Positions 1 to 64,000 of a stretch of 64,000 bases of DNA are shown here, piece by piece. A program made the translations under genes and the position numbers. Origin of the DNA: Bacteroidales bacterium (GTDB lineage: Bacteria; Bacteroidota; Bacteroidia; Bacteroidales; WCHB1-69). The DNA is taken from the NCBI GenBank assembly GCA_017395245.1, contig JAFPVR010000001.1, positions 50,601-114,600 of the forward strand, read 5' to 3'. A model generated the notes under the pieces. It worked only from the letters and a program-made list of their open reading frames with translations. It had not been told where the DNA came from and searched no databases. The first letter of the stretch is position 1; every line of letters starts with the position of its first letter.

Positions 1-1255
1 GTTCCTGAATGTACCGGAAAGCGGCGTCCAACTGCGGGAGGAGATTGCCGTTGTAGTCCTTGCGCAACACAATCTCATCCGGGGTGTAGCCGATGCCCTC
101 CCACACCTTGCCGCTGATCTGTGCCTCGAAGGTGGAGGTGTAGACGTAGTGGCCGGTGTTAATGTCACCGAGCGGACCGCCATAGTTGAGGTCGATGCAG
201 TTGGCAGGCTGCAGCGGGCCGGTGCCGCCGTGCGTGCGTTCGCCGATGGTGTGCGCCGTGGGCAGCACCGCCTTGATGGTCATCGGCTCTATCTCGCCCA
301 TACTCACCGAGTTGAGGTCGCAGAGAACCACATACGGGATGTTTTCCGCCGTGATGTCGCGGTGGTAGCGCGTGTTCGGGAAGATGTAATAGGGTGTCCA
401 GACAGAATACTCATAGCGTCCCGGACCCTCTTTGTATCGGGTCTTCATAATTTCGGTCTTTTCGTTGAGATAACTGCCGATGAGATAGTCAAGGTCGTCC
501 TGATAGCCGCCACGGTTGCAGCGATTGTCGAGGATAATGCCCGCCAACTGCTCGCGCGGAGTCTCCATAATGGCCCGGAAATAGTGGTCGAGCAACTGGG
601 CACCCACGCCGTTCTGCAGCATCACGGGGGTGATGCCCGCCAACGACTGCCACAGATAGGGCACTTTCCGCCCGTCAGGCAGTTTGAAGAGGATATAGTG
701 GTATCGAATTGTCATCCCCAACTCCGGCGCATAGTCCGTACATTCCTCATGAACTTCAACCGTGTAATGGCTTTCAATATCCTGCAAAAAGATCTGGATA
801 GCATAACTCTCCTCGCCCGACGACTCAAAATAGTAGTCGCGGGTAGGAATTTCCAACTCATAAGGGCGGATGGTCACATAGTTGACCTGGTCATCGGGTG
901 CCGGATGCAGGTTTCGGACACTGAACGACATGTGGTGGTCAATCATGCCGCCCACCAAAGCCGTATAGAGTTCTTTCAATTCATCGGTCGGAACATATCC
1001 GATTTGTTCGTATTTCTTGTCAAGTTCCTGGAACTTAGGATAATACCGACTGTACGCGGCATCCCAGTCGGTGGTGTCGACATCCCAGAAGACGTAGCCT
1101 GTGCTGAGGACTTTCCAGAGGTAGTCGAACTGTTCGGTGTAGGTGCTGTAGACCAGTTCGCCGTTCTCGCCGATGTACGGCATGTAGTCGGCCTGTTTGC
1201 GGCAGGAGGTGCCTATCAGGACTAATATTGCTGCTATTGTGATGATTTTCTTCAT
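1..1255 (-). CDS. S41-family peptidase-like lipoprotein (3' end outside window)
   Basis: The gene reads leftward and its C-terminus lies beyond base 1, so about 418 codons are visible. The ATG at 1253-1255 starts a lipoprotein signal peptide (MKKIITIAAILVLIGTSC), with the Cys at residue 18 as likely lipid site. The second half resembles the S41 (tail-specific/C-terminal processing) peptidase core: a segment around NRCNRGG matches the usual D-x-R-x-N-x-GG block, and NSVSMGE near residue 312 matches the nucleophile block. The block that normally reads GE-x-T-x-GKG is GERTHGGTG here, so the general-base lysine is not in its usual place. No clear PDZ domain was seen. The closest upstream gene on the same strand is the small barrel protein 84 bp away. 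The peptidase fold is likely; activity is uncertain. Confidence 0.75.
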   Translation of the reverse strand, partial: MKKIITIAAILVLIGTSCRKQADYMPYIGENGELVYSTYTEQFDYLWKVLSTGYVFWDVDTTDWDAAYSRYYPKFQELDKKYEQIGYVPTDELKELYTALVGGMIDHHMSFSVRNLHPAPDDQVNYVTIRPYELEIPTRDYYFESSGEESYAIQIFLQDIESHYTVEVHEECTDYAPELGMTIRYHYILFKLPDGRKVPYLWQSLAGITPVMLQNGVGAQLLDHYFRAIMETPREQLAGIILDNRCNRGGYQDDLDYLIGSYLNEKTEIMKTRYKEGPGRYEYSVWTPYYIFPNTRYHRDITAENIPYVVLCDLNSVSMGEIEPMTIKAVLPTAHTIGERTHGGTGPLQPANCIDLNYGGPLGDINTGHYVYTSTFEAQISGKVWEGIGYTPDEIVLRKDYNGNLLPQLDAAFRYIQE

Positions 1256-1280
1256 GACTTTGGTTTTTGATGACCCCTAC

Positions 1281-1316
1281 CACCCCGCCCTCCGGGCACC
1301 CCTCCAAAGGAGGGGA
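1281..1316. repeat. GC-rich double-hairpin intergenic repeat
   Basis: Two adjacent inverted repeats fill the gap between the S41 gene and the barrel gene. They are GCCC-tcc-GGGC and CCCCTCC-aaa-GGAGGGG (1299-1315). Neither strand has a T-run after the stem, so it looks more like a dispersed hairpin repeat than an intrinsic terminator. Confidence 0.5.
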
Positions 1317-1339
1317 ATGGGCTGCATAAGGAAAAAAAA

Positions 1340-2026
1340 TCAGAAAATGTATGATGCGCCGAAAGTAATGGACAACGTACTGAGATAACGGGGATCCCGT
1401 AGATGTTCGGAACTGCGGTGGTGGGAGGTAAGGTCGTAGTAGTAGAGCGCGTCGAGGTTGATGCCCCAGTGGTCGTCCAGCTTGTAGCTCAAGCCGAGGC
1501 CGCCGACGAGACCCGCACAGAAACGGGCATCCTCGCTTGTGAACACGCGAATCTCGTCAAAGTTGTCAAAGTAGATGCAGTAGTCTGTCATCCAGTAGGT
1601 TTTGCCGACTCGGCGTTCTTTCAGCCAGTAACCCAGATAGCCGCCGGCATACGCGTGTCCGCGCAGGTTTTCGCCCCCGAAGGAAAAGTCGGCCAAAACG
1701 GGCAGCATGAGGTAATAGTTGTGATGGTTGGTAAAGACTGGATCCAGATAGTCGAGATTCCGCTCCATGCGGTGCGACCGGCGCATGAAGCTGAGGTCGG
1801 CGCGGAGGGCGAACCAGTCGGTGAAGCCGTAGCGGGCCTGGACGCCCGCATCGAAGCCACTGAACCCGGAATAGGATTCGTCGATGCGCCCCGCATTGGA
1901 TCGCATGATGGTGGTATAGTCCCATCCGCCCTTCACCCCCACAGACCACTGAGCGGAGGCCGTCAATGCCGTTATGCACAGCAGTATCGCGATGCACAAC
2001 GGTTTTAATGTCATTGTTTGTTTCAT
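1340..2026 (-). CDS. Small outer-membrane beta-barrel protein
   Basis: A 228-residue protein with a signal peptide (MKQTMTLKPLCIAILLC, cleavage after TASAQ), then alternating hydrophobic and polar strands rich in Tyr, Trp and Gly, ending in an aromatic (SYIF). This fits the 8-stranded barrels of the Bacteroidetes outer-membrane beta-barrel (PorT/OmpW-like) group. An in-frame ATG exists 30 bases upstream at 2056, but the ATG at 2026 is preferred. It has an AGGA a few bases upstream and places the signal peptide at the N-terminus, and the TAnnTTTG box at 2065-2072 leaves a sensible leader. Ligand and function are unknown. Confidence 0.75.
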   Translation of the reverse strand: MKQTMTLKPLCIAILLCITALTASAQWSVGVKGGWDYTTIMRSNAGRIDESYSGFSGFDAGVQARYGFTDWFALRADLSFMRRSHRMERNLDYLDPVFTNHHNYYLMLPVLADFSFGGENLRGHAYAGGYLGYWLKERRVGKTYWMTDYCIYFDNFDEIRVFTSEDARFCAGLVGGLGLSYKLDDHWGINLDALYYYDLTSHHRSSEHLRDPRYLSTLSITFGASYIF

Positions 2027-2064
2027 TGTCCTATTATTCGTTAAACGTATTGTCAATTCTGCGG

Positions 2065-2072
2065 CAAAAATA
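2065..2072 (-). promoter_or_regulatory. Bacteroidetes -7 promoter box
   Basis: TATTTTTG on the minus strand, followed by CCGC, about 40 bases before the barrel-protein ATG. It matches the TAnnTTTG consensus of the primary sigma factor of Bacteroidetes. Confidence 0.6.
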
Positions 2073-2099
2073 GAAATTCCTTTGATACCACGTATTTTA

Positions 2100-2127
2100 T
2101 TTGACCTTTGACTTTGACCTTTGACCC
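2100..2127. repeat. Heptamer-type tandem repeat (TTTGACC)
   Basis: Four degenerate units of TTTGACC/TTTGACT with 7, 6 and 7 bp steps, running directly into the hairpin repeat at 2125. Part of the family of 7-bp-period intergenic tracts in this window. Confidence 0.6.
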
Positions 2128-2182
2128 AGGGCTCCGCTTCGCTTCACCCTGGGCTGACATATTTCGGGCTTATAGCCCTTTT
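2110..2182 (+). repeat. Dispersed hairpin element, copy A
   Basis: Order of parts: GACTTTGACC, stem CCCAGGG (2125-2131) with CCCTGGG (2147-2153), linker CTGACATATTTC, then stem GGGCT-tat-AGCCC followed by TTTT. The same order and near-identical sequence recur at 13191-13263 (inverted) and 59494-59588. It lies between the converging 3' end of the POT gene and the 5' end of the barrel gene. Confidence 0.8.
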
Positions 2183-2191
2183 AGAAGAAGT

Positions 2192-2219
2192 TTGAAACTT
2201 GAATCTTGAAACCTGAAAC
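2192..2219. repeat. Heptamer tandem repeat (TTGAAAC)
   Basis: Four contiguous 7-bp units: TTGAAAC, TTGAATC, TTGAAAC, CTGAAAC. The same family recurs at 32757-32777. Confidence 0.75.
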
Positions 2220-2220
2220 C

Positions 2221-2250
2221 AAAAAGAGACCCATCTCGCGACAGGTCTCT
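2221..2250 (-). terminator. Intrinsic terminator of the POT transporter gene
   Basis: On the minus strand AGAGACC and GGTCTCT pair around a 12-base loop and are followed by TTTTT. It begins 30 bases after the stop codon of the transporter. Confidence 0.7.
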
Positions 2251-2279
2251 CCTTATATATAATATGGTAAAGGTTCCGA

Positions 2280-3926
2280 TTATTCCGTCACTCTTTCGAG
2301 CCACTTCACCATGCCGAGCATGACGGCCATGGAGACGAAGCAGACCGCTGCGAAAACGGCCCAGCAGTATTTGATCGGCCAGGCGTTGTACATCACCGGT
2401 CCGAGCCAGATCATCAGATTGCCGATGGCAGTGGCACCGAGCCACAAGCCCTGACACAAGCCCACCATGTGGCGCGGAGCCACCTTGGAGACGAACGACA
2501 GACCCAGCGGGGAGATGAACAACTCAGCGACAGTCAGCAGGAAGTAGGTGACGAGCAGCACCCAAGGAGCGGCTTTGGCAAGGCCGGCAGCAGCCATCTG
2601 GGCGGCATCCAACAAACGGAATTCCTCACCGGAAGGATAATTTCTGACAATAGAGAAAATCATCAGGAAGAGATATGCACTACCGGCAATGGCCATACCC
2701 AACGCAATCTTACGCGGGGTGGACATCGTGACTCGCTTGTTGAAGAGAATCATCAGCGGGGTGAGCACAATCACGAAGAAGGGGTTCAGAGCCTGCCAGA
2801 TTTCAGGAGCGATGGCATCCGTCTTGACGAAGTCGCGGGCGAACACGGACAACGACTGGCCGTTCTGGTGGAACGAGAACCAGAAGAAGATGGCGATACC
2901 TAACACGGCGAACAGCGCATACAGACGTTGCTTGATTTCCGTAGCCATGGCCTGTTTCTCTTCAGCGGTATATTCCACCACCTGAGCGGCCTCTTTCTTG
3001 GCCGGTTGCGGGAATTTGTACTTGTTGATGATGAAAATCGTCAGGGAAATAGCCATTGCGATAACAGACGCGATGAAGGAGAAATGCACACCCTGGTTGA
3101 AAACGGTGATGTAGTCGGAGCAGAAAGCTGCCGTGTCGGTGAAGTTGTAACCGGGTTGCAGAACTGCCTGCATGGTTTCAGTGAACTTTTGGGTCATTTG
3201 ACCATCAGCGAGGAATTGGTGACAAAGTCCGGACATATCGGCGTTATAGACAAGATGATGCGCCTTCAGCCACCACTCGCGAAGGAACGGGGCAATGAAC
3301 GGGGCGAAGAAACCGCCGATGTTGATGAAGACGTAGAAAATCTGGAAACCAGAGTCACGACGCTTTTTAGCCTCAGCGAGTGCTTCGGGACCCTTCTTGG
3401 CAGCCTCTTCCTCGAACTCGTCGTACAGCTTACCGACGATAGCCTGCAAGTTACCCTTGAACAGACCATTACCGAATGCGATGAACAACAGCGCCATGCA
3501 GGTGATAATCAAAATGGTGGCCCAACCCGTACCGCTGTCGAGGATGGCACCGTCAGCTGTCTTGCTGAACAACGGAATCGCCATCACCACATAGCCGATG
3601 GCCATGATAATCAAGCCCCATTGGATGGTCTTGTTGTAGTTTTGCGTTCTGTCGGCGATAATACCGCCCACCAGACTCAAGACATAGATTCCGAAGTAGA
3701 ATACAGAATAGATGACACCGGCCGTTGCATCGGGAAGACCGAACTTGGAGACCAAGAAGAGAAGCAGCACGGCGTTCATAATGTAGTAGCCGAAACGCTC
3801 ACCCATGTTGCTCAACGCCGCAGCGATGAGGCCCTTCGGGTGGTTTTTCGCTTCCTTCACGTAGTAAATAATGAACGGCACAATAACCAGTGCGCCGACA
3901 AGACAAATAATACCAGCTATACTCAT
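2280..3926 (-). CDS. POT/PTR2-family peptide MFS transporter
   Basis: A 548-residue polytopic membrane protein with about 14 hydrophobic segments, expected to carry di- or tripeptides into the cytoplasm with protons. The region GVIYSVFYFGIYVLSLVGG followed by IIADR matches the POT block after TM2, and the C-terminal half has the typical AELFISPLGLSFVSKVAP segment. TM1 reads NMGERFGYY where the classic motif is E-x-x-E-R-F-x-Y-Y-G, so the first glutamate of ExxER is Asn. A large extramembrane loop near residues 220-290 is enriched in polar residues. The gene lies 21 bases after thioredoxin on the same strand and probably shares its promoter. An intrinsic terminator follows at 2221-2250. Confidence 0.9.
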   Translation of the reverse strand: MSIAGIICLVGALVIVPFIIYYVKEAKNHPKGLIAAALSNMGERFGYYIMNAVLLLFLVSKFGLPDATAGVIYSVFYFGIYVLSLVGGIIADRTQNYNKTIQWGLIIMAIGYVVMAIPLFSKTADGAILDSGTGWATILIITCMALLFIAFGNGLFKGNLQAIVGKLYDEFEEEAAKKGPEALAEAKKRRDSGFQIFYVFINIGGFFAPFIAPFLREWWLKAHHLVYNADMSGLCHQFLADGQMTQKFTETMQAVLQPGYNFTDTAAFCSDYITVFNQGVHFSFIASVIAMAISLTIFIINKYKFPQPAKKEAAQVVEYTAEEKQAMATEIKQRLYALFAVLGIAIFFWFSFHQNGQSLSVFARDFVKTDAIAPEIWQALNPFFVIVLTPLMILFNKRVTMSTPRKIALGMAIAGSAYLFLMIFSIVRNYPSGEEFRLLDAAQMAAAGLAKAAPWVLLVTYFLLTVAELFISPLGLSFVSKVAPRHMVGLCQGLWLGATAIGNLMIWLGPVMYNAWPIKYCWAVFAAVCFVSMAVMLGMVKWLERVTE

Positions 3927-3947
3927 AATTTATTGGATTTTAATTAT

Positions 3948-4262
3948 TTACAGATGTTGGTTGATTTTCGCCACCAGCTCGTCTTTCTTGATGACGCCGA
4001 CGTGACGATCCACAAGCTCGCCGTTCTTGATGAAGACCAGCGTGGGGATGTTCATAATGCCGAACTGCATGGCGATGTCGCCGTTCTCGTCGGTGTCGCA
4101 TTTGCCGACCACGGCCTTGCCTTCAAATTCAGCGGCGACCTCCTCCACGATGGGAGCGATGCTTCTGCACGGGCCGCACCAGGTTGCCCAGAAATCAATG
4201 ACGACCAGTTTGTCGCCTTTGATCAGGGTCTCAAAATTCTCATTGTTAATTGCTAATGCCAT
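3948..4262 (-). CDS. trxA: Thioredoxin
   Basis: A 104-residue cytosolic thioredoxin with the active site WCGPC (Cys29, Cys32), the cis-Pro region IPTLVFIKNG near residue 74 and the buried Asp in VVIDFWATW. The length is that of a single-domain thioredoxin and there is no signal peptide. It reduces protein disulfides with electrons from thioredoxin reductase, which is not in this window. The TAnnTTTG box at 4292-4299 gives it its own promoter, back to back with that of the lipoprotein gene at 4353. The peptide transporter follows 21 bases downstream. Confidence 0.95.
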   Translation of the reverse strand: MALAINNENFETLIKGDKLVVIDFWATWCGPCRSIAPIVEEVAAEFEGKAVVGKCDTDENGDIAMQFGIMNIPTLVFIKNGELVDRHVGVIKKDELVAKINQHL

Positions 4263-4291
4263 AGTTTTTGGGTTTTAAAATTATTAAGCGG

Positions 4292-4299
4292 CAAAGATA
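4292..4299 (-). promoter_or_regulatory. -7 promoter box of trxA
   Basis: TATCTTTG on the minus strand followed by CCGC, 30 bases before the trxA ATG. It forms one half of a compact divergent promoter pair. Confidence 0.7.
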
Positions 4300-4322
4300 C
4301 ATTTTTTTTGTGATAAATTTTG

Positions 4323-4330
4323 TATATTTG
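4323..4330 (+). promoter_or_regulatory. -7 promoter box of the 4353 lipoprotein gene
   Basis: TATATTTG followed by CCACCGC, 22 bases before the ATG at 4353. It diverges from the trxA box, with only 23 bases between the two. Confidence 0.7.
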
Positions 4331-4352
4331 CCACCGCGAAATTTGTTAGAAA

Positions 4353-4760
4353 ATGAAACAGTTGAAAAGATTAACGGCACTCTGTTTTTGCGCGGTGACA
4401 CTGCTGGCCGGATGCACCAAATTCGGCACGGCGGTTTCCGAAATCACCTCTACGGAATACGAAAATAAAATGCTGACAGTCACGGCATTGATAACCGACA
4501 ACGGCGGCTGCGGCTACTATATGGAGCAGGGATTCTGCTACAGCCTCTTCTGCCCGCCGAACCTCAACGACATCTACACCACCGAGGTCAATGTCGCCCA
4601 CACCGTCCCGGCCGACTCCGCCGTCTTCTCGGCCACTTTCACCCTGCCGATGGTCGACACGGCCTACTACGTGTGCGCCTACGTGAAGAACAGCGCGGGT
4701 CTCTCTTACAGCCCCGCCGTGCGTGTATCCACCGGCGCCCAGCCCGACCCCGCAAAATAA
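4353..4760 (+). CDS. Small putative lipoprotein of unknown function
   Basis: A 135-residue protein. The N-terminus MKQLKRLTALCFCAVTLLAGC is a lipoprotein signal with lipobox LAGC, so the mature protein begins at Cys21 and should sit in a membrane facing the periplasm or outside. The rest is about 110 residues of beta-rich sequence with several Cys (NGGCGYYMEQGFCYS) and a fibronectin-III-like look (AYYVCAYVKNSAGLSYSPAV), as in Bacteroidales surface lipoproteins. No family was recognised. It has its own promoter, and butyrate kinase starts 48 bases downstream without an obvious promoter, so the two may be co-transcribed. Confidence 0.7.
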   Translation: MKQLKRLTALCFCAVTLLAGCTKFGTAVSEITSTEYENKMLTVTALITDNGGCGYYMEQGFCYSLFCPPNLNDIYTTEVNVAHTVPADSAVFSATFTLPMVDTAYYVCAYVKNSAGLSYSPAVRVSTGAQPDPAK

Positions 4761-4808
4761 CGTGACCGCTTATTCAATCAAAGACAGTATTAACCAATAA
4801 TAAAGATA

Positions 4809-5879
4809 ATGAGCAAGATTCTCGCCATCAATCCCGGAGCCACCTCCACCAAAGTCGCCATCTTCGACGGCAACGAGCAGATATTCCTGAAGAACATCAA
4901 GCACTCCACCGAGGAGCTGTCACAGTTCGCCACCATCGCCGACCAATATGAGTTCCGCAAGAACATCATCACCTCCACCTTGGAGGCGGAAGGCATCAAC
5001 CTCCACGACATCAACATCGTGATGGGTCGCGGCGGCCTCGTGAAACCCTTGAAATCAGGTGTTTACAGAGTCAATGAACTGATGCTGGAACATTTGAAGA
5101 TGGGCTATAGCGGTCAGCATGCCTGCAACCTCGGCGGCCTCATCGCAGACAGCATCGCCAAATACATCGGCCTCGACTGCGCTTATATCGCCGACCCCGT
5201 GATGGTGGACGAAATGCACGACATCGCCCGCATCTCCGGTCACCCGATGTTCGAGCGCCAGTCCATTTTCCACGCCCTCAACCACAAAGCCATCGGCCGC
5301 ATGTACGCCAAAGACTGCGGCAAGAAGTATGAGGACCTCAACCTCATCATCACCCACATGGGCGGCGGCGTGAGCGTCGGCGCACACGAGAAGGGCAAGG
5401 TTATCGATGTGAACCAGGCTTTGGACGGTGAAGGTCCGTTCTCCCCCGAACGTTCCGGTTCCCTGCCGATGAATCAGTTCCTAAAAGCCTGTTTCAGCGG
5501 CAAATACACCCAGCAAGACATGCAGAAGATGCTCGTCGGCAAGGGTGGTTATGTCGGCTACTTCGGCAGCAACGACGCCTACGCGGTCGAAAAGGCAGCC
5601 ATCGCCGGCGACCCGAAAGCTGAACTTCTCGAAGAGGCTTTCGCTTACCAGGTGGCCAAGCAGATTGGTGAGAACGCCTGCGTGCTGAAGGGCAAGGTGG
5701 ATGCCATCATCCTCACCGGCGGCATCGCCTACGGCAAGCCGGTCGTTGCCCGCATTAAGAAATACGTGGAGTGGATCGCTCCTGTGGCCGTCTATCCTGG
5801 TGAGGACGAGATGGCCGCCATGGCCCTCAACGCCAACATGATTCTCAACAAGGAAATCGAAATCCAGGAGTACGTGTAA
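4809..5879 (+). CDS. buk: Butyrate kinase
   Basis: A 356-residue ASKHA-fold acyl kinase. The N-terminal phosphate loop INPGATSTKVAIFDGN, the segment VMGRGGLVKPLKSG, the HALNHKAIGR block and the nucleotide loop THMGGGVSVGAHEKG are those of butyrate/branched-chain fatty acid kinases. The length is shorter than acetate kinase (about 400). It interconverts butyryl phosphate plus ADP with butyrate plus ATP. The usual partner phosphotransbutyrylase gene is not adjacent, so the acyl-phosphate source is unknown and a branched-chain substrate is possible. Its TAA overlaps the ATG of nadK by one base (TAATG), which points to translational coupling. Confidence 0.92.
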   Translation: MSKILAINPGATSTKVAIFDGNEQIFLKNIKHSTEELSQFATIADQYEFRKNIITSTLEAEGINLHDINIVMGRGGLVKPLKSGVYRVNELMLEHLKMGYSGQHACNLGGLIADSIAKYIGLDCAYIADPVMVDEMHDIARISGHPMFERQSIFHALNHKAIGRMYAKDCGKKYEDLNLIITHMGGGVSVGAHEKGKVIDVNQALDGEGPFSPERSGSLPMNQFLKACFSGKYTQQDMQKMLVGKGGYVGYFGSNDAYAVEKAAIAGDPKAELLEEAFAYQVAKQIGENACVLKGKVDAIILTGGIAYGKPVVARIKKYVEWIAPVAVYPGEDEMAAMALNANMILNKEIEIQEYV

Positions 5880-6745
5880 TGTCCACTTTCGCGCTCTACA
5901 GCCGGCAGGCCGCAACCCTGCAACCTGTCGTCGATTCAGTTGTCAACTTTCTGGTGCGGAACCACTGCGAGGTGGTTCTGCATCAGAATGTTTTATGTAA
6001 AAACACTGACTTACAGCGTTTTGAAACATATTATGACCTGCAACGAATTGGCACTGTGGACTTTATGGTCTCCATCGGGGGCGATGGCTCGTTCATTGAC
6101 GCAGCAAACCTAGTCGGCGACCTCGGCATCCCGCTGGTAGGCGTGAACACCGGGCGCATAGGTTTTCTCTCCGCCATCAAGAAGGACAACACGGAAGTTT
6201 GCCTCCGCATGCTGCTCGACGGCCAATATACGCTGGAGTCACGCTCGCTGCTTCATATTGAAGGGAGTGAACCGCTGTCGTTGGACACACATTTTGTGGT
6301 CAACGACGTGACCGTTCGGGCCACCGACAGCGACTCCATCAACGCCATCACCGTGTCGGCGGGCGGACGGCATGTGAACACCTACTGGGCCGACGGATTG
6401 ATTGTGGCCACCCCGACGGGCTCCACCGCCTATTCGATGAGCTGCGGCGGTCCCATCCTGCACCCACAGACCGACGTGGTGGTGCTCACCCCCATCGCCT
6501 CGCACTCACTCAATGTGAGACCGTTGGTTATCCCCGCCGGACAAACCCTGGAAATTGCCGTGGACGGACGCGGCGGTAAATACTCACTTTGCGTTGACAC
6601 ACAACGGGTTATCCTTAACGACAGCGTCCGACTCTTCATCACGAAAGAGAAATTCAACATCAAGACAGTCCTGTTCGACAACGCGGATTTTTACGCCACC
6701 ATCCGCGAAAAACTGCTCTGGGGACTCGACAAGCGCAACGATTAA
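5879..6745 (+). CDS. nadK: NAD kinase
   Basis: A 288-residue cytosolic enzyme that makes NADP from NAD and ATP. The GGDG motif lies at residues 67-70, followed by GVNTGRIGFLS. The substrate segment VVNDVTVRATDS and the glycine-rich TPTGSTAYSMSCGGPI are the conserved NAD-kinase blocks. Length and order are normal for bacteria. The start codon overlaps the butyrate kinase stop by one base, so both proteins are probably made from one message. The next gene, ftsQ, has its own promoter box at 6832. Confidence 0.95.
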   Translation: MSTFALYSRQAATLQPVVDSVVNFLVRNHCEVVLHQNVLCKNTDLQRFETYYDLQRIGTVDFMVSIGGDGSFIDAANLVGDLGIPLVGVNTGRIGFLSAIKKDNTEVCLRMLLDGQYTLESRSLLHIEGSEPLSLDTHFVVNDVTVRATDSDSINAITVSAGGRHVNTYWADGLIVATPTGSTAYSMSCGGPILHPQTDVVVLTPIASHSLNVRPLVIPAGQTLEIAVDGRGGKYSLCVDTQRVILNDSVRLFITKEKFNIKTVLFDNADFYATIREKLLWGLDKRND

Positions 6746-6831
6746 AACCCACTCCCCGAGGAACTCAATCTTTCAACATTTTTGTGTTTATTTTTTTTCG
6801 AAATACCTTTTTTCAAAACAGGTATTATTTT

Positions 6832-6839
6832 TAATTTTG
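6832..6839 (+). promoter_or_regulatory. -7 promoter box of ftsQ
   Basis: TAATTTTG 29 bases before the ATG at 6869. Its position inside the longest possible reading frame (open from 6782) argues that translation starts at 6869 and not earlier. Confidence 0.5.
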
Positions 6840-6868
6840 TCAGATTGAAAGTAATTGTGCAAACCTGT

Positions 6869-7621
6869 ATGAGATACGTCAAACCGGTAGTTCGTATATT
6901 GCTGAGTGTCACGCTGATAGTGATGCTTGTTTTGGCATTCGTCTATATGCCGAAGCAGCGCTGTGAGCGTATCTCATCCGTGGTCCATACGCAAAACGAA
7001 AGCGTCACCGTCAGCCCGGAAGACGTGAACGCACTGATTGCGAATGCCGGCATCGAGGTGATCGGCAAAGCTGTCAAGGAGGTTGACGAAGGCGAAATCA
7101 TCACGCTTTTGAAAGCCAATCCGTACATCGAAAACGTGAATTTCGTGCATTTTGCCGGCCGCAAACTGGTCATCGACTATACCCTGCGAGAAATCGTGTT
7201 ACATGTGTTCACCCCCGGCGGTGAACATTATTTTGTTGACAATGAAGGTGTTGTTGTCCCGTTCACTTCGAAAATGCAGGACTACCTGATGATAGTTAAC
7301 GGCAATGTCGGCGACACCTACAAGGTGGGCAAGAAAGCCCCGAAAGGCGTGCAGAACGCGCTCGAACTGACCAAGGTCATCCGCGGGGATGCCTTCTACG
7401 AGGCGCAGTTCCGGCAGATCTACCTCAACAGCGCCAACGACATCGAACTTACCAGCGCCATCGGCGGGCAGACCATCCTCTTCGGGTCGGTTGAGAACGC
7501 CGCCGAAAAACTGGCCAACCTCAAGACCGTTTACGAAAAAGGGCTGTCACACAAGGGCTACAACACCTACGCCCAACTCGACGCCCGCTACAAGAACCGA
7601 ATTATAGCAACAAGAAAATAA
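6869..7621 (+). CDS. ftsQ: Cell division protein FtsQ/DivIB-type
   Basis: A 250-residue bitopic membrane protein. A short cytoplasmic end is followed by one membrane segment (residues 7-27), a POTRA-like beta region (about 35-110, VEVIGKAV-like packing and NPYIENVNFVHFAGRKLVIDY) and an FtsQ-type domain with the DNEGVVVPF block. The open frame reaches back to 6782, but that would add 29 Cys- and Phe-rich residues spanning the promoter box, so ATG 6869 is chosen. FtsQ links early and late divisome proteins in the periplasm. It sits directly before ftsA and ftsZ, the conserved end of the division/cell-wall cluster, while the mur genes usual upstream are absent. Confidence 0.85.
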   Translation: MRYVKPVVRILLSVTLIVMLVLAFVYMPKQRCERISSVVHTQNESVTVSPEDVNALIANAGIEVIGKAVKEVDEGEIITLLKANPYIENVNFVHFAGRKLVIDYTLREIVLHVFTPGGEHYFVDNEGVVVPFTSKMQDYLMIVNGNVGDTYKVGKKAPKGVQNALELTKVIRGDAFYEAQFRQIYLNSANDIELTSAIGGQTILFGSVENAAEKLANLKTVYEKGLSHKGYNTYAQLDARYKNRIIATRK

Positions 7622-7630
7622 CCCGTGCGT

Positions 7631-9016
7631 ATGGAGAAAAACTACTCGGACAGCAATCTGACATTCAACAACATGGCGAGCGACATCGTGGTCGGTCTCG
7701 ACATTGGCACAACCAAGGTGGCCACCATCGTCGGCTATCTGAACAACAAAGGCAAAATCGAAATCCTCGGGCACGGCAAGTCCGCGTCGAAGGGCGTCGA
7801 GTACGGCCTCATCCAAAACCTGCTGAAAGCGCAGGAGAGCATCCGCACTTCCGTGCAACTCGCATCCAGCCATGCCCGGATGGAGGAAATCAACAGCGTT
7901 TACGCCGGCATCGCCGCACGCCACATCCGCACAGGTAACTGCAAGCACTACATCTTCCGCGCCAACCACAACGCGCTGATCACCCAGGAGGAACTCGACG
8001 AAATGAAACACGATGTCGAGAATATCGCCCTCCCGCCCGACCAGCGAATTATCGCCATCATCCCGCAGAAATACGTAATTGAGGACTCCGCCGACGGCGC
8101 CAGCCACGAATCCCTCGACCCCGTCGGGGAGATTGGCACCAAAATCACCGGCTTCTATCAGATTATCACGGGTAACATACAGGAAATCAAGAAGATTGAC
8201 ACTTGTATCACCTCTTCAAACATTCAAGCCAAGGAACTCATCCTGGAGCCCATCGCCTCCGGCCTCTCCTGCCTCACCGAAGATGAGAAACAGCGCGGCG
8301 TCGCCTTGATCGACATCGGCGGCGGCACCACCGACATGGTCATCTTCCAGAACGGGCGGCCGAAATTCTGCAAGGTGATTCCGTTCGCAGGCTCTGTCAT
8401 CACCAAGGACATCGCCAGCGTGTGCAACATCCCGGAGGACACCGCCGAGGAGCTGAAGGTCAACCACGGCAGCTGCATTCCCGAAAAGAGCAGCCCCAGC
8501 CGCGTGAGCACCATCCTCCGCCCCCACGGCCAACCCCCGTTGAAAATCACCGACGAACAACTCGCCAAAATCATCTACAGCCGTGTCCATAAGGAGATTC
8601 TCGGTATCGTCAAGGCAGAACTTGAGAATTCCGGCTGCATGAAGATGCTGCAAAACGGCGCGGGTCTCGTACTTACCGGCGGCGGTGCCAAACTGCGCCA
8701 CCTTGTCGAGCTTTGCCAGTTCGACCTCGGCCTCAACACCCGCATCGGCATCCCCGGCATCGGTTTCGCCGACTCCCTCTCCAACGAGCTCAAACAACCC
8801 CTCTACTCCACCGCCCTCGGCCTGCTCAAATACGGCATCGAATGCGAGACCAAAGGTTTCCAACCGTCTGACAGCCAGGAAGTCGAAACCGAACCCTTCA
8901 ATGGGGGCAACGAAGGACCAAAAACCGAAAAAGGCAATGGCGGCAACCGGAAATCCGGTCAGCTGATTGAGACGCTCAAACGGACGCTCACCAGCTTCTT
9001 CGAACAAATTTCATAG
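7631..9016 (+). CDS. ftsA: Cell division protein FtsA
   Basis: An actin-like ATPase of 461 residues that anchors FtsZ to the membrane. The phosphate-1 loop VVGLDIGTTKVATIVG lies near residue 21, the phosphate-2 loop LIDIGGGTTDMVIF near 222 and the adenosine loop VLTGGGAKL near 345. A variable linker follows. The last 17 residues (LIETLKRTLTSFFEQIS) form an amphipathic helix, the expected membrane-targeting sequence. A GTG at 7625 is also in frame, but the ATG at 7631 gives the normal N-terminus. ftsQ ends 9 bases upstream and ftsZ starts 39 bases downstream. Confidence 0.93.
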   Translation: MEKNYSDSNLTFNNMASDIVVGLDIGTTKVATIVGYLNNKGKIEILGHGKSASKGVEYGLIQNLLKAQESIRTSVQLASSHARMEEINSVYAGIAARHIRTGNCKHYIFRANHNALITQEELDEMKHDVENIALPPDQRIIAIIPQKYVIEDSADGASHESLDPVGEIGTKITGFYQIITGNIQEIKKIDTCITSSNIQAKELILEPIASGLSCLTEDEKQRGVALIDIGGGTTDMVIFQNGRPKFCKVIPFAGSVITKDIASVCNIPEDTAEELKVNHGSCIPEKSSPSRVSTILRPHGQPPLKITDEQLAKIIYSRVHKEILGIVKAELENSGCMKMLQNGAGLVLTGGGAKLRHLVELCQFDLGLNTRIGIPGIGFADSLSNELKQPLYSTALGLLKYGIECETKGFQPSDSQEVETEPFNGGNEGPKTEKGNGGNRKSGQLIETLKRTLTSFFEQIS

Positions 9017-9055
9017 AAAACCAAACCATTAACCGAACGTAATAGAGAAACAAAT

Positions 9056-10507
9056 ATGGAAGAAACAATCAAATTCACCCCCGACTTCGGAGCGAAAGAG
9101 AACACGTCCACCATCAAGGTGATAGGCGTAGGCGGCGGCGGCAGCAACGCCGTGCAGCACATGTACGCGGAAGGCATCCAAGGCGTGGACTATCTGGTCT
9201 GCAACACCGACCAGTGCCATCTGAACGCCTGCAAAATACAGGACAAGCTGTTATTAGGCAACGGCCTCGGCGCCGGCGCGAACCCCGACGTGGCCCGCGA
9301 ATTTGCCTCCAAGAGCGAAGACAAAATAAGGGAATTTATCGGCGAGAACACCAAGATGCTATTCATCGCCGCCGGCATGGGCAAAGGCACCGGCACCGGC
9401 GCATCGCCTGTGGTCGCCAAAGTGGCCAAGGAGATGGGCATCCTCACCGTCGGCGTTGTCACTGAACCGTTCAAGTTCGAGGGCAAGCGCATCAAGGCTG
9501 CCGCAGAGTCCGGAATCGAGGAAATGTCCAAGTATGTGGACTCTCTTATCATCGTCAATAACCAGAACCTGATGAAATACTACAACTCCCTGCCTATCAA
9601 CGAGGCTTACGGGGAGGTGGACGACATCCTCAAGAACGCCGTGAAATGCGTGGCCGAAATCATCACCGTGACCCACGGCCAGAACGTCGACTTCAACGAC
9701 GTGAAGTCCATCATGGAGCACAGCGGCAAAGCCCTTCTCGGCATCGCCACCGCACAAGGCGAGGATCGTATCCAAAAGGTGCTCGACGATGTGCTCAACT
9801 GCCCGCTGCTTGAGAACGCAGACATCAGTGACGCCAAAAACTTCCTCTTCTTCGTCACCTACGGCCCCACCAAGCAAATCACCATGGGAGAACTCGAAAT
9901 CCTGCAAGACCGCTTTGATGACATGCAGGCCGACAACGTACACGTCATCTGGGGACACGGCGTGGACGAAAGTTTGGGCGAAAGCATCAAACTCTCCCTC
10001 GTGGTCACTAATTTCGACTCCGCCCGCGATGAGCAGAACGAAATCATCATCGACAATACCGGCGAGACCATCAACAATGTAGTGGAAGAGAATCCTCAAG
10101 TTGAAGAGACCCAAAAGAAGGTTGATGAGTTTGCCCAGCAACAGGAAAGCAAGGAAATCCCCGCGACGCAACAGCCCGCGGCCCAACAGGAAGCCACTCC
10201 CGTCATCAATGATCCCATCTTCCCCGAATCAAGCAACGTTGAAACACCTGCCGCCAGCCCCGTGATTACCTTCGCCGACAATACGAAGGAGATTTTCGGA
10301 AGCGACAGCTTCATCGCCCCCTCGCTCAATTACGACAATGATGACGTTTTCAAACAGTTAGTGGAACAACCCACCTTCAGCCGCAGCAGCGATGCGTTCG
10401 CCACGCAGCAAAGCCGCCAGCAGGTGGCCGTCGAAGAACCAAGCAGCCCAACCTATTACGAGCTGAAGGACGATACCTTCGACGTTTTCCACGGATTTGC
10501 CGACTAA
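9056..10507 (+). CDS. ftsZ: Cell division GTPase FtsZ
   Basis: A 483-residue tubulin homologue that forms the Z ring. The GTPase core shows GVGGGGSNAV near residue 25, the signature loop GMGKGTGTG near 107 and the synergy loop NVDFNDVKSIM near 207. The signature normally reads GGGTGTG, so a Lys replaces one Gly. After the core (about residue 325) comes a long Gln/Glu/Pro linker. The extreme C-terminus (PTYYELKDDTFDVFHGFAD) does not show the usual short FtsA-binding peptide of the P-x-F/Y-L-R type. Its TAA overlaps the TAG of convergent xylB by two bases. It is the last gene of the ftsQ-ftsA-ftsZ run. Confidence 0.95.
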   Translation: MEETIKFTPDFGAKENTSTIKVIGVGGGGSNAVQHMYAEGIQGVDYLVCNTDQCHLNACKIQDKLLLGNGLGAGANPDVAREFASKSEDKIREFIGENTKMLFIAAGMGKGTGTGASPVVAKVAKEMGILTVGVVTEPFKFEGKRIKAAAESGIEEMSKYVDSLIIVNNQNLMKYYNSLPINEAYGEVDDILKNAVKCVAEIITVTHGQNVDFNDVKSIMEHSGKALLGIATAQGEDRIQKVLDDVLNCPLLENADISDAKNFLFFVTYGPTKQITMGELEILQDRFDDMQADNVHVIWGHGVDESLGESIKLSLVVTNFDSARDEQNEIIIDNTGETINNVVEENPQVEETQKKVDEFAQQQESKEIPATQQPAAQQEATPVINDPIFPESSNVETPAASPVITFADNTKEIFGSDSFIAPSLNYDNDDVFKQLVEQPTFSRSSDAFATQQSRQQVAVEEPSSPTYYELKDDTFDVFHGFAD

Positions 10508-11994
10508 GCATTAAGTTCCCGCCGCAGGATACGCTCCCAGCGGGAATACGCTTCTAAATATTGATTGTGGTGATCCCGGTCCGGGGTCACCACTTCTATT
10601 TTATGCAGCGAACGAAAGGCCTCCTCGGGCGTGGCAAAGAAACCGCAACCCAGTGCAGCACCGGTAGCGGCTCCAACAGAACCATCTGTATCGTACAACT
10701 CAATCACCGCATCAGCAACCGTGGCTAAGGTAGTGCGGAAAATGGGGCTGAGGAACATATTGGCATGGCCCGCTCGAATTACCTTGGTGTCCATGCCCGT
10801 GGTCTGCATAATGTCCATGCCGTACTTGAACGAGAAAGCGACACCCTCCTGCGCAGCACGAGCCAACGTATTGGCATTGTGATTGTTGAAGTTGATTCCA
10901 TGGATGGAGGCACCCAACTGGCGGTTCTCCAAAATGCGTTCCGCGCCATTGCCAAACGGCAAAATCGTCACCCCGTCGGAGCCAATCGGAACTTTAGCCG
11001 CCATATCGTTGAACTGATCGTAAGAAACCTGCGGTGCCACCGTCCGCTTCATCCAGGCATTCATAATGCCCACACCATTGGTACAGTGCATCACGCCAAG
11101 ACGCGGCTTCTCAACCGAATGGTTCACATGCGCGAACATGTTGACGCGCGAACGCGGGTCGGTGCTCACCTTGTCGCTAATGCCATAGACGACCCCGGAA
11201 GTGCCTGCCGTGGCCGCTATCTCGCCCGGATTCAGCACATTAAGGGAAAATGCATTGTTGGGCTGATCGCCGGCACGATAACATACGGGCGTGCCTTCAC
11301 ACAAGCCCAACTCGGCCGCAACACTCTTGTCCACCCTGCCCTGCTCGCCAAACGTGGGAACGGTCTCCGCAACCATTTCTCTTGGAATTCCGAAAAAGGA
11401 TAACAGTTTGTCTGACACATTGTTATCAGCAAAATCCCAACTCATACCCTCCGAAAGTCCCGGCACGGTAGTGCGCACCTCACCAGACATCCGCATGGCG
11501 AGATAATCGCCGGGCAGCATATACTTATATATACTATTGAATGTATTGGGCTCATTCTCGCGCACCCAAGCCAGCTTCGCCGCCGTAAAGTTTCCGGGCG
11601 AGTTGAGCAGGTGCGTCAGGCAATAATCGTGTCCGAGCTTCTCAAACGCCTTTTCCCCATACGATACCGCACGGCTATCGCACCAGATAATGGAAGGCCG
11701 AAGCACGCGCAAGTCTTTGTCAACCAGCACTAAACCATGCATCTGGTAGGTGATGCCGATGGCTTTCACATCTTCGGCTTTGACATTGCCGGTGGCCATC
11801 GCCTGCCGCAACGCCGTTTTCATATACGACCACCAATCTTCGGGATTCTGTTCCGCCCAGCCGTTCTGCACGGAGAGAATCGGGGCTTCTGTATCCGGCG
11901 CAAGCCCTTTAGCAACAACTTTTCCGGTTTCACCGTCCAAAACGGAGACTTTCACAGAGGAACTGCCTAAATCAATGCCTAAGAAACAATCCAT
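10504..11994 (-). CDS. xylB: Xylulokinase (FGGY family)
   Basis: A 496-residue sugar kinase. The N-terminal ATP/phosphate loop FLGIDLGSSSVKVSVLDGET, the substrate segment TYQMHGLVLVD, WCDSRAVSYGEKA and the ATP-domain block GAATGAALGCGFF fit xylulokinase, which makes xylulose 5-phosphate for the pentose phosphate pathway. The frame is open to 12066, but ATG 11994 gives the standard N-terminus and lies 26 bases after the TATCTTTG box. No xylose isomerase or xylose transporter is adjacent, so substrate specificity rests on sequence only. It converges tail to tail with ftsZ with no room for a terminator. Confidence 0.88.
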   Translation of the reverse strand: MDCFLGIDLGSSSVKVSVLDGETGKVVAKGLAPDTEAPILSVQNGWAEQNPEDWWSYMKTALRQAMATGNVKAEDVKAIGITYQMHGLVLVDKDLRVLRPSIIWCDSRAVSYGEKAFEKLGHDYCLTHLLNSPGNFTAAKLAWVRENEPNTFNSIYKYMLPGDYLAMRMSGEVRTTVPGLSEGMSWDFADNNVSDKLLSFFGIPREMVAETVPTFGEQGRVDKSVAAELGLCEGTPVCYRAGDQPNNAFSLNVLNPGEIAATAGTSGVVYGISDKVSTDPRSRVNMFAHVNHSVEKPRLGVMHCTNGVGIMNAWMKRTVAPQVSYDQFNDMAAKVPIGSDGVTILPFGNGAERILENRQLGASIHGINFNNHNANTLARAAQEGVAFSFKYGMDIMQTTGMDTKVIRAGHANMFLSPIFRTTLATVADAVIELYDTDGSVGAATGAALGCGFFATPEEAFRSLHKIEVVTPDRDHHNQYLEAYSRWERILRRELNA

Positions 11995-12019
11995 TTTTCG
12001 AAATCTTAATATTGGTCGG

Positions 12020-12027
12020 CAAAGATA
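12020..12027 (-). promoter_or_regulatory. -7 promoter box of xylB
   Basis: TATCTTTG on the minus strand followed by CCGACC, 26 bases before the chosen xylB start. Confidence 0.65.
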
Positions 12028-12104
12028 CGATTTTTGCAAAAATGCGAAAAATGTGTATTTCTGCATTTTTTTTTGGAAGGGTTGCGAACAACTAAAAAAA
12101 ATAC

Positions 12105-12112
12105 TATTTTTG
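12105..12112 (+). promoter_or_regulatory. -7 promoter box of pyrB with TTG-like -33
   Basis: TATTTTTG at 12105-12112 with TTGC about 20 bases upstream. The resulting leader before pyrB is about 85 bases. Confidence 0.55.
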
Positions 12113-12114
12113 CA

Positions 12115-12177
12115 ATGGCTTTTTGTTTAGGTAAATTAGGGGAGATAAAGGCCTTTGCGAAGTGTGGAAGTTGTTAA
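12115..12177 (+). other. Possible 20-codon leader ORF of pyrB
   Basis: An ATG three bases after the -7 box opens a 20-codon frame (MAFCLGKLGEIKAFAKCGSC) ending in TAA, 25 bases before pyrB. Depending on the exact transcription start it would be leaderless or untranslated. No pyrimidine-tract attenuator was recognised. Confidence 0.25.
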
Positions 12178-12190
12178 TAATTAAAAATAT

Positions 12191-12196
12191 AGGAGG
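12191..12196 (+). promoter_or_regulatory. Strong Shine-Dalgarno of pyrB
   Basis: AGGAGG ends 6 bases before the pyrB ATG. Perfect Shine-Dalgarno sites are unusual in Bacteroidetes, and this one fixes the start at 12203. Confidence 0.7.
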
Positions 12197-12202
12197 TTTA
12201 TT

Positions 12203-13126
12203 ATGTTAAAGAACAGAAGTTTGATCGACCCCAACGATTTCACGCGCGAGGAGTTCCGTGAAATTTTCGATTTGGGCCACCAGATCATCGCCGATCCGGC
12301 GAAGTACAGCAAGAGTTGCGAAGGCAAGATCCTGGCAACTCTTTTTTACGAACCGAGCACGCGCACGCGCTTGAGTTTCGAGACGGCCATGCTGCGCTTG
12401 GGTGGCCAGGTGATCGGTTTCTCCGAAGCCGCTTCCTCTTCCACTGCAAAAGGTGAGAGTATCGCCGACACATTGCGTACTGTGGAGTGCTACGCCGATA
12501 TCGCGGCCATGCGCCATCCCAAGGAAGGTGCTCCGCGTCTGGCCAGCCACTACATCCACATGCCGCTGATCAACGCTGGCGACGGCGGCCACCAACATCC
12601 CACGCAGACCCTCACCGACATCCTCACCATCGAGCGGCTACGCGGCAACGTGGAAAACAAGACCTACGGCTTCTGCGGTGACCTCAAATTCGGCCGCACC
12701 GTACACTCCCTCGTCAAGTTCCTCAGCAACTATGAGGGCGTGAAGTTCATCTTCATCTCTCCCGAAGAGTTGCGCGTGCCCGAGTACATCCGCGAGGAGG
12801 TGGTCCGCAAGAAAGGCATCCCCTTCCAAGAGGTGGACCAGATGGAGCCCTACATGGGCCAGCTCGACTTCCTCTACATGACCCGTGTGCAGCGCGAACG
12901 CTTCTTCAACGAAGAGGACTACATCCGGCTCAAAGACCGTTTCATCCTCGACAAGGAGAAGATGTCCTACGCCCGCCCCGACACCTATATCCTGCACCCG
13001 CTGCCGCGCGTCAACGAAATCAGCACCGAGGTCGATGACGACCCGAGAGCGCAATATTTCCAGCAGGCCAAGAACGGCATGTATGTCCGTATGGCGTTGA
13101 TTTTGAAACTTTTAGGCATTTATTAA
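12203..13126 (+). CDS. pyrB: Aspartate carbamoyltransferase catalytic subunit
   Basis: A 307-residue enzyme that joins carbamoyl phosphate and aspartate in the first committed step of pyrimidine synthesis. The carbamoyl-phosphate loop [18 protein letters not shown], the HPTQTLTDI block and the aspartate loop [14 protein letters not shown] are all present. The length equals the E. coli-type catalytic chain, which forms c6r6 with PyrI, encoded next at 13289. The 162-base gap to pyrI holds a heptamer repeat and an inverted copy of the dispersed hairpin element, an unusually loose spacing for this pair. Confidence 0.96.
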
Positions 13127-13130
13127 GCAA

Positions 13131-13165
13131 ACAGTGATCTGTGAACAGTGACCTGTGATTAGTAA
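13131..13165. repeat. Heptamer tandem repeat (nnnGTGA)
   Basis: Five 7-bp units: ACAGTGA, TCTGTGA, ACAGTGA, CCTGTGA, TTAGTAA. The tract starts 5 bases after the pyrB stop codon. Confidence 0.75.
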
Positions 13166-13190
13166 AGTAGTTATAACAAACATTATTCCA

Positions 13191-13263
13191 AAAAGGGCTG
13201 TAAGCCCGACGTATGTCAACCCAGGGTGGAGCGAAGCGTAGCCCTGGGGCATAGGTCAAAGTC
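13191..13263 (-). repeat. Dispersed hairpin element, copy B (inverted)
   Basis: The reverse complement of copy A at 2110-2182, with the same order: GACTTTGACC, CCCAGGG/CCCTGGG stem around CTTCGC, a GACATA linker, GGGCT/AGCCC stem, T-run. It sits between pyrB and pyrI and is read in the antisense direction to that operon. Confidence 0.8.
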
Positions 13264-13288
13264 AAAATCATCCTTAAATAGAATCATC

Positions 13289-13723
13289 ATGTTAGAAATC
13301 ACCAGTATAGAGAAAGGTATTGTCATCGACCACATTACCGCCGGCTACGGAATCCAGGTGTTCAACTATCTGAACCTTGACAAGGCCGATTATAATGTCG
13401 CGCTCATCTGCAACGCCTACAGCCAGAAGATGGGCAAGAAAGACATCATCAAGATCAACAATGTCATCGACATCAACTACGACTTCCTCGGGCTGATCGA
13501 CCCGAACGCCACGGTGAACATCATCGAGGACGGCAAGACGATAAAGAAGGTGAAATTAGAGGTTCCGGACCGCGTGGAGAACATCATCCGCTGCAAGAAC
13601 CCGCGCTGCGTCACCTCCGTGGAGCATTATTTCCCGCACGTCTTCCACCTCGTGGACAAGGAGAAGCGCTCCTACCGCTGCGAGTACTGCGACGACATCG
13701 TGGTGCCGTACCCGGTGAAATAA
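13289..13723 (+). CDS. pyrI: Aspartate carbamoyltransferase regulatory subunit
   Basis: A 144-residue allosteric chain that binds nucleotide effectors and, through a zinc site, the PyrB trimers. The N-terminal allosteric domain begins EKGIVIDHITAG. The C-terminal zinc domain shows CKNPRC and CEYC, a four-Cys ligand set spaced as in E. coli PyrI. The frame is open to 13226, but those 21 extra codons fall inside hairpin element B, so ATG 13289 (MLEITSIEKG) is the start. Its presence means the enzyme is the regulated c6r6 type. Confidence 0.95.
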   Translation: MLEITSIEKGIVIDHITAGYGIQVFNYLNLDKADYNVALICNAYSQKMGKKDIIKINNVIDINYDFLGLIDPNATVNIIEDGKTIKKVKLEVPDRVENIIRCKNPRCVTSVEHYFPHVFHLVDKEKRSYRCEYCDDIVVPYPVK

Positions 13724-13735
13724 TGCGTTATTTGG

Positions 13736-13802
13736 TTTTCCCGCAGATTCCGCAGATTTGCGCAGAATAAATCAGCGTTAATCTGCGTGTTCTGCGGGAA
13801 AA
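13736..13802. repeat. Imperfect palindromic repeat (CCCGCAGATT type)
   Basis: TTTTCCCGCAGA (13736-13747) pairs with TCTGCGGGAAAA (13791-13802). CGCAGATT and AATCTGCG form an inner stem. There is no T-run after it, so termination of pyrI is only possible. A 15-base stretch, CAGATTCCGCAGATT, also occurs inside coding DNA at 22108-22122. Confidence 0.65.
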
Positions 13803-13834
13803 TATTCTTACGACAAGAATTTTTTCCCCAACCG

Positions 13835-13864
13835 TTTGGCGTATCAAAAAAAAGTGTATTTTTG
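13835..13864 (+). promoter_or_regulatory. Full Bacteroidetes promoter of tRNA-Cys
   Basis: The -33 box TTTG (13835-13838) and the -7 box TATTTTTG (13857-13864) are 18 bases apart. It is the cleanest two-part promoter in the window and ends 15 bases before the tRNA. Confidence 0.8.
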
Positions 13865-13879
13865 CCGCGTCAAATTAAA

Positions 13880-13953
13880 GGTCTCGTGGCCGAGTGGTTA
13901 GGTACTGGTCTGCAAAACCAGGCACTCCAGTTCGAATCTGGACGAGACCTCCA
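13880..13953 (+). tRNA. tRNA-Cys (anticodon GCA)
   Basis: The acceptor arm GGTCTCG pairs with CGAGACC. The anticodon stem CTGGT/ACCAG closes loop CTGCAAA, whose anticodon GCA is at 13912-13914. The T arm is TCCAG-TTCGAAT-CTGGA. The discriminator base is U (13950), an identity element for Cys, and CCA is encoded at 13951-13953. It has its own promoter and a strong terminator, so it is a single-gene unit. Confidence 0.96.
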
Positions 13954-13954
13954 A

Positions 13955-13991
13955 AATGTAGGAATGCGTAATCTGCATTCCTACATTTTTT
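13955..13991 (+). terminator. Intrinsic terminator after tRNA-Cys
   Basis: A perfect 13-bp stem, AATGTAGGAATGC with GCATTCCTACATT, closes a 7-base loop and runs into a T tract. It begins directly after the encoded CCA. Confidence 0.9.
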
Positions 13992-13994
13992 ATG

Positions 13995-14002
13995 TACCTT
14001 TG
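13995..14002 (+). promoter_or_regulatory. -7 promoter box of the GT39 gene
   Basis: TACCTTTG ends 8 bases before the ATG at 14011, so the message would be leaderless or nearly so. Confidence 0.6.
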
Positions 14003-14010
14003 CCTCCGTT

Positions 14011-15663
14011 ATGAAACCGCAGAGACTGTTCTATATCTTACTGATAACATGGGTGATAGCTGACTTGTTGGTGGCTATCTTCACCCCCATGCATGCAGAC
14101 GAGGCCTACTACGCACTCTACGGACGGCACCTTGACTGGGGCTATTACGACCACCCGCCGATGGTGGCGCTGCTCACCGCTGCCAGCAGCGCGCTTTTCA
14201 AGGGAAACCTCTCCATCCGCTTCCTTACCGTACTGCTCCACGGCGGCACCGTTTGGCTGATTTGGAAAACGATAGCCGCCAAATCGCCCACCCGCCGCGA
14301 CGTACTGACATTCTTCGCCGTGGCCGCTTCCCTGGTGATGTTCTCGGTCTACGGCTTCGTCACCACCCCCGACGCACCGCTGCTTTTCTTCACTGCGCTG
14401 TTCTTCCTCCTCTACAAGCACTACCTTGACAAACCCGGCTGGCCGCTAGCCCTCGCGCTGGGCGTAACACTGGCCGCCATGCTCTACAGCAAATACATGG
14501 CCGTGCTGGTTTTGGGGTTTGTAGTGCTGTCGAATCCCAGGCTGCTGAAAGACCCGAAGGCATGGATAGCCATATTCGTTGCCGCGTTGCTGTTTATCCC
14601 CCATATCCGCTGGCAATTCCAGAACGATTTCCCCAGCCTTCAGTACCATTTAGCAGATCGCAGCAAGCAGTTCAGGCTGCGCTACCCGTTGGAGTACATC
14701 CCCAACCAACTGCTTGTCTTCAACCCGGCGTGCCTTGGAATCGCACTTTGGCTCTGCTGGCAAAAACGCCGTTCCAAGCATCTTTTCGAACGGGCGGAGG
14801 TCTTCACCATCGCCGGTTTCATTCTCTTTTTCTGGATAATGACGATGCGTGGCCACACTGAACCGCACTGGACGGCAGCAGCCTCTATCCCGATGATAAT
14901 CCTGTTGTACAGTGAATTACGAAAACCAAAATGGTGGAACTGGCTCGTACGTGGGGTTTTGCCCATCACGGCTTTACTGCTTATCGGACGCATTGCACTA
15001 CCCATTTTAGGTTCTGAAAAAATCCACCTCTTCGGACGACAGGCAGAAATGGTCGACATCGGTCAATACTGCGGCGACACCCCTGCAGTCTTCACCACCT
15101 CTTTCCAAGATCCGTCGCTATACACATTTTACAACGGCAAGGAGGCGACCGTCATCAGTTCGTTCTATTCGCGACGCACGCAGTTCGACCTGTGGCAGAG
15201 CGACTTAGCCTTGCAGGGTAAGCAGGTCTGCCTTATCGGGGAAGCGGTTACGAAGCGTCCGATTCCAGGTTCGGAAACTATCCGAACACCTCATACGGAG
15301 TTTGCCATCCGCAAGGTTAAAGCGTTTCAAGGCGCAAACCGACTTTCCGTTACGGTCAAAAAATGCCGCTTAGTGGGCAACACCCTGTACTTGAGCATGA
15401 CCATCCACAACCCCTACTCACTTGACTACCACTTCGACAACCCCGATTTCCCCACCTCTCTGCTCCTTGGATTTGTGCGCGATGACGAGTACAAGGCCTT
15501 GTTCTGTCCCGCCATCCCCGACCTGGTTATTCCGGCCGGCGGCGATGTTACCATTTCACAAGCCGTGAGCCCCGTGCCCGATTTCCCGTTTGTGGTTTGC
15601 GTGGACAACTCCGTCTGCCGCTCCGTGAACAGCAAACCCGTCAAATCCGAAAGCCGTAATTAA
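14011..15663 (+). CDS. GT39/ArnT-like membrane glycosyltransferase
   Basis: A 550-residue protein. The first ~350 residues are hydrophobic with about 9-10 membrane segments, and the last ~200 form a soluble beta-rich domain. The first extracytoplasmic loop has HADEAYYALYGRHLDWGYYDHPP. Its Asp-Glu pair and the following YYDHPP match the dolichyl/polyprenyl-phosphate-sugar transferase (PMT_2/ArnT) family, which moves a sugar from a lipid carrier to a lipid or protein outside the membrane. The acceptor is unknown. The PAP2 phosphatase gene follows 57 bases on and could recycle the lipid carrier, though each gene has its own promoter box. Confidence 0.82.
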   Translation: MKPQRLFYILLITWVIADLLVAIFTPMHADEAYYALYGRHLDWGYYDHPPMVALLTAASSALFKGNLSIRFLTVLLHGGTVWLIWKTIAAKSPTRRDVLTFFAVAASLVMFSVYGFVTTPDAPLLFFTALFFLLYKHYLDKPGWPLALALGVTLAAMLYSKYMAVLVLGFVVLSNPRLLKDPKAWIAIFVAALLFIPHIRWQFQNDFPSLQYHLADRSKQFRLRYPLEYIPNQLLVFNPACLGIALWLCWQKRRSKHLFERAEVFTIAGFILFFWIMTMRGHTEPHWTAAASIPMIILLYSELRKPKWWNWLVRGVLPITALLLIGRIALPILGSEKIHLFGRQAEMVDIGQYCGDTPAVFTTSFQDPSLYTFYNGKEATVISSFYSRRTQFDLWQSDLALQGKQVCLIGEAVTKRPIPGSETIRTPHTEFAIRKVKAFQGANRLSVTVKKCRLVGNTLYLSMTIHNPYSLDYHFDNPDFPTSLLLGFVRDDEYKALFCPAIPDLVIPAGGDVTISQAVSPVPDFPFVVCVDNSVCRSVNSKPVKSESRN

Positions 15664-15693
15664 CAACACCTTCGACCCTATTCCCTAAAATGC

Positions 15694-15701
15694 TATCTTT
15701 G
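15694..15701 (+). promoter_or_regulatory. -7 promoter box of the PAP2 gene
   Basis: TATCTTTG followed by CCGCCC, 19 bases before the ATG at 15721. Confidence 0.7.
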
Positions 15702-15720
15702 CCGCCCGAAATTTACCACT

Positions 15721-16341
15721 ATGCTCTTATTAAATAGTTTTTTCTATAGTGACTGGTTCAACTGGGACAAAAATCTGTTCCAATGCATCAACGGCCATAA
15801 TTCCCCCTTTTGGGACAAAGTAATGTGGGTCATCACCAGCGCCCAGTTCGGCGTGATCTTCTTTTTGATCTTGTCCGCCCTGACTGTTTGGTTCTACCGT
15901 AAACAATCATGGAAAATTCTGCTGTTTATTGGGCTAGTTGCGCTGTCGGCCGATGCGTTTGGCGCGAGAGTGCTCAAACCTAACATACAGCGACTGCGCC
16001 CTTCGCATGACGCGGAATACCACGGGGACTATCAGGTGCATTTGCTTCAGAAAAAGGATGGAACTTATTATCGCGGAGGCCTTTACAGCTGTCCATCGAA
16101 CCATGCCATCAACTATCTCACCACTTCCCTACTCTTCTGCTTTTTCCTGCGACCGAATGTCAGAAGACGCTGGCTGTTGGCGATTTTCGTCTTTGGCGTC
16201 ACCTTGCTGACATGCTACAGCCGCATCTACGTCGGCGTACACTACCCGACCGACATCCTTTTCGGCTGGCTGATTGCGGCGTTTCTCGCAGGATTAGCGA
16301 TCTGGGTGGTGAAAAGAACCCATCCGACCGCTCGAGATTAA
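15721..16341 (+). CDS. PAP2-family lipid phosphatase
   Basis: A 206-residue membrane protein with about 5-6 helices. The three phosphatase motifs are all visible: KPNIQRLRPSH (K-x6-RP), CPSNHAIN (P-S-x-H) and SRIYVGVHYPTDILFG (S-R-x5-H-x3-D). The family acts on phosphate esters of lipids, such as undecaprenyl diphosphate or phosphatidylglycerol phosphate, at the outer face of the inner membrane. The substrate cannot be told from sequence. The position behind a GT39 transferase fits a role in lipid-carrier turnover. Confidence 0.88.
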   Translation: MLLLNSFFYSDWFNWDKNLFQCINGHNSPFWDKVMWVITSAQFGVIFFLILSALTVWFYRKQSWKILLFIGLVALSADAFGARVLKPNIQRLRPSHDAEYHGDYQVHLLQKKDGTYYRGGLYSCPSNHAINYLTTSLLFCFFLRPNVRRRWLLAIFVFGVTLLTCYSRIYVGVHYPTDILFGWLIAAFLAGLAIWVVKRTHPTARD

Positions 16342-16349
16342 AAAAACAA

Positions 16350-16357
16350 TATCTTTG
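16350..16357 (+). promoter_or_regulatory. -7 promoter box of the giant collagen/FISUMP gene
   Basis: TATCTTTG followed by CC, 40 bases before the ATG at 16398. It probably drives both giant secreted-protein genes, because only 61 bases and no box separate them. Confidence 0.65.
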
Positions 16358-16397
16358 CCATTGAAAAAATAACTCACCTTACACCTTATATATACCT

Positions 16398-19300
16398 ATG
16401 AGAAAAATATCCTTGTTCCTCTTGTTGATGATAAGCACTCTGTTTGTAGCGGCGCAGGCACCCGAAAAATTCACCTATCAGGCTGTGGTGCGGGATGCCA
16501 GCAACCAACTGGTCACCAACACCTCGGTAGGTGTGCAAGTGGCTATTCTGCAAAATGGTGCTGGTGATCAAGGCACTCCTGTTTATTTGGAGAGGCACGT
16601 ACAAAACACCAATGCCAATGGTCTGGTGACGTTGAAAGTTGGCGAAGGCACCGTCCTTTTTGGCAATTTCAACACTATCAATTGGAAAAGCGGTGTGTTT
16701 TTTTTAGATGTGGGCATTGATCCTGCTGGTGGCAGCGATTATTCGATATGGTCCACCCAGCAGCTGTTGAGCGTTCCGTATGCGCTGTACGCCAACGAGG
16801 CGGGCAATGTGCCGGCCTTTTCGGTGGTGCCTACCGACACGGGCTATGTTATCAGCATCATTCAAGATGGTGGTGCGCCCCAGACTTTTGTGCTTCACCA
16901 AGGAACACCAGGGCCTGCCGGTCCTCAGGGTCCTGCTGGTCCTCAGGGCGAAACGGGCGCTGCCGGTCCGCAAGGCCCGCAAGGTGAAACGGGTGCTACC
17001 GGTCCCCAAGGCCCGCAAGGCGAAATCGGTGCTACGGGTCCCCAAGGCCCGCAAGGTCCTCAGGGAGAAACTGGTTCTCAAGGACCTCCAGGAGCTCCCG
17101 GCGTGGGCGTGCCGCAGACGCTATCTCTTGATGGTAACAACCTGTCGATTTCTGACGGCAACAGCGTAATTCTCCCGCAGATCCCGCAGATACCCGCAGA
17201 CGTATCGGCATTCAACAATGACGCAGGGTACCTTACCTCCTACACCGAATCCCAGACCCTTGCCGATGTGACCTTGCAGGGCAACTCCGCCGGCAACCGG
17301 CAGCTGAAGGATGTGGCCGACCCGACCGACAACTACGATGCTGTGAACCTGCGTTCGCTCACCCAGATGATGGATTCCGCTGCCACTGCAATACAGCAAA
17401 TGCAACAACAGTTGTCACAATCACAACAGCAATGGCAGTTAGCACAGGAACAATGGCAGGAGACCCAAGAGCAGTGGCAGATACAGCAGCAACAGATGCA
17501 ACAGCAGTGGCAACAACAGCAACTGCTTTTGCAGCAACAGATTGACAGTTTGACGCTGATTCTGAATGGCATGGCTGCAGACACAGCATTCACCCAATGG
17601 AACACCTCTGTGGTGAACGAGACGGCCTGCAGTGCTTACGAGTGGCATGGGCAGACCTATACCCAAAGCGGGATTTATCTGTACGGCTTCACTAACACAG
17701 ACGGATCCAACAATGTGGAGGCATTGAATCTGACTATCCACCATTCCGACACCACCCATTTACAGGAAGAAGCGTGTGAAAGCTATACTTGGCATGACGC
17801 TACATATTCGGAATCCGGCGAATATACCCACACGCTCACCAACAGCCTTGGTTGCGACAGCGTGCTGGTATTGCATCTGACAATTCATAACGGCACGCAC
17901 AATGTGGAAGCCATGACGACGCTCGATTCCTATACGTGGCACGACACCACCTATACCGAAAGCGGTGTTTACACCTATTCCTATAGCAACGAATACGGAT
18001 GTACGAGTACGGACACGCTGAAACTGACCATCAATCATGGCACTCACACGACTTGCGAATCGTTCATTTGGCATGACAGCAACTACACCGAGAGCGGTGT
18101 TTACACCTACTCTCATACTGATGAAAGCGGATTTGCCGTTGTGGACACGCTCATATTGACCATCCATTATGGTACGCACAATGTGGAAACGCATAGTGCA
18201 TGCGGTTCGTATGAATGGAATGGGCAAACTTATAGCCAAAGCGGCACCTACGCATACGCCTACCAGAACGAATATGGTTGCCCCAGCGTGGACACCCTGA
18301 AAGTGAGGGTTGTCACGGTTGATGAAAAGTCTTGTCCTCTGGCTCCTTGCGTCACCGACATTGACGGCAACATTTACGGTACGGTGCAGATCGGCGACCA
18401 GTGCTGGATGCGGGAGAACATGCGCTGCACCATTTCGCCAAGCACGGGCACCCCGATTATAGCATCTCCGAGCGGCACCTCCTACACCGGCAAGAAAGCC
18501 TACTACGTGAACGGCGATTCCGTCAACACTCTCTTCTACGGCCTGCTCTACAACTGGAACGCCGCTGTCGATACGTTCAACACGGCATTCGGAGAGACCT
18601 CCACCAACTCAAGTTCTTCCAATGCGGTGTCCGTCACATTCAGCGGGCAGCGCAGGGGCATCTGTCCGCAAGGCTGGCATGTGCCTTCCGATGCGGAATG
18701 GACGCAGCTCACCGACTATGTAAACAGTCAGGAACAATATCGATGCAACGGCATTTCCGGATATATAGCAAAAGCCTTGGCCTCAGAGACTGGATGGAGT
18801 GTCAACAGCAGTTCGTGTGGCGTGGGCAACAGTCCTACCAACAACCAGACCGGGTTCACAGCTGTTCCCGCAGGTTTTTATGAAGGGATGTTCACTCATT
18901 TCGGCATAGGTTTGAATTTGTGCTCCGCCACCCAGGTCAATGGCAGCACACACACTGCATGGCGCAGGTACATGTTTACCCAAAGCAATTCGGCCGGGGT
19001 GACTCGTGCTTATGACCTCACAAAGAATCTTGGACTTTCCGTCCGCTGCCTGCGCGACACGGGAACCGTCATCAACCCCATTAACCCTATCGACCCCGAC
19101 ACCACCGAGTGCATCGGCACGCACAACGTGGAAACGGAAAGCACATGCGTTTCGTACACTTGGCACGGGAACACCTATACGGAGAGCGGCACCTACACCT
19201 ACGACTACACCAATTCCGACGACTGTCCGAGCGTGGACACGCTCCACTTGACCATCCACGAACCAGACACTTCGGAATTCTCCGCCACCGCCTGCGAATC

Positions 19301-21602
19301 CTACTCCTGGAACGGAACCGACTATGCGCAGAGCGGCGACTATACGGTGACGCTTACCGCTGCCAACGGATGCGACAGCGTGGTCACCCTTCACCTCACC
19401 ATCCATCAAAGCACACACAATATTGTCACAGCAGAAGCCTGTGAATCTTACACTTGGAACGGACAGACGTACACGCAAAGCGGCACCTACACCCGCGAAT
19501 ACACCAACGAGCAGGGCTGTCCCAGCACAGAAACACTGCAACTGACCATTAATAAGGGTACGCATAACGTCTTTTATGAAACGGCCTATGATTCCTATAC
19601 TTGGAACGGGGAGACTTACACTGAGAGCGGCACCTATACCCATCATTACACTAACGCCCATGGTTGTGCCAGTGCGGACACGCTCCATCTGACCATTCTG
19701 CACAGCACCCACCATGTCTTCACAGCTGAAGAGTGTGATTTTTTCATTTGGCACGACTCCACGCTCACCCATAGCGGCACTTTTATCTATTATTATACCA
19801 ACGAAGACGATTGCGCCAGCGCGGACACGCTTTTTCTGACCATCCACAACGGCACGCACAATAACTTCACGGTAGAAGATTGTGAATCCTACAATTGGCA
19901 CGACAGCACCCTCACCGAGAGCGGCACCTACCTGTACCCCTACCTCAACGAACATGGATGCGCCAGTGCGGACACGCTCCACTTGACTATCCAAGATGTA
20001 GTGGGTGAACTTGTTGTTGTTTCAGTTTGCGAAAACTATTTGTGGCATGACAGCTTATACACCGAAAGCGGTACTTACACGTATGCCGACACGAATGAAA
20101 ATGGTTGCCTCGTCGTGGACACCCTGCTGTTGACCCTATATCACGGCACGCATAATGTGTTTAATGAAATCACGAATGAGCCTTATACCTGGCATGGGCA
20201 AACTTACCCCGAGAGCGGCACTTACACCTACGAATACTTGAACGAGAACGAGTGTGCCAGCGTGGACACCCTGCACCTGACCATCAATACGCCAACGGGC
20301 GGGCTCGTTGCGGTTGACGCCTGCGAAGAGTATGTTTGGCACGGGAACACCTATTATTGGGACGGCACCTATACTTACAACTATACGAACGCGGCCGGCA
20401 ACCCCGTCACGGACACCTTGCTCCTGACCATCCATTACCCTGTTTATGAGGACTTTGATGCTGCCACATGCGACTCCTATACATGGAACGGGCAGGTATA
20501 TACGCAAGAAGGCGAGTATGAGCAGACCTTTACCTCCGCCTACGGCTGCGACAGTGTGGTCACGCTGTATCTGACCATCTATCCTGCCAATAACGCCTAT
20601 ACGGTGAACACCAGTTCCGATTACACTTGGCATGATTCCACCTATACCGAAAGCGGCACCTACACGTATGCTTACACCACCGAGAACGGTTGTCCCAGTG
20701 TGGACACCCTGTACCTGACCATTACACCGTCCGACAGCATCGTGGACGGCATGCCTTGCCCAGGCACGCCCACAGTGGCCGACCATGAGGGCAACGTTTA
20801 CAACACGGTGCAGATCGGCAGCCAGTGCTGGACCAAGGAGAACATGCGCTGCACCACCTCGCCGAGCACGGGCAGCAACCTTATTCCCGCTTGGATCTAC
20901 ACCTCCGGCTGTTTCGAATCGGAATATAACAAGTGTGCGATGTACTCCGACCGTTTTTCGCAAGATCCCGCTTACGGAGTGCTCTACAACTGGTGTGCGG
21001 CTATGGATGTCTTCAACCAGTCCTATCCCGAGATTCATGACGGTTCATGTGGAGATAATGGTTCGCAAGAGGAATGGCAATACATCATCACCGGTCAGCA
21101 CAGAGGCATCTGTCCCCAAGGATGGCATGTGCCTTCCACCGATGAATTCCACCAGTTGACAACTTATCTCCTTAATAGCGATGGATACCACTGCGACAAT
21201 GACTGTTATGACATGATTGTGGGAAACGCCGTCAACTGCATCGCCAAGGCGCTGGCAGATTCGGTGGGTTGGAACCTTTACAATTACACACCCGGAACAT
21301 TCGAATGGATGGCGGGCGCATGTTCGGTTGGCTACGACTTGTCTTCCAACAACGCCTCTGGTTTCAGTGCGTTGCCTGCCGGCTATGCAGGAGGCGCCCA
21401 TGGTGATCAAATAGACGATTACCACTGGATTTTTTACCCCTACGCTTTCTATTCCGGAGAAAGGGCCTACTTCCACTCTTCCACTTCCACTCTCTCGTCC
21501 GGACTGTACCGTTTTCAAATGTACTATGATCAATCCGCAGTGAAACATGCAGATGATATCGTGGCAGGGCAAGGGTATTCCGTCCGTTGTCTGAAAGATT
21601 AG
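16398..21602 (+). CDS. Giant secreted protein: collagen-like stalk, Trp/Gln coiled coil, 16 repeats, two FISUMP domains
   Basis: 1734 residues with a signal peptide (cleavage after FVAAQ). Order: an N-terminal beta domain (about 20-140, [16 protein letters not shown]) shared with the next gene; a collagen-like tract of 23 G-x-y triplets (about 167-237); a [20 protein letters not shown] hinge; a Gln-rich coiled coil with Trp every seventh residue (329-383); five ~46-residue repeats (405-640); FISUMP domain 1 (651-887); eleven more repeats (905-1443); FISUMP domain 2 (1453-1734). The repeat core is C-x-S-Y-x-W-x-G-x-x-Y-x-x-S-G-x-Y with D-T-L-x-L-T-I at the end. FISUMP domains show GxQCWMxENMR and [11 protein letters not shown]. 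There is no classical T9SS sorting tail. It is probably a surface or extracellular adhesin-like fibre. Confidence 0.88.
16898..17110 (+). repeat. Collagen-like Gly-x-y coding repeat
   Basis: Twenty-three uninterrupted G-x-y triplets, mostly GPQ, GET, GAT and GPA, encoded by tandemly repeated DNA. Such tracts form triple helices in bacterial surface proteins. Confidence 0.85.
17383..17546 (+). repeat. Gln-rich heptad coding repeat with periodic Trp
   Basis: The coding DNA is mostly CAG/CAA with TGG at seven-codon steps ([21 protein letters not shown]). This predicts a coiled coil with Trp at one core position, directly after the collagen-like stalk. Confidence 0.75.
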
Positions 21603-21663
21603 GATTTCATCCAAAATGGTAGAAGAAAGTTAGTATGTCAATTAGTCAACAAAAACAATAAAT

Positions 21664-24600
21664 ATGAAAAAATTCCATCTGTTATTATGTATGTTGTTTT
21701 GTGCATTAGGTTTAATGGCACAAGCTCCTAACAAATTCACCTATCAGGCCGTGGTGCGAAATACCAGTAATCAGCTGGTAACCAACACGTTGGTTGGTAT
21801 CCGTATCAGCATACTGCAAAATTCCGCCACCGGTGGTGTGGTCTATTCGGAGACGCAGATGCTGAGCACCAACTCCAATGGCTTGGTGACGCTGAACATC
21901 GGCGAAGGCAGTGCGGTCTATGGCAGCCTCAACAATGTGAATTGGGGCAACGGGGTCTTTTTCCTGAAGTCGGAGATCGACCCCAACGGCGGCAGCTCCT
22001 ATTCGATAACCTCGACACAGCAGCTGCTGAGCGTGCCGTATGCGTTGTACGCCAACGAAGCGGGCAACGGATTCAGCGGCGACTACAACGACCTGACCAA
22101 TCTTCCACAGATTCCGCAGATTCCCGCGGATGTGTCGGCCTTTAACAACGATGCGGGGTACATTACCATGGACTCTGTACCCGCTATCCCGACGCAAGTC
22201 AGTGTTTTCACCAACGATGCGGGGTATATTACCAGCGCGGACTTGCAAGGGTTGTTGACCGTATTAAACAGTAGAATGGACAGTCTGCAAACGGTTGTTT
22301 CATCGCAAAATGCGGAAATGTCAACCCTTATACATTATATGGACAGTATCGGGGCTTTTGCGGACAGTTTGGGAACGATTTTGGAGGAATGCGGTTGCGG
22401 GCAACAGGCAAACGTCTGCGATGTGGCCACGGTCACCGACTATGACGGCAATGTCTATAACACGGTCGGTATTGGTAGCCAGTGCTGGCTGAAGGAGAAC
22501 TTGCGCACCACGCACTACAGTGACGGTACGGCCATAGAATTGGGTACCACTACCGATCTGACCACCCCATATCGTTATAAACCCGACAGTGACCCCACCA
22601 CTGTGGCCGAATATGGCTATCTTTACAACTGGAAGGCGGTGATGCGGGATGACACCTCCTCTAATGAGAATCCGAGCAGAGTACAGGGTATCTGTCCTAA
22701 GGGATGGCATGTGCCGAGCAAAGCGGAGTGGACGCAACTTTTTGACTACGTTTCCGGACAAGCAAACTACGTGTGCGGGAACGACACGCAAAACATTGCA
22801 AGGGCATTATCCGCAACATACGGATGGAACGGATCCACCAACAACTGCACCCCCGGAAAATACCCCGAAGAGAATAATGTCACTGGATTCTCCATCCTTC
22901 CTGCAGGTTATTACAATGGCGGTTCCGTTACATTTGGAAACCGAGCCTATATTTGGAGTGCTTCTGAATACAGCCATAACAGTGCGTGGAGTGTTTATCT
23001 ACAAAACATGTCTGCCCAAGTGGATAACGAAACAGCCCCTTATAAGTATTACGGCAACTCCGTCCGTTGCATCCGCAATATCGTCAGCGATGATGAGATG
23101 TCAGAGCAGTTAGAGGGTTTGTTGGATCAGATCTCACAGCTGCAATCCCATATCGACAGTCTTGAGACACTTCTAATGGAGGGTGCCATCCTGACCACAT
23201 ACGAGTGTGGCACGTCCACCGTCTCCGACTATGACGGTAATGTCTATAACACCGTTGGCATCGGCAACCAGTGCTGGATGAAGGAGAACCTGCGCACCAC
23301 GCACTACAGCAACGGCACCTCCATCGCATTAGGCACCAGTTACGGTGTTTCCACTCCCGCACGTTACTATCCTAACCACGATTCCGTCAATGTAGGCATT
23401 TACGGCTATCTGTACAACTGGGCGGCTGTGATGAACGGGGCAGTGTCAAGCAATGCGAACCCAAGTGGGGTGCGCGGCATCTGCCCCTTGGGCTGGCACG
23501 TGCCGAGCGAAGCGGAATGGACTCAGATGGAAAATTACGTGAGTAGCCAGGATCAATATCTGTGCAATAACAGCACATCCAATATCGCAAAGGCGCTAAC
23601 CTCCGCCACGGGCTGGAACAGCAGTTCGGCCGCTTGCGCAGTGGGTAACGACTTGAGTGCCAACAACGCCACCGGTTTCAGCGCGATGCCGGCCGGCGAC
23701 TGCCACTACAACTGGGGCTACGAAAATTTCGGAAATGGCACCCTGTTTTGGACCTCGACCGAAAATTCTTCCAACGGGAATGCCTGGCGCCGCCATCTCA
23801 GTTATAATGCCGCTGTTGTGAATCGCGACAACAAAGACAAAGGAAACGGTTTTTCCGTCCGCTGCCTCCGCGACAACGGCGTGGGTGGCCTCGCCGTCGC
23901 CCATAATGGTGACGAAACCGCGAATCAGATAGAGGACTTGCAACAGCAGATTTTGCAGATGCAAACCAGAATAGACAGTTTGGAAGCTCGTGCGGACAGC
24001 TTGGGGACCGTTACGGACAGTTTGGGCAGCCTTATGGATGAATGCGGGTGTTCCGCTTTCGAATGCGGCGTCACCCCGCTTCTCGACTACGACAGCAACA
24101 CCTACAACACCGTGCAATTGGGCAGCAAGTGCTGGATGGCCGAAAACCTGCGCACCACGCACTACAGCAACGGTCTGCCCATTGAATTGGGATCCTACTC
24201 CGACGGTTCCGTACCTTATCGCTACTATCCTAACAACAATTCCGCCAATGTGGAAAATTACGGTTATCTTTATAACTGGGCGGCCGTGATGCACGGTGCA
24301 GCGTCAAGTGACGCGAACCCGAGCAAAGTACAGGGCGTTTGTCCGAAAGGCTGGCATGTGCCAAGCAGCGCGGAATGGACGGAGCTGACCACATACGTGA
24401 GCGGTCAGAGCCAGTATCTGTGCGACAACAACACCGCCAATATCGCCAAGGCATTGGCAAGCACGACTGGATGGAACACCAATTCCACCACTTGTGCAGT
24501 GGGTAACAATCCGAGCGTCAACAACGCCACAGGATTCGGTGCAATGCCCGCAGGAGACCGTCATTACAACTGGGGATTTGAGAATTTCGGAAATAATGCA

Positions 24601-24738
24601 ATCTTCTGGAGTGCCACGGAAGCCGGAAACGGTAACGGCAACGCAGGGCGTTTCCTAATCGGACACAACAGCGCAAGCACGGATTTCAGCTATAAGGACA
24701 GAGGCAACGGTTTTTCCGTCCGTTGCGTCCACAACTAA
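21664..24738 (+). CDS. Secreted protein with three FISUMP domains
   Basis: 1024 residues with a signal peptide (cleavage after LGLMAQ). The N-terminal ~130 residues are a paralogue of those of the preceding gene ([18 protein letters not shown]), and the [20 protein letters not shown] hinge is repeated. Three FISUMP domains follow at about 254-472, 515-738 and 801-1024, each with DYDxNxYNTVxxG, KCW or QCW, ENLRTTHYSNG, YNWxAVM and GWHVPSxAEWT. Each is preceded by a Leu/Ile-heptad linker (192-244, 477-509, 756-796), so the chain may oligomerise. FISUMP domains are common in secreted proteins of Fibrobacter and Bacteroidetes, with no proven role. Its stop codon abuts that of the convergent PD40/OmpA-like gene. 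Confidence 0.88.
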   Translation: MKKFHLLLCMLFCALGLMAQAPNKFTYQAVVRNTSNQLVTNTLVGIRISILQNSATGGVVYSETQMLSTNSNGLVTLNIGEGSAVYGSLNNVNWGNGVFFLKSEIDPNGGSSYSITSTQQLLSVPYALYANEAGNGFSGDYNDLTNLPQIPQIPADVSAFNNDAGYITMDSVPAIPTQVSVFTNDAGYITSADLQGLLTVLNSRMDSLQTVVSSQNAEMSTLIHYMDSIGAFADSLGTILEECGCGQQANVCDVATVTDYDGNVYNTVGIGSQCWLKENLRTTHYSDGTAIELGTTTDLTTPYRYKPDSDPTTVAEYGYLYNWKAVMRDDTSSNENPSRVQGICPKGWHVPSKAEWTQLFDYVSGQANYVCGNDTQNIARALSATYGWNGSTNNCTPGKYPEENNVTGFSILPAGYYNGGSVTFGNRAYIWSASEYSHNSAWSVYLQNMSAQVDNETAPYKYYGNSVRCIRNIVSDDEMSEQLEGLLDQISQLQSHIDSLETLLMEGAILTTYECGTSTVSDYDGNVYNTVGIGNQCWMKENLRTTHYSNGTSIALGTSYGVSTPARYYPNHDSVNVGIYGYLYNWAAVMNGAVSSNANPSGVRGICPLGWHVPSEAEWTQMENYVSSQDQYLCNNSTSNIAKALTSATGWNSSSAACAVGNDLSANNATGFSAMPAGDCHYNWGYENFGNGTLFWTSTENSSNGNAWRRHLSYNAAVVNRDNKDKGNGFSVRCLRDNGVGGLAVAHNGDETANQIEDLQQQILQMQTRIDSLEARADSLGTVTDSLGSLMDECGCSAFECGVTPLLDYDSNTYNTVQLGSKCWMAENLRTTHYSNGLPIELGSYSDGSVPYRYYPNNNSANVENYGYLYNWAAVMHGAASSDANPSKVQGVCPKGWHVPSSAEWTELTTYVSGQSQYLCDNNTANIAKALASTTGWNTNSTTCAVGNNPSVNNATGFGAMPAGDRHYNWGFENFGNNAIFWSATEAGNGNGNAGRFLIGHNSASTDFSYKDRGNGFSVRCVHN

Positions 24739-26313
24739 TCACCGCCCCGTAATCACAATCTTCCGGTCCTTCGCGGCACGCAAACCAAAGACGGTCTCGC
24801 GAACCTCGTCTGTTTCAAAGGTGTGATTCACAGCTCCTTCGGGAGAAACATGCAACGTAAGCCCAGGCTTTTGACCCGTAAGATAAGGGGAAAGAGCACC
24901 ATTGTCAGCCTTCTTCAAATAGTTGAGGAGGCTGACAATTCTTCTATAGGACAAATGCTTGTTGTAGTCGCTGTTATGCAGCGGACTGGCAAAGCCGCTG
25001 ATGACTAACTCCACGGTGTCGCCGTTCTGCATAGCTTCGGTAAGGTATTGCGTGAGCAGCTGTAGCCGTGCGTAGCCCGTCTGCACGGAGTCGCGCAGGA
25101 ACCCCGCCACGGCGTACATCGCCGCACGCCGCTCCTCGCCCGTCAATCCCTGGCCTGCCTTGTGTATATGTTCTTGAATATCGGCAATATACGTGTTGTA
25201 TAACTCCAGGTAGTCCATGCTTGTGGTGTCCGAAACGGACTTCGGGTCGGGACTGTCGTTCTGGAAATAGAGCGTGATGGGCAGCACGGAGGCGATTTTC
25301 TCGTGTATATTTGGAGTGGATTCAACTACAACAACCTCTCTCTCAGGAAGTTCCCACTCCACATAGAAGATGTCATTGCAGCAGGTATCGTCATCCACTG
25401 CATCGCGATAGGGCCGGTTGGAACTGAGGAAACCGCTCTTATCATCTTGATTCACCGTAAAATAGAAGTCGTTGTAAACCGAATTGAACGGCTTTTCCAG
25501 ATGCTGAACCGGTTGCCAGCCTCCCAACGCCCCCTCACTGCAAAAGATGTCGAAATCGCCCATGCTGTGATGTTCGTCCGAACTGAAATACAGGATGTTA
25601 TGGGTCTTGTCGTAAAACGGCGTCACCTCGTCGCCATCCGTGTTGATGACCGGGCCTGCATTCACCGGTTCCTGATAGTGCCCGTTCTTGACAATGGTGT
25701 ACCAGATGTCCGCTTTCCCATACCCGCCATCGCGGTTGGACACAAAGTAAAGTACTTCATATTCAGGGTATTGCACTAAACAAGGCTGCATGGAGGAGTT
25801 TCCTTTTTGGTTGATGACCGAAGGCAGGGGTGTAGGCTTCTTCCATGTGCCCTTCGTCTTTTCAGAATGCCACAGCGAGCATTGAAGGTCGCCCTCCCCC
25901 TCACGCACGCAACGGGTCAAGATCATCCGCTGCCCGTCCTCACTCAGACAAAAGTTGCTGTTGAAATACTTTGGATGGTTGACGGTTAGCGGCAATGCCT
26001 TCGCTACGGCAAAGCGGTCGTCATCCAGCATCTTGCTTTCGTAAAGATAACAGTACCAGTTCGTTTCGAAGAAATGCTCGACATCCTCAGCGGCATCGTT
26101 ACGGAGGGAAGAGAACAAAAACGTAGAATCCGTTAACAAGCGGCACGCATACTCCGAAAAATGAGAATTTACGGCTGACGGCAAAGGTTTTATCGTCACG
26201 ATAATGGAATCCGATATAGGCAAAATCGTCGGCACATCATTCTGCGCCCTCGCCGGAACCCATAACGAAAGCACAAAAACCGTAACCCATAATATGTGCG
26301 ACTTACATTGCAT
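24739..26313 (-). CDS. PD40/OmpA-like envelope protein, PorE-like
   Basis: 524 residues with a signal peptide (MQCKSHILWVTVFVLSLWV, cleavage after ARAQ). Residues about 60-330 hold PD40/WD40-like propeller blades, such as VLYFVSNRDGGYGKADIWY, ILYFSSDEHHSMGDFDIF and SGFLSSNRP. Residues about 340-524 resemble an OmpA-type peptidoglycan-binding domain (LVISGFASPLHNSDYN then LSYRRIVSLLNYLKK). PorE of the T9SS has TPR, propeller and OmpA parts; here no TPR was recognised. It lies 102 bases downstream of a PorP/SprF-like gene on the same strand, which supports a secretion or surface-anchoring role. The assignment to a T9SS accessory complex is inference. Confidence 0.72.
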   Translation of the reverse strand: MQCKSHILWVTVFVLSLWVPARAQNDVPTILPISDSIIVTIKPLPSAVNSHFSEYACRLLTDSTFLFSSLRNDAAEDVEHFFETNWYCYLYESKMLDDDRFAVAKALPLTVNHPKYFNSNFCLSEDGQRMILTRCVREGEGDLQCSLWHSEKTKGTWKKPTPLPSVINQKGNSSMQPCLVQYPEYEVLYFVSNRDGGYGKADIWYTIVKNGHYQEPVNAGPVINTDGDEVTPFYDKTHNILYFSSDEHHSMGDFDIFCSEGALGGWQPVQHLEKPFNSVYNDFYFTVNQDDKSGFLSSNRPYRDAVDDDTCCNDIFYVEWELPEREVVVVESTPNIHEKIASVLPITLYFQNDSPDPKSVSDTTSMDYLELYNTYIADIQEHIHKAGQGLTGEERRAAMYAVAGFLRDSVQTGYARLQLLTQYLTEAMQNGDTVELVISGFASPLHNSDYNKHLSYRRIVSLLNYLKKADNGALSPYLTGQKPGLTLHVSPEGAVNHTFETDEVRETVFGLRAAKDRKIVITGR

Positions 26314-26384
26314 TCTTTATCTTTTCTATCGAGCTTTTGTCCCTACCGGGACCGCTCAGGGAATTATATATATTGAAAAAGGGT

Positions 26385-26419
26385 TCAATAACCTATAACC
26401 AATAACCTATAACCATTAC
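26385..26419. repeat. Heptamer tandem repeat (CCTATAA)
   Basis: Units CCTATAA, CCAATAA, CCTATAA, CCATTAC in strict 7-bp phase. The tract overlaps the stop codon (26416-26418) of the PorP/SprF-like gene. Confidence 0.75.
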
Positions 26420-27450
26420 ATAATATCATACGGGCACGGCTCCTTTCCAGACCGGGTAATAGTCCGCTTCTTGAAAATGTAGGAAATGGCGAGTTCCATG
26501 CCACCGCGTCCGTGGGTGGCCACCACAAACGGCGAGACATTCACGTCGTAGGCGATGGAGAAACGGAAGTTCTGCCAACTCACGAACCCGTTGAAAACCA
26601 GCGCGTCGCCCCAACGATAGAAGAGTCCGCCACCGAGGGTGTAGAGCGTGGTGTAGCTGTTCTTCTTCTTGAAATATTCGACATTGCAGCCAAAGAGATA
26701 CTCGCTGAACTTCCGCTGCCATGAGGCATAAAGCATAGGCGACAGGGAGATTTCGCGGTTGAGGGCAATCTGCGAGTAGAAATGGGCGGTGTATTTGATG
26801 GGGAGCCGCGCATCGCTCTCCCCGAAACCGTAAAACGGCATGTTTATGTGCGACGCGCCCACGGCCACGCGGAAAAGCGTGCTTTTGTTCGGCACAAAGC
26901 CCCAAAACGCGCCAACACCGAAGTCGGGATAAAGCCGATGAATAGTCTCAAAGTTCTCACCGCTTGGCAGATAGGGATAAAAGATGCCGTCCACAAACTG
27001 GTTGTCCCATGTGCTCAGGTCAAGGTCGAAATGGTTGTTGATAATGCCGCCATAGAGTCCCAAGCCGATTTTGTGGCGGCTGTGGCGGCCCAAGTTCTTG
27101 ATATATGACAGCGACACCACGGCCTGCACCGAGCTGTAGTTCACGTCGCCGGCCTTGTCGCCGTTGAAAGTAATCCCGATGCCGACAAGTTCCTGCCGCC
27201 GATGGTTCTTATAAATCGCGCCGTCAACCTCCGCGCCGAGGGTCATAAACGGCTTGCTCACGACTAACCATTGCGAGCGCGTGATGACCGAAGCACGTAC
27301 AATACCGTCGAAAGCCGCTGTCAACGAAGGGTTTACGCCAGTCGGATTGGCATAGAATTGCGAAAAATGGTAGTCTTGGGCGGTTGTCACACGACAGAGC
27401 AGGCACAGCGTCGCAAGCAACGCAAATCTGCTCAAAAAGCGTTGGATCAT
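26416..27450 (-). CDS. PorP/SprF-family T9SS outer-membrane protein
   Basis: 344 residues: signal peptide (MIQRFLSRFALLATLCLLC, cleavage after TTAQ), then the family hallmark DYHFSQFYANPTGVNPSLTAAFDG, then about 14 amphipathic beta strands. The frame is open to 27576, but the extra residues are Arg-rich and overlap rarA, so ATG 27450 is used. PorP/SprF proteins help deliver or attach particular T9SS cargo at the surface and often sit beside their giant adhesin. Here two giant adhesin-like genes lie 1.7 kb away on the opposite strand, across the PD40/OmpA-like gene. rarA ends 28 bases upstream, so read-through from it is likely. Confidence 0.87.
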   Translation of the reverse strand: MIQRFLSRFALLATLCLLCRVTTAQDYHFSQFYANPTGVNPSLTAAFDGIVRASVITRSQWLVVSKPFMTLGAEVDGAIYKNHRRQELVGIGITFNGDKAGDVNYSSVQAVVSLSYIKNLGRHSRHKIGLGLYGGIINNHFDLDLSTWDNQFVDGIFYPYLPSGENFETIHRLYPDFGVGAFWGFVPNKSTLFRVAVGASHINMPFYGFGESDARLPIKYTAHFYSQIALNREISLSPMLYASWQRKFSEYLFGCNVEYFKKKNSYTTLYTLGGGLFYRWGDALVFNGFVSWQNFRFSIAYDVNVSPFVVATHGRGGMELAISYIFKKRTITRSGKEPCPYDIM

Positions 27451-27478
27451 GCGACGTCTATGTGGCGATTTTTTCACC

Positions 27479-28750
27479 TCAGTATCTGTACTTTTCGTTC
27501 CAGCAACTCTTAAGATAGCGGCGCAACTCGTTCTCGCGGGGATTGTTCTGCGGTTCATAGAGCGTGGTGCCGGCAATCTGCTCAGGCAGGAACTCCTGGT
27601 TCACGAAGTTGTGTTCGAAGTCATGGGCATACTGATAACCCTTGTGGTAACCGAGCTCCTTCATAAGCTTGGTCGGGGCATTGCGGATATGCAACGGCAC
27701 GGGCAGGTCGCCAGTCTGCTTGACGAGTGCGATAGCATTGTCAATGGCCATGTAGGAGGCGTTGCTCTTGGGCGAAGAAGCCAGATACACAGCGGTTTGC
27801 GAAAGCACAATGCGGGCTTCCGGCATCCCGATGACATTGACGGCCTGAAAGCAGTTGTTGGCTAACAATAGCGCGTTAGGATTGGCGTTACCGATGTCCT
27901 CGGAGGCGAGAATCACCATGCGGCGGGCGATGAAGAGCGGGTCTTCGCCGGCCACTAACATCCGGGCCAGCCAATAGACCGCCGCGTTGGGGTCGCTGCC
28001 GCGCAACGACTTGATAAAGGCCGATATAATATCGTAGTGCTGCTCACCTTTTTTGTCGTAAATGGCCAGATTCTGTTGGATAACATGGACGATTTGTTCG
28101 CGAGTAAGGGTGATCACGCCATCTACCGGCGGGGTCATCCATGAAACCAACTCAATGGCGTTCAGCAGTTTGCGGGCATCACCGCCGGAGATACGCAAGA
28201 GGGCTTCCGTGTTCTCCAGTTTGATTTTGCAGTTCATCTGCCCTTCGAGATAGGCGATGGCGGTTTGCAGCAACTGTTCCAAATTCTCCTTGGAGAGGCC
28301 CTTCAGAACATAGACTTGGCAGCGGGAGAGCAACGGGGAGATAACCTCGAAGGAGGGGTTCTCCGTAGTGGCACCGATAAGCGTAACCACGCCCTGCTCC
28401 ACCGCGCCAAGCAATGAATCCTGCTGCGACTTGGAAAAACGGTGAATTTCGTCGATGAAGAGAATACAGCGCCGTTCGGACTTCTTGGCCTTGTCAATGA
28501 CCTCACGGATATCCTTCACGCCACTGCTGATGGCACTGAGGGTGAAGAACTCGGCATCAATGGCATTGGCGATGAGCAGCGCAAGGGTGGTCTTGCCCAC
28601 GCCGGGCGGCCCCCAGAAAATCATCGACTGGATGTTGCCGCTCTCGATGGCTGTGCGCAACACCGCCCCCTCACCCATCAGGTGCTCCTGACCGATGTAG
28701 CCCTCAATCGAATGCGGGCGAAGAATTTCTGCCAACGGCTGCTTCTGCAT
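27479..28750 (-). CDS. rarA: Replication-associated recombination protein A
   Basis: A 423-residue AAA+ ATPase related to clamp loaders that acts at stalled forks. Walker A is GPPGVGKTT near residue 50 and Walker B is CILFIDEIHRF near 105. The sensor block LIGATTENPSFEV and the C-terminal MgsA-type region (YWLARMLVAGEDPLFIARR) follow. The frame can start at 28765, but that ATG lies at the predicted transcription start, so ATG 28750 (MQKQPLAEILRP) is preferred. PorP/SprF-like follows downstream. Confidence 0.93.
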   Translation of the reverse strand: MQKQPLAEILRPHSIEGYIGQEHLMGEGAVLRTAIESGNIQSMIFWGPPGVGKTTLALLIANAIDAEFFTLSAISSGVKDIREVIDKAKKSERRCILFIDEIHRFSKSQQDSLLGAVEQGVVTLIGATTENPSFEVISPLLSRCQVYVLKGLSKENLEQLLQTAIAYLEGQMNCKIKLENTEALLRISGGDARKLLNAIELVSWMTPPVDGVITLTREQIVHVIQQNLAIYDKKGEQHYDIISAFIKSLRGSDPNAAVYWLARMLVAGEDPLFIARRMVILASEDIGNANPNALLLANNCFQAVNVIGMPEARIVLSQTAVYLASSPKSNASYMAIDNAIALVKQTGDLPVPLHIRNAPTKLMKELGYHKGYQYAHDFEHNFVNQEFLPEQIAGTTLYEPQNNPRENELRRYLKSCWNEKYRY

Positions 28751-28770
28751 GACACGGAATTTCAAGCGTG

Positions 28771-28778
28771 CAAAGATA
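28771..28778 (-). promoter_or_regulatory. -7 promoter box of rarA
   Basis: TATCTTTG on the minus strand, 20 bases before the preferred ATG at 28750. An octamer repeat tract begins 10 bases upstream of it. Confidence 0.65.
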
Positions 28779-28788
28779 CATTTTTTGA

Positions 28789-28836
28789 GGTTACACGGTT
28801 AAAAGGTTACACGGTTAAAAGGTTACACGGTTAGGG
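28789..28836. repeat. 16-bp tandem repeat built of two 8-mers
   Basis: GGTTACAC and GGTTAAAA alternate for six 8-bp units (the last is GGTTAGGG). The tract runs straight into the 22-bp repeat array and lies just upstream of the rarA promoter. Confidence 0.8.
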
Positions 28837-28940
28837 CATTGGCCGATGCGTATATAGGCATTGGCCGATGCGTATATAGGCATTGACCAATGAGTATATA
28901 GGCATTGGCCGATGCGTATATAGGCATTTTTTGGCCAATG
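28835..28940. repeat. 22-bp tandem repeat array (4 full copies plus a partial)
   Basis: Units start at 28835, 28857, 28879 and 28901, with a partial at 28923. Each unit has GGCATTGGCCGATG, a near-palindrome, followed by CGTATATA. The third copy carries GACCAATGAG. The copies are contiguous without spacers. The array fills the gap between rarA and ksgA. Confidence 0.85.
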
Positions 28941-28985
28941 TGTGTGATTACCGTTTGTGGGGTAAAGGCGTGGTGCGCAACGTCC

Positions 28986-29744
28986 CTACAATTTGGAGGT
29001 CAGGTACTCGAAATCCTGCAACGACAATTGCTCGGCGCGTTTCGTGAAGAGCGGCTCGCTTTCGACGAATGCCTTGTCGAAGGGCAGATTTTGCAAGGCG
29101 TTGCGGAGGGTTTTGCGGCGGTAGTTGAAGGCCGTTTTCACTACTGTGCGGAAAGTCTTCTCGTCGCAATGCAGCCGCTTGTCGAAGTTGCGGGTAAGGC
29201 GGATGACGGCGGACTTCACCTGCGGCGGCGGCGTGAACTCGTACTCCTGCACGGTAAACAAGTACTCCGCATCGTAATAGGCTTGTAACAAAACACTTAG
29301 AATGCCGTACTGCTTGTTGCCCGCGTGGGCGCACACCCGGTCGGCCACCTCCTTCTGGAACATGCCCACCACCTCCACCACGGTCTCCTTCTCGTCCAAG
29401 ACCTTGAAAAGAATTTGCGAGGAGATGTTGTAGGGGAAGTTGCCCACAATCACCTTCGGGCCTTCATAGAACTGCGATAAGGAGTATTGCAGGAAGTCGC
29501 CGTGCATCAGGTTGTTGCCCAACTCTGGATAGTGAACTTGCAGATACTCAATGGATTCCTCATCCAACTCGATGACGGCAAACTGCGGGAACTCGCGCTG
29601 CAGGAGATACTGCGTCAACACGCCCATACCCGGCCCTATCTCCAACACATGCGCGTCGGGCGTGAGGATGGCATCTGCAATGTCCATCGCTATCGCCTGA
29701 TTATTCAGAAAATGTTGTCCTAACCGTTTTTTTGCTCGTACCAT
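28986..29744 (-). CDS. rsmA: 16S rRNA dimethyladenosine transferase
   Basis: A 252-residue S-adenosylmethionine enzyme (KsgA) that dimethylates two adjacent adenines near the 3' end of 16S rRNA late in 30S assembly. RLGQHFLNN at residues 7-15, EIGPGMGVLTQYLL near 35 and the catalytic NFPYNIS near 100 are diagnostic, and the length is normal. The preceding gene on this strand (SNF2 helicase) ends 101 bases upstream, and that gap holds a heptamer tract. The 22-bp repeat array lies downstream. Confidence 0.95.
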   Translation of the reverse strand: MVRAKKRLGQHFLNNQAIAMDIADAILTPDAHVLEIGPGMGVLTQYLLQREFPQFAVIELDEESIEYLQVHYPELGNNLMHGDFLQYSLSQFYEGPKVIVGNFPYNISSQILFKVLDEKETVVEVVGMFQKEVADRVCAHAGNKQYGILSVLLQAYYDAEYLFTVQEYEFTPPPQVKSAVIRLTRNFDKRLHCDEKTFRTVVKTAFNYRRKTLRNALQNLPFDKAFVESEPLFTKRAEQLSLQDFEYLTSKL

Positions 29745-29751
29745 TATTTTG

Positions 29752-29793
29752 TGATTAGTGATTAGTTAGCAGTGATTAGTTAACAGTTATAGG
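29752..29793. repeat. Heptamer tandem repeat (GTGATTA)
   Basis: Six units in phase: GTGATTA, GTGATTA, GTTAGCA, GTGATTA, GTTAACA, GTTATAG. It lies just upstream of the ksgA start. Confidence 0.75.
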
Positions 29794-29845
29794 GAATCGA
29801 GAGGATTTCCCTTTTGTCCAGTCATCGTTTCATCGTCCATTCGTC

Positions 29846-32371
29846 TCATCGCTTCATCAACTGCCCAATTAGCGTGAACAGATTCCGCACCGACTGTTTG
29901 TCGGGAACGGGGATGTTGACCGTGGTTTTTCCCGTGTCGGGATCCTCTTTGACCAACGTGTTCACCAACTGTTCGGTGGATTCGGGGTTGGAGAGCGTCT
30001 GCACCAAACCTGATAAAAAGGAAACTCCTTGACTGACAAGGTCTTTTGGATCCGTGCCACCACCCACATTCGTTTTCGATGCCGATGCCCCGGAACTATT
30101 AGACGAAGTGTCAGCGTCAGACTTTGGCTCTGTAGAAGGCACAACCAAGCCTTCATTGCTATTGCCAGAGGAACCATCTTCAGAAACGGTAATGGTGAAA
30201 TCCTCTTCGAAGACTGGGTCGTCGAAAAGATCCAACGTTTCGCCGGGCTTAGTAGCAGATTTTTCGGTAGTTTCCGCCACAGAACCAGATTCGGGTTCCT
30301 CCTCCACAAAGCCGGCCACCATGGACATGATGCTTTGGAACTTCTCGTCGTTGGCGAAGATGGTGTCCTCACCGCCGTCCAGCGCCCCTTCGAACAGCGA
30401 GGACTTGAATTTGAGGCGGGCGATCATCTCCTCCTCAAAGCTCTTTGCCGACACAATATTGATTACCTGTATGTTACGCTGCTGCCCGATACGGTAGATG
30501 CGGGCGATGCGCTGCTCCAAAACAGCGGGATTCCAAGGCAAGTCCAGGTTGATAATCACCGAAGCGGCCTGCAAATTCAGTCCTGTGCTGCCCGCATCGG
30601 TGGAAAGGAAGACGCGGCATTCGGGAATGTCCGTGAAATTGTTCACTAAATCCTTGCGCTTGGGTGAAGGAATACCACCGTGCAAATATTCAAACTGTAT
30701 GTTTTTGGCCTTCAGCTCGTAAGCCACTAACCGAGTCATGCGTTCCCATCCGCTGAATATCACCACTTTCTCATCACCGCTCAATATGATATTGTCGAGG
30801 ATGTTCACCAACTCGTCAATCTTGGTGTCGTAGCGGGTTTTCTGGTCTAGGATAAAGCTGCTGTCGCACACCATCCGCATCTTGGAGAGATAGAGCATTA
30901 ACTTTTTACGGTCGGATTCGCTCAGGAAGTGCATCCGCTGCCATTTCAGCACCAACCGCGCCACCTGCCCCTTGAACTCGTCGTGCATCTCCCATTGCTC
31001 CTTAGTCATCGGCACCAACAAGTTTTGATCAATGCGACCGGGCAATTGCAAAGCCACATCGCGCTTGCGACGACGAATCATCACGGGTTTGAGTGCCTCG
31101 CTGATTTCGTTAAGATTCTTATAGCCAACCACTTTACCGTTTTCATTGACAATAATGTGCTTGTCGCGGAACTGATAATAGGGTCCGAGACAGAACTGGT
31201 CGGCAAGCTCCACAATGGAATACAATTCCTCAAGTTTATTCTCCAATGGCGTGCCGGACAGCAGCACCGAGTAAGATGCTTTGATGCGGCGGGCGGAACG
31301 GGCAATTTGCGTGTCCCAGTTTTTCAGCCGCTGCACCTCATCCATAATCACCATGTCAACTTCCATCTGCTCAAGCACTTTGAGGTCATTGGAAATGGAG
31401 TTGTATGACACGATCTTGTACGGCTGCGGCATCTCGTACTGCTCGCAACGTTTCACGTGCGAACCTTCCACAACCAGCACCTCGCAGCCGGTAAACCGCT
31501 CAATTTCGCGCTTCCACTGATATTTGAGGGAGGTGGGGCAGATAATCATCACGTTCTCCACAAAGCCCTCACGGCGCAACAGTTCGGCTGTGGCGATGGC
31601 TTGAATGGTCTTACCGAGACCCATTTCATCGGCGATAATGGCATGACCGGCTTGAGCAGCAAACAACACACCCTCTTTTTGATATGGATAGAGGGTGGCG
31701 TTGCGCAGAAGCCCGTCCAAAGATTCGTCCACATACTTGTTCTGGATTACGCGCTGTCTGCGGATGGCCTCGCGGTGTGCGACTACAAAGTCCATCGCAT
31801 CGGGATAGCAGCGAAAATTCGGGTCAATACGGGCCGCTTCCGAAAGAAACAGGTCGAAATGCGGATAGGCACTCTCTAAAAGATGCCCTTCCGAATCAAA
31901 ATATCCTTTCGCAAGGGTTTGGAACTGTCTACGGTGATCGCTGCCGATGCGGATAGAGACCTGACGGCCGTTCCGGTAAGAGAGATAAACAGAGGTGTAG
32001 GCCGGCGTAAAGACATGCGGGCGGATTTGGTTTAGCTCCAACTTCAGCTTGACACTCTCGATATGTTTGCAAGTACCCAACTGCGAGGTCTTGAAGTCCA
32101 TGCAGGAGCAGAAATTCCAAGGGCTTCCGGCGCCGCGATAGACCACTTTGTATTCCTGTTTCTTATTGGGGTTGAAAACCTTATACTCACCAGGACAAAG
32201 CTTATCATCCACAGCAACCACGCCCAGCGGTTCCCGTTCGGCCATCTGTTTGCGCAGGGTGCGCTGCCACTCCTCCAAGGTCATGTTCCACGGTTTGACA
32301 ATGTGACTGATACGCACGGGCATCCTGTCCTTCTTTTCGGAAGACTTGGTCTTCTTTTTTTGTTGAGCCAT
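29846..32371 (-). CDS. SWIM-domain SNF2/Rad54-family helicase
   Basis: 841 residues. A SWIM-type zinc finger (CSCMDF then GTCKHIE) lies near residues 92-108. The SNF2 ATPase follows, with motif I DEMGLGKTIQAIA near 250, motif II IMDEVQRLKNW, and in lobe 2 STDAGSTGLNLQAASVI and RIARIYRIGQQ. The last ~190 residues are Ser/Glu-rich and variable, then end in a short Leu-rich region. Bacterial SWIM-SNF2 proteins are DNA-dependent ATPases thought to act in transcription or repair, with no fixed role known. Promoter box at 32456-32463. ksgA follows downstream. Confidence 0.9.
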   Translation of the reverse strand: MAQQKKKTKSSEKKDRMPVRISHIVKPWNMTLEEWQRTLRKQMAEREPLGVVAVDDKLCPGEYKVFNPNKKQEYKVVYRGAGSPWNFCSCMDFKTSQLGTCKHIESVKLKLELNQIRPHVFTPAYTSVYLSYRNGRQVSIRIGSDHRRQFQTLAKGYFDSEGHLLESAYPHFDLFLSEAARIDPNFRCYPDAMDFVVAHREAIRRQRVIQNKYVDESLDGLLRNATLYPYQKEGVLFAAQAGHAIIADEMGLGKTIQAIATAELLRREGFVENVMIICPTSLKYQWKREIERFTGCEVLVVEGSHVKRCEQYEMPQPYKIVSYNSISNDLKVLEQMEVDMVIMDEVQRLKNWDTQIARSARRIKASYSVLLSGTPLENKLEELYSIVELADQFCLGPYYQFRDKHIIVNENGKVVGYKNLNEISEALKPVMIRRRKRDVALQLPGRIDQNLLVPMTKEQWEMHDEFKGQVARLVLKWQRMHFLSESDRKKLMLYLSKMRMVCDSSFILDQKTRYDTKIDELVNILDNIILSGDEKVVIFSGWERMTRLVAYELKAKNIQFEYLHGGIPSPKRKDLVNNFTDIPECRVFLSTDAGSTGLNLQAASVIINLDLPWNPAVLEQRIARIYRIGQQRNIQVINIVSAKSFEEEMIARLKFKSSLFEGALDGGEDTIFANDEKFQSIMSMVAGFVEEEPESGSVAETTEKSATKPGETLDLFDDPVFEEDFTITVSEDGSSGNSNEGLVVPSTEPKSDADTSSNSSGASASKTNVGGGTDPKDLVSQGVSFLSGLVQTLSNPESTEQLVNTLVKEDPDTGKTTVNIPVPDKQSVRNLFTLIGQLMKR

Positions 32372-32455
32372 AATCTATTTCAGTGCTTATTTACAACTTG
32401 ATTATCAAAAAAAATGCCTGATTTTCTACTGCATGTAATCAAGGCATATTGGCCG

Positions 32456-32463
32456 CAAAGGTA
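32456..32463 (-). promoter_or_regulatory. -7 promoter box of the SNF2 helicase
   Basis: TACCTTTG on the minus strand followed by CGGCC, 85 bases before the helicase ATG. Confidence 0.6.
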
Positions 32464-32471
32464 CATATTTT

Positions 32472-32684
32472 TCGAATATCGACCGCTCCTTCCGACAGGG
32501 CAACATCTATGAAGACAACTTGCTGGATGTCTGGGACAACCGCTTCCACGTCATGCGCGATCGCACCTGGATGCGCTGCGGAATGTGCGCCTCCTGCAAA
32601 GACTTCAAACAATGTCTCGGCGGCGCCATGCACCTGCGACCAATGTTAGGGGAGCCGATTCGGAGGTGCTATAATTTCAAATAA
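32472..32684 (+). pseudogene. 3' remnant of a radical SAM/SPASM protein
   Basis: About 70 codons remain in one frame, ending at TAA 32682-32684. The text includes RQGNIYEDNLLDVWDNRF, then RDRTWMRCGMCASCKDF and CLGGAMHLRP, with a final Cys in RRCYNFK. The spacing C-x2-C-x5-C plus GGAMH is that of the C-terminal SPASM region of Bacteroidales radical SAM proteins. The radical SAM core that should lie upstream is absent: the SNF2 promoter starts within 16 bases of the first recognisable codon. There is no start codon with context. This is the only content seen in the 408-base gap 32372-32779 besides that promoter, a 26-bp palindrome and a heptamer tract. Confidence 0.7.
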
Positions 32685-32729
32685 CCCCAAATCGAGTGGG
32701 CTTAGGTGGACTCGGGTATGACTTGGTTA

Positions 32730-32755
32730 TAGAGACGCAAAATTTTGCGTCTCTA
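32730..32755. repeat. Perfect 26-bp palindrome
   Basis: TAGAGACGCAAAA is followed directly by its reverse complement. It lies 25 bases after the stop codon of the GSCFA gene, read on the minus strand, and could work as a terminator hairpin, but no T-run follows. Confidence 0.8.
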
Positions 32756-32756
32756 C

Positions 32757-32777
32757 TTGAAACCTGAAACTTGAATC
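32757..32777. repeat. Heptamer tandem repeat (TTGAAAC)
   Basis: Three units: TTGAAAC, CTGAAAC, TTGAATC. Same family as 2192-2219. It ends 2 bases before the GSCFA stop codon. Confidence 0.65.
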
Positions 32778-32779
32778 CC

Positions 32780-33640
32780 TTATCTGAACTTCCGGTGGTT
32801 CAGAAACCGATTCTCCTTCTCTATCTCCACCATCCGCGCCCGAGTCTCCTCGGTGAAAAACGACTCCGCCAACTTTTCCTCCAAATAGCTGACCGCCATC
32901 TCGTTGGGGTGGCAGAGGTCTTTGGCGTAGAAACGGTAGTCGCGCAGGTCGTCCATGAGGTACTCGTAAGCGGGAAAATAGTAGGAGAACTCATTGTCAA
33001 CAAGCTTTTCCACGGCCAACAGCAACACGGACTTGCTCAGGGCGTTTTCGTGCGCGCCGTCGCCCAAATGCCGCACCGGGCTCACCGTGAAGATGACCTT
33101 CATGTCGGGACAAGCCTCTTTCAACAGCGACAACGTGGTATTCCATTGTGACACAATCTTTTTCACGTCCAATCGGATTCGGTCGAACTGGTGGTTCGGA
33201 ATTTTGTGGCAGTTGGAGACGATGAGGTCGCGGGGGATGAACTTGTAGCAGAACGCCGTGCCGAAAGTGACGAACAGGTAGCGCGTGCGATGCAGGAAGT
33301 CCGCACATTGCTCCAAATTCTCGTCGATGTTGGCCTCGAACTCCTCGAAATTCTCCTTGGAAAAACGGCCATGGTGCGCGAAACTCACCCAGAGGTCACG
33401 GTACTTGTAGAAATACCGATTTTTGTCGAAAAGATCGGGCTGGAGCATGAAACGCAACGCCCGGTCGATGGAAACGGGGTTGAAGAGCACACCGAACGGA
33501 TTTGACAGCACATCGAAGCGGTGCGCGTCGAAATAGTGGCCCATATTGTCGGAAAAACAGGAGCCCACAAGCATCACCGGGTCGGACTCGCCGATGTGGA
33601 ACGGGTATTGCGGGGCGGGGATAGCGGTTCTGAACTGCAT
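32780..33640 (-). CDS. GSCFA-domain protein
   Basis: 286 residues. The name-giving motif appears as VGSCFSDNMG near residue 26, and a late KDLCHPNEMA fits the catalytic-type Asp-x-x-His block of SGNH/GDSL-like hydrolases, to which GSCFA proteins are related. There is no signal peptide. The natural substrate of the family is not known. It starts 6 bases after the UvrD/PcrA gene on the same strand, so the two are almost certainly co-transcribed, a linkage without an obvious functional reason. Confidence 0.88.
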   Translation of the reverse strand: MQFRTAIPAPQYPFHIGESDPVMLVGSCFSDNMGHYFDAHRFDVLSNPFGVLFNPVSIDRALRFMLQPDLFDKNRYFYKYRDLWVSFAHHGRFSKENFEEFEANIDENLEQCADFLHRTRYLFVTFGTAFCYKFIPRDLIVSNCHKIPNHQFDRIRLDVKKIVSQWNTTLSLLKEACPDMKVIFTVSPVRHLGDGAHENALSKSVLLLAVEKLVDNEFSYYFPAYEYLMDDLRDYRFYAKDLCHPNEMAVSYLEEKLAESFFTEETRARMVEIEKENRFLNHRKFR

Positions 33641-33646
33641 ATTCTG

Positions 33647-36031
33647 TTATTTGGGTATCAGTAACTTAGCGAATTTAAGGACTAACGTTTTGGTGCCGAC
33701 GGTGTCGAAAGCGACCACAGCGCGGGCATCGGGGCCAACGCCATCGACCGTCTGCACGCGGCCGAAACCGAACTTACCATGATAGACCCGAACACCAGGC
33801 TGGATAGCCTCCGGAGCGGCCAGCTCCCCAATCTGATCGAGCTGTACCTCCGTCTTGGTCTTCACCACCGGCTTTTGCACGGAAGGCATTGTCGGGGCGG
33901 GCTTTTTCACCTCCCGTCGGTAACCACCTGACGACGAATACGATCCCGAGCTGAACCGGAACGAATCCGACGAGGATTCCGACGAAGAACGACCGAAAAT
34001 ACCGCTGCCTTCGGATGCTTTCATCGTGACTTTCAGGAAGCGGGTGGGAATTTCGTCGAGGAAGCGGCTGTCCTCGCACGGGCGGCGCTGCCCGTACTGG
34101 AACCGTGACATCGCCATGGTAAGGAACACCTGTTTGCGGGCGCGGGTGAGCGCAACGTAAAACAAACGCCTTTCCTCTTCCATCTCATGCCGCGAGTCAA
34201 GGCTCAGCGACGACGGGAAAAGGTTCTCCTCCATACCCGACACAAACACGTAGTCAAACTCCAATCCCTTGGCCGAGTGGATGGTCATCAAACGCACCAC
34301 ATTGTCATCAGCATCTTCACCTTTCTTGTTGAGATCCCGCTCATCCAAGAGAGAAACGGACTCCATATACTGGTCAAGCGACGGGAAATAGGTTTCGAGC
34401 ATCTCGCCAGTCTCCTCGTTGAGGATATTCTCGGGCTCGCGCTCGGTAAAGCTTTTCATAGCATTCAGCAACTCATTGACATGGTCCACACGCTCCTTCT
34501 CCTCGATATTCTCGCTCAACGCCTGCGCCACGCCGGATTTGGAGACAATCTGCGAGCCAAGCTCGTAGGCATCCTTTTTGGTGATCTGGGCGGAAAAACC
34601 GTCGATTAGGGCAGCGAAATCGCGCATTTTGGCCATTACACCGCCGTTAAGCCCGGTATTGAAGTTCTCAGGATTCGCCACTACATCCCACATCGGTACG
34701 CGAGCCTGCTGGGCGGCTGCGGCCACACGCGCCACGGTCGTATCCCCGATGCCACGCATGGGGAAGTTGATGACCCGCCGCAAGGACTCTTCATCGTAAT
34801 GGTTGATGACGAGTCGGAAATAGGCCAGCACCGTCTTGATTTCCTTGCGGTTATAGAACGAAATGCTGCCAAAAATCTTGTAGGGGATATGCCGTTTCAC
34901 CATCGCCTCCTCCAGCGCCCGCGACTGCGTGTTGGTGCGGTAAAGGATGGCGAACTGACCGTTCTCGATATGGTCGCGCATCTGCAGCTCGAAAATCTTG
35001 TCGGCAATCTCCTGCGCCTCGTCCAGGTCGCTACCGGCTCGGATAATCTCAATTTTCGCGCCCTCGTCATTGTCTGTCCACACATCCTTGGGCATACGGT
35101 CCTTGTTGTGCTTAATCACCTCGTTGGCCGCATTGACGATATTCTGCGTGGAACGGTAATTTTGTTCCAACTTGAAGATGCGCGTGCCTGGATAGTCGCG
35201 CTTGAAGTTGAGAATATTCTGAATGTCGGCGCCCCGGAAGCCGTAAATGCTCTGTGCATCGTCGCCCACCACACAAATGTTGTGGTTCAAGGCAGCCAAC
35301 CGCTTAATAATCAGGTATTGTGCATAGTTAGTGTCCTGGTACTCGTCGATGAGGATGTACTGGAAACGGTTCTGGTATTTGAACAACGCTTCGGGCGAGT
35401 CACGCAGGAGGACGTTCATAAAGTAGAGCAGATCGTCAAAATCCATCGCATTGGCCTTGTGCAGCCGGTCGTTGTATTTGGCGAAAATCTGCGAAATCAT
35501 CGGCTTGTTCGACATGCGGTCGTTGGCCTGGATCTCAGGGTTGTCCGCGTACTCCTGCGCTGAAAGCAGACTGGCCTTGGCCATGGAGATGCGGTTCAAC
35601 ACAAAACCGGGCGTGTACTGCTTGGGATCGAGACCCAGCTCCTTGATGATGCTCTTGATGAGCGATTTGGAATCGTCCGTGTCGTAAATGGTGATATTGG
35701 TGGAGAAACCGATCTTTTCAGCCTCCACGCGAAGGATACGGTAGAATACGGAGTGGAAAGTTCCCATGGTAACCGACTTGGCGAGGTCGCCCCCGACAAG
35801 GTTGATAATACGCTCGCGCATCTCCGCTGCGGCTTTATTGGTGAAAGTTAGCGCCAAAATCCGGTACGGACTGATGTTATTAACAGCTAACATGTACGCG
35901 ATACGGTACGTCAGCACGCGGGTCTTGCCAGAGCCTGCACCCGCCAAAACCATCACAGGGCCCTCGGTTTGCGTCACCGCCACCTGCTGCTGCTCATTCA
36001 ATTCAGCTAAAATCCGCTCTTCTGGTGTCAT
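33647..36031 (-). CDS. UvrD/PcrA-type 3'-5' DNA helicase
   Basis: 794-residue superfamily 1A helicase. Motif I is AGAGSGKTRVLTYRI near residue 30, motif II DEYQDTN near 228, motif III VVGDDAQSIYGFRGA near 254 and motif V TIHSAKGLEFDYVFV near 560. After a Ser-rich linker the last ~60 residues hold GVRVYHGKFGFGRV, the Tudor-like RNA-polymerase-binding tail of PcrA/UvrD. This supports a role in nucleotide-excision repair and in clearing stalled polymerase. No promoter box was found in the upstream gap. GSCFA follows after 6 bases. Confidence 0.93.
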   Translation of the reverse strand: MTPEERILAELNEQQQVAVTQTEGPVMVLAGAGSGKTRVLTYRIAYMLAVNNISPYRILALTFTNKAAAEMRERIINLVGGDLAKSVTMGTFHSVFYRILRVEAEKIGFSTNITIYDTDDSKSLIKSIIKELGLDPKQYTPGFVLNRISMAKASLLSAQEYADNPEIQANDRMSNKPMISQIFAKYNDRLHKANAMDFDDLLYFMNVLLRDSPEALFKYQNRFQYILIDEYQDTNYAQYLIIKRLAALNHNICVVGDDAQSIYGFRGADIQNILNFKRDYPGTRIFKLEQNYRSTQNIVNAANEVIKHNKDRMPKDVWTDNDEGAKIEIIRAGSDLDEAQEIADKIFELQMRDHIENGQFAILYRTNTQSRALEEAMVKRHIPYKIFGSISFYNRKEIKTVLAYFRLVINHYDEESLRRVINFPMRGIGDTTVARVAAAAQQARVPMWDVVANPENFNTGLNGGVMAKMRDFAALIDGFSAQITKKDAYELGSQIVSKSGVAQALSENIEEKERVDHVNELLNAMKSFTEREPENILNEETGEMLETYFPSLDQYMESVSLLDERDLNKKGEDADDNVVRLMTIHSAKGLEFDYVFVSGMEENLFPSSLSLDSRHEMEEERRLFYVALTRARKQVFLTMAMSRFQYGQRRPCEDSRFLDEIPTRFLKVTMKASEGSGIFGRSSSESSSDSFRFSSGSYSSSGGYRREVKKPAPTMPSVQKPVVKTKTEVQLDQIGELAAPEAIQPGVRVYHGKFGFGRVQTVDGVGPDARAVVAFDTVGTKTLVLKFAKLLIPK

Positions 36032-36130
36032 TTTGTTTCGAAAGTTGAATTGTTTAAAATTAAGAATTAATTGTTAAAATGTACTTAGAAAAAAATTATC
36101 AACACAGTGAATTTGGTTGAAAATTTTACT

Positions 36131-36138
36131 ATCTTTGC
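36131..36138 (+). promoter_or_regulatory. Plus-strand -7 box without a downstream gene
   Basis: TATCTTTG followed by CC on the strand opposite to both flanking genes. The only thing it could transcribe is the inverted-repeat element at 36159-36256. Confidence 0.5.
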
Positions 36139-36158
36139 CATGTCAGAAACAAAGACAA

Positions 36159-36256
36159 AAGGGCTGTCGGTAAGTCCCACCTATTTTACACATTATCATT
36201 AATCCCACCTATCAGTTTATTTGGCAATTACTCAATAAAAAATCCGACAGCCCTTT
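36159..36256 (+). other. Possible small RNA or mini-transposon remnant with 13-bp terminal inverted repeats
   Basis: AAAGGGCTGTCGG (36159-36171) and CCGACAGCCCTTT (36244-36256) are perfect inverted repeats enclosing 72 bases. Inside, TCCCACCTAT occurs twice as a direct repeat (36176 and 36204). No ORF is present. The plus-strand -7 box 21 bases upstream and the end stem would suit a ~110-base transcript. The GGGCTGTC start also resembles insertion-sequence ends, so a MITE is the alternative. Confidence 0.4.
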
Positions 36257-36263
36257 ATAATAC

Positions 36264-36291
36264 AGAATGTAGCATGCAGAATTAAGAATAT
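36264..36291. repeat. Heptamer tandem repeat (AGAATnn)
   Basis: Four units: AGAATGT, AGCATGC, AGAATTA, AGAATAT. The tract ends one base before the stop codon of the P-loop kinase gene. Confidence 0.6.
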
Positions 36292-36292
36292 T

Positions 36293-36850
36293 CTAACATC
36301 CTATCTCTTGGATAACGGCTTCGACTTGACGATAGAGGTCTTCGAAGTCGCCGTCGTTATGGAAAACATAGTCGGCCATTTGCATGCAGCGACCGATATT
36401 CTGGTGGTTCGGGTCGGTGGAAGACATCTCCCGCGCCTCGTTCTCAAGAAACGTCTCGTAGGAGATATGGTCGGTTTCCGAACCGCGTACGACCACGCGC
36501 TCATAGCGGATTTTCGGGTCTGCATCCACAGCGAACAGGAGGAAGTGTTCCTGCTTGCGCAAGGATTCCACCTCGCCGGGGGTACGCACGCTCTCGATGA
36601 TGGCATCCGCCCCGTTTTCGACAGCCTGCAGGTAGAGCTGGTCGGTGATGTAGGAGGGCGAATGGGTGGCACGCAGGTCGTTAGCCACCACTACAAACGT
36701 ATCACGGTTAAGCTCCATACCTCGCCGCTGCGCCTCTTCAATGAGGTAGCCGCGGACGGAGTAGTGCTTGTAGCCGTAATGCTCGCGCAGATAATCGACC
36801 ACGGTGCCCTTGCCCGCACCCAAAGTTCCAGTGATTCCGATAATGTTCAT
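36293..36850 (-). CDS. Small P-loop kinase, dephospho-CoA-kinase-like
   Basis: 185 residues with Walker A GTLGAGKGT at residues 7-15 and an NMP-kinase-like fold (DAIIESVRTPGEVESL then FLLFAVDADPKIRYERV). Proteins of this type are annotated as AAA-family ATPase or nucleotide/deoxynucleotide kinase, and the substrate is not known. The usual dephospho-CoA kinase signature is incomplete, so coaE is not assigned. Upstream lies the 27-bp repeat, then the HIT and greA genes on the same strand. Confidence 0.75.
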   Translation of the reverse strand: MNIIGITGTLGAGKGTVVDYLREHYGYKHYSVRGYLIEEAQRRGMELNRDTFVVVANDLRATHSPSYITDQLYLQAVENGADAIIESVRTPGEVESLRKQEHFLLFAVDADPKIRYERVVVRGSETDHISYETFLENEAREMSSTDPNHQNIGRCMQMADYVFHNDGDFEDLYRQVEAVIQEIGC

Positions 36851-36886
36851 AATTACACAATATTAGCAACTTCTTAGGAGCTGCGG

Positions 36887-36985
36887 CATTCCTGGCGCAA
36901 AACAGTCGCCAGGAATGGCGACTCTTCTACTGTCGCCAGGAATGGCGACTCTTCTACTGTCGCCAGGAATGGCGACTCTCCTACT
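36887..36985. repeat. 27-bp tandem repeat (3 copies) with internal hairpin
   Basis: Copies start at 36905, 36932 and 36959. Each contains GTCGCCAggaatGGCGAC, a 6-bp stem, followed by TCTTCTACT (TCTCCTACT in the last). Upstream, CATTCCTGGCG (36887-36897) is the reverse complement of part of the first unit. The copies are contiguous, without spacers. Confidence 0.85.
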
Positions 36986-36999
36986 AACTGACAAAATCG

Positions 37000-37395
37000 T
37001 TATAAGGCGGCGGCAATTTTCGCAGCAGTCTCGGCAAACTCCTCTTGGGTGAGTTGCACGCGCGGGGCCTTGAAATCCAAATCCCCCACACCATTGATGG
37101 GCACGAGGTGGATATGGTTGTGAGGCACGTCTATGCCAATGACGGCCACGCCGATACGCTGGCAAGGCAGCACCTGCTTCATCGCCTTGGCCACCTTCTT
37201 GGCAAACACCATCATGTCGCCCAACATCTGGTCGTCCAGATCGAAAATATAATCGTTCTGGAGCTTTGTGATGACCAGCGTGTGGCCCTTCGCCAACGGG
37301 GAAATGTCGAGGAACGCAAAAAAGCGGTCGTCTTCGGCAATCTTATAGCAGGGAATCTCTCCCTTCACGATTTTGGTGAAAATAGTCTCTTCCAT
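37000..37395 (-). CDS. HIT-family nucleotide hydrolase/transferase
   Basis: 131 residues with the histidine triad near the C-terminal third (HNHIHLVPI) and the N-terminal block IFTKIVKGEIPCYKIAEDD. It is a small Hint-like protein that cleaves AMP or acyl groups from phosphoramidate-type nucleotides; the native substrate is uncertain. The frame is open to 37422, but that extension overlaps greA, and ATG 37395 gives the family N-terminus. greA ends 10 bases upstream, so the two form an operon. Confidence 0.9.
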   Translation of the reverse strand: MEETIFTKIVKGEIPCYKIAEDDRFFAFLDISPLAKGHTLVITKLQNDYIFDLDDQMLGDMMVFAKKVAKAMKQVLPCQRIGVAVIGIDVPHNHIHLVPINGVGDLDFKAPRVQLTQEEFAETAAKIAAAL

Positions 37396-37405
37396 AGCGG
37401 TGGTT

Positions 37406-37879
37406 TTAACGTGAGATTTCAAGGATTTGGAAATCCATCTTACCTGCGGGCGCTTCCACGGTGACAGTGTCGCCTTTGGAATTGCCGATGAGGGCTTTGG
37501 CGATGGGACTGGAAACGGAAATCTTGCCGGCTTTAAGGTCAGCCTCAGACTCGGGAACGATGGTATAAGTCATCTCCATGCCGTTTTTCATATTCTTGAT
37601 TTTGACAATGGAGTAGATGAGCACCTTTGAAACATCGATTTTGGATTCATCCAGCACACGAGCCTTGGCGATGAGGTTCTTGAGGTTGGCAATCTTCAAT
37701 TCGAGCATGCCCTGGGCCTCCTTGGCGGCATCATACTCGGCATTCTCGGAAAGGTCGCCCTTATCTCTCGCCTCTGCAATAGCCTGCGATATTTTGGGCC
37801 GTTCAACAGCCTCCAATTGATTCAATTCACGCTTCAGGGCATCCAATCCCTCTTGCGTATAATACTTAACATCTTCCAT
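37406..37879 (-). CDS. greA: Transcription elongation factor GreA
   Basis: 157 residues. The N-terminal antiparallel coiled coil carries the acidic tip (DKGDLSENAEYDAAKEAQ), which reaches into the RNA polymerase secondary channel and stimulates transcript cleavage. The C-terminal FKBP-like domain ends SPIAKALIGNSKGDTVTVEAP. Length and order are standard. No -7 box was seen upstream, where the gap holds the bidirectional terminator of the PorV-like gene. HIT follows 10 bases downstream. Confidence 0.95.
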   Translation of the reverse strand: MEDVKYYTQEGLDALKRELNQLEAVERPKISQAIAEARDKGDLSENAEYDAAKEAQGMLELKIANLKNLIAKARVLDESKIDVSKVLIYSIVKIKNMKNGMEMTYTIVPESEADLKAGKISVSSPIAKALIGNSKGDTVTVEAPAGKMDFQILEISR

Positions 37880-37900
37880 AATTAGGTTCTAATTTTACAC

Positions 37901-37935
37901 AAAATAGAAGAGACCATGACAGTCTCTTCTATTTT
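37901..37935 (-). terminator. Intrinsic terminator after the PorV-like gene
   Basis: A 14-bp perfect stem, AAAATAGAAGAGAC with GTCTCTTCTATTTT, closes a 7-base loop. A/T-rich ends on both sides let it work in either direction. It ends the TonB receptor-T9SS protein-PorV unit. Confidence 0.85.
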
Positions 37936-37959
37936 CACATATAAAAAGTTATAAATATC

Positions 37960-39141
37960 TTACAGCGTAACTTTTATGCCGATGTAGTGATTGCCTCTCC
38001 AATGATTGGTGAAACGATAGGCATAATCGAGATACATACGGGGTCCGATGGTGTTATTCTTACGCTCCTTGGTGAAAGGAATAAGAATGGAAGCACCCAC
38101 GGCAGGACCGGAGAAGAACGAATCGCTGTTGAGCAGGATCGCCTGGGCCTGTGACATTTCAGAGTTCGAACGCTTGCCGATTTCAAGACCGTAACCAGCG
38201 CGAATCATGAAGAGGTTGCGGAAACCATACTCCAAACCAACGGAGACAACATCGTTGATGTAGGAGTTGGCCGTAAAGGTACCAGCGAAAGTGAGGCGGT
38301 GCTCAGCGTTGTCGCGGGTAAGACCCTCAGCGGCAAGATCCTCCTTGCTGAAGTCGGCATATTCGCTGCCGAAGAACAACAAGTCGTAGGAGATACCGAT
38401 AGCGAGCAGGGAGGGCATTTCAAATTCGGCAGAACGCATTTCAAGGGTCTGCTCATGCTCCTGGCTCGTAATGTTCGCACGGACGGAAAGACCGTCACCA
38501 CTGTACTTCATCGGCAAACCGATGTTCTTTAAGGTGACACCGATCTTAAAGTTCTCGAACTTACCGGTCACATACTGGACACCGGCGTCAATGGCGAAAC
38601 CGGTAGCCTTGGAGTCGGAAATACGCTCGTTGATGATCTTGATACTCACACCACCCTTGATGAAGTTGTTGAAGGACTTCGCATAGTGCAAGCCGATGTA
38701 GGTCAGCGTGGGGCTGAACGTACCCAGACCGCCTTCAGGTTGCTCTGTGGTGGTGATCGGAATCTCACCGAAACCTTGGGAGAAGAAGGAGAGGGAGATG
38801 ACACCGAAGTCTTTCTTCTTGCCAAGATGCTGGGCGATAGCGATTGAGTTGATACCGATGTTACAACCGGAGCCAACGAGATACTGGGTTCTGTTGAAGG
38901 AAATCTCCGTCTTGCGCACAGCGGTCAAACCGGCAACATTGGAGAACACAGATTCGAGGCCGCGGACCTCTGCGACTCCCGCACCAGCCATGCCGCTGGT
39001 ACGGGCCCACGGATCAATCAGCAGGTGGGAGGCTCCCGCCTGGCCTGAACGGTCTCTGTTACCTGCGAACGCCGGACTGGCGATGGCAGATAAAAGTGCC
39101 ACAAATGTGCAAATTATTAATGATTTATATAGATTTTTCAT
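37960..39141 (-). CDS. PorV/PorQ-family T9SS outer-membrane protein
   Basis: 393 residues: signal peptide (cleavage after SPAFA), then GASHLLIDPWARTSGMAGAGVAE. This is the conserved N-terminal block of PorV (LptO)/PorQ proteins, FadL-like 14-stranded barrels that receive cargo from the T9SS translocon and pass it to the attachment complex. The rest alternates as a barrel (GVSIKIINERISDSKATGFAIDAGVQY). It is the last of three genes after the TonB-dependent receptor and a giant sorted protein. Whether it is the genome's general PorV or a dedicated paralogue for this locus cannot be told here. Confidence 0.85.
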   Translation of the reverse strand: MKNLYKSLIICTFVALLSAIASPAFAGNRDRSGQAGASHLLIDPWARTSGMAGAGVAEVRGLESVFSNVAGLTAVRKTEISFNRTQYLVGSGCNIGINSIAIAQHLGKKKDFGVISLSFFSQGFGEIPITTTEQPEGGLGTFSPTLTYIGLHYAKSFNNFIKGGVSIKIINERISDSKATGFAIDAGVQYVTGKFENFKIGVTLKNIGLPMKYSGDGLSVRANITSQEHEQTLEMRSAEFEMPSLLAIGISYDLLFFGSEYADFSKEDLAAEGLTRDNAEHRLTFAGTFTANSYINDVVSVGLEYGFRNLFMIRAGYGLEIGKRSNSEMSQAQAILLNSDSFFSGPAVGASILIPFTKERKNNTIGPRMYLDYAYRFTNHWRGNHYIGIKVTL

Positions 39142-39168
39142 ATTCTCTGTTTTTTAAGATTAATAATT

Positions 39169-42100
39169 TTAGAAACCATTCAAGTCTGTAGGACGCATAT
39201 TGCAGAAGAATTTCAGCGTGCGCTCACCAATGCCAGGAGCATTGACGTAGATAAGATACACACCGCTGGCAACAGGGATGTTGGCGTGGTTCTTCAGATC
39301 CCACGTCACGAATGAGGTGGCATCGGAACCGTGGGTGAGTGTCCGGATCAACGTACCGTTGACGGTATAGATCTGAATCTTACAGTTGGCCGGCAGATTC
39401 ACAATGCGGACATAGGTTTCAAGAGCACCGTGCTCATAGTTGGAATAACCGTAATACGGATTCGGGACAATGTTGATTTCCTGCAGGAGGGTCTCAACAT
39501 CCTCAACACGCTCCACCTTCTCGGGGGCAATGTTCTTGGTGGTGAATTCGTACATCGGGTAACCGTCGTTCAAGCTGGCATTCGGCGCCTGTGCAGGGCT
39601 GTCATACCAACGGGAGGAATATCTCATATACGGACGGGAAACACGCAACTTGATAGTGGCATCGGTGGTAAGCCAGTAATCCTCGTACATCTGGGTCGGC
39701 ATCGGGATGCTCGTCCACATCACGTTATTGAAGATGGACATCTTCTTCGCTCTACGCACGGCAGAGGTATAAGCCGCTTCCGTCAACGTTTTGAACTTCT
39801 CACTAACCCACTTACATTGATCGTACGGACCGCACTCATAGTACGGGAGGCCATCGGCAATTCTGCCGCCAAGGGTCGTACCCGTGTTGACAACCGTTTG
39901 ATCGGAGTCATTGTAATTACGTTTACGGTTGGAGAAACGATAATAGGTGTTGGCCGTGTTACCGGAGCTGCCCAAGACATAGACATAGTGACGGCCACCG
40001 TTCAACGGCTCACCGTAAGTCACACTGTAAACGTCTCTATAAGAGTTGAACGCAGAAGCAGACATCGGAATCGGATTGCCTTCGTCATCGAGAATCAACG
40101 TATCTGCGAGAGGATCTCTATACAGGGCATAGACATTCGTCGGGTTGAAGATCATGTCGTTACCGTTGTTATACTCATCAGCGGAGTTCTCGGCGAACAT
40201 GATGTTCAAACGCTCACCCGTCTCCACATTGATGGCATAGCCGGGGAACCAGCCGAAACCGGTGGAACCGGACTCAGGATTACCGTCTTTATCAACGGAC
40301 GGACATTTCTTCGGTTCCATACGGACATTCTGGTAGGTCTGACCGTTGAAATTCTGCGTGACAATGTAGTTGGCATCCAGTTCGGCGGAACCAGCTTCAA
40401 GCACGATGGCACGGGTCCACAAGCTCTTGTCAGGAGTCAGGACAATATCCACAGAATAGAGGTTGGTCAATGTCTGGTTGTAACCCGCAAGAGCCGGAAC
40501 ACTGTTGAGCGTAGTGAAGTCAAACTCGGACGGGGCAGGAGAGACAGTACCGTAAGTAATATCCTGGACGAGGAAACGGGCCTTCGGACCACCATCATAC
40601 GGGGAGGACATCACGTAAGGTGCCCACAAGCCGGAAACCATATCCTCAAACTGCTGGTTGGGATCCATAAAGCCACGAACCAGTTCCGGAGAGGTGACAC
40701 CATCGTCGAAAGTGAACAGGTTGAAGAAGTCTTCCGAACGCCACTTCATGTAGTCGCTCGAGGCACCTTCCTGTACAGAATTGGACTCCCACTTGTTGGC
40801 AGCGGTCTGCTGACCAGCATGAATCCAGTTGGCCGGATAGTCACCTTCCATATCGATAACACCGGAAAGCCACGGATAGTCACCGTCGAACTGCAGGCTT
40901 GAACCCACAACATCAGGTTGGGCAAATTGCGTGACATTCTGGTAAGTGTAACCACCGTTGGTTTCCACTTGCTCCTTAAGGCTCTGTTGGTAAATCTTGA
41001 AGTCGTAATTCTTAATGGAAATGGCAATACCCAAATCCAAGAAGAGTTGCTCATTGGTCATGCTGATAGGCATAGCAGCGGTCGTGGCGCGAGACGGGAT
41101 GGTGTCACCTTCCACAATCGTGTAGAGACCATTGTCGATAAGCTCGCGGTCGCTGACCTCATCGGAAATAATCAACTGCCACATCGTGCTGTCATTGACA
41201 TCGTCGCTAATGTTGTTAGCCAGGAATTTAACCGTGTAGTCGTAAGGCTTCACCATCAACGGGTCAATAACCTCAATGTTCAGCGGACCATAGTTGTTCT
41301 TGTATTGAATATTGTTATAGACATTGTTTTGGAGCACCAACTGACGGGACTCGTCGGTCATATCCAAGAACATACCGCCGTTGCCCTGACCCTCGATACG
41401 GGTAATCATAGGCACGTCACCATACTTGGAATTGAGCAACGTCTCAACCGGTTTGTGCGGAATACCCACGTAGGAGTGGATGTTTCTACGACCGGCGAGA
41501 TATGGGGCCATCTGACCGTCAAGATGGTCGCCGTCCATGCTGAATTTCTTGTACTCATTGTAACCGTAGGCCAAGACCAAGAAGTAGTACTCCTTGTGGT
41601 TGACAAGCTTTTTGTCGGTACCGGTGGCGAACTTATCCTCCGTAATTCTGAAGGAGTGGGAGATGCCCTCATTGCCGCCGTTCACCATTTCCGTAGCGAC
41701 GGAAGCACCGATAGCGTCATTGTAAATCCAGTTGACCAGCTGACCAGCACCGTTTTCAATATCGCACTGGGCGATAAGCAACGCCTTGTCGGCATCGCCA
41801 AGGTCGGTAACACTGACAGAAGAACTGGCCAATTGATAGATCTGGTAACCTTCGAACTTGTATGAACGCTGTTCATTCGTCAGAGTGTCCAACGTCTCAA
41901 CGGGAACCGTGGAAACAGTCACAATCGTATCGGGCTGACCATCGGCCGTGTAGGCGAAAATCGTATCATATTGGTTGATATAGCTCGTAGACGCAAGCGT
42001 TCTCGGAATCTGAGGATCGAGTTCCACGTAGGTCTCGTGGTAGTTGTTACGCATCGGGTTGTTGTTGCTGAGATAGATAATCAACTCATTCTCCAACTCA

Positions 42101-43878
42101 CGGATGGTGACATCTGGAGCGTCAGGACCGTCAAGGGTCTTGAAGCAGTTCTCGAACAGTGACTGGCACTTGTCATCAGCACGCTTCAGCAATTCGACAG
42201 AAGCCTGTGCACCGCCCTGGGAGGCACGTGCCCACGGAATACCAACGGTGATGTAGTTGACGGCACCGGGTTTCAACGTGAAGGGGCCAGCAGACTGCAT
42301 GAAACGACGGTCGTGCGGGGCATTGCCGACGTTGGCTTCCGTCCAACCGTCAGCACCATATTGCGTCGGGTTCGGATCATTCGGATAGGTACCCCAGTTA
42401 CAGACATCGGTCAAAGCGGGGAACATGAAGTCGCACTCAGGGCCATTGGCGCCGTTGGAAACGTGAGCGTTGGCACCATAACGCATCTTGGAGTTATCGT
42501 TCCAATAACCACGCAACATGTTATAATAGTCAACAGCAATTCTCGGGTCACCGGTCACACTGTTGTCGTTGTTGTGATAGACGAAACGGCGCATACCGAA
42601 ACGCTCGTTATCCACAATGCTATCGCCAAAGTTCACACCGTTGATAGCCATCTGGTCAAGCGTGTAGGTGCTCGCGAGGAATCTGTCGCAGTATCCGATA
42701 ATGGAGGCACTGTCGGAATAGAACTTCGGGTTGTCGCGTCCATCGGCATCCATATAAGGTCCTTGGAAGAAGTCGACACCCACGGCAGGCGGTTGGTCGC
42801 CGTAAGCCCACTTTTGACCGGAACCATCGACGTTGGAACCGTTGTAGCAGTAACCAAGACCACGGCCCACATCGCAACCTACATAGTCATCGTAAGCATA
42901 ACCCAAATCGGGGTCAACCCACTGGGAGAAATAGGTATCCGTCACCGCGTAGGTGGAACGGTTGATAATCTCGTAGGAATAGAACGTCATGTTGTTGAGT
43001 TCGTCGTTGGTGGAGAAGCCGAAGCACTGTCCACGGATTTCAAGACCGATGGGGTTACCCTGGGACTCCGTGTGAGGGCCGGCGTTATCGTTGAAGATCC
43101 AGAAGAGGGTCTCGTCGCCCTTAAGCACGTGGTCGGCATAAATCATACCATTGGAATTGTGCCAGTCGTCACCGTAGTACATGATATCTTCAGGAGTTCT
43201 CGGAAGAGCGTGCTGCGCGGCGAGGGCGATATTGTCCTCCGTCCAAGGACAGAGGTCGTTGTTGATGTCATAGTACGGGTAGTCACCGTTCTCAGGATCA
43301 TAGACACCGTTTTCATTGACATCCTTGAAGGGAGCAAGATAGTAGGAGTAACCCTCTTCGCCATGGGCGGGCCAGTTGGCGATACTGCTGGGCATCACGT
43401 AGCCGGAGGTGTTGTAGCTGTTGATGTGCTCATCAACCTCAGCACGGGTGATTTTGAAGTGCTTATCGAATTTGATACACATGGACTGGGTCGTGGTAGC
43501 ACCACTGATTTTCAGCGGGCCAGGCCAGTAGTCGTCACCGACTTGTCTGAAACGCACGGCGGCCAATTTAAGTTGGTCGTTGGCATCGTGACCACCAATC
43601 CACAAGGCGGCGCAGAACATGGACGTCTTACCGGAGCCTCTCGGCACCTCATATTCGGCCAATTCCTTGAACCACATGGTACCGCCCGTCTCAATGTAGG
43701 CGCGTACATTGTTCACAGTCAGCTCATTGGAGGCACTTGCCGGAAGGCAGGTTGCCGACTCCGCTTTTGCTGAGGAGGAACTTCTAACCACTCCTTTGAC
43801 TTTTTCAGCGCGCAATGAACCAGTCATCACGAGCACCATCAGAAGTGTCAAGCAGAAAATTTGTTTAATATTTTTCAT
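39169..43878 (-). CDS. Giant T9SS-sorted secreted protein (1569 residues)
   Basis: Signal peptide (MKNIKQIFCLTLLMVLVMTG, cleavage after SLRA), about 1450 residues of beta-rich sequence with many Trp, Tyr and Asp, and a C-terminal T9SS type A sorting domain (about 1480-1569: INIVPNPYYGYSNYE, KIQIYTVNGTLIRTL, GVYLIYVNAPG). Several Asp/Asn-rich turns (KDVNENGVYDPENGDYPYYD) look like calcium-binding loops. No enzymatic domain was recognised. It lies 21 bases after the TonB-dependent receptor and 27 bases before the PorV-like gene, so all three are one transcript. A cell-surface role linked to the receptor is inferred. Confidence 0.85.
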   Translation of the reverse strand: MKNIKQIFCLTLLMVLVMTGSLRAEKVKGVVRSSSSAKAESATCLPASASNELTVNNVRAYIETGGTMWFKELAEYEVPRGSGKTSMFCAALWIGGHDANDQLKLAAVRFRQVGDDYWPGPLKISGATTTQSMCIKFDKHFKITRAEVDEHINSYNTSGYVMPSSIANWPAHGEEGYSYYLAPFKDVNENGVYDPENGDYPYYDINNDLCPWTEDNIALAAQHALPRTPEDIMYYGDDWHNSNGMIYADHVLKGDETLFWIFNDNAGPHTESQGNPIGLEIRGQCFGFSTNDELNNMTFYSYEIINRSTYAVTDTYFSQWVDPDLGYAYDDYVGCDVGRGLGYCYNGSNVDGSGQKWAYGDQPPAVGVDFFQGPYMDADGRDNPKFYSDSASIIGYCDRFLASTYTLDQMAINGVNFGDSIVDNERFGMRRFVYHNNDNSVTGDPRIAVDYYNMLRGYWNDNSKMRYGANAHVSNGANGPECDFMFPALTDVCNWGTYPNDPNPTQYGADGWTEANVGNAPHDRRFMQSAGPFTLKPGAVNYITVGIPWARASQGGAQASVELLKRADDKCQSLFENCFKTLDGPDAPDVTIRELENELIIYLSNNNPMRNNYHETYVELDPQIPRTLASTSYINQYDTIFAYTADGQPDTIVTVSTVPVETLDTLTNEQRSYKFEGYQIYQLASSSVSVTDLGDADKALLIAQCDIENGAGQLVNWIYNDAIGASVATEMVNGGNEGISHSFRITEDKFATGTDKKLVNHKEYYFLVLAYGYNEYKKFSMDGDHLDGQMAPYLAGRRNIHSYVGIPHKPVETLLNSKYGDVPMITRIEGQGNGGMFLDMTDESRQLVLQNNVYNNIQYKNNYGPLNIEVIDPLMVKPYDYTVKFLANNISDDVNDSTMWQLIISDEVSDRELIDNGLYTIVEGDTIPSRATTAAMPISMTNEQLFLDLGIAISIKNYDFKIYQQSLKEQVETNGGYTYQNVTQFAQPDVVGSSLQFDGDYPWLSGVIDMEGDYPANWIHAGQQTAANKWESNSVQEGASSDYMKWRSEDFFNLFTFDDGVTSPELVRGFMDPNQQFEDMVSGLWAPYVMSSPYDGGPKARFLVQDITYGTVSPAPSEFDFTTLNSVPALAGYNQTLTNLYSVDIVLTPDKSLWTRAIVLEAGSAELDANYIVTQNFNGQTYQNVRMEPKKCPSVDKDGNPESGSTGFGWFPGYAINVETGERLNIMFAENSADEYNNGNDMIFNPTNVYALYRDPLADTLILDDEGNPIPMSASAFNSYRDVYSVTYGEPLNGGRHYVYVLGSSGNTANTYYRFSNRKRNYNDSDQTVVNTGTTLGGRIADGLPYYECGPYDQCKWVSEKFKTLTEAAYTSAVRRAKKMSIFNNVMWTSIPMPTQMYEDYWLTTDATIKLRVSRPYMRYSSRWYDSPAQAPNASLNDGYPMYEFTTKNIAPEKVERVEDVETLLQEINIVPNPYYGYSNYEHGALETYVRIVNLPANCKIQIYTVNGTLIRTLTHGSDATSFVTWDLKNHANIPVASGVYLIYVNAPGIGERTLKFFCNMRPTDLNGF

Positions 43879-43899
43879 ATATCTAATTTTTTTCTTTGA

Positions 43900-46800
43900 T
43901 TAAAAACCGAATTGAAGACCTAAGCTGGCGCGGAACGGACGGCTGTAGTTATACGGGTTTTGAATGGTCATCTGGTAGTACCAAACGAAGGAAGGCACAT
44001 CAATTTGGGAATTGATATTCTGCTGATAGGCGGCTGCGGAGAGGAATCCATCGTCATCCGGGTTGCCCGTGTAGTCATACACAGAAATAATATTCTTGAA
44101 GTTGAAGAGGTTCTGGATATCCAAATAGACCGTCAGGTAACCGATCTTGGCGGATTTGGCCTTGCCGTTCTCGTCCTTTTTGTTCTTGTTGAAGTTGAAC
44201 ATGAAGGTCTTGTCGATACGAAGGTCGGCCTGGAACTGCCAAGGCAGGTTGGAACCGTTGATGGTACCGGAGATGGTCTTCGTGCCCAGACCGGACAGAA
44301 TGGCGGAATACGGTGTGCTGGAACGGGTGTAAGGCATACCAGAAGCAGCGGAGAACAAGAAAGAGAAGCCTGTGTTGGCCAACCACTCGATTTCCTTGAC
44401 GGTTTCCTTGCCGTCCACAATCTTGACCTTTTCGGACTTAGGACCATCGTAGTTCACACCATTCTCGAAACGGTAGTCGAAGTTGACACCGATTCTGTGA
44501 CGTTGGTCGAAGCTCAGGTTGGTAAGTGTACGAAGGTTCGGCTGACCGGCTTGCAGAATGGCTTTCTGACCGTCGGCGCTGGAACCGGTACCCTTGGCGA
44601 ACTGCAAGGTGTAGTTAGCAGTCAGGGTCATGTTCTTGGTTCTGTTCATCTTGTAAGAGAACGTGAAACCTTGAACCGTACCGAAGTCCATATTCTCGTA
44701 AGAGTAGTACGTGGTCGGATAAGCACCGCTGAAACGGTAGGTCTGGACCTGATCACGTTTCTCAGAATAGTAAGCACTGATACTGATAGCAGACTTGTTA
44801 CCCACTTTCTGACGGAAACCGATTTCGTAGTCAATACTCTTCTGCGGCTTCAGGTTCGGGTTGGTGATGGTCTGCGTGTTACGTTGATAGATGAACAGAT
44901 AGTCAACCGGGGAAATCTGCAGACCGACCGGACGGTTGGTGATGATGTTATAGTGCGCATAGAACAGGGAGTTGTCGTTCACCGGGAAGGAGAAAGAGAT
45001 ACGGGGCATCACAGACCACTGGGCCTTATAGTCGGTGAAGGCACTGGCCTCAACCTTCGTGATGGAATTGACTTGGTCGATCTCGTTCTTCAGGATAGGA
45101 CCATTGACATACAGGGAAAGGTCCGTCTCGGGATTGACAACCTCTTCACCGTTGGCATTGTACCAAGTGTTACCATTACGATAACCCACGATGGACTGGG
45201 TGGAGAATTCACCGCCCTGGATGTCAGCCTCGCTCATATAGACGTCGGTACCGGAATAGTAAACAACCCAGTCATTGGTGGCGTTGCCCACAAATTCGAG
45301 ATTGCTGTTGATGTTCTTCAGGTCGCCCACGGTGTAAGCTTCACGGAAGAGGTAGGGGTCTTTCAACACAGACTGGTTAGCGTCGAAACGGTCGACACGC
45401 AAACCGATGTTGAAGAGCAAGGAGTTGATGGCGAACTTGTCTTGGATGTAGAAGGCCATGTAGATGGGCTCGTAAGCACCGATGCTATAGGTCTTCTGAC
45501 CGTTAGATCCCACATTGTTGAAGAAGTCCTCAATGGAGGTTTTCTTGTTGTTTTTCTTACCGGTGTGGTCATAGCCATAGTAGCTGACCTGGGAGCTGTT
45601 ACCGCCGGACGTACCAAGCAGGAGTTCCTCAGCGGAGAACATATCCACGCTGTAAACACTGGGTGAAAGGTTGTCGATGTCAATCCAGTCATCGCCGTCA
45701 GGGTTGAGACCGAGTTTCTTACGCAGGCTGCGGTCGAAGTAGGTCTGGCTGGGGAGATCCACAGCGCGATTGTAATAGACATACACTTCACCGTCTTCGT
45801 CCCAAACTTCCCAATTGTCCTTATCCAACTGCATGATGTGGTAGTTGGCTTCGTTACGCATCAGCGTCCACAAGGTGTAAGCACCGATTGCGTAGTAGGA
45901 GTCTTTCTGTTTCTCGAAGTCGTAACCGAACTTCAGTTCGTGGTTTTTCAAGTTCATGGAGATGCTGGCCTTGAAAGCAAGCATGCTGTTCTCACGTTTT
46001 GCGTAGGTGGTACCACCGATTCCGGGGGGAGAATACATTGAGTAGATGGATTGCGGACCGTCGCCGTTACGCAAAGCACCATATTTCACGTAGGTCTCCA
46101 TGCTCCAGGGATCACCGGCCATGGATGCCACGCTCTCCGGCGTGAACTCATTGAGGAACTCGAGCGTATAGTTAGCCAAAACATTGTTGGCGGTATAATT
46201 CGGATTGAGCTGGAAGCCCACGGAGTCTCTCTGACCCAAATACTCATGAGCATCATAGAACACTGTTGAATCGTTTACCCAAATATCCTTACGTGTAGGA
46301 TCATAAACGTCGGTCTTATAGGTTGTATATTGTCCGAGATAGCCATAGTCGAAGATGCGATCCTGATGCAAGGGATCGTAAGTCGTGGCATAGCTGTAGT
46401 AATACGATGCGTTAATGTCATACATGAGGTTCTTAAGAACAGCGTTTCCGGAAGTGTCGTTCACAACACGGTGGTTGAAGTGGGCGTTCAAACGGGCGGT
46501 GTTGCTCTTGTTGACAGAGTAGCGACCGATGTCGAACATGCTGCCACCAGCCTTGTTCGTTGCAAATTCATAAACACCGCTGACGGAGAGCTTCATATTG
46601 TGACGCTGTCCGAGGATGAAGTCCAACTTGCCTTGGGCGAGGGCGTTCCAACCGTTTGCATTCTTGTGCGTATGCACTTTGTGGAAAGACTCGCTGGTAA
46701 GGTACTCGCCAGCCAAGGAATATTGGCCGAAGTTGGTATTGCTGTAAATAAGCGGATGTTCCGCAAGTGCTTGGATCACGTCATCGTTGGCCGTCCATGT

Positions 46801-47652
46801 GCCGCCGTGGGCGGGGCCATAGACATCGTGGGTGTAGGAAACCTCACCGCTCAACAAGAAGCCGATGCGGGTCGGGTCGTTTTTCGTCTTGCCTTTCAAC
46901 AGCGGACCGGTGACGTTCGCTGCGACAAGGAAGTTGTTGTAGCCATCGATGGAACCACGAAGCTCGACAGATCCGTGGAACTCTTTCGGGGCCTGCTTGG
47001 TGGTGATGACCGTGAAGGAGGTACCATCACCGTACTCAGCCGGAATACCGCCCTGGATGAGCTGCACTTCCTCGATGGAAGACATCGTGACACCGCCGCC
47101 GCGCACGCGCATACCATCGACGATGGTTTGCTGACCGTCGGCACGGTTACCACGAACGTTGCCCAGCTCACCGTCTACGCCGGTGACACCTTCCATCGTG
47201 GCCAAGGCGCTGTTGATGGAACGGCCAGGCGTGGTGCGGATGCTCTCACCCGACAGACGGCTTCCCGATGTCGTGTTATCCTGCGAGAATACGGGGGGTT
47301 CCCACTCAATGATAACTTCTTCGACATCGTTCGTGAGATCGATCACAAAATCGATAAACACGATCTCGTTGTTCGGAACCACCACGTTCGATTTGGTCAT
47401 CTTCTTGTTCTGCATAACTGCATCGACTTCCAAATCGTACGTTCCGGCTTCGATGTTGAACAGTGTGTAATCACCTTGACCATCAGCGGTCGCCATGTTG
47501 ACGACACGGTCACCAACCTTCAGGAACACCCTGGTGTAAGGCAGAGGCGTTTTCTCCTGATCCGTCACTTTACCTTTAATCTGGCTCTGTGCGAATGCCG
47601 CTGTGGTGAAAAGGATGATTACTCCTAACGTTGCGAGTAATTTTTTAATCAT
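43900..47652 (-). CDS. TonB-dependent outer-membrane receptor with carboxypeptidase-like N-terminal domain
   Basis: 1250 residues. Signal peptide (cleavage after AAFAQ), then a carboxypeptidase-regulatory-like beta sandwich (about 24-105, IKGKVTDQEKTPLPYTRVFL), a plug domain (about 130-250, with GRSINSALATMEGVTGVDGEL then VDGMRVRG) and a long 22-strand-type barrel ending in LGLQFGF with the usual terminal Phe. There is no SusD gene beside it; its partners are the giant T9SS-sorted protein and a PorV-like protein. Promoter box at 47707-47714. The imported or exported substrate is unknown. Confidence 0.9.
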   Translation of the reverse strand: MIKKLLATLGVIILFTTAAFAQSQIKGKVTDQEKTPLPYTRVFLKVGDRVVNMATADGQGDYTLFNIEAGTYDLEVDAVMQNKKMTKSNVVVPNNEIVFIDFVIDLTNDVEEVIIEWEPPVFSQDNTTSGSRLSGESIRTTPGRSINSALATMEGVTGVDGELGNVRGNRADGQQTIVDGMRVRGGGVTMSSIEEVQLIQGGIPAEYGDGTSFTVITTKQAPKEFHGSVELRGSIDGYNNFLVAANVTGPLLKGKTKNDPTRIGFLLSGEVSYTHDVYGPAHGGTWTANDDVIQALAEHPLIYSNTNFGQYSLAGEYLTSESFHKVHTHKNANGWNALAQGKLDFILGQRHNMKLSVSGVYEFATNKAGGSMFDIGRYSVNKSNTARLNAHFNHRVVNDTSGNAVLKNLMYDINASYYYSYATTYDPLHQDRIFDYGYLGQYTTYKTDVYDPTRKDIWVNDSTVFYDAHEYLGQRDSVGFQLNPNYTANNVLANYTLEFLNEFTPESVASMAGDPWSMETYVKYGALRNGDGPQSIYSMYSPPGIGGTTYAKRENSMLAFKASISMNLKNHELKFGYDFEKQKDSYYAIGAYTLWTLMRNEANYHIMQLDKDNWEVWDEDGEVYVYYNRAVDLPSQTYFDRSLRKKLGLNPDGDDWIDIDNLSPSVYSVDMFSAEELLLGTSGGNSSQVSYYGYDHTGKKNNKKTSIEDFFNNVGSNGQKTYSIGAYEPIYMAFYIQDKFAINSLLFNIGLRVDRFDANQSVLKDPYLFREAYTVGDLKNINSNLEFVGNATNDWVVYYSGTDVYMSEADIQGGEFSTQSIVGYRNGNTWYNANGEEVVNPETDLSLYVNGPILKNEIDQVNSITKVEASAFTDYKAQWSVMPRISFSFPVNDNSLFYAHYNIITNRPVGLQISPVDYLFIYQRNTQTITNPNLKPQKSIDYEIGFRQKVGNKSAISISAYYSEKRDQVQTYRFSGAYPTTYYSYENMDFGTVQGFTFSYKMNRTKNMTLTANYTLQFAKGTGSSADGQKAILQAGQPNLRTLTNLSFDQRHRIGVNFDYRFENGVNYDGPKSEKVKIVDGKETVKEIEWLANTGFSFLFSAASGMPYTRSSTPYSAILSGLGTKTISGTINGSNLPWQFQADLRIDKTFMFNFNKNKKDENGKAKSAKIGYLTVYLDIQNLFNFKNIISVYDYTGNPDDDGFLSAAAYQQNINSQIDVPSFVWYYQMTIQNPYNYSRPFRASLGLQFGF

Positions 47653-47706
47653 AGCCTTTAATTTATATTAAACATAAAACTTTTTATCCACTCTATAATA
47701 AGCTTG

Positions 47707-47714
47707 CAAAAATA
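47707..47714 (-). promoter_or_regulatory. -7 promoter box of the TonB-receptor operon
   Basis: TATTTTTG on the minus strand, followed by CAAGC, 54 bases before the receptor ATG. Confidence 0.6.
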
Positions 47715-47762
47715 TAAAATTTTTCAATACGGATTTTGGCAAATCTCATCTTTAAATAAAAA

Positions 47763-47796
47763 AAAATTGTACACATGTATATATATATACAATTTT
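47763..47796 (-). terminator. AT-rich terminator hairpin of the Rieske-like lipoprotein gene
   Basis: AAAATTGTA and TACAATTTT pair around an AT-rich loop and are followed on the minus strand by a T-run. The stem has little GC, so its strength is doubtful. Confidence 0.45.
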
Positions 47797-47820
47797 AATT
47801 TATTTGTTATAATAGGAGGC

Positions 47821-48249
47821 CTAATTGAACACCCGCAGTTGATAGCCGTCGTAGCGGGTACGGTATTCGCGCAGCGGCCATTTCGCAGGACCGTCAATCA
47901 CCGTACCGTCGAGGATATTGAAAGTGGAACCGCACATTGAGTCAATCAACATGATGCCGTTCGGATGCACCTTGATCCAAGAACCGTCTTCCTCCCAATC
48001 AAAAGAGCAGGAACGGTCGTATGCCACAAAGTTCCATTCGTCAACCCGGTAAAGCACAATACCGCTGATGCCGCCCGTGACATACACGTACCCGCCGTAC
48101 GCCATCAGGGGCCAGTATTCCGGAAGCAGCGGGTCGAAGTTGATGACGAAATCGACCTTTTTGTACGGGATAGTTTGATGGTAGTTGATGTCACACGTGG
48201 TGAAAACCAACCCCATCAGAACGGCGGTGACGATGAACTTTATCTTCAT
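47821..48249 (-). CDS. Small lipoprotein with degenerate Rieske-like domain
   Basis: 142 residues. The lipoprotein signal MKIKFIVTAVLMGLVFTTC has its Cys at 19. The C-terminal half resembles a Rieske fold: YDRSCSFDWEE sits where the first ligand box (C-x-H) belongs, and SMCGSTFNILDGTVIDGPA with PLREY matches the second box and the DG-x-V-x-x-GPA-x-x-PL tail. Both ligand His residues are missing, so a [2Fe-2S] cluster is unlikely; the two Cys may form a disulfide. Its ATG overlaps the TAA of the upstream barrel gene (TAATG), indicating coupled translation. The frame is open to 48384, but that lies inside the barrel gene. Confidence 0.7.
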   Translation of the reverse strand: MKIKFIVTAVLMGLVFTTCDINYHQTIPYKKVDFVINFDPLLPEYWPLMAYGGYVYVTGGISGIVLYRVDEWNFVAYDRSCSFDWEEDGSWIKVHPNGIMLIDSMCGSTFNILDGTVIDGPAKWPLREYRTRYDGYQLRVFN

Positions 48250-50174
48250 TACTGGGCTTTTTCGGCGATGGATTTTCTCTTTTTCACAACTTTGATAGAC
48301 TCGTTGCCAAACGAATAGGTGATACCCACGATAGCGTTGATACCGAAGTTGTTGAAGCCATAATAGTTCGTGGCATACTGGCAACCGATATTGTTGACGT
48401 TCGCAAATGCGGTGAACTGCTTGGTAATCAGGTACTCGAACCCGATGCCGAAGTTCAGCACCGGTTTGACCGACCGTGTGTCACCCGCAGCTCTTCTGAG
48501 GTCATTCTCAACCCTGTATTCAATGGTGGCCGGTCCGGTGGGATCGCCATACTCATCATAAGGCTGTGTGCAAACCGGCACCACCACCCAGCGGTCGAGG
48601 CCGATTTTCGCATTGGCCGTGAAGATGAAGCGGTTTTTCAAGATATACTTGCCTTCGAAACCAATCTCCCAACGCGGGATATAGAGCGGTTTGCCGCCCG
48701 TGATGCTGTCAGAACCAAACCAATTATAGTTCTCCAGGAAGAAGAAATCGTGGTAACGGCCAGATAGTGTCAGGTAGAGGTGGTTGATGGCCTCCCAGCT
48801 CAAATTGGCATTCACGTCAAGTTCCTTGCCCTTCTTGGCATACACCACATCGAACTGGTTCTTGAGCAGGCTATTGGTATCGAGCATGTAGAACGGCAGG
48901 TCGCGTCTGAAGGAGTAACGTGCCGAAACATGATAGTTCAACTTGCTGGTTATCTTACCTTTGACACCGCCATAGATGCTGATTTGCGTCTTGGTGAACT
49001 TCAAAGTGTCAAGGTCGGGTTTCACGTAGGGATTCTCGTAGAGAAGGCTCTTGAGGGAGGTGTACTCGCTGCGGCCGTCCACACCCACATAGAGATTGAG
49101 CACCTCGCGGATGAGGCCGAACTGCAACTCCGCCACGGGATAGATCGGGCACTGCGGCTTAATGCCTTGTTTGACAAGAATCGGCACCCCGACACCCACC
49201 AACAAATGGTATTCGCGGATGCTGAACCGCATGGTCGGACGCAACTCGAACTTGAAGCTGTTGTCAACGCGGGGGCGCAACAGGCTACCGTCCAAGCCCA
49301 TCGGCACACTGTCGTTCCAACTGTTGTTGTAATAGTCGAAACCCAAGTCGAGCTGGTAGTGCTGCATGCCGGATATTTTCATGAACTTGGCATCGTACGC
49401 CAACATGCCGCGCAAACCCACATTATGTTCCATGTTCTTCCAGCTTGTGCGGAGGAAGTCGTAACTGACACGCACGTCCTCCTTGAGACGGCGTTCCTCG
49501 GCGGTGTAGTTGGAACGGAACCCGACCTCGGCACGCACATGGTTGAAATTGTTCTTGATGCTGTCGCGGTAGGGTTTGTCGTAATACTGGTCGGGATCCG
49601 TATAAATTTCCGGCCGCACCCAATCCCGTGAATATCCGTAGAGGTTGGCCAACTCATGGTTGTAGTCCACAGCGGAATAGAGCGTGTAGTTCTTGAAGAT
49701 GCGGTTGAAGAAGAGATGCACGCGCGTGTCGCTCGTAGGGGCGTATGCGTACTTTTTCTGCTCCTTACCAATCGGGTTTGCCCACGACGAGAAGTGGTGA
49801 AAGTTCAGCCCATAGGAGTATTTCGGACTCTGGCAATTATGCATCGACAGCTCGGCCAACGGCGTTATGGGGTAGCCGAACCCGAGCTTGATGTAGTTGC
49901 GGTAATAACCCTCCTTAACCTCGGGGTTGAGCTTGCCCACCTGCATGTCGCCCGCCGCAAACTGCACATTCGGTTTTGTGGGCGCCACCACGTAGTTGAA
50001 CTCCATTTTCTCGCTCACCACCGTGTCCCTCAGCACGGCCTGCTGGTTGATTTTATTGGAATTGGCCAACTTCGGCACATACTTGATCAGCAACTGCGCA
50101 GAATCCACCACCTGTGCCCGCAAACCCATACCACAGACCAACATTATTGACAATAAAAACGTTATCTTTTTCAT
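48249..50174 (-). CDS. Large outer-membrane beta-barrel protein (TonB-receptor-like barrel)
   Basis: 641 residues: signal peptide (MKKITFLLSIMLVCGMGLRAQ), a short ~60-residue linker, then about 550 residues of alternating barrel strands with many Tyr, Phe and Arg (YRNYIKLGFGYPITPLAELSMHN at the first strands, GFNNFGINAIVGITYSF near the end). No plug domain was seen, so it is a barrel without a classical TonB plug. ATG 50174 is chosen over the open frame to 50210 because it begins the signal peptide. It sits 48 bases after the TPR gene and is coupled to the Rieske-like lipoprotein, suggesting one envelope complex. Confidence 0.75.
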   Translation of the reverse strand: MKKITFLLSIMLVCGMGLRAQVVDSAQLLIKYVPKLANSNKINQQAVLRDTVVSEKMEFNYVVAPTKPNVQFAAGDMQVGKLNPEVKEGYYRNYIKLGFGYPITPLAELSMHNCQSPKYSYGLNFHHFSSWANPIGKEQKKYAYAPTSDTRVHLFFNRIFKNYTLYSAVDYNHELANLYGYSRDWVRPEIYTDPDQYYDKPYRDSIKNNFNHVRAEVGFRSNYTAEERRLKEDVRVSYDFLRTSWKNMEHNVGLRGMLAYDAKFMKISGMQHYQLDLGFDYYNNSWNDSVPMGLDGSLLRPRVDNSFKFELRPTMRFSIREYHLLVGVGVPILVKQGIKPQCPIYPVAELQFGLIREVLNLYVGVDGRSEYTSLKSLLYENPYVKPDLDTLKFTKTQISIYGGVKGKITSKLNYHVSARYSFRRDLPFYMLDTNSLLKNQFDVVYAKKGKELDVNANLSWEAINHLYLTLSGRYHDFFFLENYNWFGSDSITGGKPLYIPRWEIGFEGKYILKNRFIFTANAKIGLDRWVVVPVCTQPYDEYGDPTGPATIEYRVENDLRRAAGDTRSVKPVLNFGIGFEYLITKQFTAFANVNNIGCQYATNYYGFNNFGINAIVGITYSFGNESIKVVKKRKSIAEKAQ

Positions 50175-50183
50175 TTTTCCAAT

Positions 50184-50225
50184 ATTCATTATTCGGCATT
50201 CATAATTCATAATTCAACATTTCTA
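50184..50225. repeat. Heptamer tandem repeat (ATTCATA)
   Basis: Six units in phase (ATTCATT, ATTCGGC, ATTCATA, ATTCATA, ATTCAAC, ATTTCTA). It runs into the TAG stop codon (50223-50225) of the TPR gene. Confidence 0.7.
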
Positions 50226-53200
50226 ATTGTCCAGCGCATCAACCTCCGCGATTTTCTGTTTCGCCAAATTCACGAGATCCGCACCGCCGTAGTTGTCGAC
50301 GATACTCTGGTAGGTGTGACGGGCCTGGAAGTAGTTGCCCCTCGCCTTGTAGAGGTCGCCGTAGAGGATGAAGGTCTTGGCATACCAATATTCGGAAGAG
50401 TAGTCGCTGCCGAGGATCGCCTTGATGCGGGCCTCACAGTCGTCAAGATTCTTGTCGTGGTTGAGGGCGATGTCAGCTAAATGGTAGGCAGCCTCGGCAC
50501 AGAGGTCGTTGCTACCTTTGGGCATCAACTGGCTGTAGTAGCCCTTGGCTGTTGCCACTTCGTTGAGTTCCATGGCCGAGTTGCCAGCGATGAGCAACGC
50601 CTCGGAAAGCAAATCCTGGTCAGGCTGGCCGGAACGGATAATGTTCTCCGCACTCGTCAGTGCCGACCGCCACTCCTTCAGGTTGTAGGCACAGCGCATG
50701 GCGCCATTGTTAGCGTAGACAATCTCCTCCTCAGCAGTGGTGTTTTCCATCAGCTTGTTGAAGTAAGTCAGCGCCTTGGCGTACTTTTTGTCATTATATA
50801 ATATAGACGCAGCCTTGTGCAGCGCAGTCACATTGTACTCGGTCTTGTATTTCTTGATGATGGCTTCGTAATCCGCCAACGCATCGTCGTAGCGGCGCAT
50901 TCCGTACTCGCACTCACCCTTGTAGAAGTGGGCCTTGGCCACGAACGAACCGTTGGGGAACTGCCGCAGGTAGTCCTGACACGCGGCAATGGAGGCTTCA
51001 CAGTCGCCACGGTTGTACTTGGTTTCCGCCGCCTTGAACGCGATGGAATCCTGACGGTCAGCGGAAATGTTCATGTTCTTGGAACGCACATAGTCGAAAA
51101 ACTCGCTGGTATTGCCATTTTCCGTGTAAATGGTCTCCAAGTTGGCGAGCGCGTCCTTGGCCTCCTGCGATCCCGGATAGGTCTCCACCACGTACTTGTA
51201 GGTGGAAATGGCCATCTGCGGGTTGTCGCTGTTCAGGTAAGCCTGCGCCAACCGCGTGTGCGCCTGACGGATGTACTGGCTCTTCGGATGGCTCTTGATA
51301 AACGACTTGTAGGCCGAGATGGCACTGGCATAATCGTTCTGGGTGTGGTAAGTCACCGCAAGATCAAACTCCGCATCGTCTTTGTAACTTGATGACGGAT
51401 AAGAACTTAACAGACGCTCCAAAGTCTGGATTTTCTTGTTGTTGTTCTTCTGGTAGCCGTAACATTTCGCCAACTGGTAGACGGCATAGTCGGCATTCGA
51501 CTGCCCGAGCCGCTCGCACTGGTCGTAGTATTTAATGGCATTCGGAAGGTCGAGCTGCATAAAGTAGCAATCAGCCAAACGTGCGGAGGCATCGGCTTGT
51601 ATATCAAGGTCTTCCGAATTTTTCGACTTGTTGAGGTAGGTCTTGAAATTATTGCCGGCATCTTTGTACCGTTTCAACTTCAAAGCAGCATAACCCAATG
51701 AATAGTAGGAGTTTACATAGTATTCATTGGAAGATGCCCCGGTCGCGTTCTGGTAAGTCTGGAAGGCGTTGTAGGCATCCTTGTACTGCTCGTTGCGATA
51801 CATCGCCTCCGCTTTCCAATAGAGGGCGTCAAGATGTGTTTTCTTGTCGGACGGCGCGGACAACGTCTTGCCTAACAGCGTGATAGCATCTTTGTAATTT
51901 TTATTGTTGATGAGTTCGAGAGCGCGGTTGTAGGTGCAGCGTTGATAAGCCTTGAGGATGGCCGGACTCTTGCTCTTGAGTTTCTCGATGGAGGCGATAG
52001 CGGCCTGGTAGTTCTTGGTGGAAAGGTAGATACGCGAAAGATAGTCGGCAGCCTCCTCACTGTGTTCAGCGTGCGGATACTGGTTGAGGTAGTCCTGCAG
52101 CGCCTCAATGCCGTTGTTGAACGGACTGGTGGAAGTCTCGCACTGCAACTTGGCGTAGTTGAACATCGACTCCTCCTTGATGGTGGGATCGAAATCGTAC
52201 TTGGAGGCCTCCTTGAAGCTCTGCGCCGCAAGGGTGCGCTGGCCGGTCTTCATGTAGCAGTCGGCAATGAGGAAATAGCACTGCTGCGTCATCGCGTCGG
52301 GCTCCTTGTCGTTGGCGGCATGGGAAAAATCGGTGATAGCCTCGTTGTAACGCTGCACACGGTAATCGGTGAAGCCCATGGCGAACCAGTCATTACGATC
52401 AAGGGTTATCTGATTGTTCTCCTGCAACTTGGCGAAATTGTCGGCAGCCTCCTCATACTGGTTGAGGTTGTAGTGCGACAACGCCACGCAGCGTGCCACC
52501 TGCGATTGGTTTTGGTCCTTCGGGGTGGCAATATCGGGAGCAACCTCCAAAACCTTCTCGTACTCGCCATCTTTGAAATAAATCTGAGTAAGGAAATAAG
52601 GTACCTCGCTTTTGAAGTCGGGATTGTCCTTCAGCGTGAGGAAATCCTCAAGCGCGGCATCGTACTGTTCGTTCTGGTAAGCCATGTAGGCGAGGTAATA
52701 GACACTGCGCTCTTTGTAGGGGCCCTCTTCCTCGCGTGCCTTGCGGAACAGCATCTTGGCGTTGTCGTAATCTTTCGTCATGAAATAGGCGTAGGCCTTC
52801 TTGAAGTGGTACTCTTGCACATTCTCGGGCTGGATTTGCGACTCGTAAATTTCATCGAACTGCGCGATGGTCTTCTTGTAGTCCTTGCGGGCGAAATAAA
52901 AACGACCGAGGTAAAAGCGCGCCTCGGGCACGGAGGTGTGCACGGGGTAGCGGTCGATGAACGACTGCAACAGGTAGCCGGCATCCTGATTGTCGAGCTT
53001 GGCGGCGCACACGCCCTGGTAGAAGAGCGAGTTGGTGCGCAGGTCGTGCTGACTGTCGTCAGTGCTCTCATAGACACTCCGGAAATACTGCTGCGCGGAG
53101 CCATATTTCTCTTTGTTGAAAAGGTCCACCGCCGTTTGGTACTCGTATTGCGGTGATTTGAAGTTCTCCGTACGTTGCGCAGAGACGGTCTGAACGGTGA

Positions 53201-53246
53201 AAAATCCTACCATCAGCAACGGCAGGACTGCCTTGAATATCTTCAT
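50223..53246 (-). CDS. Large periplasmic tetratricopeptide-repeat protein
   Basis: 1007 residues: signal peptide (MKIFKAVLPLLMVGFFTVQ, cleavage after VSAQ), then TPR and TPR-like (BamD/YbgF-type) helical repeats over almost the whole length, for example AEDFLTLKDNPDF-like pairs, YNEAITDFSHAAND and ALTYFNKLMENTTAEEE. A GTG at 53255 is in frame, but ATG 53246 starts the signal peptide. TPR arrays hold protein complexes together. With the barrel protein and lipoprotein downstream it forms a three-gene envelope operon under the box at 53282. Its exact partner is unknown. Confidence 0.85.
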   Translation of the reverse strand: MKIFKAVLPLLMVGFFTVQTVSAQRTENFKSPQYEYQTAVDLFNKEKYGSAQQYFRSVYESTDDSQHDLRTNSLFYQGVCAAKLDNQDAGYLLQSFIDRYPVHTSVPEARFYLGRFYFARKDYKKTIAQFDEIYESQIQPENVQEYHFKKAYAYFMTKDYDNAKMLFRKAREEEGPYKERSVYYLAYMAYQNEQYDAALEDFLTLKDNPDFKSEVPYFLTQIYFKDGEYEKVLEVAPDIATPKDQNQSQVARCVALSHYNLNQYEEAADNFAKLQENNQITLDRNDWFAMGFTDYRVQRYNEAITDFSHAANDKEPDAMTQQCYFLIADCYMKTGQRTLAAQSFKEASKYDFDPTIKEESMFNYAKLQCETSTSPFNNGIEALQDYLNQYPHAEHSEEAADYLSRIYLSTKNYQAAIASIEKLKSKSPAILKAYQRCTYNRALELINNKNYKDAITLLGKTLSAPSDKKTHLDALYWKAEAMYRNEQYKDAYNAFQTYQNATGASSNEYYVNSYYSLGYAALKLKRYKDAGNNFKTYLNKSKNSEDLDIQADASARLADCYFMQLDLPNAIKYYDQCERLGQSNADYAVYQLAKCYGYQKNNNKKIQTLERLLSSYPSSSYKDDAEFDLAVTYHTQNDYASAISAYKSFIKSHPKSQYIRQAHTRLAQAYLNSDNPQMAISTYKYVVETYPGSQEAKDALANLETIYTENGNTSEFFDYVRSKNMNISADRQDSIAFKAAETKYNRGDCEASIAACQDYLRQFPNGSFVAKAHFYKGECEYGMRRYDDALADYEAIIKKYKTEYNVTALHKAASILYNDKKYAKALTYFNKLMENTTAEEEIVYANNGAMRCAYNLKEWRSALTSAENIIRSGQPDQDLLSEALLIAGNSAMELNEVATAKGYYSQLMPKGSNDLCAEAAYHLADIALNHDKNLDDCEARIKAILGSDYSSEYWYAKTFILYGDLYKARGNYFQARHTYQSIVDNYGGADLVNLAKQKIAEVDALDN

Positions 53247-53281
53247 ATATCTCACTGATTATAACCTATTTTACAAACGAA

Positions 53282-53289
53282 CAAAGATA
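53282..53289 (-). promoter_or_regulatory. -7 promoter box of the TPR operon
   Basis: TATCTTTG on the minus strand, 35 bases before the ATG of the TPR gene. Confidence 0.65.
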
Positions 53290-53389
53290 CAACTTTCAAA
53301 AAGCTGTTTCTTTGTCTATAAAATTACTTATAAACAGCGGATTTTTAATTTTATTGTGACAATAATGACAGTTTATTCACCTTGCATTG

Positions 53390-53779
53390 TCAATATTTCC
53401 GATTCAAAATCTCGGACCAAACCACGCCGTTGAAGACGCTCTCCTTGTCCAAGGTGAGGTGGGCGGCGGGCTGCGAAGGAGTGTCATCCATGACACCGGA
53501 CTCCTCCTCTTCTGCCTGCCCGAACTCCTTGGCAAAGTCTCGGTCGCTCATCGTCTCGTATGAAAAATATTCCTCTTCCTGAGGCTTGTCCTGGAAAAAT
53601 GGATGGGTCTCGCGCTTTTTGGTCTTCCCGTTCGCCTTTTTCTCGGTCGTCTCCACCGAAATGGGGCGGGTGTTTTTCTTCGGAGTGTCGTACGACTGAC
53701 CCTTCTTCACGGCTTTCAAAATGGAAAACCCGAGCCAACCGACCATCAGCAAAATATAAAGTATTGTATCAAAATCCAT
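53390..53779 (-). CDS. Small membrane-anchored protein of unknown function
   Basis: 129 residues. Residues 5-22 (TILYILLMVGWLGFSILKA) form a single membrane segment, and the rest is a charged Lys/Glu-rich cytoplasmic-type tail with a moderately conserved end (GVVWSEILNRKY). No family was recognised. It starts 8 bases after the YihY/BrkB gene and is the last gene of the hutH-nadC run. Position, membrane anchor and tail suggest a small accessory protein, but nothing more can be said. Confidence 0.7.
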   Translation of the reverse strand: MDFDTILYILLMVGWLGFSILKAVKKGQSYDTPKKNTRPISVETTEKKANGKTKKRETHPFFQDKPQEEEYFSYETMSDRDFAKEFGQAEEEESGVMDDTPSQPAAHLTLDKESVFNGVVWSEILNRKY

Positions 53780-53787
53780 GATGACTA

Positions 53788-54801
53788 TTATATTGGTGAA
53801 TTATCTTTTTGAAAATCAGATTCTTCGTTGTCCAAATGATCGCCTAACTTCTTGTTCTCACTCTTGGCTTTCGCAATGCTGACATTGAGGTCATAGCATA
53901 TCAGGAAAATGGTCGAGCTCCAGTTAATCCACAACAGGATGGCGAACAAGGCACCCAAGGAACCGTAAATAAGGTTGTAGTTGGTAAAGTTGGAAAAATA
54001 GAGGTTGATAAGACCTAAAAGGATGACTAACAACAGGGTACAGATGGAGGATCCAGCTGAGAAAAAGCGGTAGTCGCCGCGCTCGACCGGCACCATATAG
54101 TAGAAAATGCTGATGAGGAAATAGACGGCCGCGAATACCAGTACCCATTTGAGAAAGTTCACCACAAACGAGTAGAGATCCGGATTGTCCACATAGTTCG
54201 TATTGACATAATGCACCGCCAAGGAGGCGAGAATGAAGAATGCCGCCACAATGACGATAATGAAGAACGTCAACAACATCAGTTTAACACTTAACCATAT
54301 CTGCTGCAAGAAGTTACGTTTACCTTCGTTGAAATAGGAGGTGGTCATGGCGGCTATGATGCCCATAATGCAGACGATGGTGAAATAGACACCAGTGACG
54401 AACATGAGGGTGGAAAGCGTGCCATTCTGCCGCATCACCACATCGGTAATCACTCCTTCGACGGCAGGCCAGGCGTATGGCGGCACCACCGACTGCAACA
54501 GCGATATGATGGTGTTGCGGAAGTCCTCCCCGAGGAAGGCGATGGCGGAAAAGAGGGCGATAATCATCGGAATCACCGCCACGAACACGCGGTAGGTGAT
54601 GGCCGCCGCGCGTTGGAACACCACCCCCTTGCTCATCGACATCCCGAAGAACCGCATCACATCGTACAGCGGCACCTTCTGCAAACCCGGCAGCGAAATC
54701 TCCTTCGACTTGGCCACAATCTTCCCGATGCCGGGAACACGTTCCAGGTCGCCGCTCCACTGCCGGAGCTTCAGCATCCAATATCGGTAAAACCGCCTCA
54801 T
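53788..54801 (-). CDS. YihY/BrkB-family inner-membrane protein
   Basis: 337 residues with six strong membrane segments after a ~60-residue cytoplasmic N-terminus. The block GVVFQRAAAITYRVFVAVIP, followed by MIIALFSAIAFLG, and the late GSLGALFAILLWINWSSTIFL are those of the YihY/BrkB (UPF0761) family, formerly confused with RNase BN. Its function is not settled; transport or lipid roles have been proposed. A TTG at 54813 is in frame, but ATG 54801 is preferred, 8 bases after the nadC stop. The acidic C-terminal tail (DNEESDFQKDNSPI) is cytoplasmic. Confidence 0.88.
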   Translation of the reverse strand: MRRFYRYWMLKLRQWSGDLERVPGIGKIVAKSKEISLPGLQKVPLYDVMRFFGMSMSKGVVFQRAAAITYRVFVAVIPMIIALFSAIAFLGEDFRNTIISLLQSVVPPYAWPAVEGVITDVVMRQNGTLSTLMFVTGVYFTIVCIMGIIAAMTTSYFNEGKRNFLQQIWLSVKLMLLTFFIIVIVAAFFILASLAVHYVNTNYVDNPDLYSFVVNFLKWVLVFAAVYFLISIFYYMVPVERGDYRFFSAGSSICTLLLVILLGLINLYFSNFTNYNLIYGSLGALFAILLWINWSSTIFLICYDLNVSIAKAKSENKKLGDHLDNEESDFQKDNSPI

Positions 54802-54809
54802 CGTCAAAA

Positions 54810-55655
54810 TCAAACCGCCTTCAAGCTCATATCCAAGCTTTTAATCTGATGGGTAAACGCCCCGACGGAGATGAAATCCACGCCCGTGACAGCATAGTCG
54901 TGAAGGGTCTCCTTCACAATGCCGCCGGAAGCCTCGGTTTCCATACGGTGATCGACCATTTTCACGCCCTCGCGAATCATGTCCGGGGTGAAATTGTCGA
55001 ACATAATGCGTTGCACACCGCCGTGTTCGAGCACGCGCCGCACATCGTCCAAACTGCGGGTCTCAATCTCAATATTGAGCTGCATATTGTTGTCTTTCAG
55101 ATACTTGTTCGCCGCATCAATGGCTTTTTCAATGCCGCCCGCAAAGTCGATGTGGTTGTCTTTGAGCATCATCATGTCGAAGAGGCCGAAACGGTGGTTC
55201 TGGGCCCCGCCAACCGTGACCGCATACTTTTCGAAAATGCGCATGTTGGGGGTTGTTTTGCGCGTATCAAGCAGGGTGACGTTCGTATCGCGCACCAAAT
55301 CAACATATTCGTGGGTGGTGGTGGCGATACCGCTCATCCGCTGCATGAAGTTGAGCAGGGTGCGTTCAGCGGTGAGCATATTGCGGGACGAGCCGTGCAG
55401 GGTAAACGCGATGTCGCCCTTGTGCACCAACGTGCCGTCGGGAAGCAGCAGATCCATGCGGATATTCTCATCAACCTGACGCAGCACCTCGCGGGCCACA
55501 TCCACGCCAGCCAACACGCCGTCTTGCTTGATGAGCAGCTTCATGTCGCCCTGAGCCTCTGCGGGAATGCAGGAGAGCGAGGAATGGTCGCCGTTGCCGA
55601 TATCCTCACGCAACGTCAACGCTATCAATTCTTTAACTTGTTCTGTGATCTTCAT
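54810..55655 (-). CDS. nadC: Nicotinate-nucleotide pyrophosphorylase (quinolinate phosphoribosyltransferase)
   Basis: 281 residues; makes nicotinate mononucleotide from quinolinate and PRPP in NAD synthesis. LLDTRKTTPNMRIFEKYAV near 133 and HRFGLFDMMMLKDNHID near 157 are the active-site blocks, and the C-terminal DFISVGAFTHQIKSLDMSL closes the barrel. nadA and nadB are not in the window. Its ATG overlaps the stop of the upstream lipoprotein by four bases (ATGA), so they are translationally coupled, and YihY/BrkB follows after 8 bases. Confidence 0.95.
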   Translation of the reverse strand: MKITEQVKELIALTLREDIGNGDHSSLSCIPAEAQGDMKLLIKQDGVLAGVDVAREVLRQVDENIRMDLLLPDGTLVHKGDIAFTLHGSSRNMLTAERTLLNFMQRMSGIATTTHEYVDLVRDTNVTLLDTRKTTPNMRIFEKYAVTVGGAQNHRFGLFDMMMLKDNHIDFAGGIEKAIDAANKYLKDNNMQLNIEIETRSLDDVRRVLEHGGVQRIMFDNFTPDMIREGVKMVDHRMETEASGGIVKETLHDYAVTGVDFISVGAFTHQIKSLDMSLKAV

Positions 55656-56155
55656 TTTTTCACTATGATTTCGGGGGTGGTGATGGTGTCGCTATGGTGC
55701 AAGGCGCGATCCACAATCCAGCAGGTAAGCCGTACCGTGTCGTAAGCAGAGTACGGATTGTTGATGAACGTGGTGATGGAGAGCGTGCCCTCAATAGACT
55801 CCGGCACAGTCTTGCTAAGATGCGGGATGCGAGCGTGAAGAGGCGTGGGCAGCTCCATTTCCACCCACTCGCCGTGCTGCTTTTCGTACAAATAAATGAA
55901 AAAGTTGTAATAATAGGGCGAGTCAACCGCAAAAACAGGATTCTTGTCGGTCTCGTCCAACCCAATGTCGCCATCCCCGTCCTGGAAATGGATGGTCAGC
56001 ACGGCCTGATTGTCGTGCCCCGTCCCGTCATCGACCTTCTCCATCGAGACGAACTCGATGTGCGGCACTATGGAAAATTTATCCTCGTGCCGGCAACAGA
56101 GCATAACAGTCGCCAGTGCCAAAACAACTATTCCGATGAGAAACTTTTTCATCAT
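55652..56155 (-). CDS. Putative lipoprotein with acidic calcium-like loop
   Basis: 167 residues. MMKKFLIGIVVLALATVMLCC is a lipoprotein-type signal, with Cys20 or Cys21 lipidated. The mature part is beta-rich, with FQDGDGDIGLDETD near residue 80, an Asp-rich loop like those that bind calcium. Similar small lipoproteins are frequent in Bacteroidales and have no known role. The start lies 1 base after the hutH stop and its own stop overlaps nadC, so it is embedded in that operon. A second ATG three bases on is equally possible. Confidence 0.75.
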   Translation of the reverse strand: MMKKFLIGIVVLALATVMLCCRHEDKFSIVPHIEFVSMEKVDDGTGHDNQAVLTIHFQDGDGDIGLDETDKNPVFAVDSPYYYNFFIYLYEKQHGEWVEMELPTPLHARIPHLSKTVPESIEGTLSITTFINNPYSAYDTVRLTCWIVDRALHHSDTITTPEIIVKK

Positions 56156-56156
56156 T

Positions 56157-57650
56157 TTACATCACAACACGCACACCCTTGATAAAATCGATAGACTCCT
56201 GAATCAGTTCATGCATGTAGGTGTCGTTCTCCACAAATGGCACATATTCGCGGTAGCATTGCACAAACTCCTCGATGAACTCAGAGCTCTTCAGCGGTTT
56301 GCGGAAATCGAGGGCCTGAGCGGCGTTGAACAACTCGATGCCGAGAATCTTCTCCACATTGTTGACCACGAGGTAGCATTTCGTGGCGGCGTTCGCGCCC
56401 ATGCTCACGTGATCCTCCTGACCTTGCGACGACTCAATGGAGTCGGTGGAGCAAGGCATCGTGAAAGCCTTGTTCTGGTTCACGATGGAGGCGGCAGCGT
56501 ACTGCGGAATCATGAAGCCGGAGTTGAGACCGGGGTTCTTCACGAGGAAGGACGGCAGACCGCGTTTGCCGCTAATCAGTTGATAGATACGGCGTTCAGA
56601 GATATTACCAAGTTCTGCCATGGCGATGGAGAGGAAGTCCAAAACCAGCGCCAACGGCTGACCGTGGAAGTTGCCCGCGCTGACAATAATATCCTCATCG
56701 GGGAAGACCGTCGGGTTGTCGGTGACGGAGTTGATTTCGGTCTCCACCACGTTCTGCACATGCTCAATGGCATCTTTCGAGGCACCGTGAACCTGCGGCA
56801 TGCAACGGAAGGAGTAAGGATCCTGCACGTGCTCTTTGTGCTGGGCGATAATTTCCGAACCCTCAAGCAGTTGCGTAATATGGGCGGCAGTGATAATCTG
56901 GCCAGCATGCGGACGCACGAGATGCACGAGCATGTTGAACGGCTCAATACGGCCGTCGAAAGCCTCCAAGGAGATGGCACCGATGATGTCGGCGAGCCAG
57001 CTCAGCTTGCGGGCCTTCATCAGTAACCAGACGGCGTAGGAGCTCATGAATTGGGTGCCGTTGAGCAGGGCAAGACCCTCTTTGGACTTCAACGTGATGG
57101 GCTTCCAGCCGAATTTCTCGTTGATTTCGGCAGCAGAGTACTTCTTGTTGCGATAATAGACCTCACCCATACCGATAATAGGCAGCGAGAGGTGCGCCAA
57201 CGGAGCCAAATCGCCGGAAGCGCCAAGGGAACCTTGTTGATACACAACGGGATACACGCCCTTGTTGTAGAAGTCCACCAGTCGTTGGATGGTATCCACC
57301 TGCACGCCAGAATGGCCGTATGACAGTGACTGGATTTTCATGAGCAGCATGAGTTGCACAATCTCTTGCGGCACCTCCTCGCCCACGCCGCACGCGTGCG
57401 AGATCACGAGGTTGCGTTGCAAGGTGGACAAATCCTTAGCAGAAATATGCTTATTGCAAAGGGAACCGAAGCCGGTGGTCACACCGTAAATCGGATCTGC
57501 GCTCTTGGCTGCCTTGGTGTCCAAAAAGTCGCGGCACTTCTTCACCGCCGCAATGGCCTCCTCCGACAGCTCGATTTTCTGCTTGCGCTCAATGATTTTT
57601 GTTACTTTCTCAATGCTGAGAAACTTCGTTGAAATTTGATGTTTTTTCAT
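56157..57650 (-). CDS. hutH: Histidine ammonia-lyase
   Basis: 497 residues; converts histidine to urocanate and ammonia. The Ala-Ser-Gly triad that cyclises to the MIO cofactor lies in GSLGASGDLAPLAHL near residue 140, the N-terminal block is YGVTTGFGSL and the helix GSEIIAQHKEHVQDPYSFR is the usual substrate region. The frame is open to 57764 through a repeat tract, so ATG 57650 is used. The rest of the histidine pathway (hutU, hutI, ftcD) is not adjacent. Instead it heads an operon with a lipoprotein, nadC and a membrane protein. Related aromatic amino-acid lyases cannot be fully excluded. Confidence 0.9.
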   Translation of the reverse strand: MKKHQISTKFLSIEKVTKIIERKQKIELSEEAIAAVKKCRDFLDTKAAKSADPIYGVTTGFGSLCNKHISAKDLSTLQRNLVISHACGVGEEVPQEIVQLMLLMKIQSLSYGHSGVQVDTIQRLVDFYNKGVYPVVYQQGSLGASGDLAPLAHLSLPIIGMGEVYYRNKKYSAAEINEKFGWKPITLKSKEGLALLNGTQFMSSYAVWLLMKARKLSWLADIIGAISLEAFDGRIEPFNMLVHLVRPHAGQIITAAHITQLLEGSEIIAQHKEHVQDPYSFRCMPQVHGASKDAIEHVQNVVETEINSVTDNPTVFPDEDIIVSAGNFHGQPLALVLDFLSIAMAELGNISERRIYQLISGKRGLPSFLVKNPGLNSGFMIPQYAAASIVNQNKAFTMPCSTDSIESSQGQEDHVSMGANAATKCYLVVNNVEKILGIELFNAAQALDFRKPLKSSEFIEEFVQCYREYVPFVENDTYMHELIQESIDFIKGVRVVM

Positions 57651-57674
57651 TATTTTGGGTTTTATTGTTTTTTT

Positions 57675-57797
57675 GTGAATAGTGATTAGTGATTGGTGAT
57701 AAGGCAAAAGGCAATAGGCAGTAGGCAGTAGGCAATAGTGTTCGTCCAAAGTCTTAAGTCTCAAGTCTTAAGTCTTAAGTCTCAAGTCTTAAGTCTT
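57675..57797. repeat. Compound heptamer tandem repeat (three families)
   Basis: Nine contiguous 7-bp units run from GTGAATA and GTGATTA types into GGCAATA/GGCAGTA types without loss of phase (57675-57737). After 11 bases come seven units of AAGTCTT/AAGTCTC (57749-57797), the last overlapping the stop codon (57796-57798) of the oxidoreductase gene. It forms the whole gap between that gene and hutH. Confidence 0.9.
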
Positions 57798-59469
57798 ATT
57801 TCGGGATAACATTGTATTTGCCGATAAGACGGTACGTCCGCATTCCCCCAATCAGGTTATATACCTCGTCGAATCCGTTCTGCATGAGGATGCGGGCGGC
57901 GACGTAGCCGCGAAGACCGACCTCGCAGAAGACCACGATCTTCTTCCCTTCGGGAATCTCTTCGAGGAACTCGCGCAACTCATCCACGGAGTAGCGGGTC
58001 GCACCCTCGACGGTACCGCTCTTGTACTCAGGCAGTTCGCGGACATCCAACAGGAAGAAGTCGTCCTTGTTGTCAATCATATCATCCAACTGGTGAACGT
58101 GAATCGGGTTCATCAGGTGGGCGAAGATGTTTTCGGCGACCATACCGGCGAACATCACGGGACTCTTGGCCGAGCCAAACGGCGGCGCGTAGGTGTGCTC
58201 GCTGTTCACGAGGTCGAAGATGGTGCCGTGGTGTTTGAGCAGTAGGGAGATGGTATCAATCTGTTTGTCAATGTTTTGTATGCCGATAGCCTGTGCGCCG
58301 TACAGGGTGCCGTCCTCCATGGAGAAGTTCAGCTTCAGCGACATCGGGGTGTTGCCGGGATAGTAGGTGGCGTGTGCGGCCGGATGCACGATGACGGTCT
58401 CGTAAGTGAGTCCCGCCCGCAGCAAGGCCGCCTCGTTCAAGCCCGTAGACGCTACAGCCAAGTCGAAAATCTTGGCGATGGCAGTGCCCACAGAGCCTTG
58501 ATAGACCACACTTTCGGGATAGACCATGTTCATGGCGGCGATACGTGCTTGCGCATTCGCGGGACCCGCAAGGAAGTTGCAGTATGGAACGCCCGTCACC
58601 GGATGCGGGAATTCGATAGCGTCGCCCACAGCGAAGATGCGCTCGTCGGAGGTCTGCAGGAACTCGTTGACCTTGATGCCCCGACCGATTTCCAGACCAG
58701 CCGCTTCGGCCAATGCCGTGTTCGGACGCACGCCGATGCTCAGCACCGCAAGGTCACAGTCCAACTTCTGCCCATCTTCCAAGCAGACGGTCAGCTGGTC
58801 GCCGTTTTCCTCAAATCCACTAATACCGTTACCCGTAATCAGTTGCACGCCCTTGTCTTTCAGATGCTTCTGCGCGATAGCCGCAATCGGTTCATCCACG
58901 GGCGTGAGGATATGGTCAGCCTTCTCCACCACGGTAATCTGGTAGCCGATCTTGTGGAGGTTTTCGGCCATCTCCAACCCGATGAAGCCGCCACCGATGA
59001 TGACCACTTTGGCGTTATCGTGCAGGGATTCAACGGCTTGAATCTTGATTTTATCGCAATCGCTGACGCTGCGCAGGGTGAAGATCTTCTCGCTGTGGAT
59101 GCCGGGCAGTTCGGGAATCACCGGTTCGGCGCCGGGCGAGAGCAACAGGATGTCGTAATCCTCGCTATAGGTCTTGCCGTTGCGCAGGTTCTTGACCTCC
59201 ACGGTGTGCGTCTCGCGGTCGATGGCGGTCACTTCCTGCAACGTCCGGACATCCACGTCGTAGCGGTTGCCGAAAGAGACGGGTGTCTGCACGAAGAGCC
59301 GCTTGCGCTCCTCGATGGTGTTGCCGATGTAGTAGGGCATGCCGCAATTGGCGTACGAGATGTGTTCGCCTTTCTCGAACATGATGATTTCAGCATCTTC
59401 ACTGAGTCTTCGCAGTCGTGCGGCCGCTGATGCTCCGCCTGCCACACCGCCTATGATGACGTATTTCAT
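57796..59469 (-). CDS. CoA-disulfide-reductase-like flavoprotein fused to rhodanese
   Basis: 557 residues. The N-terminal ~450 residues are a pyridine-nucleotide-disulfide oxidoreductase: FAD loop IIGGVAGGASAAARLRRL, single redox Cys in SYANCGMPYYIG (about residue 43), NADH loop VVIIGGGFIGLEMAENL near 155, second FAD block RIFAVGDAIEF. The last ~100 residues are a rhodanese domain (DDFFLLDVRELPEYKSG) with active Cys in VVFCEVGLRGY. This CoADR-RHD arrangement reduces CoA disulfides, persulfides or polysulfide with NAD(P)H. The electron acceptor here is not known. It stands alone, with no promoter box recognised. Confidence 0.92.
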   Translation of the reverse strand: MKYVIIGGVAGGASAAARLRRLSEDAEIIMFEKGEHISYANCGMPYYIGNTIEERKRLFVQTPVSFGNRYDVDVRTLQEVTAIDRETHTVEVKNLRNGKTYSEDYDILLLSPGAEPVIPELPGIHSEKIFTLRSVSDCDKIKIQAVESLHDNAKVVIIGGGFIGLEMAENLHKIGYQITVVEKADHILTPVDEPIAAIAQKHLKDKGVQLITGNGISGFEENGDQLTVCLEDGQKLDCDLAVLSIGVRPNTALAEAAGLEIGRGIKVNEFLQTSDERIFAVGDAIEFPHPVTGVPYCNFLAGPANAQARIAAMNMVYPESVVYQGSVGTAIAKIFDLAVASTGLNEAALLRAGLTYETVIVHPAAHATYYPGNTPMSLKLNFSMEDGTLYGAQAIGIQNIDKQIDTISLLLKHHGTIFDLVNSEHTYAPPFGSAKSPVMFAGMVAENIFAHLMNPIHVHQLDDMIDNKDDFFLLDVRELPEYKSGTVEGATRYSVDELREFLEEIPEGKKIVVFCEVGLRGYVAARILMQNGFDEVYNLIGGMRTYRLIGKYNVIPK

Positions 59470-59493
59470 ATTGCTTCGTATTCGTTCTTAATG

Positions 59494-59588
59494 TCCCAGG
59501 GTTCACTGCATTCTCCCTGGCTGTTCTCTCCCAGGGCTCACTGCGTTCACCCTGGGTTAACATAGGTCGGGCTTTCAGCCCTTTTTGG
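59494..59588 (+). repeat. Dispersed hairpin element, copy C (with an extra half unit)
   Basis: CCCAGGG/CCCTGGG stem (59530-59556), AACATAGGTC linker, GGGCT/AGCCC stem and T-run match copies A and B. A further CCCAGGG...CCCTGG half lies directly upstream (59495-59520), so the hairpin part is duplicated. It fills the gap between purC and the oxidoreductase. Confidence 0.8.
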
Positions 59589-59595
59589 AAGAGGT

Positions 59596-60540
59596 CTATC
59601 TATTATTAAGCCAGTTCGTTACATTGTCGTATATTCGTTGCTCCACGTTGTCGGCGGGGGCGGGGACGAACTTCTCGCCGGTGATGTTCTCGTAGAGTTC
59701 GATATAGCGTTGGGTGATGCCGTTGACAACCTCTTCGGTCATTTCAGGCACCTGCTGGCCTTCCTGGCCTTGGAAGCCGTTGGCCATCAGCCACTCGCGC
59801 ACGAACTCCTTCGACAACTGCTTCTGCGGCAGCCCTTTGGCGAACTGTTCCTCGTAGCCTTGGGCATAGAAGTAGCGGGAGGAGTCGGGGGTGTGGATTT
59901 CATCGATGAGGTAGATTTTATCATCCGCTTTGCCGAACTCGTACTTGGTATCCACGAGAATCAATCCCTTTTTGGCCGCGATTTCGGTGCCGCGGAGGAA
60001 GAGCTTCATCGTGTAATCCTCCAAAACGGCGTAGTCTTCGGGGGAGACGAGGCCCTTGGCAAGGATTTCCTCCTTGGAGATATCGGCATCGTGCTCGCCC
60101 TGCTCGGCCTTGGTGGTCGGGGTGATGAGCGGCACGGGGAATTTCTGGTTCTCCTTCATGCCGTCGGGCAGGATGTTGCCGCAGAGGTTGCGGCCGCCGT
60201 TCTTGTAGAAACGCCACGCGCTGCCGCAGAGGTAGCCGCGCACGATCATCTCCACCGGGAAGCCCTTGCAGGTGCGGCCCACCGTGACCATCGGGTCGGG
60301 CGTGGCCATCTTCCAGTTCGGACAGATGTCGCTGGTGGCATCCAAGAATTTGGAAGCTATCTGGTTGAGGATCTGTCCTTTGTAAGGGATGCCCTTCGGC
60401 AAAATGACATCGAAGGCGCTGATGCGGTCGCTGGCGACCATCACTAACACATCGTCTAAGAAGTAGACGTCACGGACTTTTCCGTGATACACCGACTTTT
60501 GGTTCGGGAATTGGTAATTGGTTTTTGTTAAGGCGTTCAT
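59596..60540 (-). CDS. purC: Phosphoribosylaminoimidazole-succinocarboxamide synthase
   Basis: 314 residues; the SAICAR synthase of purine synthesis, joining CAIR and aspartate with [28 protein letters not shown] near residue 20 is the ATP-binding block, and [12 protein letters not shown] and [15 protein letters not shown] are substrate blocks of the longer form common in Bacteroidetes. No other pur gene is adjacent and no purine riboswitch was recognised in the 217-base gap upstream, which holds only repeats. Confidence 0.95.
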
Positions 60541-60548
60541 TATTTAAT

Positions 60549-60576
60549 GGTTATAGGTTATGGGTTATAGGTTATT
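60549..60576. repeat. Heptamer tandem repeat (GGTTATA)
   Basis: Four units in phase: GGTTATA, GGTTATG, GGTTATA, GGTTATT. It begins 8 bases upstream of the purC start. Confidence 0.75.
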
Positions 60577-60581
60577 GATGT

Positions 60582-60648
60582 CCCCACACTGCGGCTTCGC
60601 CTTGTGTGGGGTTAATTGCGCTTCGCGCGTGTTGCCTCTTCGAGGCAG
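60582..60648 (+). repeat. Three-hairpin GC-rich element related to the dispersed family
   Basis: CCCCACAC/GTGTGGGG around a GCTTCGCC loop, then CGC-ttcg-GCG, then GCCTC-tt-cGAGGC. The first hairpin has the same build as copies A-C (C-rich arm, CTTCGC loop, G-rich arm, TTAA/TGA linker), with different arm sequence. Confidence 0.65.
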
Positions 60649-60713
60649 CTTAAGAAATAAGTTTACTATATATCATTTCTGTTCGAATTCATTTCTATTA
60701 CCTATTGTCTGGT

Positions 60714-60762
60714 CACTGTTCACTGCTCACTAATCACTAATCACTGTTCACTACTCACTATT
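60714..60762. repeat. Heptamer tandem repeat (CACTnnT)
   Basis: Seven contiguous units from CACTGTT to CACTATT with variable positions 5 and 6. The last unit contains the TAG stop codon (60758-60760) of the subtilisin gene. Confidence 0.85.
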
Positions 60763-62410
60763 TCACAAACTTAAACGTGGCAATCTGATTGTTGTTGAGC
60801 GTCGCCGTTCCAATGTAAAATCCTTTCGGCAAAGAGCTTACGTTGATTTCAAGAATCGGAGAGCTCGGGGCGGCGGTTTGCAGGACGAGTTGGCCGGAGG
60901 CGTTGTAGAGGGTAACGGTCTGGATGTTGCCGTCAGGGTTGACGATGTGCAGCTGGTCGGTGACAGGGTTCGGATAGACGCTGAGGATCAGCGGTTTGTA
61001 GTCGTTGATACCGACGTGGGAGGCGTAGGCCTGGTAGAAGTTGGGGATGCCGTAGCCGTATTCGGTGTTGGGGTTATTGTAGAGGTGACTGCTTTCGCGG
61101 ATGATCTGCATCATCTCCGTGGAGGTGTAGACGGGCATGGCTTGCCAGAGGCAGGCGCACATACCGGCAGCCACGGGGGTGGCGAGACTGGTGCCGTTGG
61201 CGAAGGAGAGCACGTCATCAGGATAGATGCAGGCCGTTTCCACGCCCTGGGAGGTGATGTCGGGCTTCACGCGACCGTCGTAGGAGGGGCCATGCGACGA
61301 GAATTCGGCGATAATGCTGTCGGAAGCGCAGGCACCCACGCACAGAATGTCGAAGGCATCACCCGGACGACCGATGTGGTAGTATTGGTTGTTGCCATCG
61401 TTGCCCGCCGCCACACAGACGATTACACCCTTCTGCCCGAGGATGGTGGCGCAGCGCGAAGCAATGCTGTTTACTCCGTCCATATCCTCGTAGGAGACAT
61501 CGTTTTGCGGGAAATCAGGGAATGCGCGGTATCCTAACGAGGAGTTGACGACATCCGCACCAAGGCTGTCGGCGATTTCCGCACCGTTGGCCCAGAAATC
61601 CTCCTCCACAAGTTCCTCAGAGCCCACCCATTCGGTGTGGATGAGGGCGTAAGAGGCGGCGGGAGCCGTACCCACCAGTTCGCCGTTGGTGTTGGCGGCC
61701 ATTGCAGAGGTCACAATCGTGCCGTGCACTTCCGACCAGCCGCTCGCTAAGGTATCCACAAAGTCGGGCATCAGCGAGTATTGGCCGAAAAACCGCCCGC
61801 TGTTCACCCAATCCTGATAGAAAGAGCAGGTTTCAATACCGAAAAAACCGCCGTCAAGCACCGCGATGAGCATCCCCTCTCCACGGAATCCCTCCTCATG
61901 GAGCGGGATGCCGTTAAACAGAGCAATCTGCGCAAACCCTTCGCCATAATCGACCGTGTCTTTAGAAGAAGAAAACGTGTTGTGAACCATAGGAATCGGA
62001 TTCTCTGGAATCTGATACACAGGAAGTTCGTTCAGAATATATCTACCCACCGCCCACACGGAATCCACAAACGGCAAATTTTCGATTTGAAGGGCAACCA
62101 AGCTGTCGGGACAATAAACCGTGACGGTGTTCATCCATTTGGAGACGGCCAGGAGCTGCATTTCCGCATCCAATCCCATAATCTGTTGCTTGTATTGCGG
62201 GTTCACGGGCAGGTCCTGTTCCGTTATCGGGATGTTGAAACGGGTGCGCTTGTCGATGGCCCGCTGCGAGAGATAGGCCGACGGATTGTCGATGGAATAG
62301 GGGCTGTTCGCCTTGTCTTTCAAATAGATACGATAGCAAGTAGGGCTTTGCGCGGACACAGCGGCGAACATTCCGAGCCACAAAAGCAGAAGGTGTATCT
62401 TTTTCATCAT
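60758..62410 (-). CDS. T9SS-sorted subtilisin-like serine protease (S8)
   Basis: 550 residues. Signal peptide (MMKKIHLLLLWLGMFAAVSAQ), a ~130-residue pro-like region, then the S8 domain with Asp in LIAVLDGGFFG (about 190), His in EVHGTIVTSAM (about 228) and Ser in NGTSLATPVAAGM (about 415). The C-terminal ~75 residues (LSVYPNPVTDQLHIVN, VTLYNASGQLVL, GFYIGTATL) are a T9SS type A sorting domain, so the enzyme should be exported and attached or released at the surface. The frame is open to 62461, but ATG 62410 starts the signal peptide and fits the box at 62436. Confidence 0.9.
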   Translation of the reverse strand: MMKKIHLLLLWLGMFAAVSAQSPTCYRIYLKDKANSPYSIDNPSAYLSQRAIDKRTRFNIPITEQDLPVNPQYKQQIMGLDAEMQLLAVSKWMNTVTVYCPDSLVALQIENLPFVDSVWAVGRYILNELPVYQIPENPIPMVHNTFSSSKDTVDYGEGFAQIALFNGIPLHEEGFRGEGMLIAVLDGGFFGIETCSFYQDWVNSGRFFGQYSLMPDFVDTLASGWSEVHGTIVTSAMAANTNGELVGTAPAASYALIHTEWVGSEELVEEDFWANGAEIADSLGADVVNSSLGYRAFPDFPQNDVSYEDMDGVNSIASRCATILGQKGVIVCVAAGNDGNNQYYHIGRPGDAFDILCVGACASDSIIAEFSSHGPSYDGRVKPDITSQGVETACIYPDDVLSFANGTSLATPVAAGMCACLWQAMPVYTSTEMMQIIRESSHLYNNPNTEYGYGIPNFYQAYASHVGINDYKPLILSVYPNPVTDQLHIVNPDGNIQTVTLYNASGQLVLQTAAPSSPILEINVSSLPKGFYIGTATLNNNQIATFKFVK

Positions 62411-62435
62411 ACCTTTTGTAAATCTAAAAAACCTG

Positions 62436-62443
62436 CAAAGGTA
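62436..62443 (-). promoter_or_regulatory. -7 promoter box of the subtilisin gene
   Basis: TACCTTTG on the minus strand, 25 bases before the ATG at 62410. Confidence 0.65.
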
Positions 62444-62479
62444 CACAAATTTTGAATACACGGGCGCATGATTTTTCCC

Positions 62480-63436
62480 CTACTCCATCGACACCACGTT
62501 GAGGGTGCAAACCTCGTAACCGCCCTCTTTGTTGCTGCCTGTGTGCACCACAACGCCCTTGTCGCGCAAAGAGGCAAGATCACGTTCTATCGTGCGCAAA
62601 GTAACCTTTTTGCGAAAGCTTTCATAGAGAAAGGTGGCATTGCAGCCCGGATTCTGACGGATGATTTCGAAAATGCGAAACTGCCTGTCGCTCAGCAAAG
62701 TGATGTATTTGATTTCTCGAACTTCCGACTTGGTCTGGATCTGCAGGAACTCAGAAAGATGCTCATGGAAAACCATTTTGCGGGAACCGTCAAGCGCCCA
62801 AAGGTGGGCGGGGATAAGCTCCTTGCAACGGGAAAGGGGTTCCGTGACGGTGAGGGTTTGATCTTGCGTGCAATGAACCTGCGTGGTATGGTCAATCTCC
62901 TGAATATAGACAATAGCATCTATCGGAATGGAAATCTCCTTTTGGTCGGGGGTGGAGAACTGCACCGACTGGTGCTCCAGCACCGATGCCCGCTGCTTCG
63001 CCCTGAACGCATCTTTCTGCAAGGTGTATAGCCGGAACACCAGAAACCATGCGAAAAAGCAGGAATCGCGAAGAAAAATCATCGTATAAAGGTATTGAAT
63101 ATAGTAGTTGTGACCACGAGTAAAACTCAAACTGTTCTGAACATCTGGTTTAATCATAAGAATTTCCACTGCAGTGGCCGCAAAGAGCATGACTACAGAA
63201 ATCAGCCAAAACAAACCATACCTGCCGCTGGAGAAGAATTTGGGAATGGTGAGCCAGCGTGTGACAAGCACAACCGCCATAATCAGTCCAAAACAGACAA
63301 ATTCCTTGTAAATATGCATGTTACACAATGGACGAAGAGCAGAGAACCTGACAAAAATAAAACAGGCGACAATCCAAAAAAGCAGGTTGGCTGCAAGGTT
63401 GATTTCCTTTCGATGTGTTTGAAAAAACTGACTCAT
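62480..63436 (-). CDS. Membrane-anchored LytTR-like and winged-helix regulator
   Basis: 318 residues. Four membrane segments (about 14-34, 43-62, 73-95, 112-137) are followed by a LytTR-like DNA-binding domain (about 158-235: ISIPIDAIVYIQEIDHTTQVHC, then LWALDGSRKMVFHEHLSEF). A C-terminal winged helix of DeoR type follows (about 245-310: LLSDRQFRIFEIIRQNPG, RTIERDLASLRDKGVVVH). Two DNA-binding-type domains on one membrane anchor is unusual. The frame is open to 63508, but ATG 63436 fits the box at 63459. It diverges from the secreted-protein gene at 63741; a direct-repeat array lies between them. Confidence 0.75.
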   Translation of the reverse strand: MSQFFQTHRKEINLAANLLFWIVACFIFVRFSALRPLCNMHIYKEFVCFGLIMAVVLVTRWLTIPKFFSSGRYGLFWLISVVMLFAATAVEILMIKPDVQNSLSFTRGHNYYIQYLYTMIFLRDSCFFAWFLVFRLYTLQKDAFRAKQRASVLEHQSVQFSTPDQKEISIPIDAIVYIQEIDHTTQVHCTQDQTLTVTEPLSRCKELIPAHLWALDGSRKMVFHEHLSEFLQIQTKSEVREIKYITLLSDRQFRIFEIIRQNPGCNATFLYESFRKKVTLRTIERDLASLRDKGVVVHTGSNKEGGYEVCTLNVVSME

Positions 63437-63458
63437 TGTACGCTTCGTTTTAATGCGG

Positions 63459-63466
63459 CAAAGATA
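63459..63466 (-). promoter_or_regulatory. -7 promoter box of the membrane regulator gene
   Basis: TATCTTTG on the minus strand followed by CCGC, 22 bases before the ATG at 63436. Confidence 0.65.
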
Positions 63467-63521
63467 TTTTTTTTTCAGAAACCCTGCGAAAATCCCTTCT
63501 GTTTTCAAGCCAAAACCACTG

Positions 63522-63669
63522 TTTATTCCGACAAGAATCCGTTTCCTGTGGTCATTTTATTCCGACATCGGAAAAAAAGCATTAGCCATGCAATGTGCTT
63601 GTAATTAAAAAAATAGCCGCTGATTTATTCCGACATGGTTTTGTCTCCGAAAAAAATTTATTCCGACAT
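63522..63669 (+). promoter_or_regulatory. Direct-repeat operator-like array (TTTATTCCGACAT)
   Basis: Four near-identical 13-mers start at 63522, 63556, 63624 and 63657, with spacings of 34, 68 and 33 bases. The last lies 33 bases upstream of the -7 box at 63703. It sits between a gene for a DNA-binding membrane regulator and its divergent neighbour, as expected for activator sites. Confidence 0.65.
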
Positions 63670-63702
63670 GCGTTTTTGGGTGTTTTTTGTATAGAAAAAG
63701 GT

Positions 63703-63710
63703 TATCTTTG
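63703..63710 (+). promoter_or_regulatory. -7 promoter box of the 63741 gene
   Basis: TATCTTTG followed by TCCC, 30 bases before the ATG at 63741. Confidence 0.65.
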
Positions 63711-63740
63711 TCCCACAGTCAAACAAAAAAACATCCAGAT

Positions 63741-64000
63741 ATGAAAAAACTTTTCATTTTTTCCGTTTTCTTGTCCGTCATGCTCAACGGGCAAGCCCAA
63801 TACATGTCCTTCTTCGGCGACAGCACGTGGAAATACCACATCACCTACCTTACGAATCAGCCGGAGGATTATTTGAACTACCCCCCGGAAAGCCAACCGC
63901 CCACCCCTTTGAACGCATATTGCCATACCATGGTGTTCGGATACAACAAAGCCCTGTTTGAGGACTCCACACATCATTACCTTACTGATACTGCTGGGGA
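63741..64000 (+). CDS. Secreted protein, N-terminal part only (3' end outside window)
   Basis: 86 codons are visible. The signal peptide MKKLFIFSVFLSVMLNGQAQ is followed by YMSFFGDSTWKYHITYLTNQ, a start typical of Bacteroidetes secreted proteins that carry a T9SS sorting tail; the tail itself is outside the window. Its promoter lies just downstream of the 13-mer array, and it diverges from the membrane LytTR-like regulator, so it is the likely target of that regulator. The function cannot be told. Confidence 0.75.
   Translation, partial: MKKLFIFSVFLSVMLNGQAQYMSFFGDSTWKYHITYLTNQPEDYLNYPPESQPPTPLNAYCHTMVFGYNKALFEDSTHHYLTDTAG

What the first reader, a model, noticed from the sequence alone, without database searches (positions are those of the whole stretch)
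2100..60762. Intergenic tandem repeats with a 7-bp period, different sequence at each site, often touching stop codons
Seen directly: tracts at 2100, 2192, 13131, 26385, 29752, 32757, 36264, 50184, 57675, 57749, 60549 and 60714 all step by 7 bp, although the heptamer differs (TTGAAAC, nnnGTGA, CCTATAA, GTGATTA, AGAATnn, ATTCATA, GGCAATA, AAGTCTT, GGTTATA, CACTnnT). At least four overlap the upstream gene's stop codon (26416, 50223, 57796, 60758) and others lie within a few bases of one. A shared unit length without shared sequence suggests a length-dependent process. Cyanobacteria are known to carry heptameric short tandem repeats; I know of no described Bacteroidales equivalent. The mechanism is inference.
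Basis: partly seen in the sequence, partly recalled or inferred. Interest (0 to 1): 0.72.

Follow-up and report, generated by a model that had tools for sequence, protein, structure and literature searches.

The report
Seven-base repeat arrays between genes
A rumen bacterium's genome is dotted with short arrays of a seven-base unit squeezed between genes, often right behind a stop codon and often as mirror-image pairs; they belong to about ten shared repeat families that related species swap at the same spots, which makes them an unusually rich case of a poorly understood but already known type of bacterial repeat.

Summary
The period is real: in 850.6 kb of this genome, intergenic tandem tracts number 99 at lag 7, 2 at lag 6 and 0 at lag 8. 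Stop-codon proximity is real, though partly because the arrays carry stop triplets themselves. "Different sequence at each site" is wrong: 85% of 104 tracts share their exact heptamer with another tract, in about ten families. Units have a fixed 4-6 nt core and 1-3 free positions, often come in fours, and neighbouring same-family arrays are almost always inverted. At orthologous gaps related species carry different families or none. A sister genus has 16 lag-8 and 11 lag-7 tracts, so the unit length is not universal. Much of this architecture is published for Xanthomonas GGGNATC arrays, where the four-unit preference is linked to G-quadruplexes; here 0 of 99 tracts has four G3 runs, so that cannot be the general cause. 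Best reading: REP-like extragenic repeats that disperse by an unknown route, probably change by whole units, and keep their cores through recognition or copying. New variant of a known kind; function unproven.

The parts
2100..2126 (-). array of TTTGACC / GGTCAAA family (one 6-nt unit)
2187..2225 (+). array of GAAACYT / GAATCYT family, on the other side of a palindromic element (2125-2179)
13130..13158 (+). GTGANNN array in the pyrB-pyrI gap, just after the pyrB stop
26385..26419 (-). four-unit GGTTATN element (TAAT-4 units-TTGAA) over the stop of the PorP-family gene
29748..29787 (+). GTGATTA array before the rsmA start
32755..32777 (+). short GAAACYT array (about three units) next to the GSCFA gene's stop
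50170..50228 (-). GAATNNT (ATTCATA) array over a stop codon
57672..57741 (+). GTGATNN array passing in register into a GGCAANA array; probably upstream of the true hutH start (inferred: family matches begin at residue 41-44 of the ORF)
57743..57803 (-). AAGTCTY (RAGACTT) array, 7 units, over the stop of a CoA-disulfide-reductase-like gene
60543..60580 (+). four-unit GGTTATN element before the purC start
60706..60762 (-). GTGANNN (TCACTNN) array, 7 units, over a stop codon

Best explanation
These are REP-like extragenic repeats built from 7-bp units. A small set of repeat families, each with a fixed core of 4-6 nt and 1-3 free positions, is scattered over permissive gaps between genes: behind stops, between codirectional or convergent genes, less often between divergent genes. 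Shown: recurrent families, fixed cores, an excess of four-unit arrays in some families, inverted pairing of neighbouring same-family arrays, different families or none at the same orthologous gap, and species-specific copy numbers. Supported but thinly: arrays grow and shrink by whole units, as slipped-strand replication would make them. Inferred: short array cassettes are copied into new gaps, inverted partners arise by fold-back copying, and the cores stay fixed because something recognises them or because copying needs them. The stop-codon overlap is mostly a matter of where insertion is tolerated plus the array's own stop triplets (inferred).
For: Lag 7/6/8 = 99/2/0. Shared heptamers in 84.6% of 104 tracts. 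Uneven variation over the seven positions in the nine families tabulated (the registers of B, D and H there mix neighbouring families). GGTTATN element: 18 copies with all 27 core positions intact against 0 in the reversed control, while the free positions differ in 66% of pairwise comparisons. Units per exact-core array, 2/3/4/5 units: own 47/30/43/13, relatives 50/21/24/4 after removing duplicate loci. Same-family neighbours: 12 inverted and 2 direct of 24 pairs (own), 9 and 0 of 11 distinct pairs (relatives). Orthologous gaps with swapped families. Five of eight pyrB-pyrI spacers compared measure 107, 114, 121, 149 and 163 nt, each 2 modulo 7. Units two apart are identical more often than in any of 300 shuffles, adjacent ones more than in all but 6; lags 3-6 show nothing. 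AAGTCTY triplets: 301 overlapping matches here, matches in 19 of 104 family genomes. Divergent gaps with a tract 5 of 28 own and 0 of 74 relatives, against 37 of 154 and 27 of 279 codirectional.
Against: The dispersal step was not observed and no enzyme is tied to it. Y1 transposase matches are few (3 here) and do not track array richness by eye. Whole-unit length change rests mainly on one locus: 12 of 23 nonzero differences were multiples of 7 against 7 of 63 in array-free gaps, but the pyrB gap recurs in several pairs; in three genome pairs it was 3 of 12, about what chance gives. Neutral slippage alone does not explain fixed cores with nearly saturated free positions. The four-unit excess shows in A, B and D here and H in relatives, but not in C, E, F or I here nor in A in relatives.
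Confidence: 0.5

Rival explanations
1. Plain replication slippage with a built-in 7-nt preference of the DNA polymerase (the proposal of Mrazek 2007 as reported in PMC4679880 and PMC4692102): independent births at each site, neutral afterwards.
For: 7 far over 6 and 8; five of eight pyrB-pyrI spacers equal modulo 7; one- and two-unit block duplication; in 40 loci of other families of the phylum lag 7 still leads (6 against 0 at lag 6 and 3 at lag 8).
Against: Independent births do not give the same heptamer at 84.6% of tracts, nor fixed cores with nearly saturated free positions, nor inverted neighbours. Sister genus has 16 lag-8 and 11 lag-7 tracts.
Confidence: 0.2
2. Multi-subunit protein-binding arrays: each core is a site, 7 bp the step, four sites the minimum, as with the omega protein of plasmid pSM19035, whose parS is 7-10 WATCACW heptads and needs four contiguous ones for full activity.
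For: Family A (AATCACT) closely resembles WATCACW (PMC9499535 passages); fixed core plus free spacer; excess of four units in some families; both orientations.
Against: RHH_1 proteins were found in 0 of 40 genus genomes, while 8 of 14 control genomes ring (other RHH families not searched). About ten different cores would need as many specificities. Arrays are sparse in divergent gaps, where promoters lie.
Confidence: 0.15
3. RNA-level elements: intercistronic hairpins or terminators selected in the transcript.
For: Three inverted pairs folded as single-stranded DNA: for two no shuffle of 200 is as stable, for the third 5 of 200; position behind stops.
Against: Sense and antisense strands of 48 array-bearing codirectional gaps (40-350 bp) fold equally well (25 lower, 23 higher, p=0.86), so no G-U signature of RNA selection; many arrays have no inverted partner.
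Confidence: 0.1
4. Templated by a reverse transcriptase from a short RNA (telomerase-like).
For: Fixed pitch with changing sequence in register.
Against: RVT_1 has no match in this genome and matches in only 9 of 40 genus genomes, 8 over the cut-off.
Confidence: 0.03

Closest known systems
GGGNATC / GGGGA(C/T)T heptameric repeats of Xanthomonas and Nostoc (PMC4692102; abstract and passages read)
   Same: Heptamer with fixed and free positions, 2-26 units with a preference for four, convergent pairs close together (Xanthomonas; few in Nostoc), nearer to the 5' neighbouring ORF, under-represented between divergent ORFs, length variation between related species.
   Different: One G-rich family studied per genome and linked to G-quadruplexes; here about ten families, 0 of 99 tracts with four G3 runs and 23 of 99 with four G2 runs, and families replaced at the same site between species, whereas there most repeats sit between the same genes in both species.
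Cyanobacterial STRR sequences (PMC2670836 passage; original papers recalled only)
   Same: Mostly 7-bp units between genes, able to form hairpins, function unknown.
   Different: Only a passage seen; family turnover, cores and unit-number preference not compared.
TAACTGA direct repeats of Beggiatoaceae, Cyanobacteria and five Bacteroidetes (PMC4679880; abstract and passages read)
   Same: Intergenic heptamer arrays; other heptamers noted beside them in two Bacteroidetes; some overlap stop codons.
   Different: One sequence, mostly just upstream of starts; TAACTGA is not among the consensus heptamers of the 450.6 kb sample.
REP / BIME elements and TnpA-REP (starts of abstracts in a search listing)
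   Same: Short, extragenic, high copy, palindromic or inverted, lineage-specific.
   Different: No fixed palindrome tag looked for; linkage to a Y1 transposase not shown; internal 7-bp tandem structure.

Membership tests
Intergenic heptameric tandem repeats (long SSRs / STRR type) | Tandem 7-bp units in excess over other lengths, mostly intergenic | tested here: met
   intergenic lag 7 99, lag 6 2, lag 8 0; 26 lag-7 tracts fell in called ORFs (my own ORF rule)
Intergenic heptameric tandem repeats (long SSRs / STRR type) | Copy number differs between relatives by whole units | tested here: inconclusive
   five of eight pyrB spacers agree modulo 7; only 3 of 12 in three genome pairs
Xanthomonas/Nostoc G-quadruplex heptamers | Preference for four units | tested here: met
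   pooled 3/4/5 units: own 30/43/13, relatives 21/24/4; 2-unit counts 47 and 50; not in every family
Xanthomonas/Nostoc G-quadruplex heptamers | Four runs of three or more G | tested here: not met
   0 of 99 tracts
Xanthomonas/Nostoc G-quadruplex heptamers | Convergent (inverted) pairs and position near the upstream ORF's end | tested here: met
REP/BIME (RAYT-mobilised) | High-copy extragenic elements dispersed in the genome | tested here: met
REP/BIME (RAYT-mobilised) | Y1 transposase linked to the repeat | tested here: inconclusive
   Y1_Tnp in 36 of 40 genus genomes, 3 matches here; surroundings of those genes not examined
REP/BIME (RAYT-mobilised) | Tagged palindrome (GTAG or CGTC) | not tested
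   tag named in a title in the listing; not searched in the arrays
omega/parS heptads (RHH) | RHH-fold ParB-like protein in the genome | tested here: not met
   RHH_1 0 of 40 genomes, controls 8 of 14; other RHH families not searched
Phase-variation contingency loci | Copy number switches expression | not testable with these tools
   no strain-level or expression data

The most novel reading that the evidence does not exclude
The arrays are sites of a sequence-specific, multi-subunit machine whose pitch is 7 bp in one lineage and 8 bp in its sister, and whose working unit is four cores; families are specificity variants that sweep through a genome's gene gaps and replace one another at fixed addresses. 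The four-unit rule seen in Xanthomonas would then be a binding rule, not a G-quadruplex rule.
Probability: 0.15. Interest if true: 0.85.

Novelty: new variant of a known kind. Interest (0 to 1): 0.55.

Why it matters
Why heptamers are so common among bacterial tandem repeats is left open in the papers whose passages I read. This clade gives a natural experiment: many families in one genome, free against fixed positions, replacement at the same gap between species, and a sister genus with 8-bp arrays. It separates explanations that a single-family genome cannot: it removes G-quadruplex formation as the general cause of the four-unit preference and makes a universal 7-nt polymerase step less likely.

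Tried and rejected
RNA-level selection: no sense/antisense difference. Reverse transcriptase origin: no RVT_1 match here. RHH-bound arrays: RHH_1 absent. Selection for stop codons on the sense strand: 41 against 17 of 62 when the stop may lie in the tract, but 19 against 14 of 35 when it lies outside. Not explained by that: just upstream of starts the sense strand also has more stop triplets (22 against 10 of 33), and arrays hold more stop triplets than shuffles (9.8 against 6.5 per 100 nt, mean of strands). The orientation bias of G-first strands holds at 3' ends (44 of 58) but not significantly at 5' ends (25 of 41). Rfam on the window gives no match to an array. Papers: six searches; I saw listings, and passages of seven papers; Mrazek 2007 and the first STRR papers were not read. 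In the listings of these searches I saw no paper on multi-family heptamer arrays in Bacteroidales; that is not proof of absence. Gap-length counts by pairwise alignment (31 of 84 multiples of 7) were noisy and are not relied on.

Mended on checking: relatives' loci overlapped (17 pairs, 13 inverted) and one locus did; the deduplicated figures are.

Limits: genes were called by a longest-ORF rule of my own; the named genomes of the genus are MAGs or assemblies of uncultured bacteria with one genome per species, so no strain comparison; short-read assembly may shorten long arrays (matches at contig ends). Unit counts need exact cores, so decayed arrays are split. The own sample (850.6 of 3777.4 kb) came from contigs seen in the lists of array matches, so its density may be somewhat high.
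Full report
What was checked. The window is contig C55, 50601-114600, of a 3.78 Mb, 129-contig assembly. Named relatives with at least 90% PyrB identity are uncultured Bacteroidales genomes, mostly from the rumen and gut of herbivores by their record titles. I compared each base with the base k positions on and called a tract where at least 15 of 18 successive comparisons agree, and counted it as intergenic if more than half or 40% lies outside my ORF calls. In the window plus 20 stretches (450.6 kb) intergenic tracts number 64 at lag 7, 2 at lag 6, 0 at lag 8, and 0.3 at lag 7 in Markov shuffles; lags 14, 21, 28 and 35 carry the harmonics. With 20 more stretches (850.6 kb) the counts are 99, 2 and 0. 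The period claim is therefore right for this genome.

Families. The heptamers are not different at each site. Counting rotations and strands as one, 84.6% of 104 tracts have their exact heptamer at another tract, against 6-8% for random intergenic heptamers. Main families, written G-first: A GTGANNN, B GGTTATN, C NAGACTT, D GAAWCYT, E GAATNNT, F GTTAGNA, H GGCWNTN, I GGTCAAN. Variation sits mainly at one to three of the seven positions and the rest is a fixed core. For the four-unit B element, 18 copies in own and related sequence keep all 27 core positions while a reversed control gives none, and the three free positions differ in 66% of pairs (A 31, G 44, T 68, C 4 in 49 copies), close to saturation for three bases (the core difference of 12% is biased low because copies were chosen by core match). 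Families grade into one another in register: C runs into D in four arrays of the own listing, A into D and I into D once each; the window tract at 57672-57741 goes from GTGATNN to GGCAANA.

Architecture. Neighbouring same-family arrays within 150 bp are inverted 12 times and direct twice in the own sample (24 neighbour pairs, about 3.7 of each expected from random pairing), and 9 to 0 in relatives (11 distinct pairs). Exact-core arrays have 2, 3, 4, 5 units in 47, 30, 43, 13 cases in the own sample and 50, 21, 24, 4 in relatives. Four is over-represented against a steady decline, in A, B and D here and in H in relatives, but not in C, E, F or I here, nor in A in relatives. Gaps of 15-800 bp holding a tract: codirectional 37 of 154, convergent 9 of 27, divergent 5 of 28 in the 450.6 kb own sample; 27 of 279, 9 of 63 and 0 of 74 in 45 relatives' loci.

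Stop codons. In codirectional gaps 40 of 71 tracts lie within 10 bp of, or over, the stop side (22.1 expected with overlap allowed, 0 of 2000 simulations as many) and 25 as near the start side; in relatives 19 of 32 (12.2 expected, 6 of 2000). Near 3' ends the G-first strand reads away from the gene in 44 of 58 cases (C, A, B, F, E 37 of 41; D 6 of 11; I 1 of 6), and stop triplets are denser on the sense strand (41 against 17 of 62). When only tracts that begin after the stop are taken, the difference is 19 against 14 of 35. So the overlap is partly made by the arrays, whose own stop triplets end the ORF. PyrB shows the other part: its frame ends at the same place with or without an array.

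Evolution at fixed addresses. The pyrB-pyrI gap is 10-15 bp in many relatives, but in this genome and, by eye, roughly 20 of 54 listed relatives it holds arrays of different families, several as inverted pairs. The gap beside the PorP-family gene holds GGTTATN here, GGTTATT then AGTTTAG in G030, and GGTTTAG in G038. One gap has an inverted GGTTTAA pair in G034 and an inverted GGCTTTT-type pair in G008 and L059; another has GTGANTT/AATCACT in G034 and L059 but TTTACGR/GAAACYT in G008, between conserved flanks. Species differ greatly in dominant family: AAGTCTY triplets (overlapping 21-base matches) 301 here, 91 in G005, 85 in G038, 1 in G030, with matches in 19 of 104 family genomes; the four-unit B element 34 here, 85 in G010, 75 in G029, 74 in G006, with matches in 21 of 104 and a reversed control of zero in each.

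How arrays change length. Five of the eight pyrB-pyrI gaps with AAGTCTY arrays that I compared measure 107, 114, 121, 149 and 163 nt, each 2 modulo 7; the other three (89, 97, 110) do not fit. Over 13 pairings of genomes, gaps with arrays in both species differ by a multiple of 7 in 12 of 23 nonzero cases, against 7 of 63 array-free gaps and 0 of 13 with an array in one, but the pyrB gap is counted repeatedly; in three pairings it is 3 of 12, where several gaps have changed family. In 30 arrays of eight or more units, units two apart are identical more often than in any of 300 shuffles and adjacent ones more than in all but 6; unit lags 3-6 show no excess. Whole-unit slippage is thus likely but thinly shown.

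Why seven? Lag-7 tracts per 100 kb: 11.6 here, 13.1 in 34 distinct loci of the rich clade of the genus (79 at lag 7, 10 at lag 8), 1.75 in its poor clade, 15.0 in three loci of other family genera (60 kb only), 2.9 in the sister genus g10, 0.94 in 40 loci of other families of the phylum, 0.96 in Firmicutes and a spirochaete. In g10 lag 8 gives 16 tracts and lag 7 gives 11, eight of the latter on one stretch. Some 8-bp arrays there have the core GACG, close to GACGT units here, and also occur inverted. The unit length thus looks like a property of lineage and family.

Relation to what is known. PMC4692102 (abstract and passages) describes in Xanthomonas the same combination: heptamer with fixed and free positions, preference for four units, convergent pairs, nearness to the 5' neighbouring ORF, few between divergent ORFs. 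It links four units to G-quadruplex formation. Here 0 of 99 tracts has four G3 runs and 23 have four G2 runs, so the shared architecture needs another cause. PMC4679880 (abstract and passages) reports TAACTGA arrays in five Bacteroidetes, other heptamers beside them, and relays the polymerase-slippage idea. The omega/parS heptads (PMC9499535 passages) look like family A and need four units for full activity, but RHH_1 proteins were found in none of 40 genus genomes. I file the arrays under intergenic heptameric repeats as a new variant, and say only that they behave like REP elements.

Noticed in passing
window 2125-2179 and 59530-59582: Palindromic elements just over the Rfam cut-off for Acido-Lenti-1 (37.9 bits, cut-off 37); the first sits between two heptamer arrays.
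   Followed up: no
window 36905-36985: Three copies (98% match) of a 27-bp unit that contains an inverted repeat, in a gap where G034 and G008 have short unrelated sequence.
   Followed up: partly
window 28788-28928: An 8/16-bp array (AGGTTACACGGTTAAA) next to a 22-bp array (GGCATTGGCCGATGCGTATATA, 4.3 copies) downstream of rsmA; the 22-bp array is absent from G030 and G038.
   Followed up: partly
window 16909-17098, in ORF 16398-21602: 36- and 72-bp coding repeats in a 1734-residue ORF that read as collagen-like Gly-X-Y (reading of the repeat is mine, not translated in a call).
   Followed up: no
own 850.6 kb sample, e.g. window 60582: A second extragenic palindrome CCCCACA...TGTGGGG at about 22 places (44 matches over both strands), in the window right beside a GGTTATN element.
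   Followed up: no
G000 contigs C96, C97, C80: Array matches lie at or near contig ends, suggesting that long arrays break the assembly.
   Followed up: no
window 59282-59450: Rfam V_AS7 (Vibrio RNA) match, 96.6 bits, antisense to a CoA-disulfide-reductase-like gene; probably a match to conserved coding sequence (last clause inferred).
   Followed up: no
L264 (G063 C4 1-20000): Eight lag-7 tracts in one 20-kb stretch of a genus whose other sampled stretches have mostly 8-bp arrays; could be foreign or mis-binned DNA.
   Followed up: no
own sample, tracts 0-40 bp upstream of a start: Sense strand carries more stop triplets than antisense (22 against 10 of 33), unexplained.
   Followed up: no
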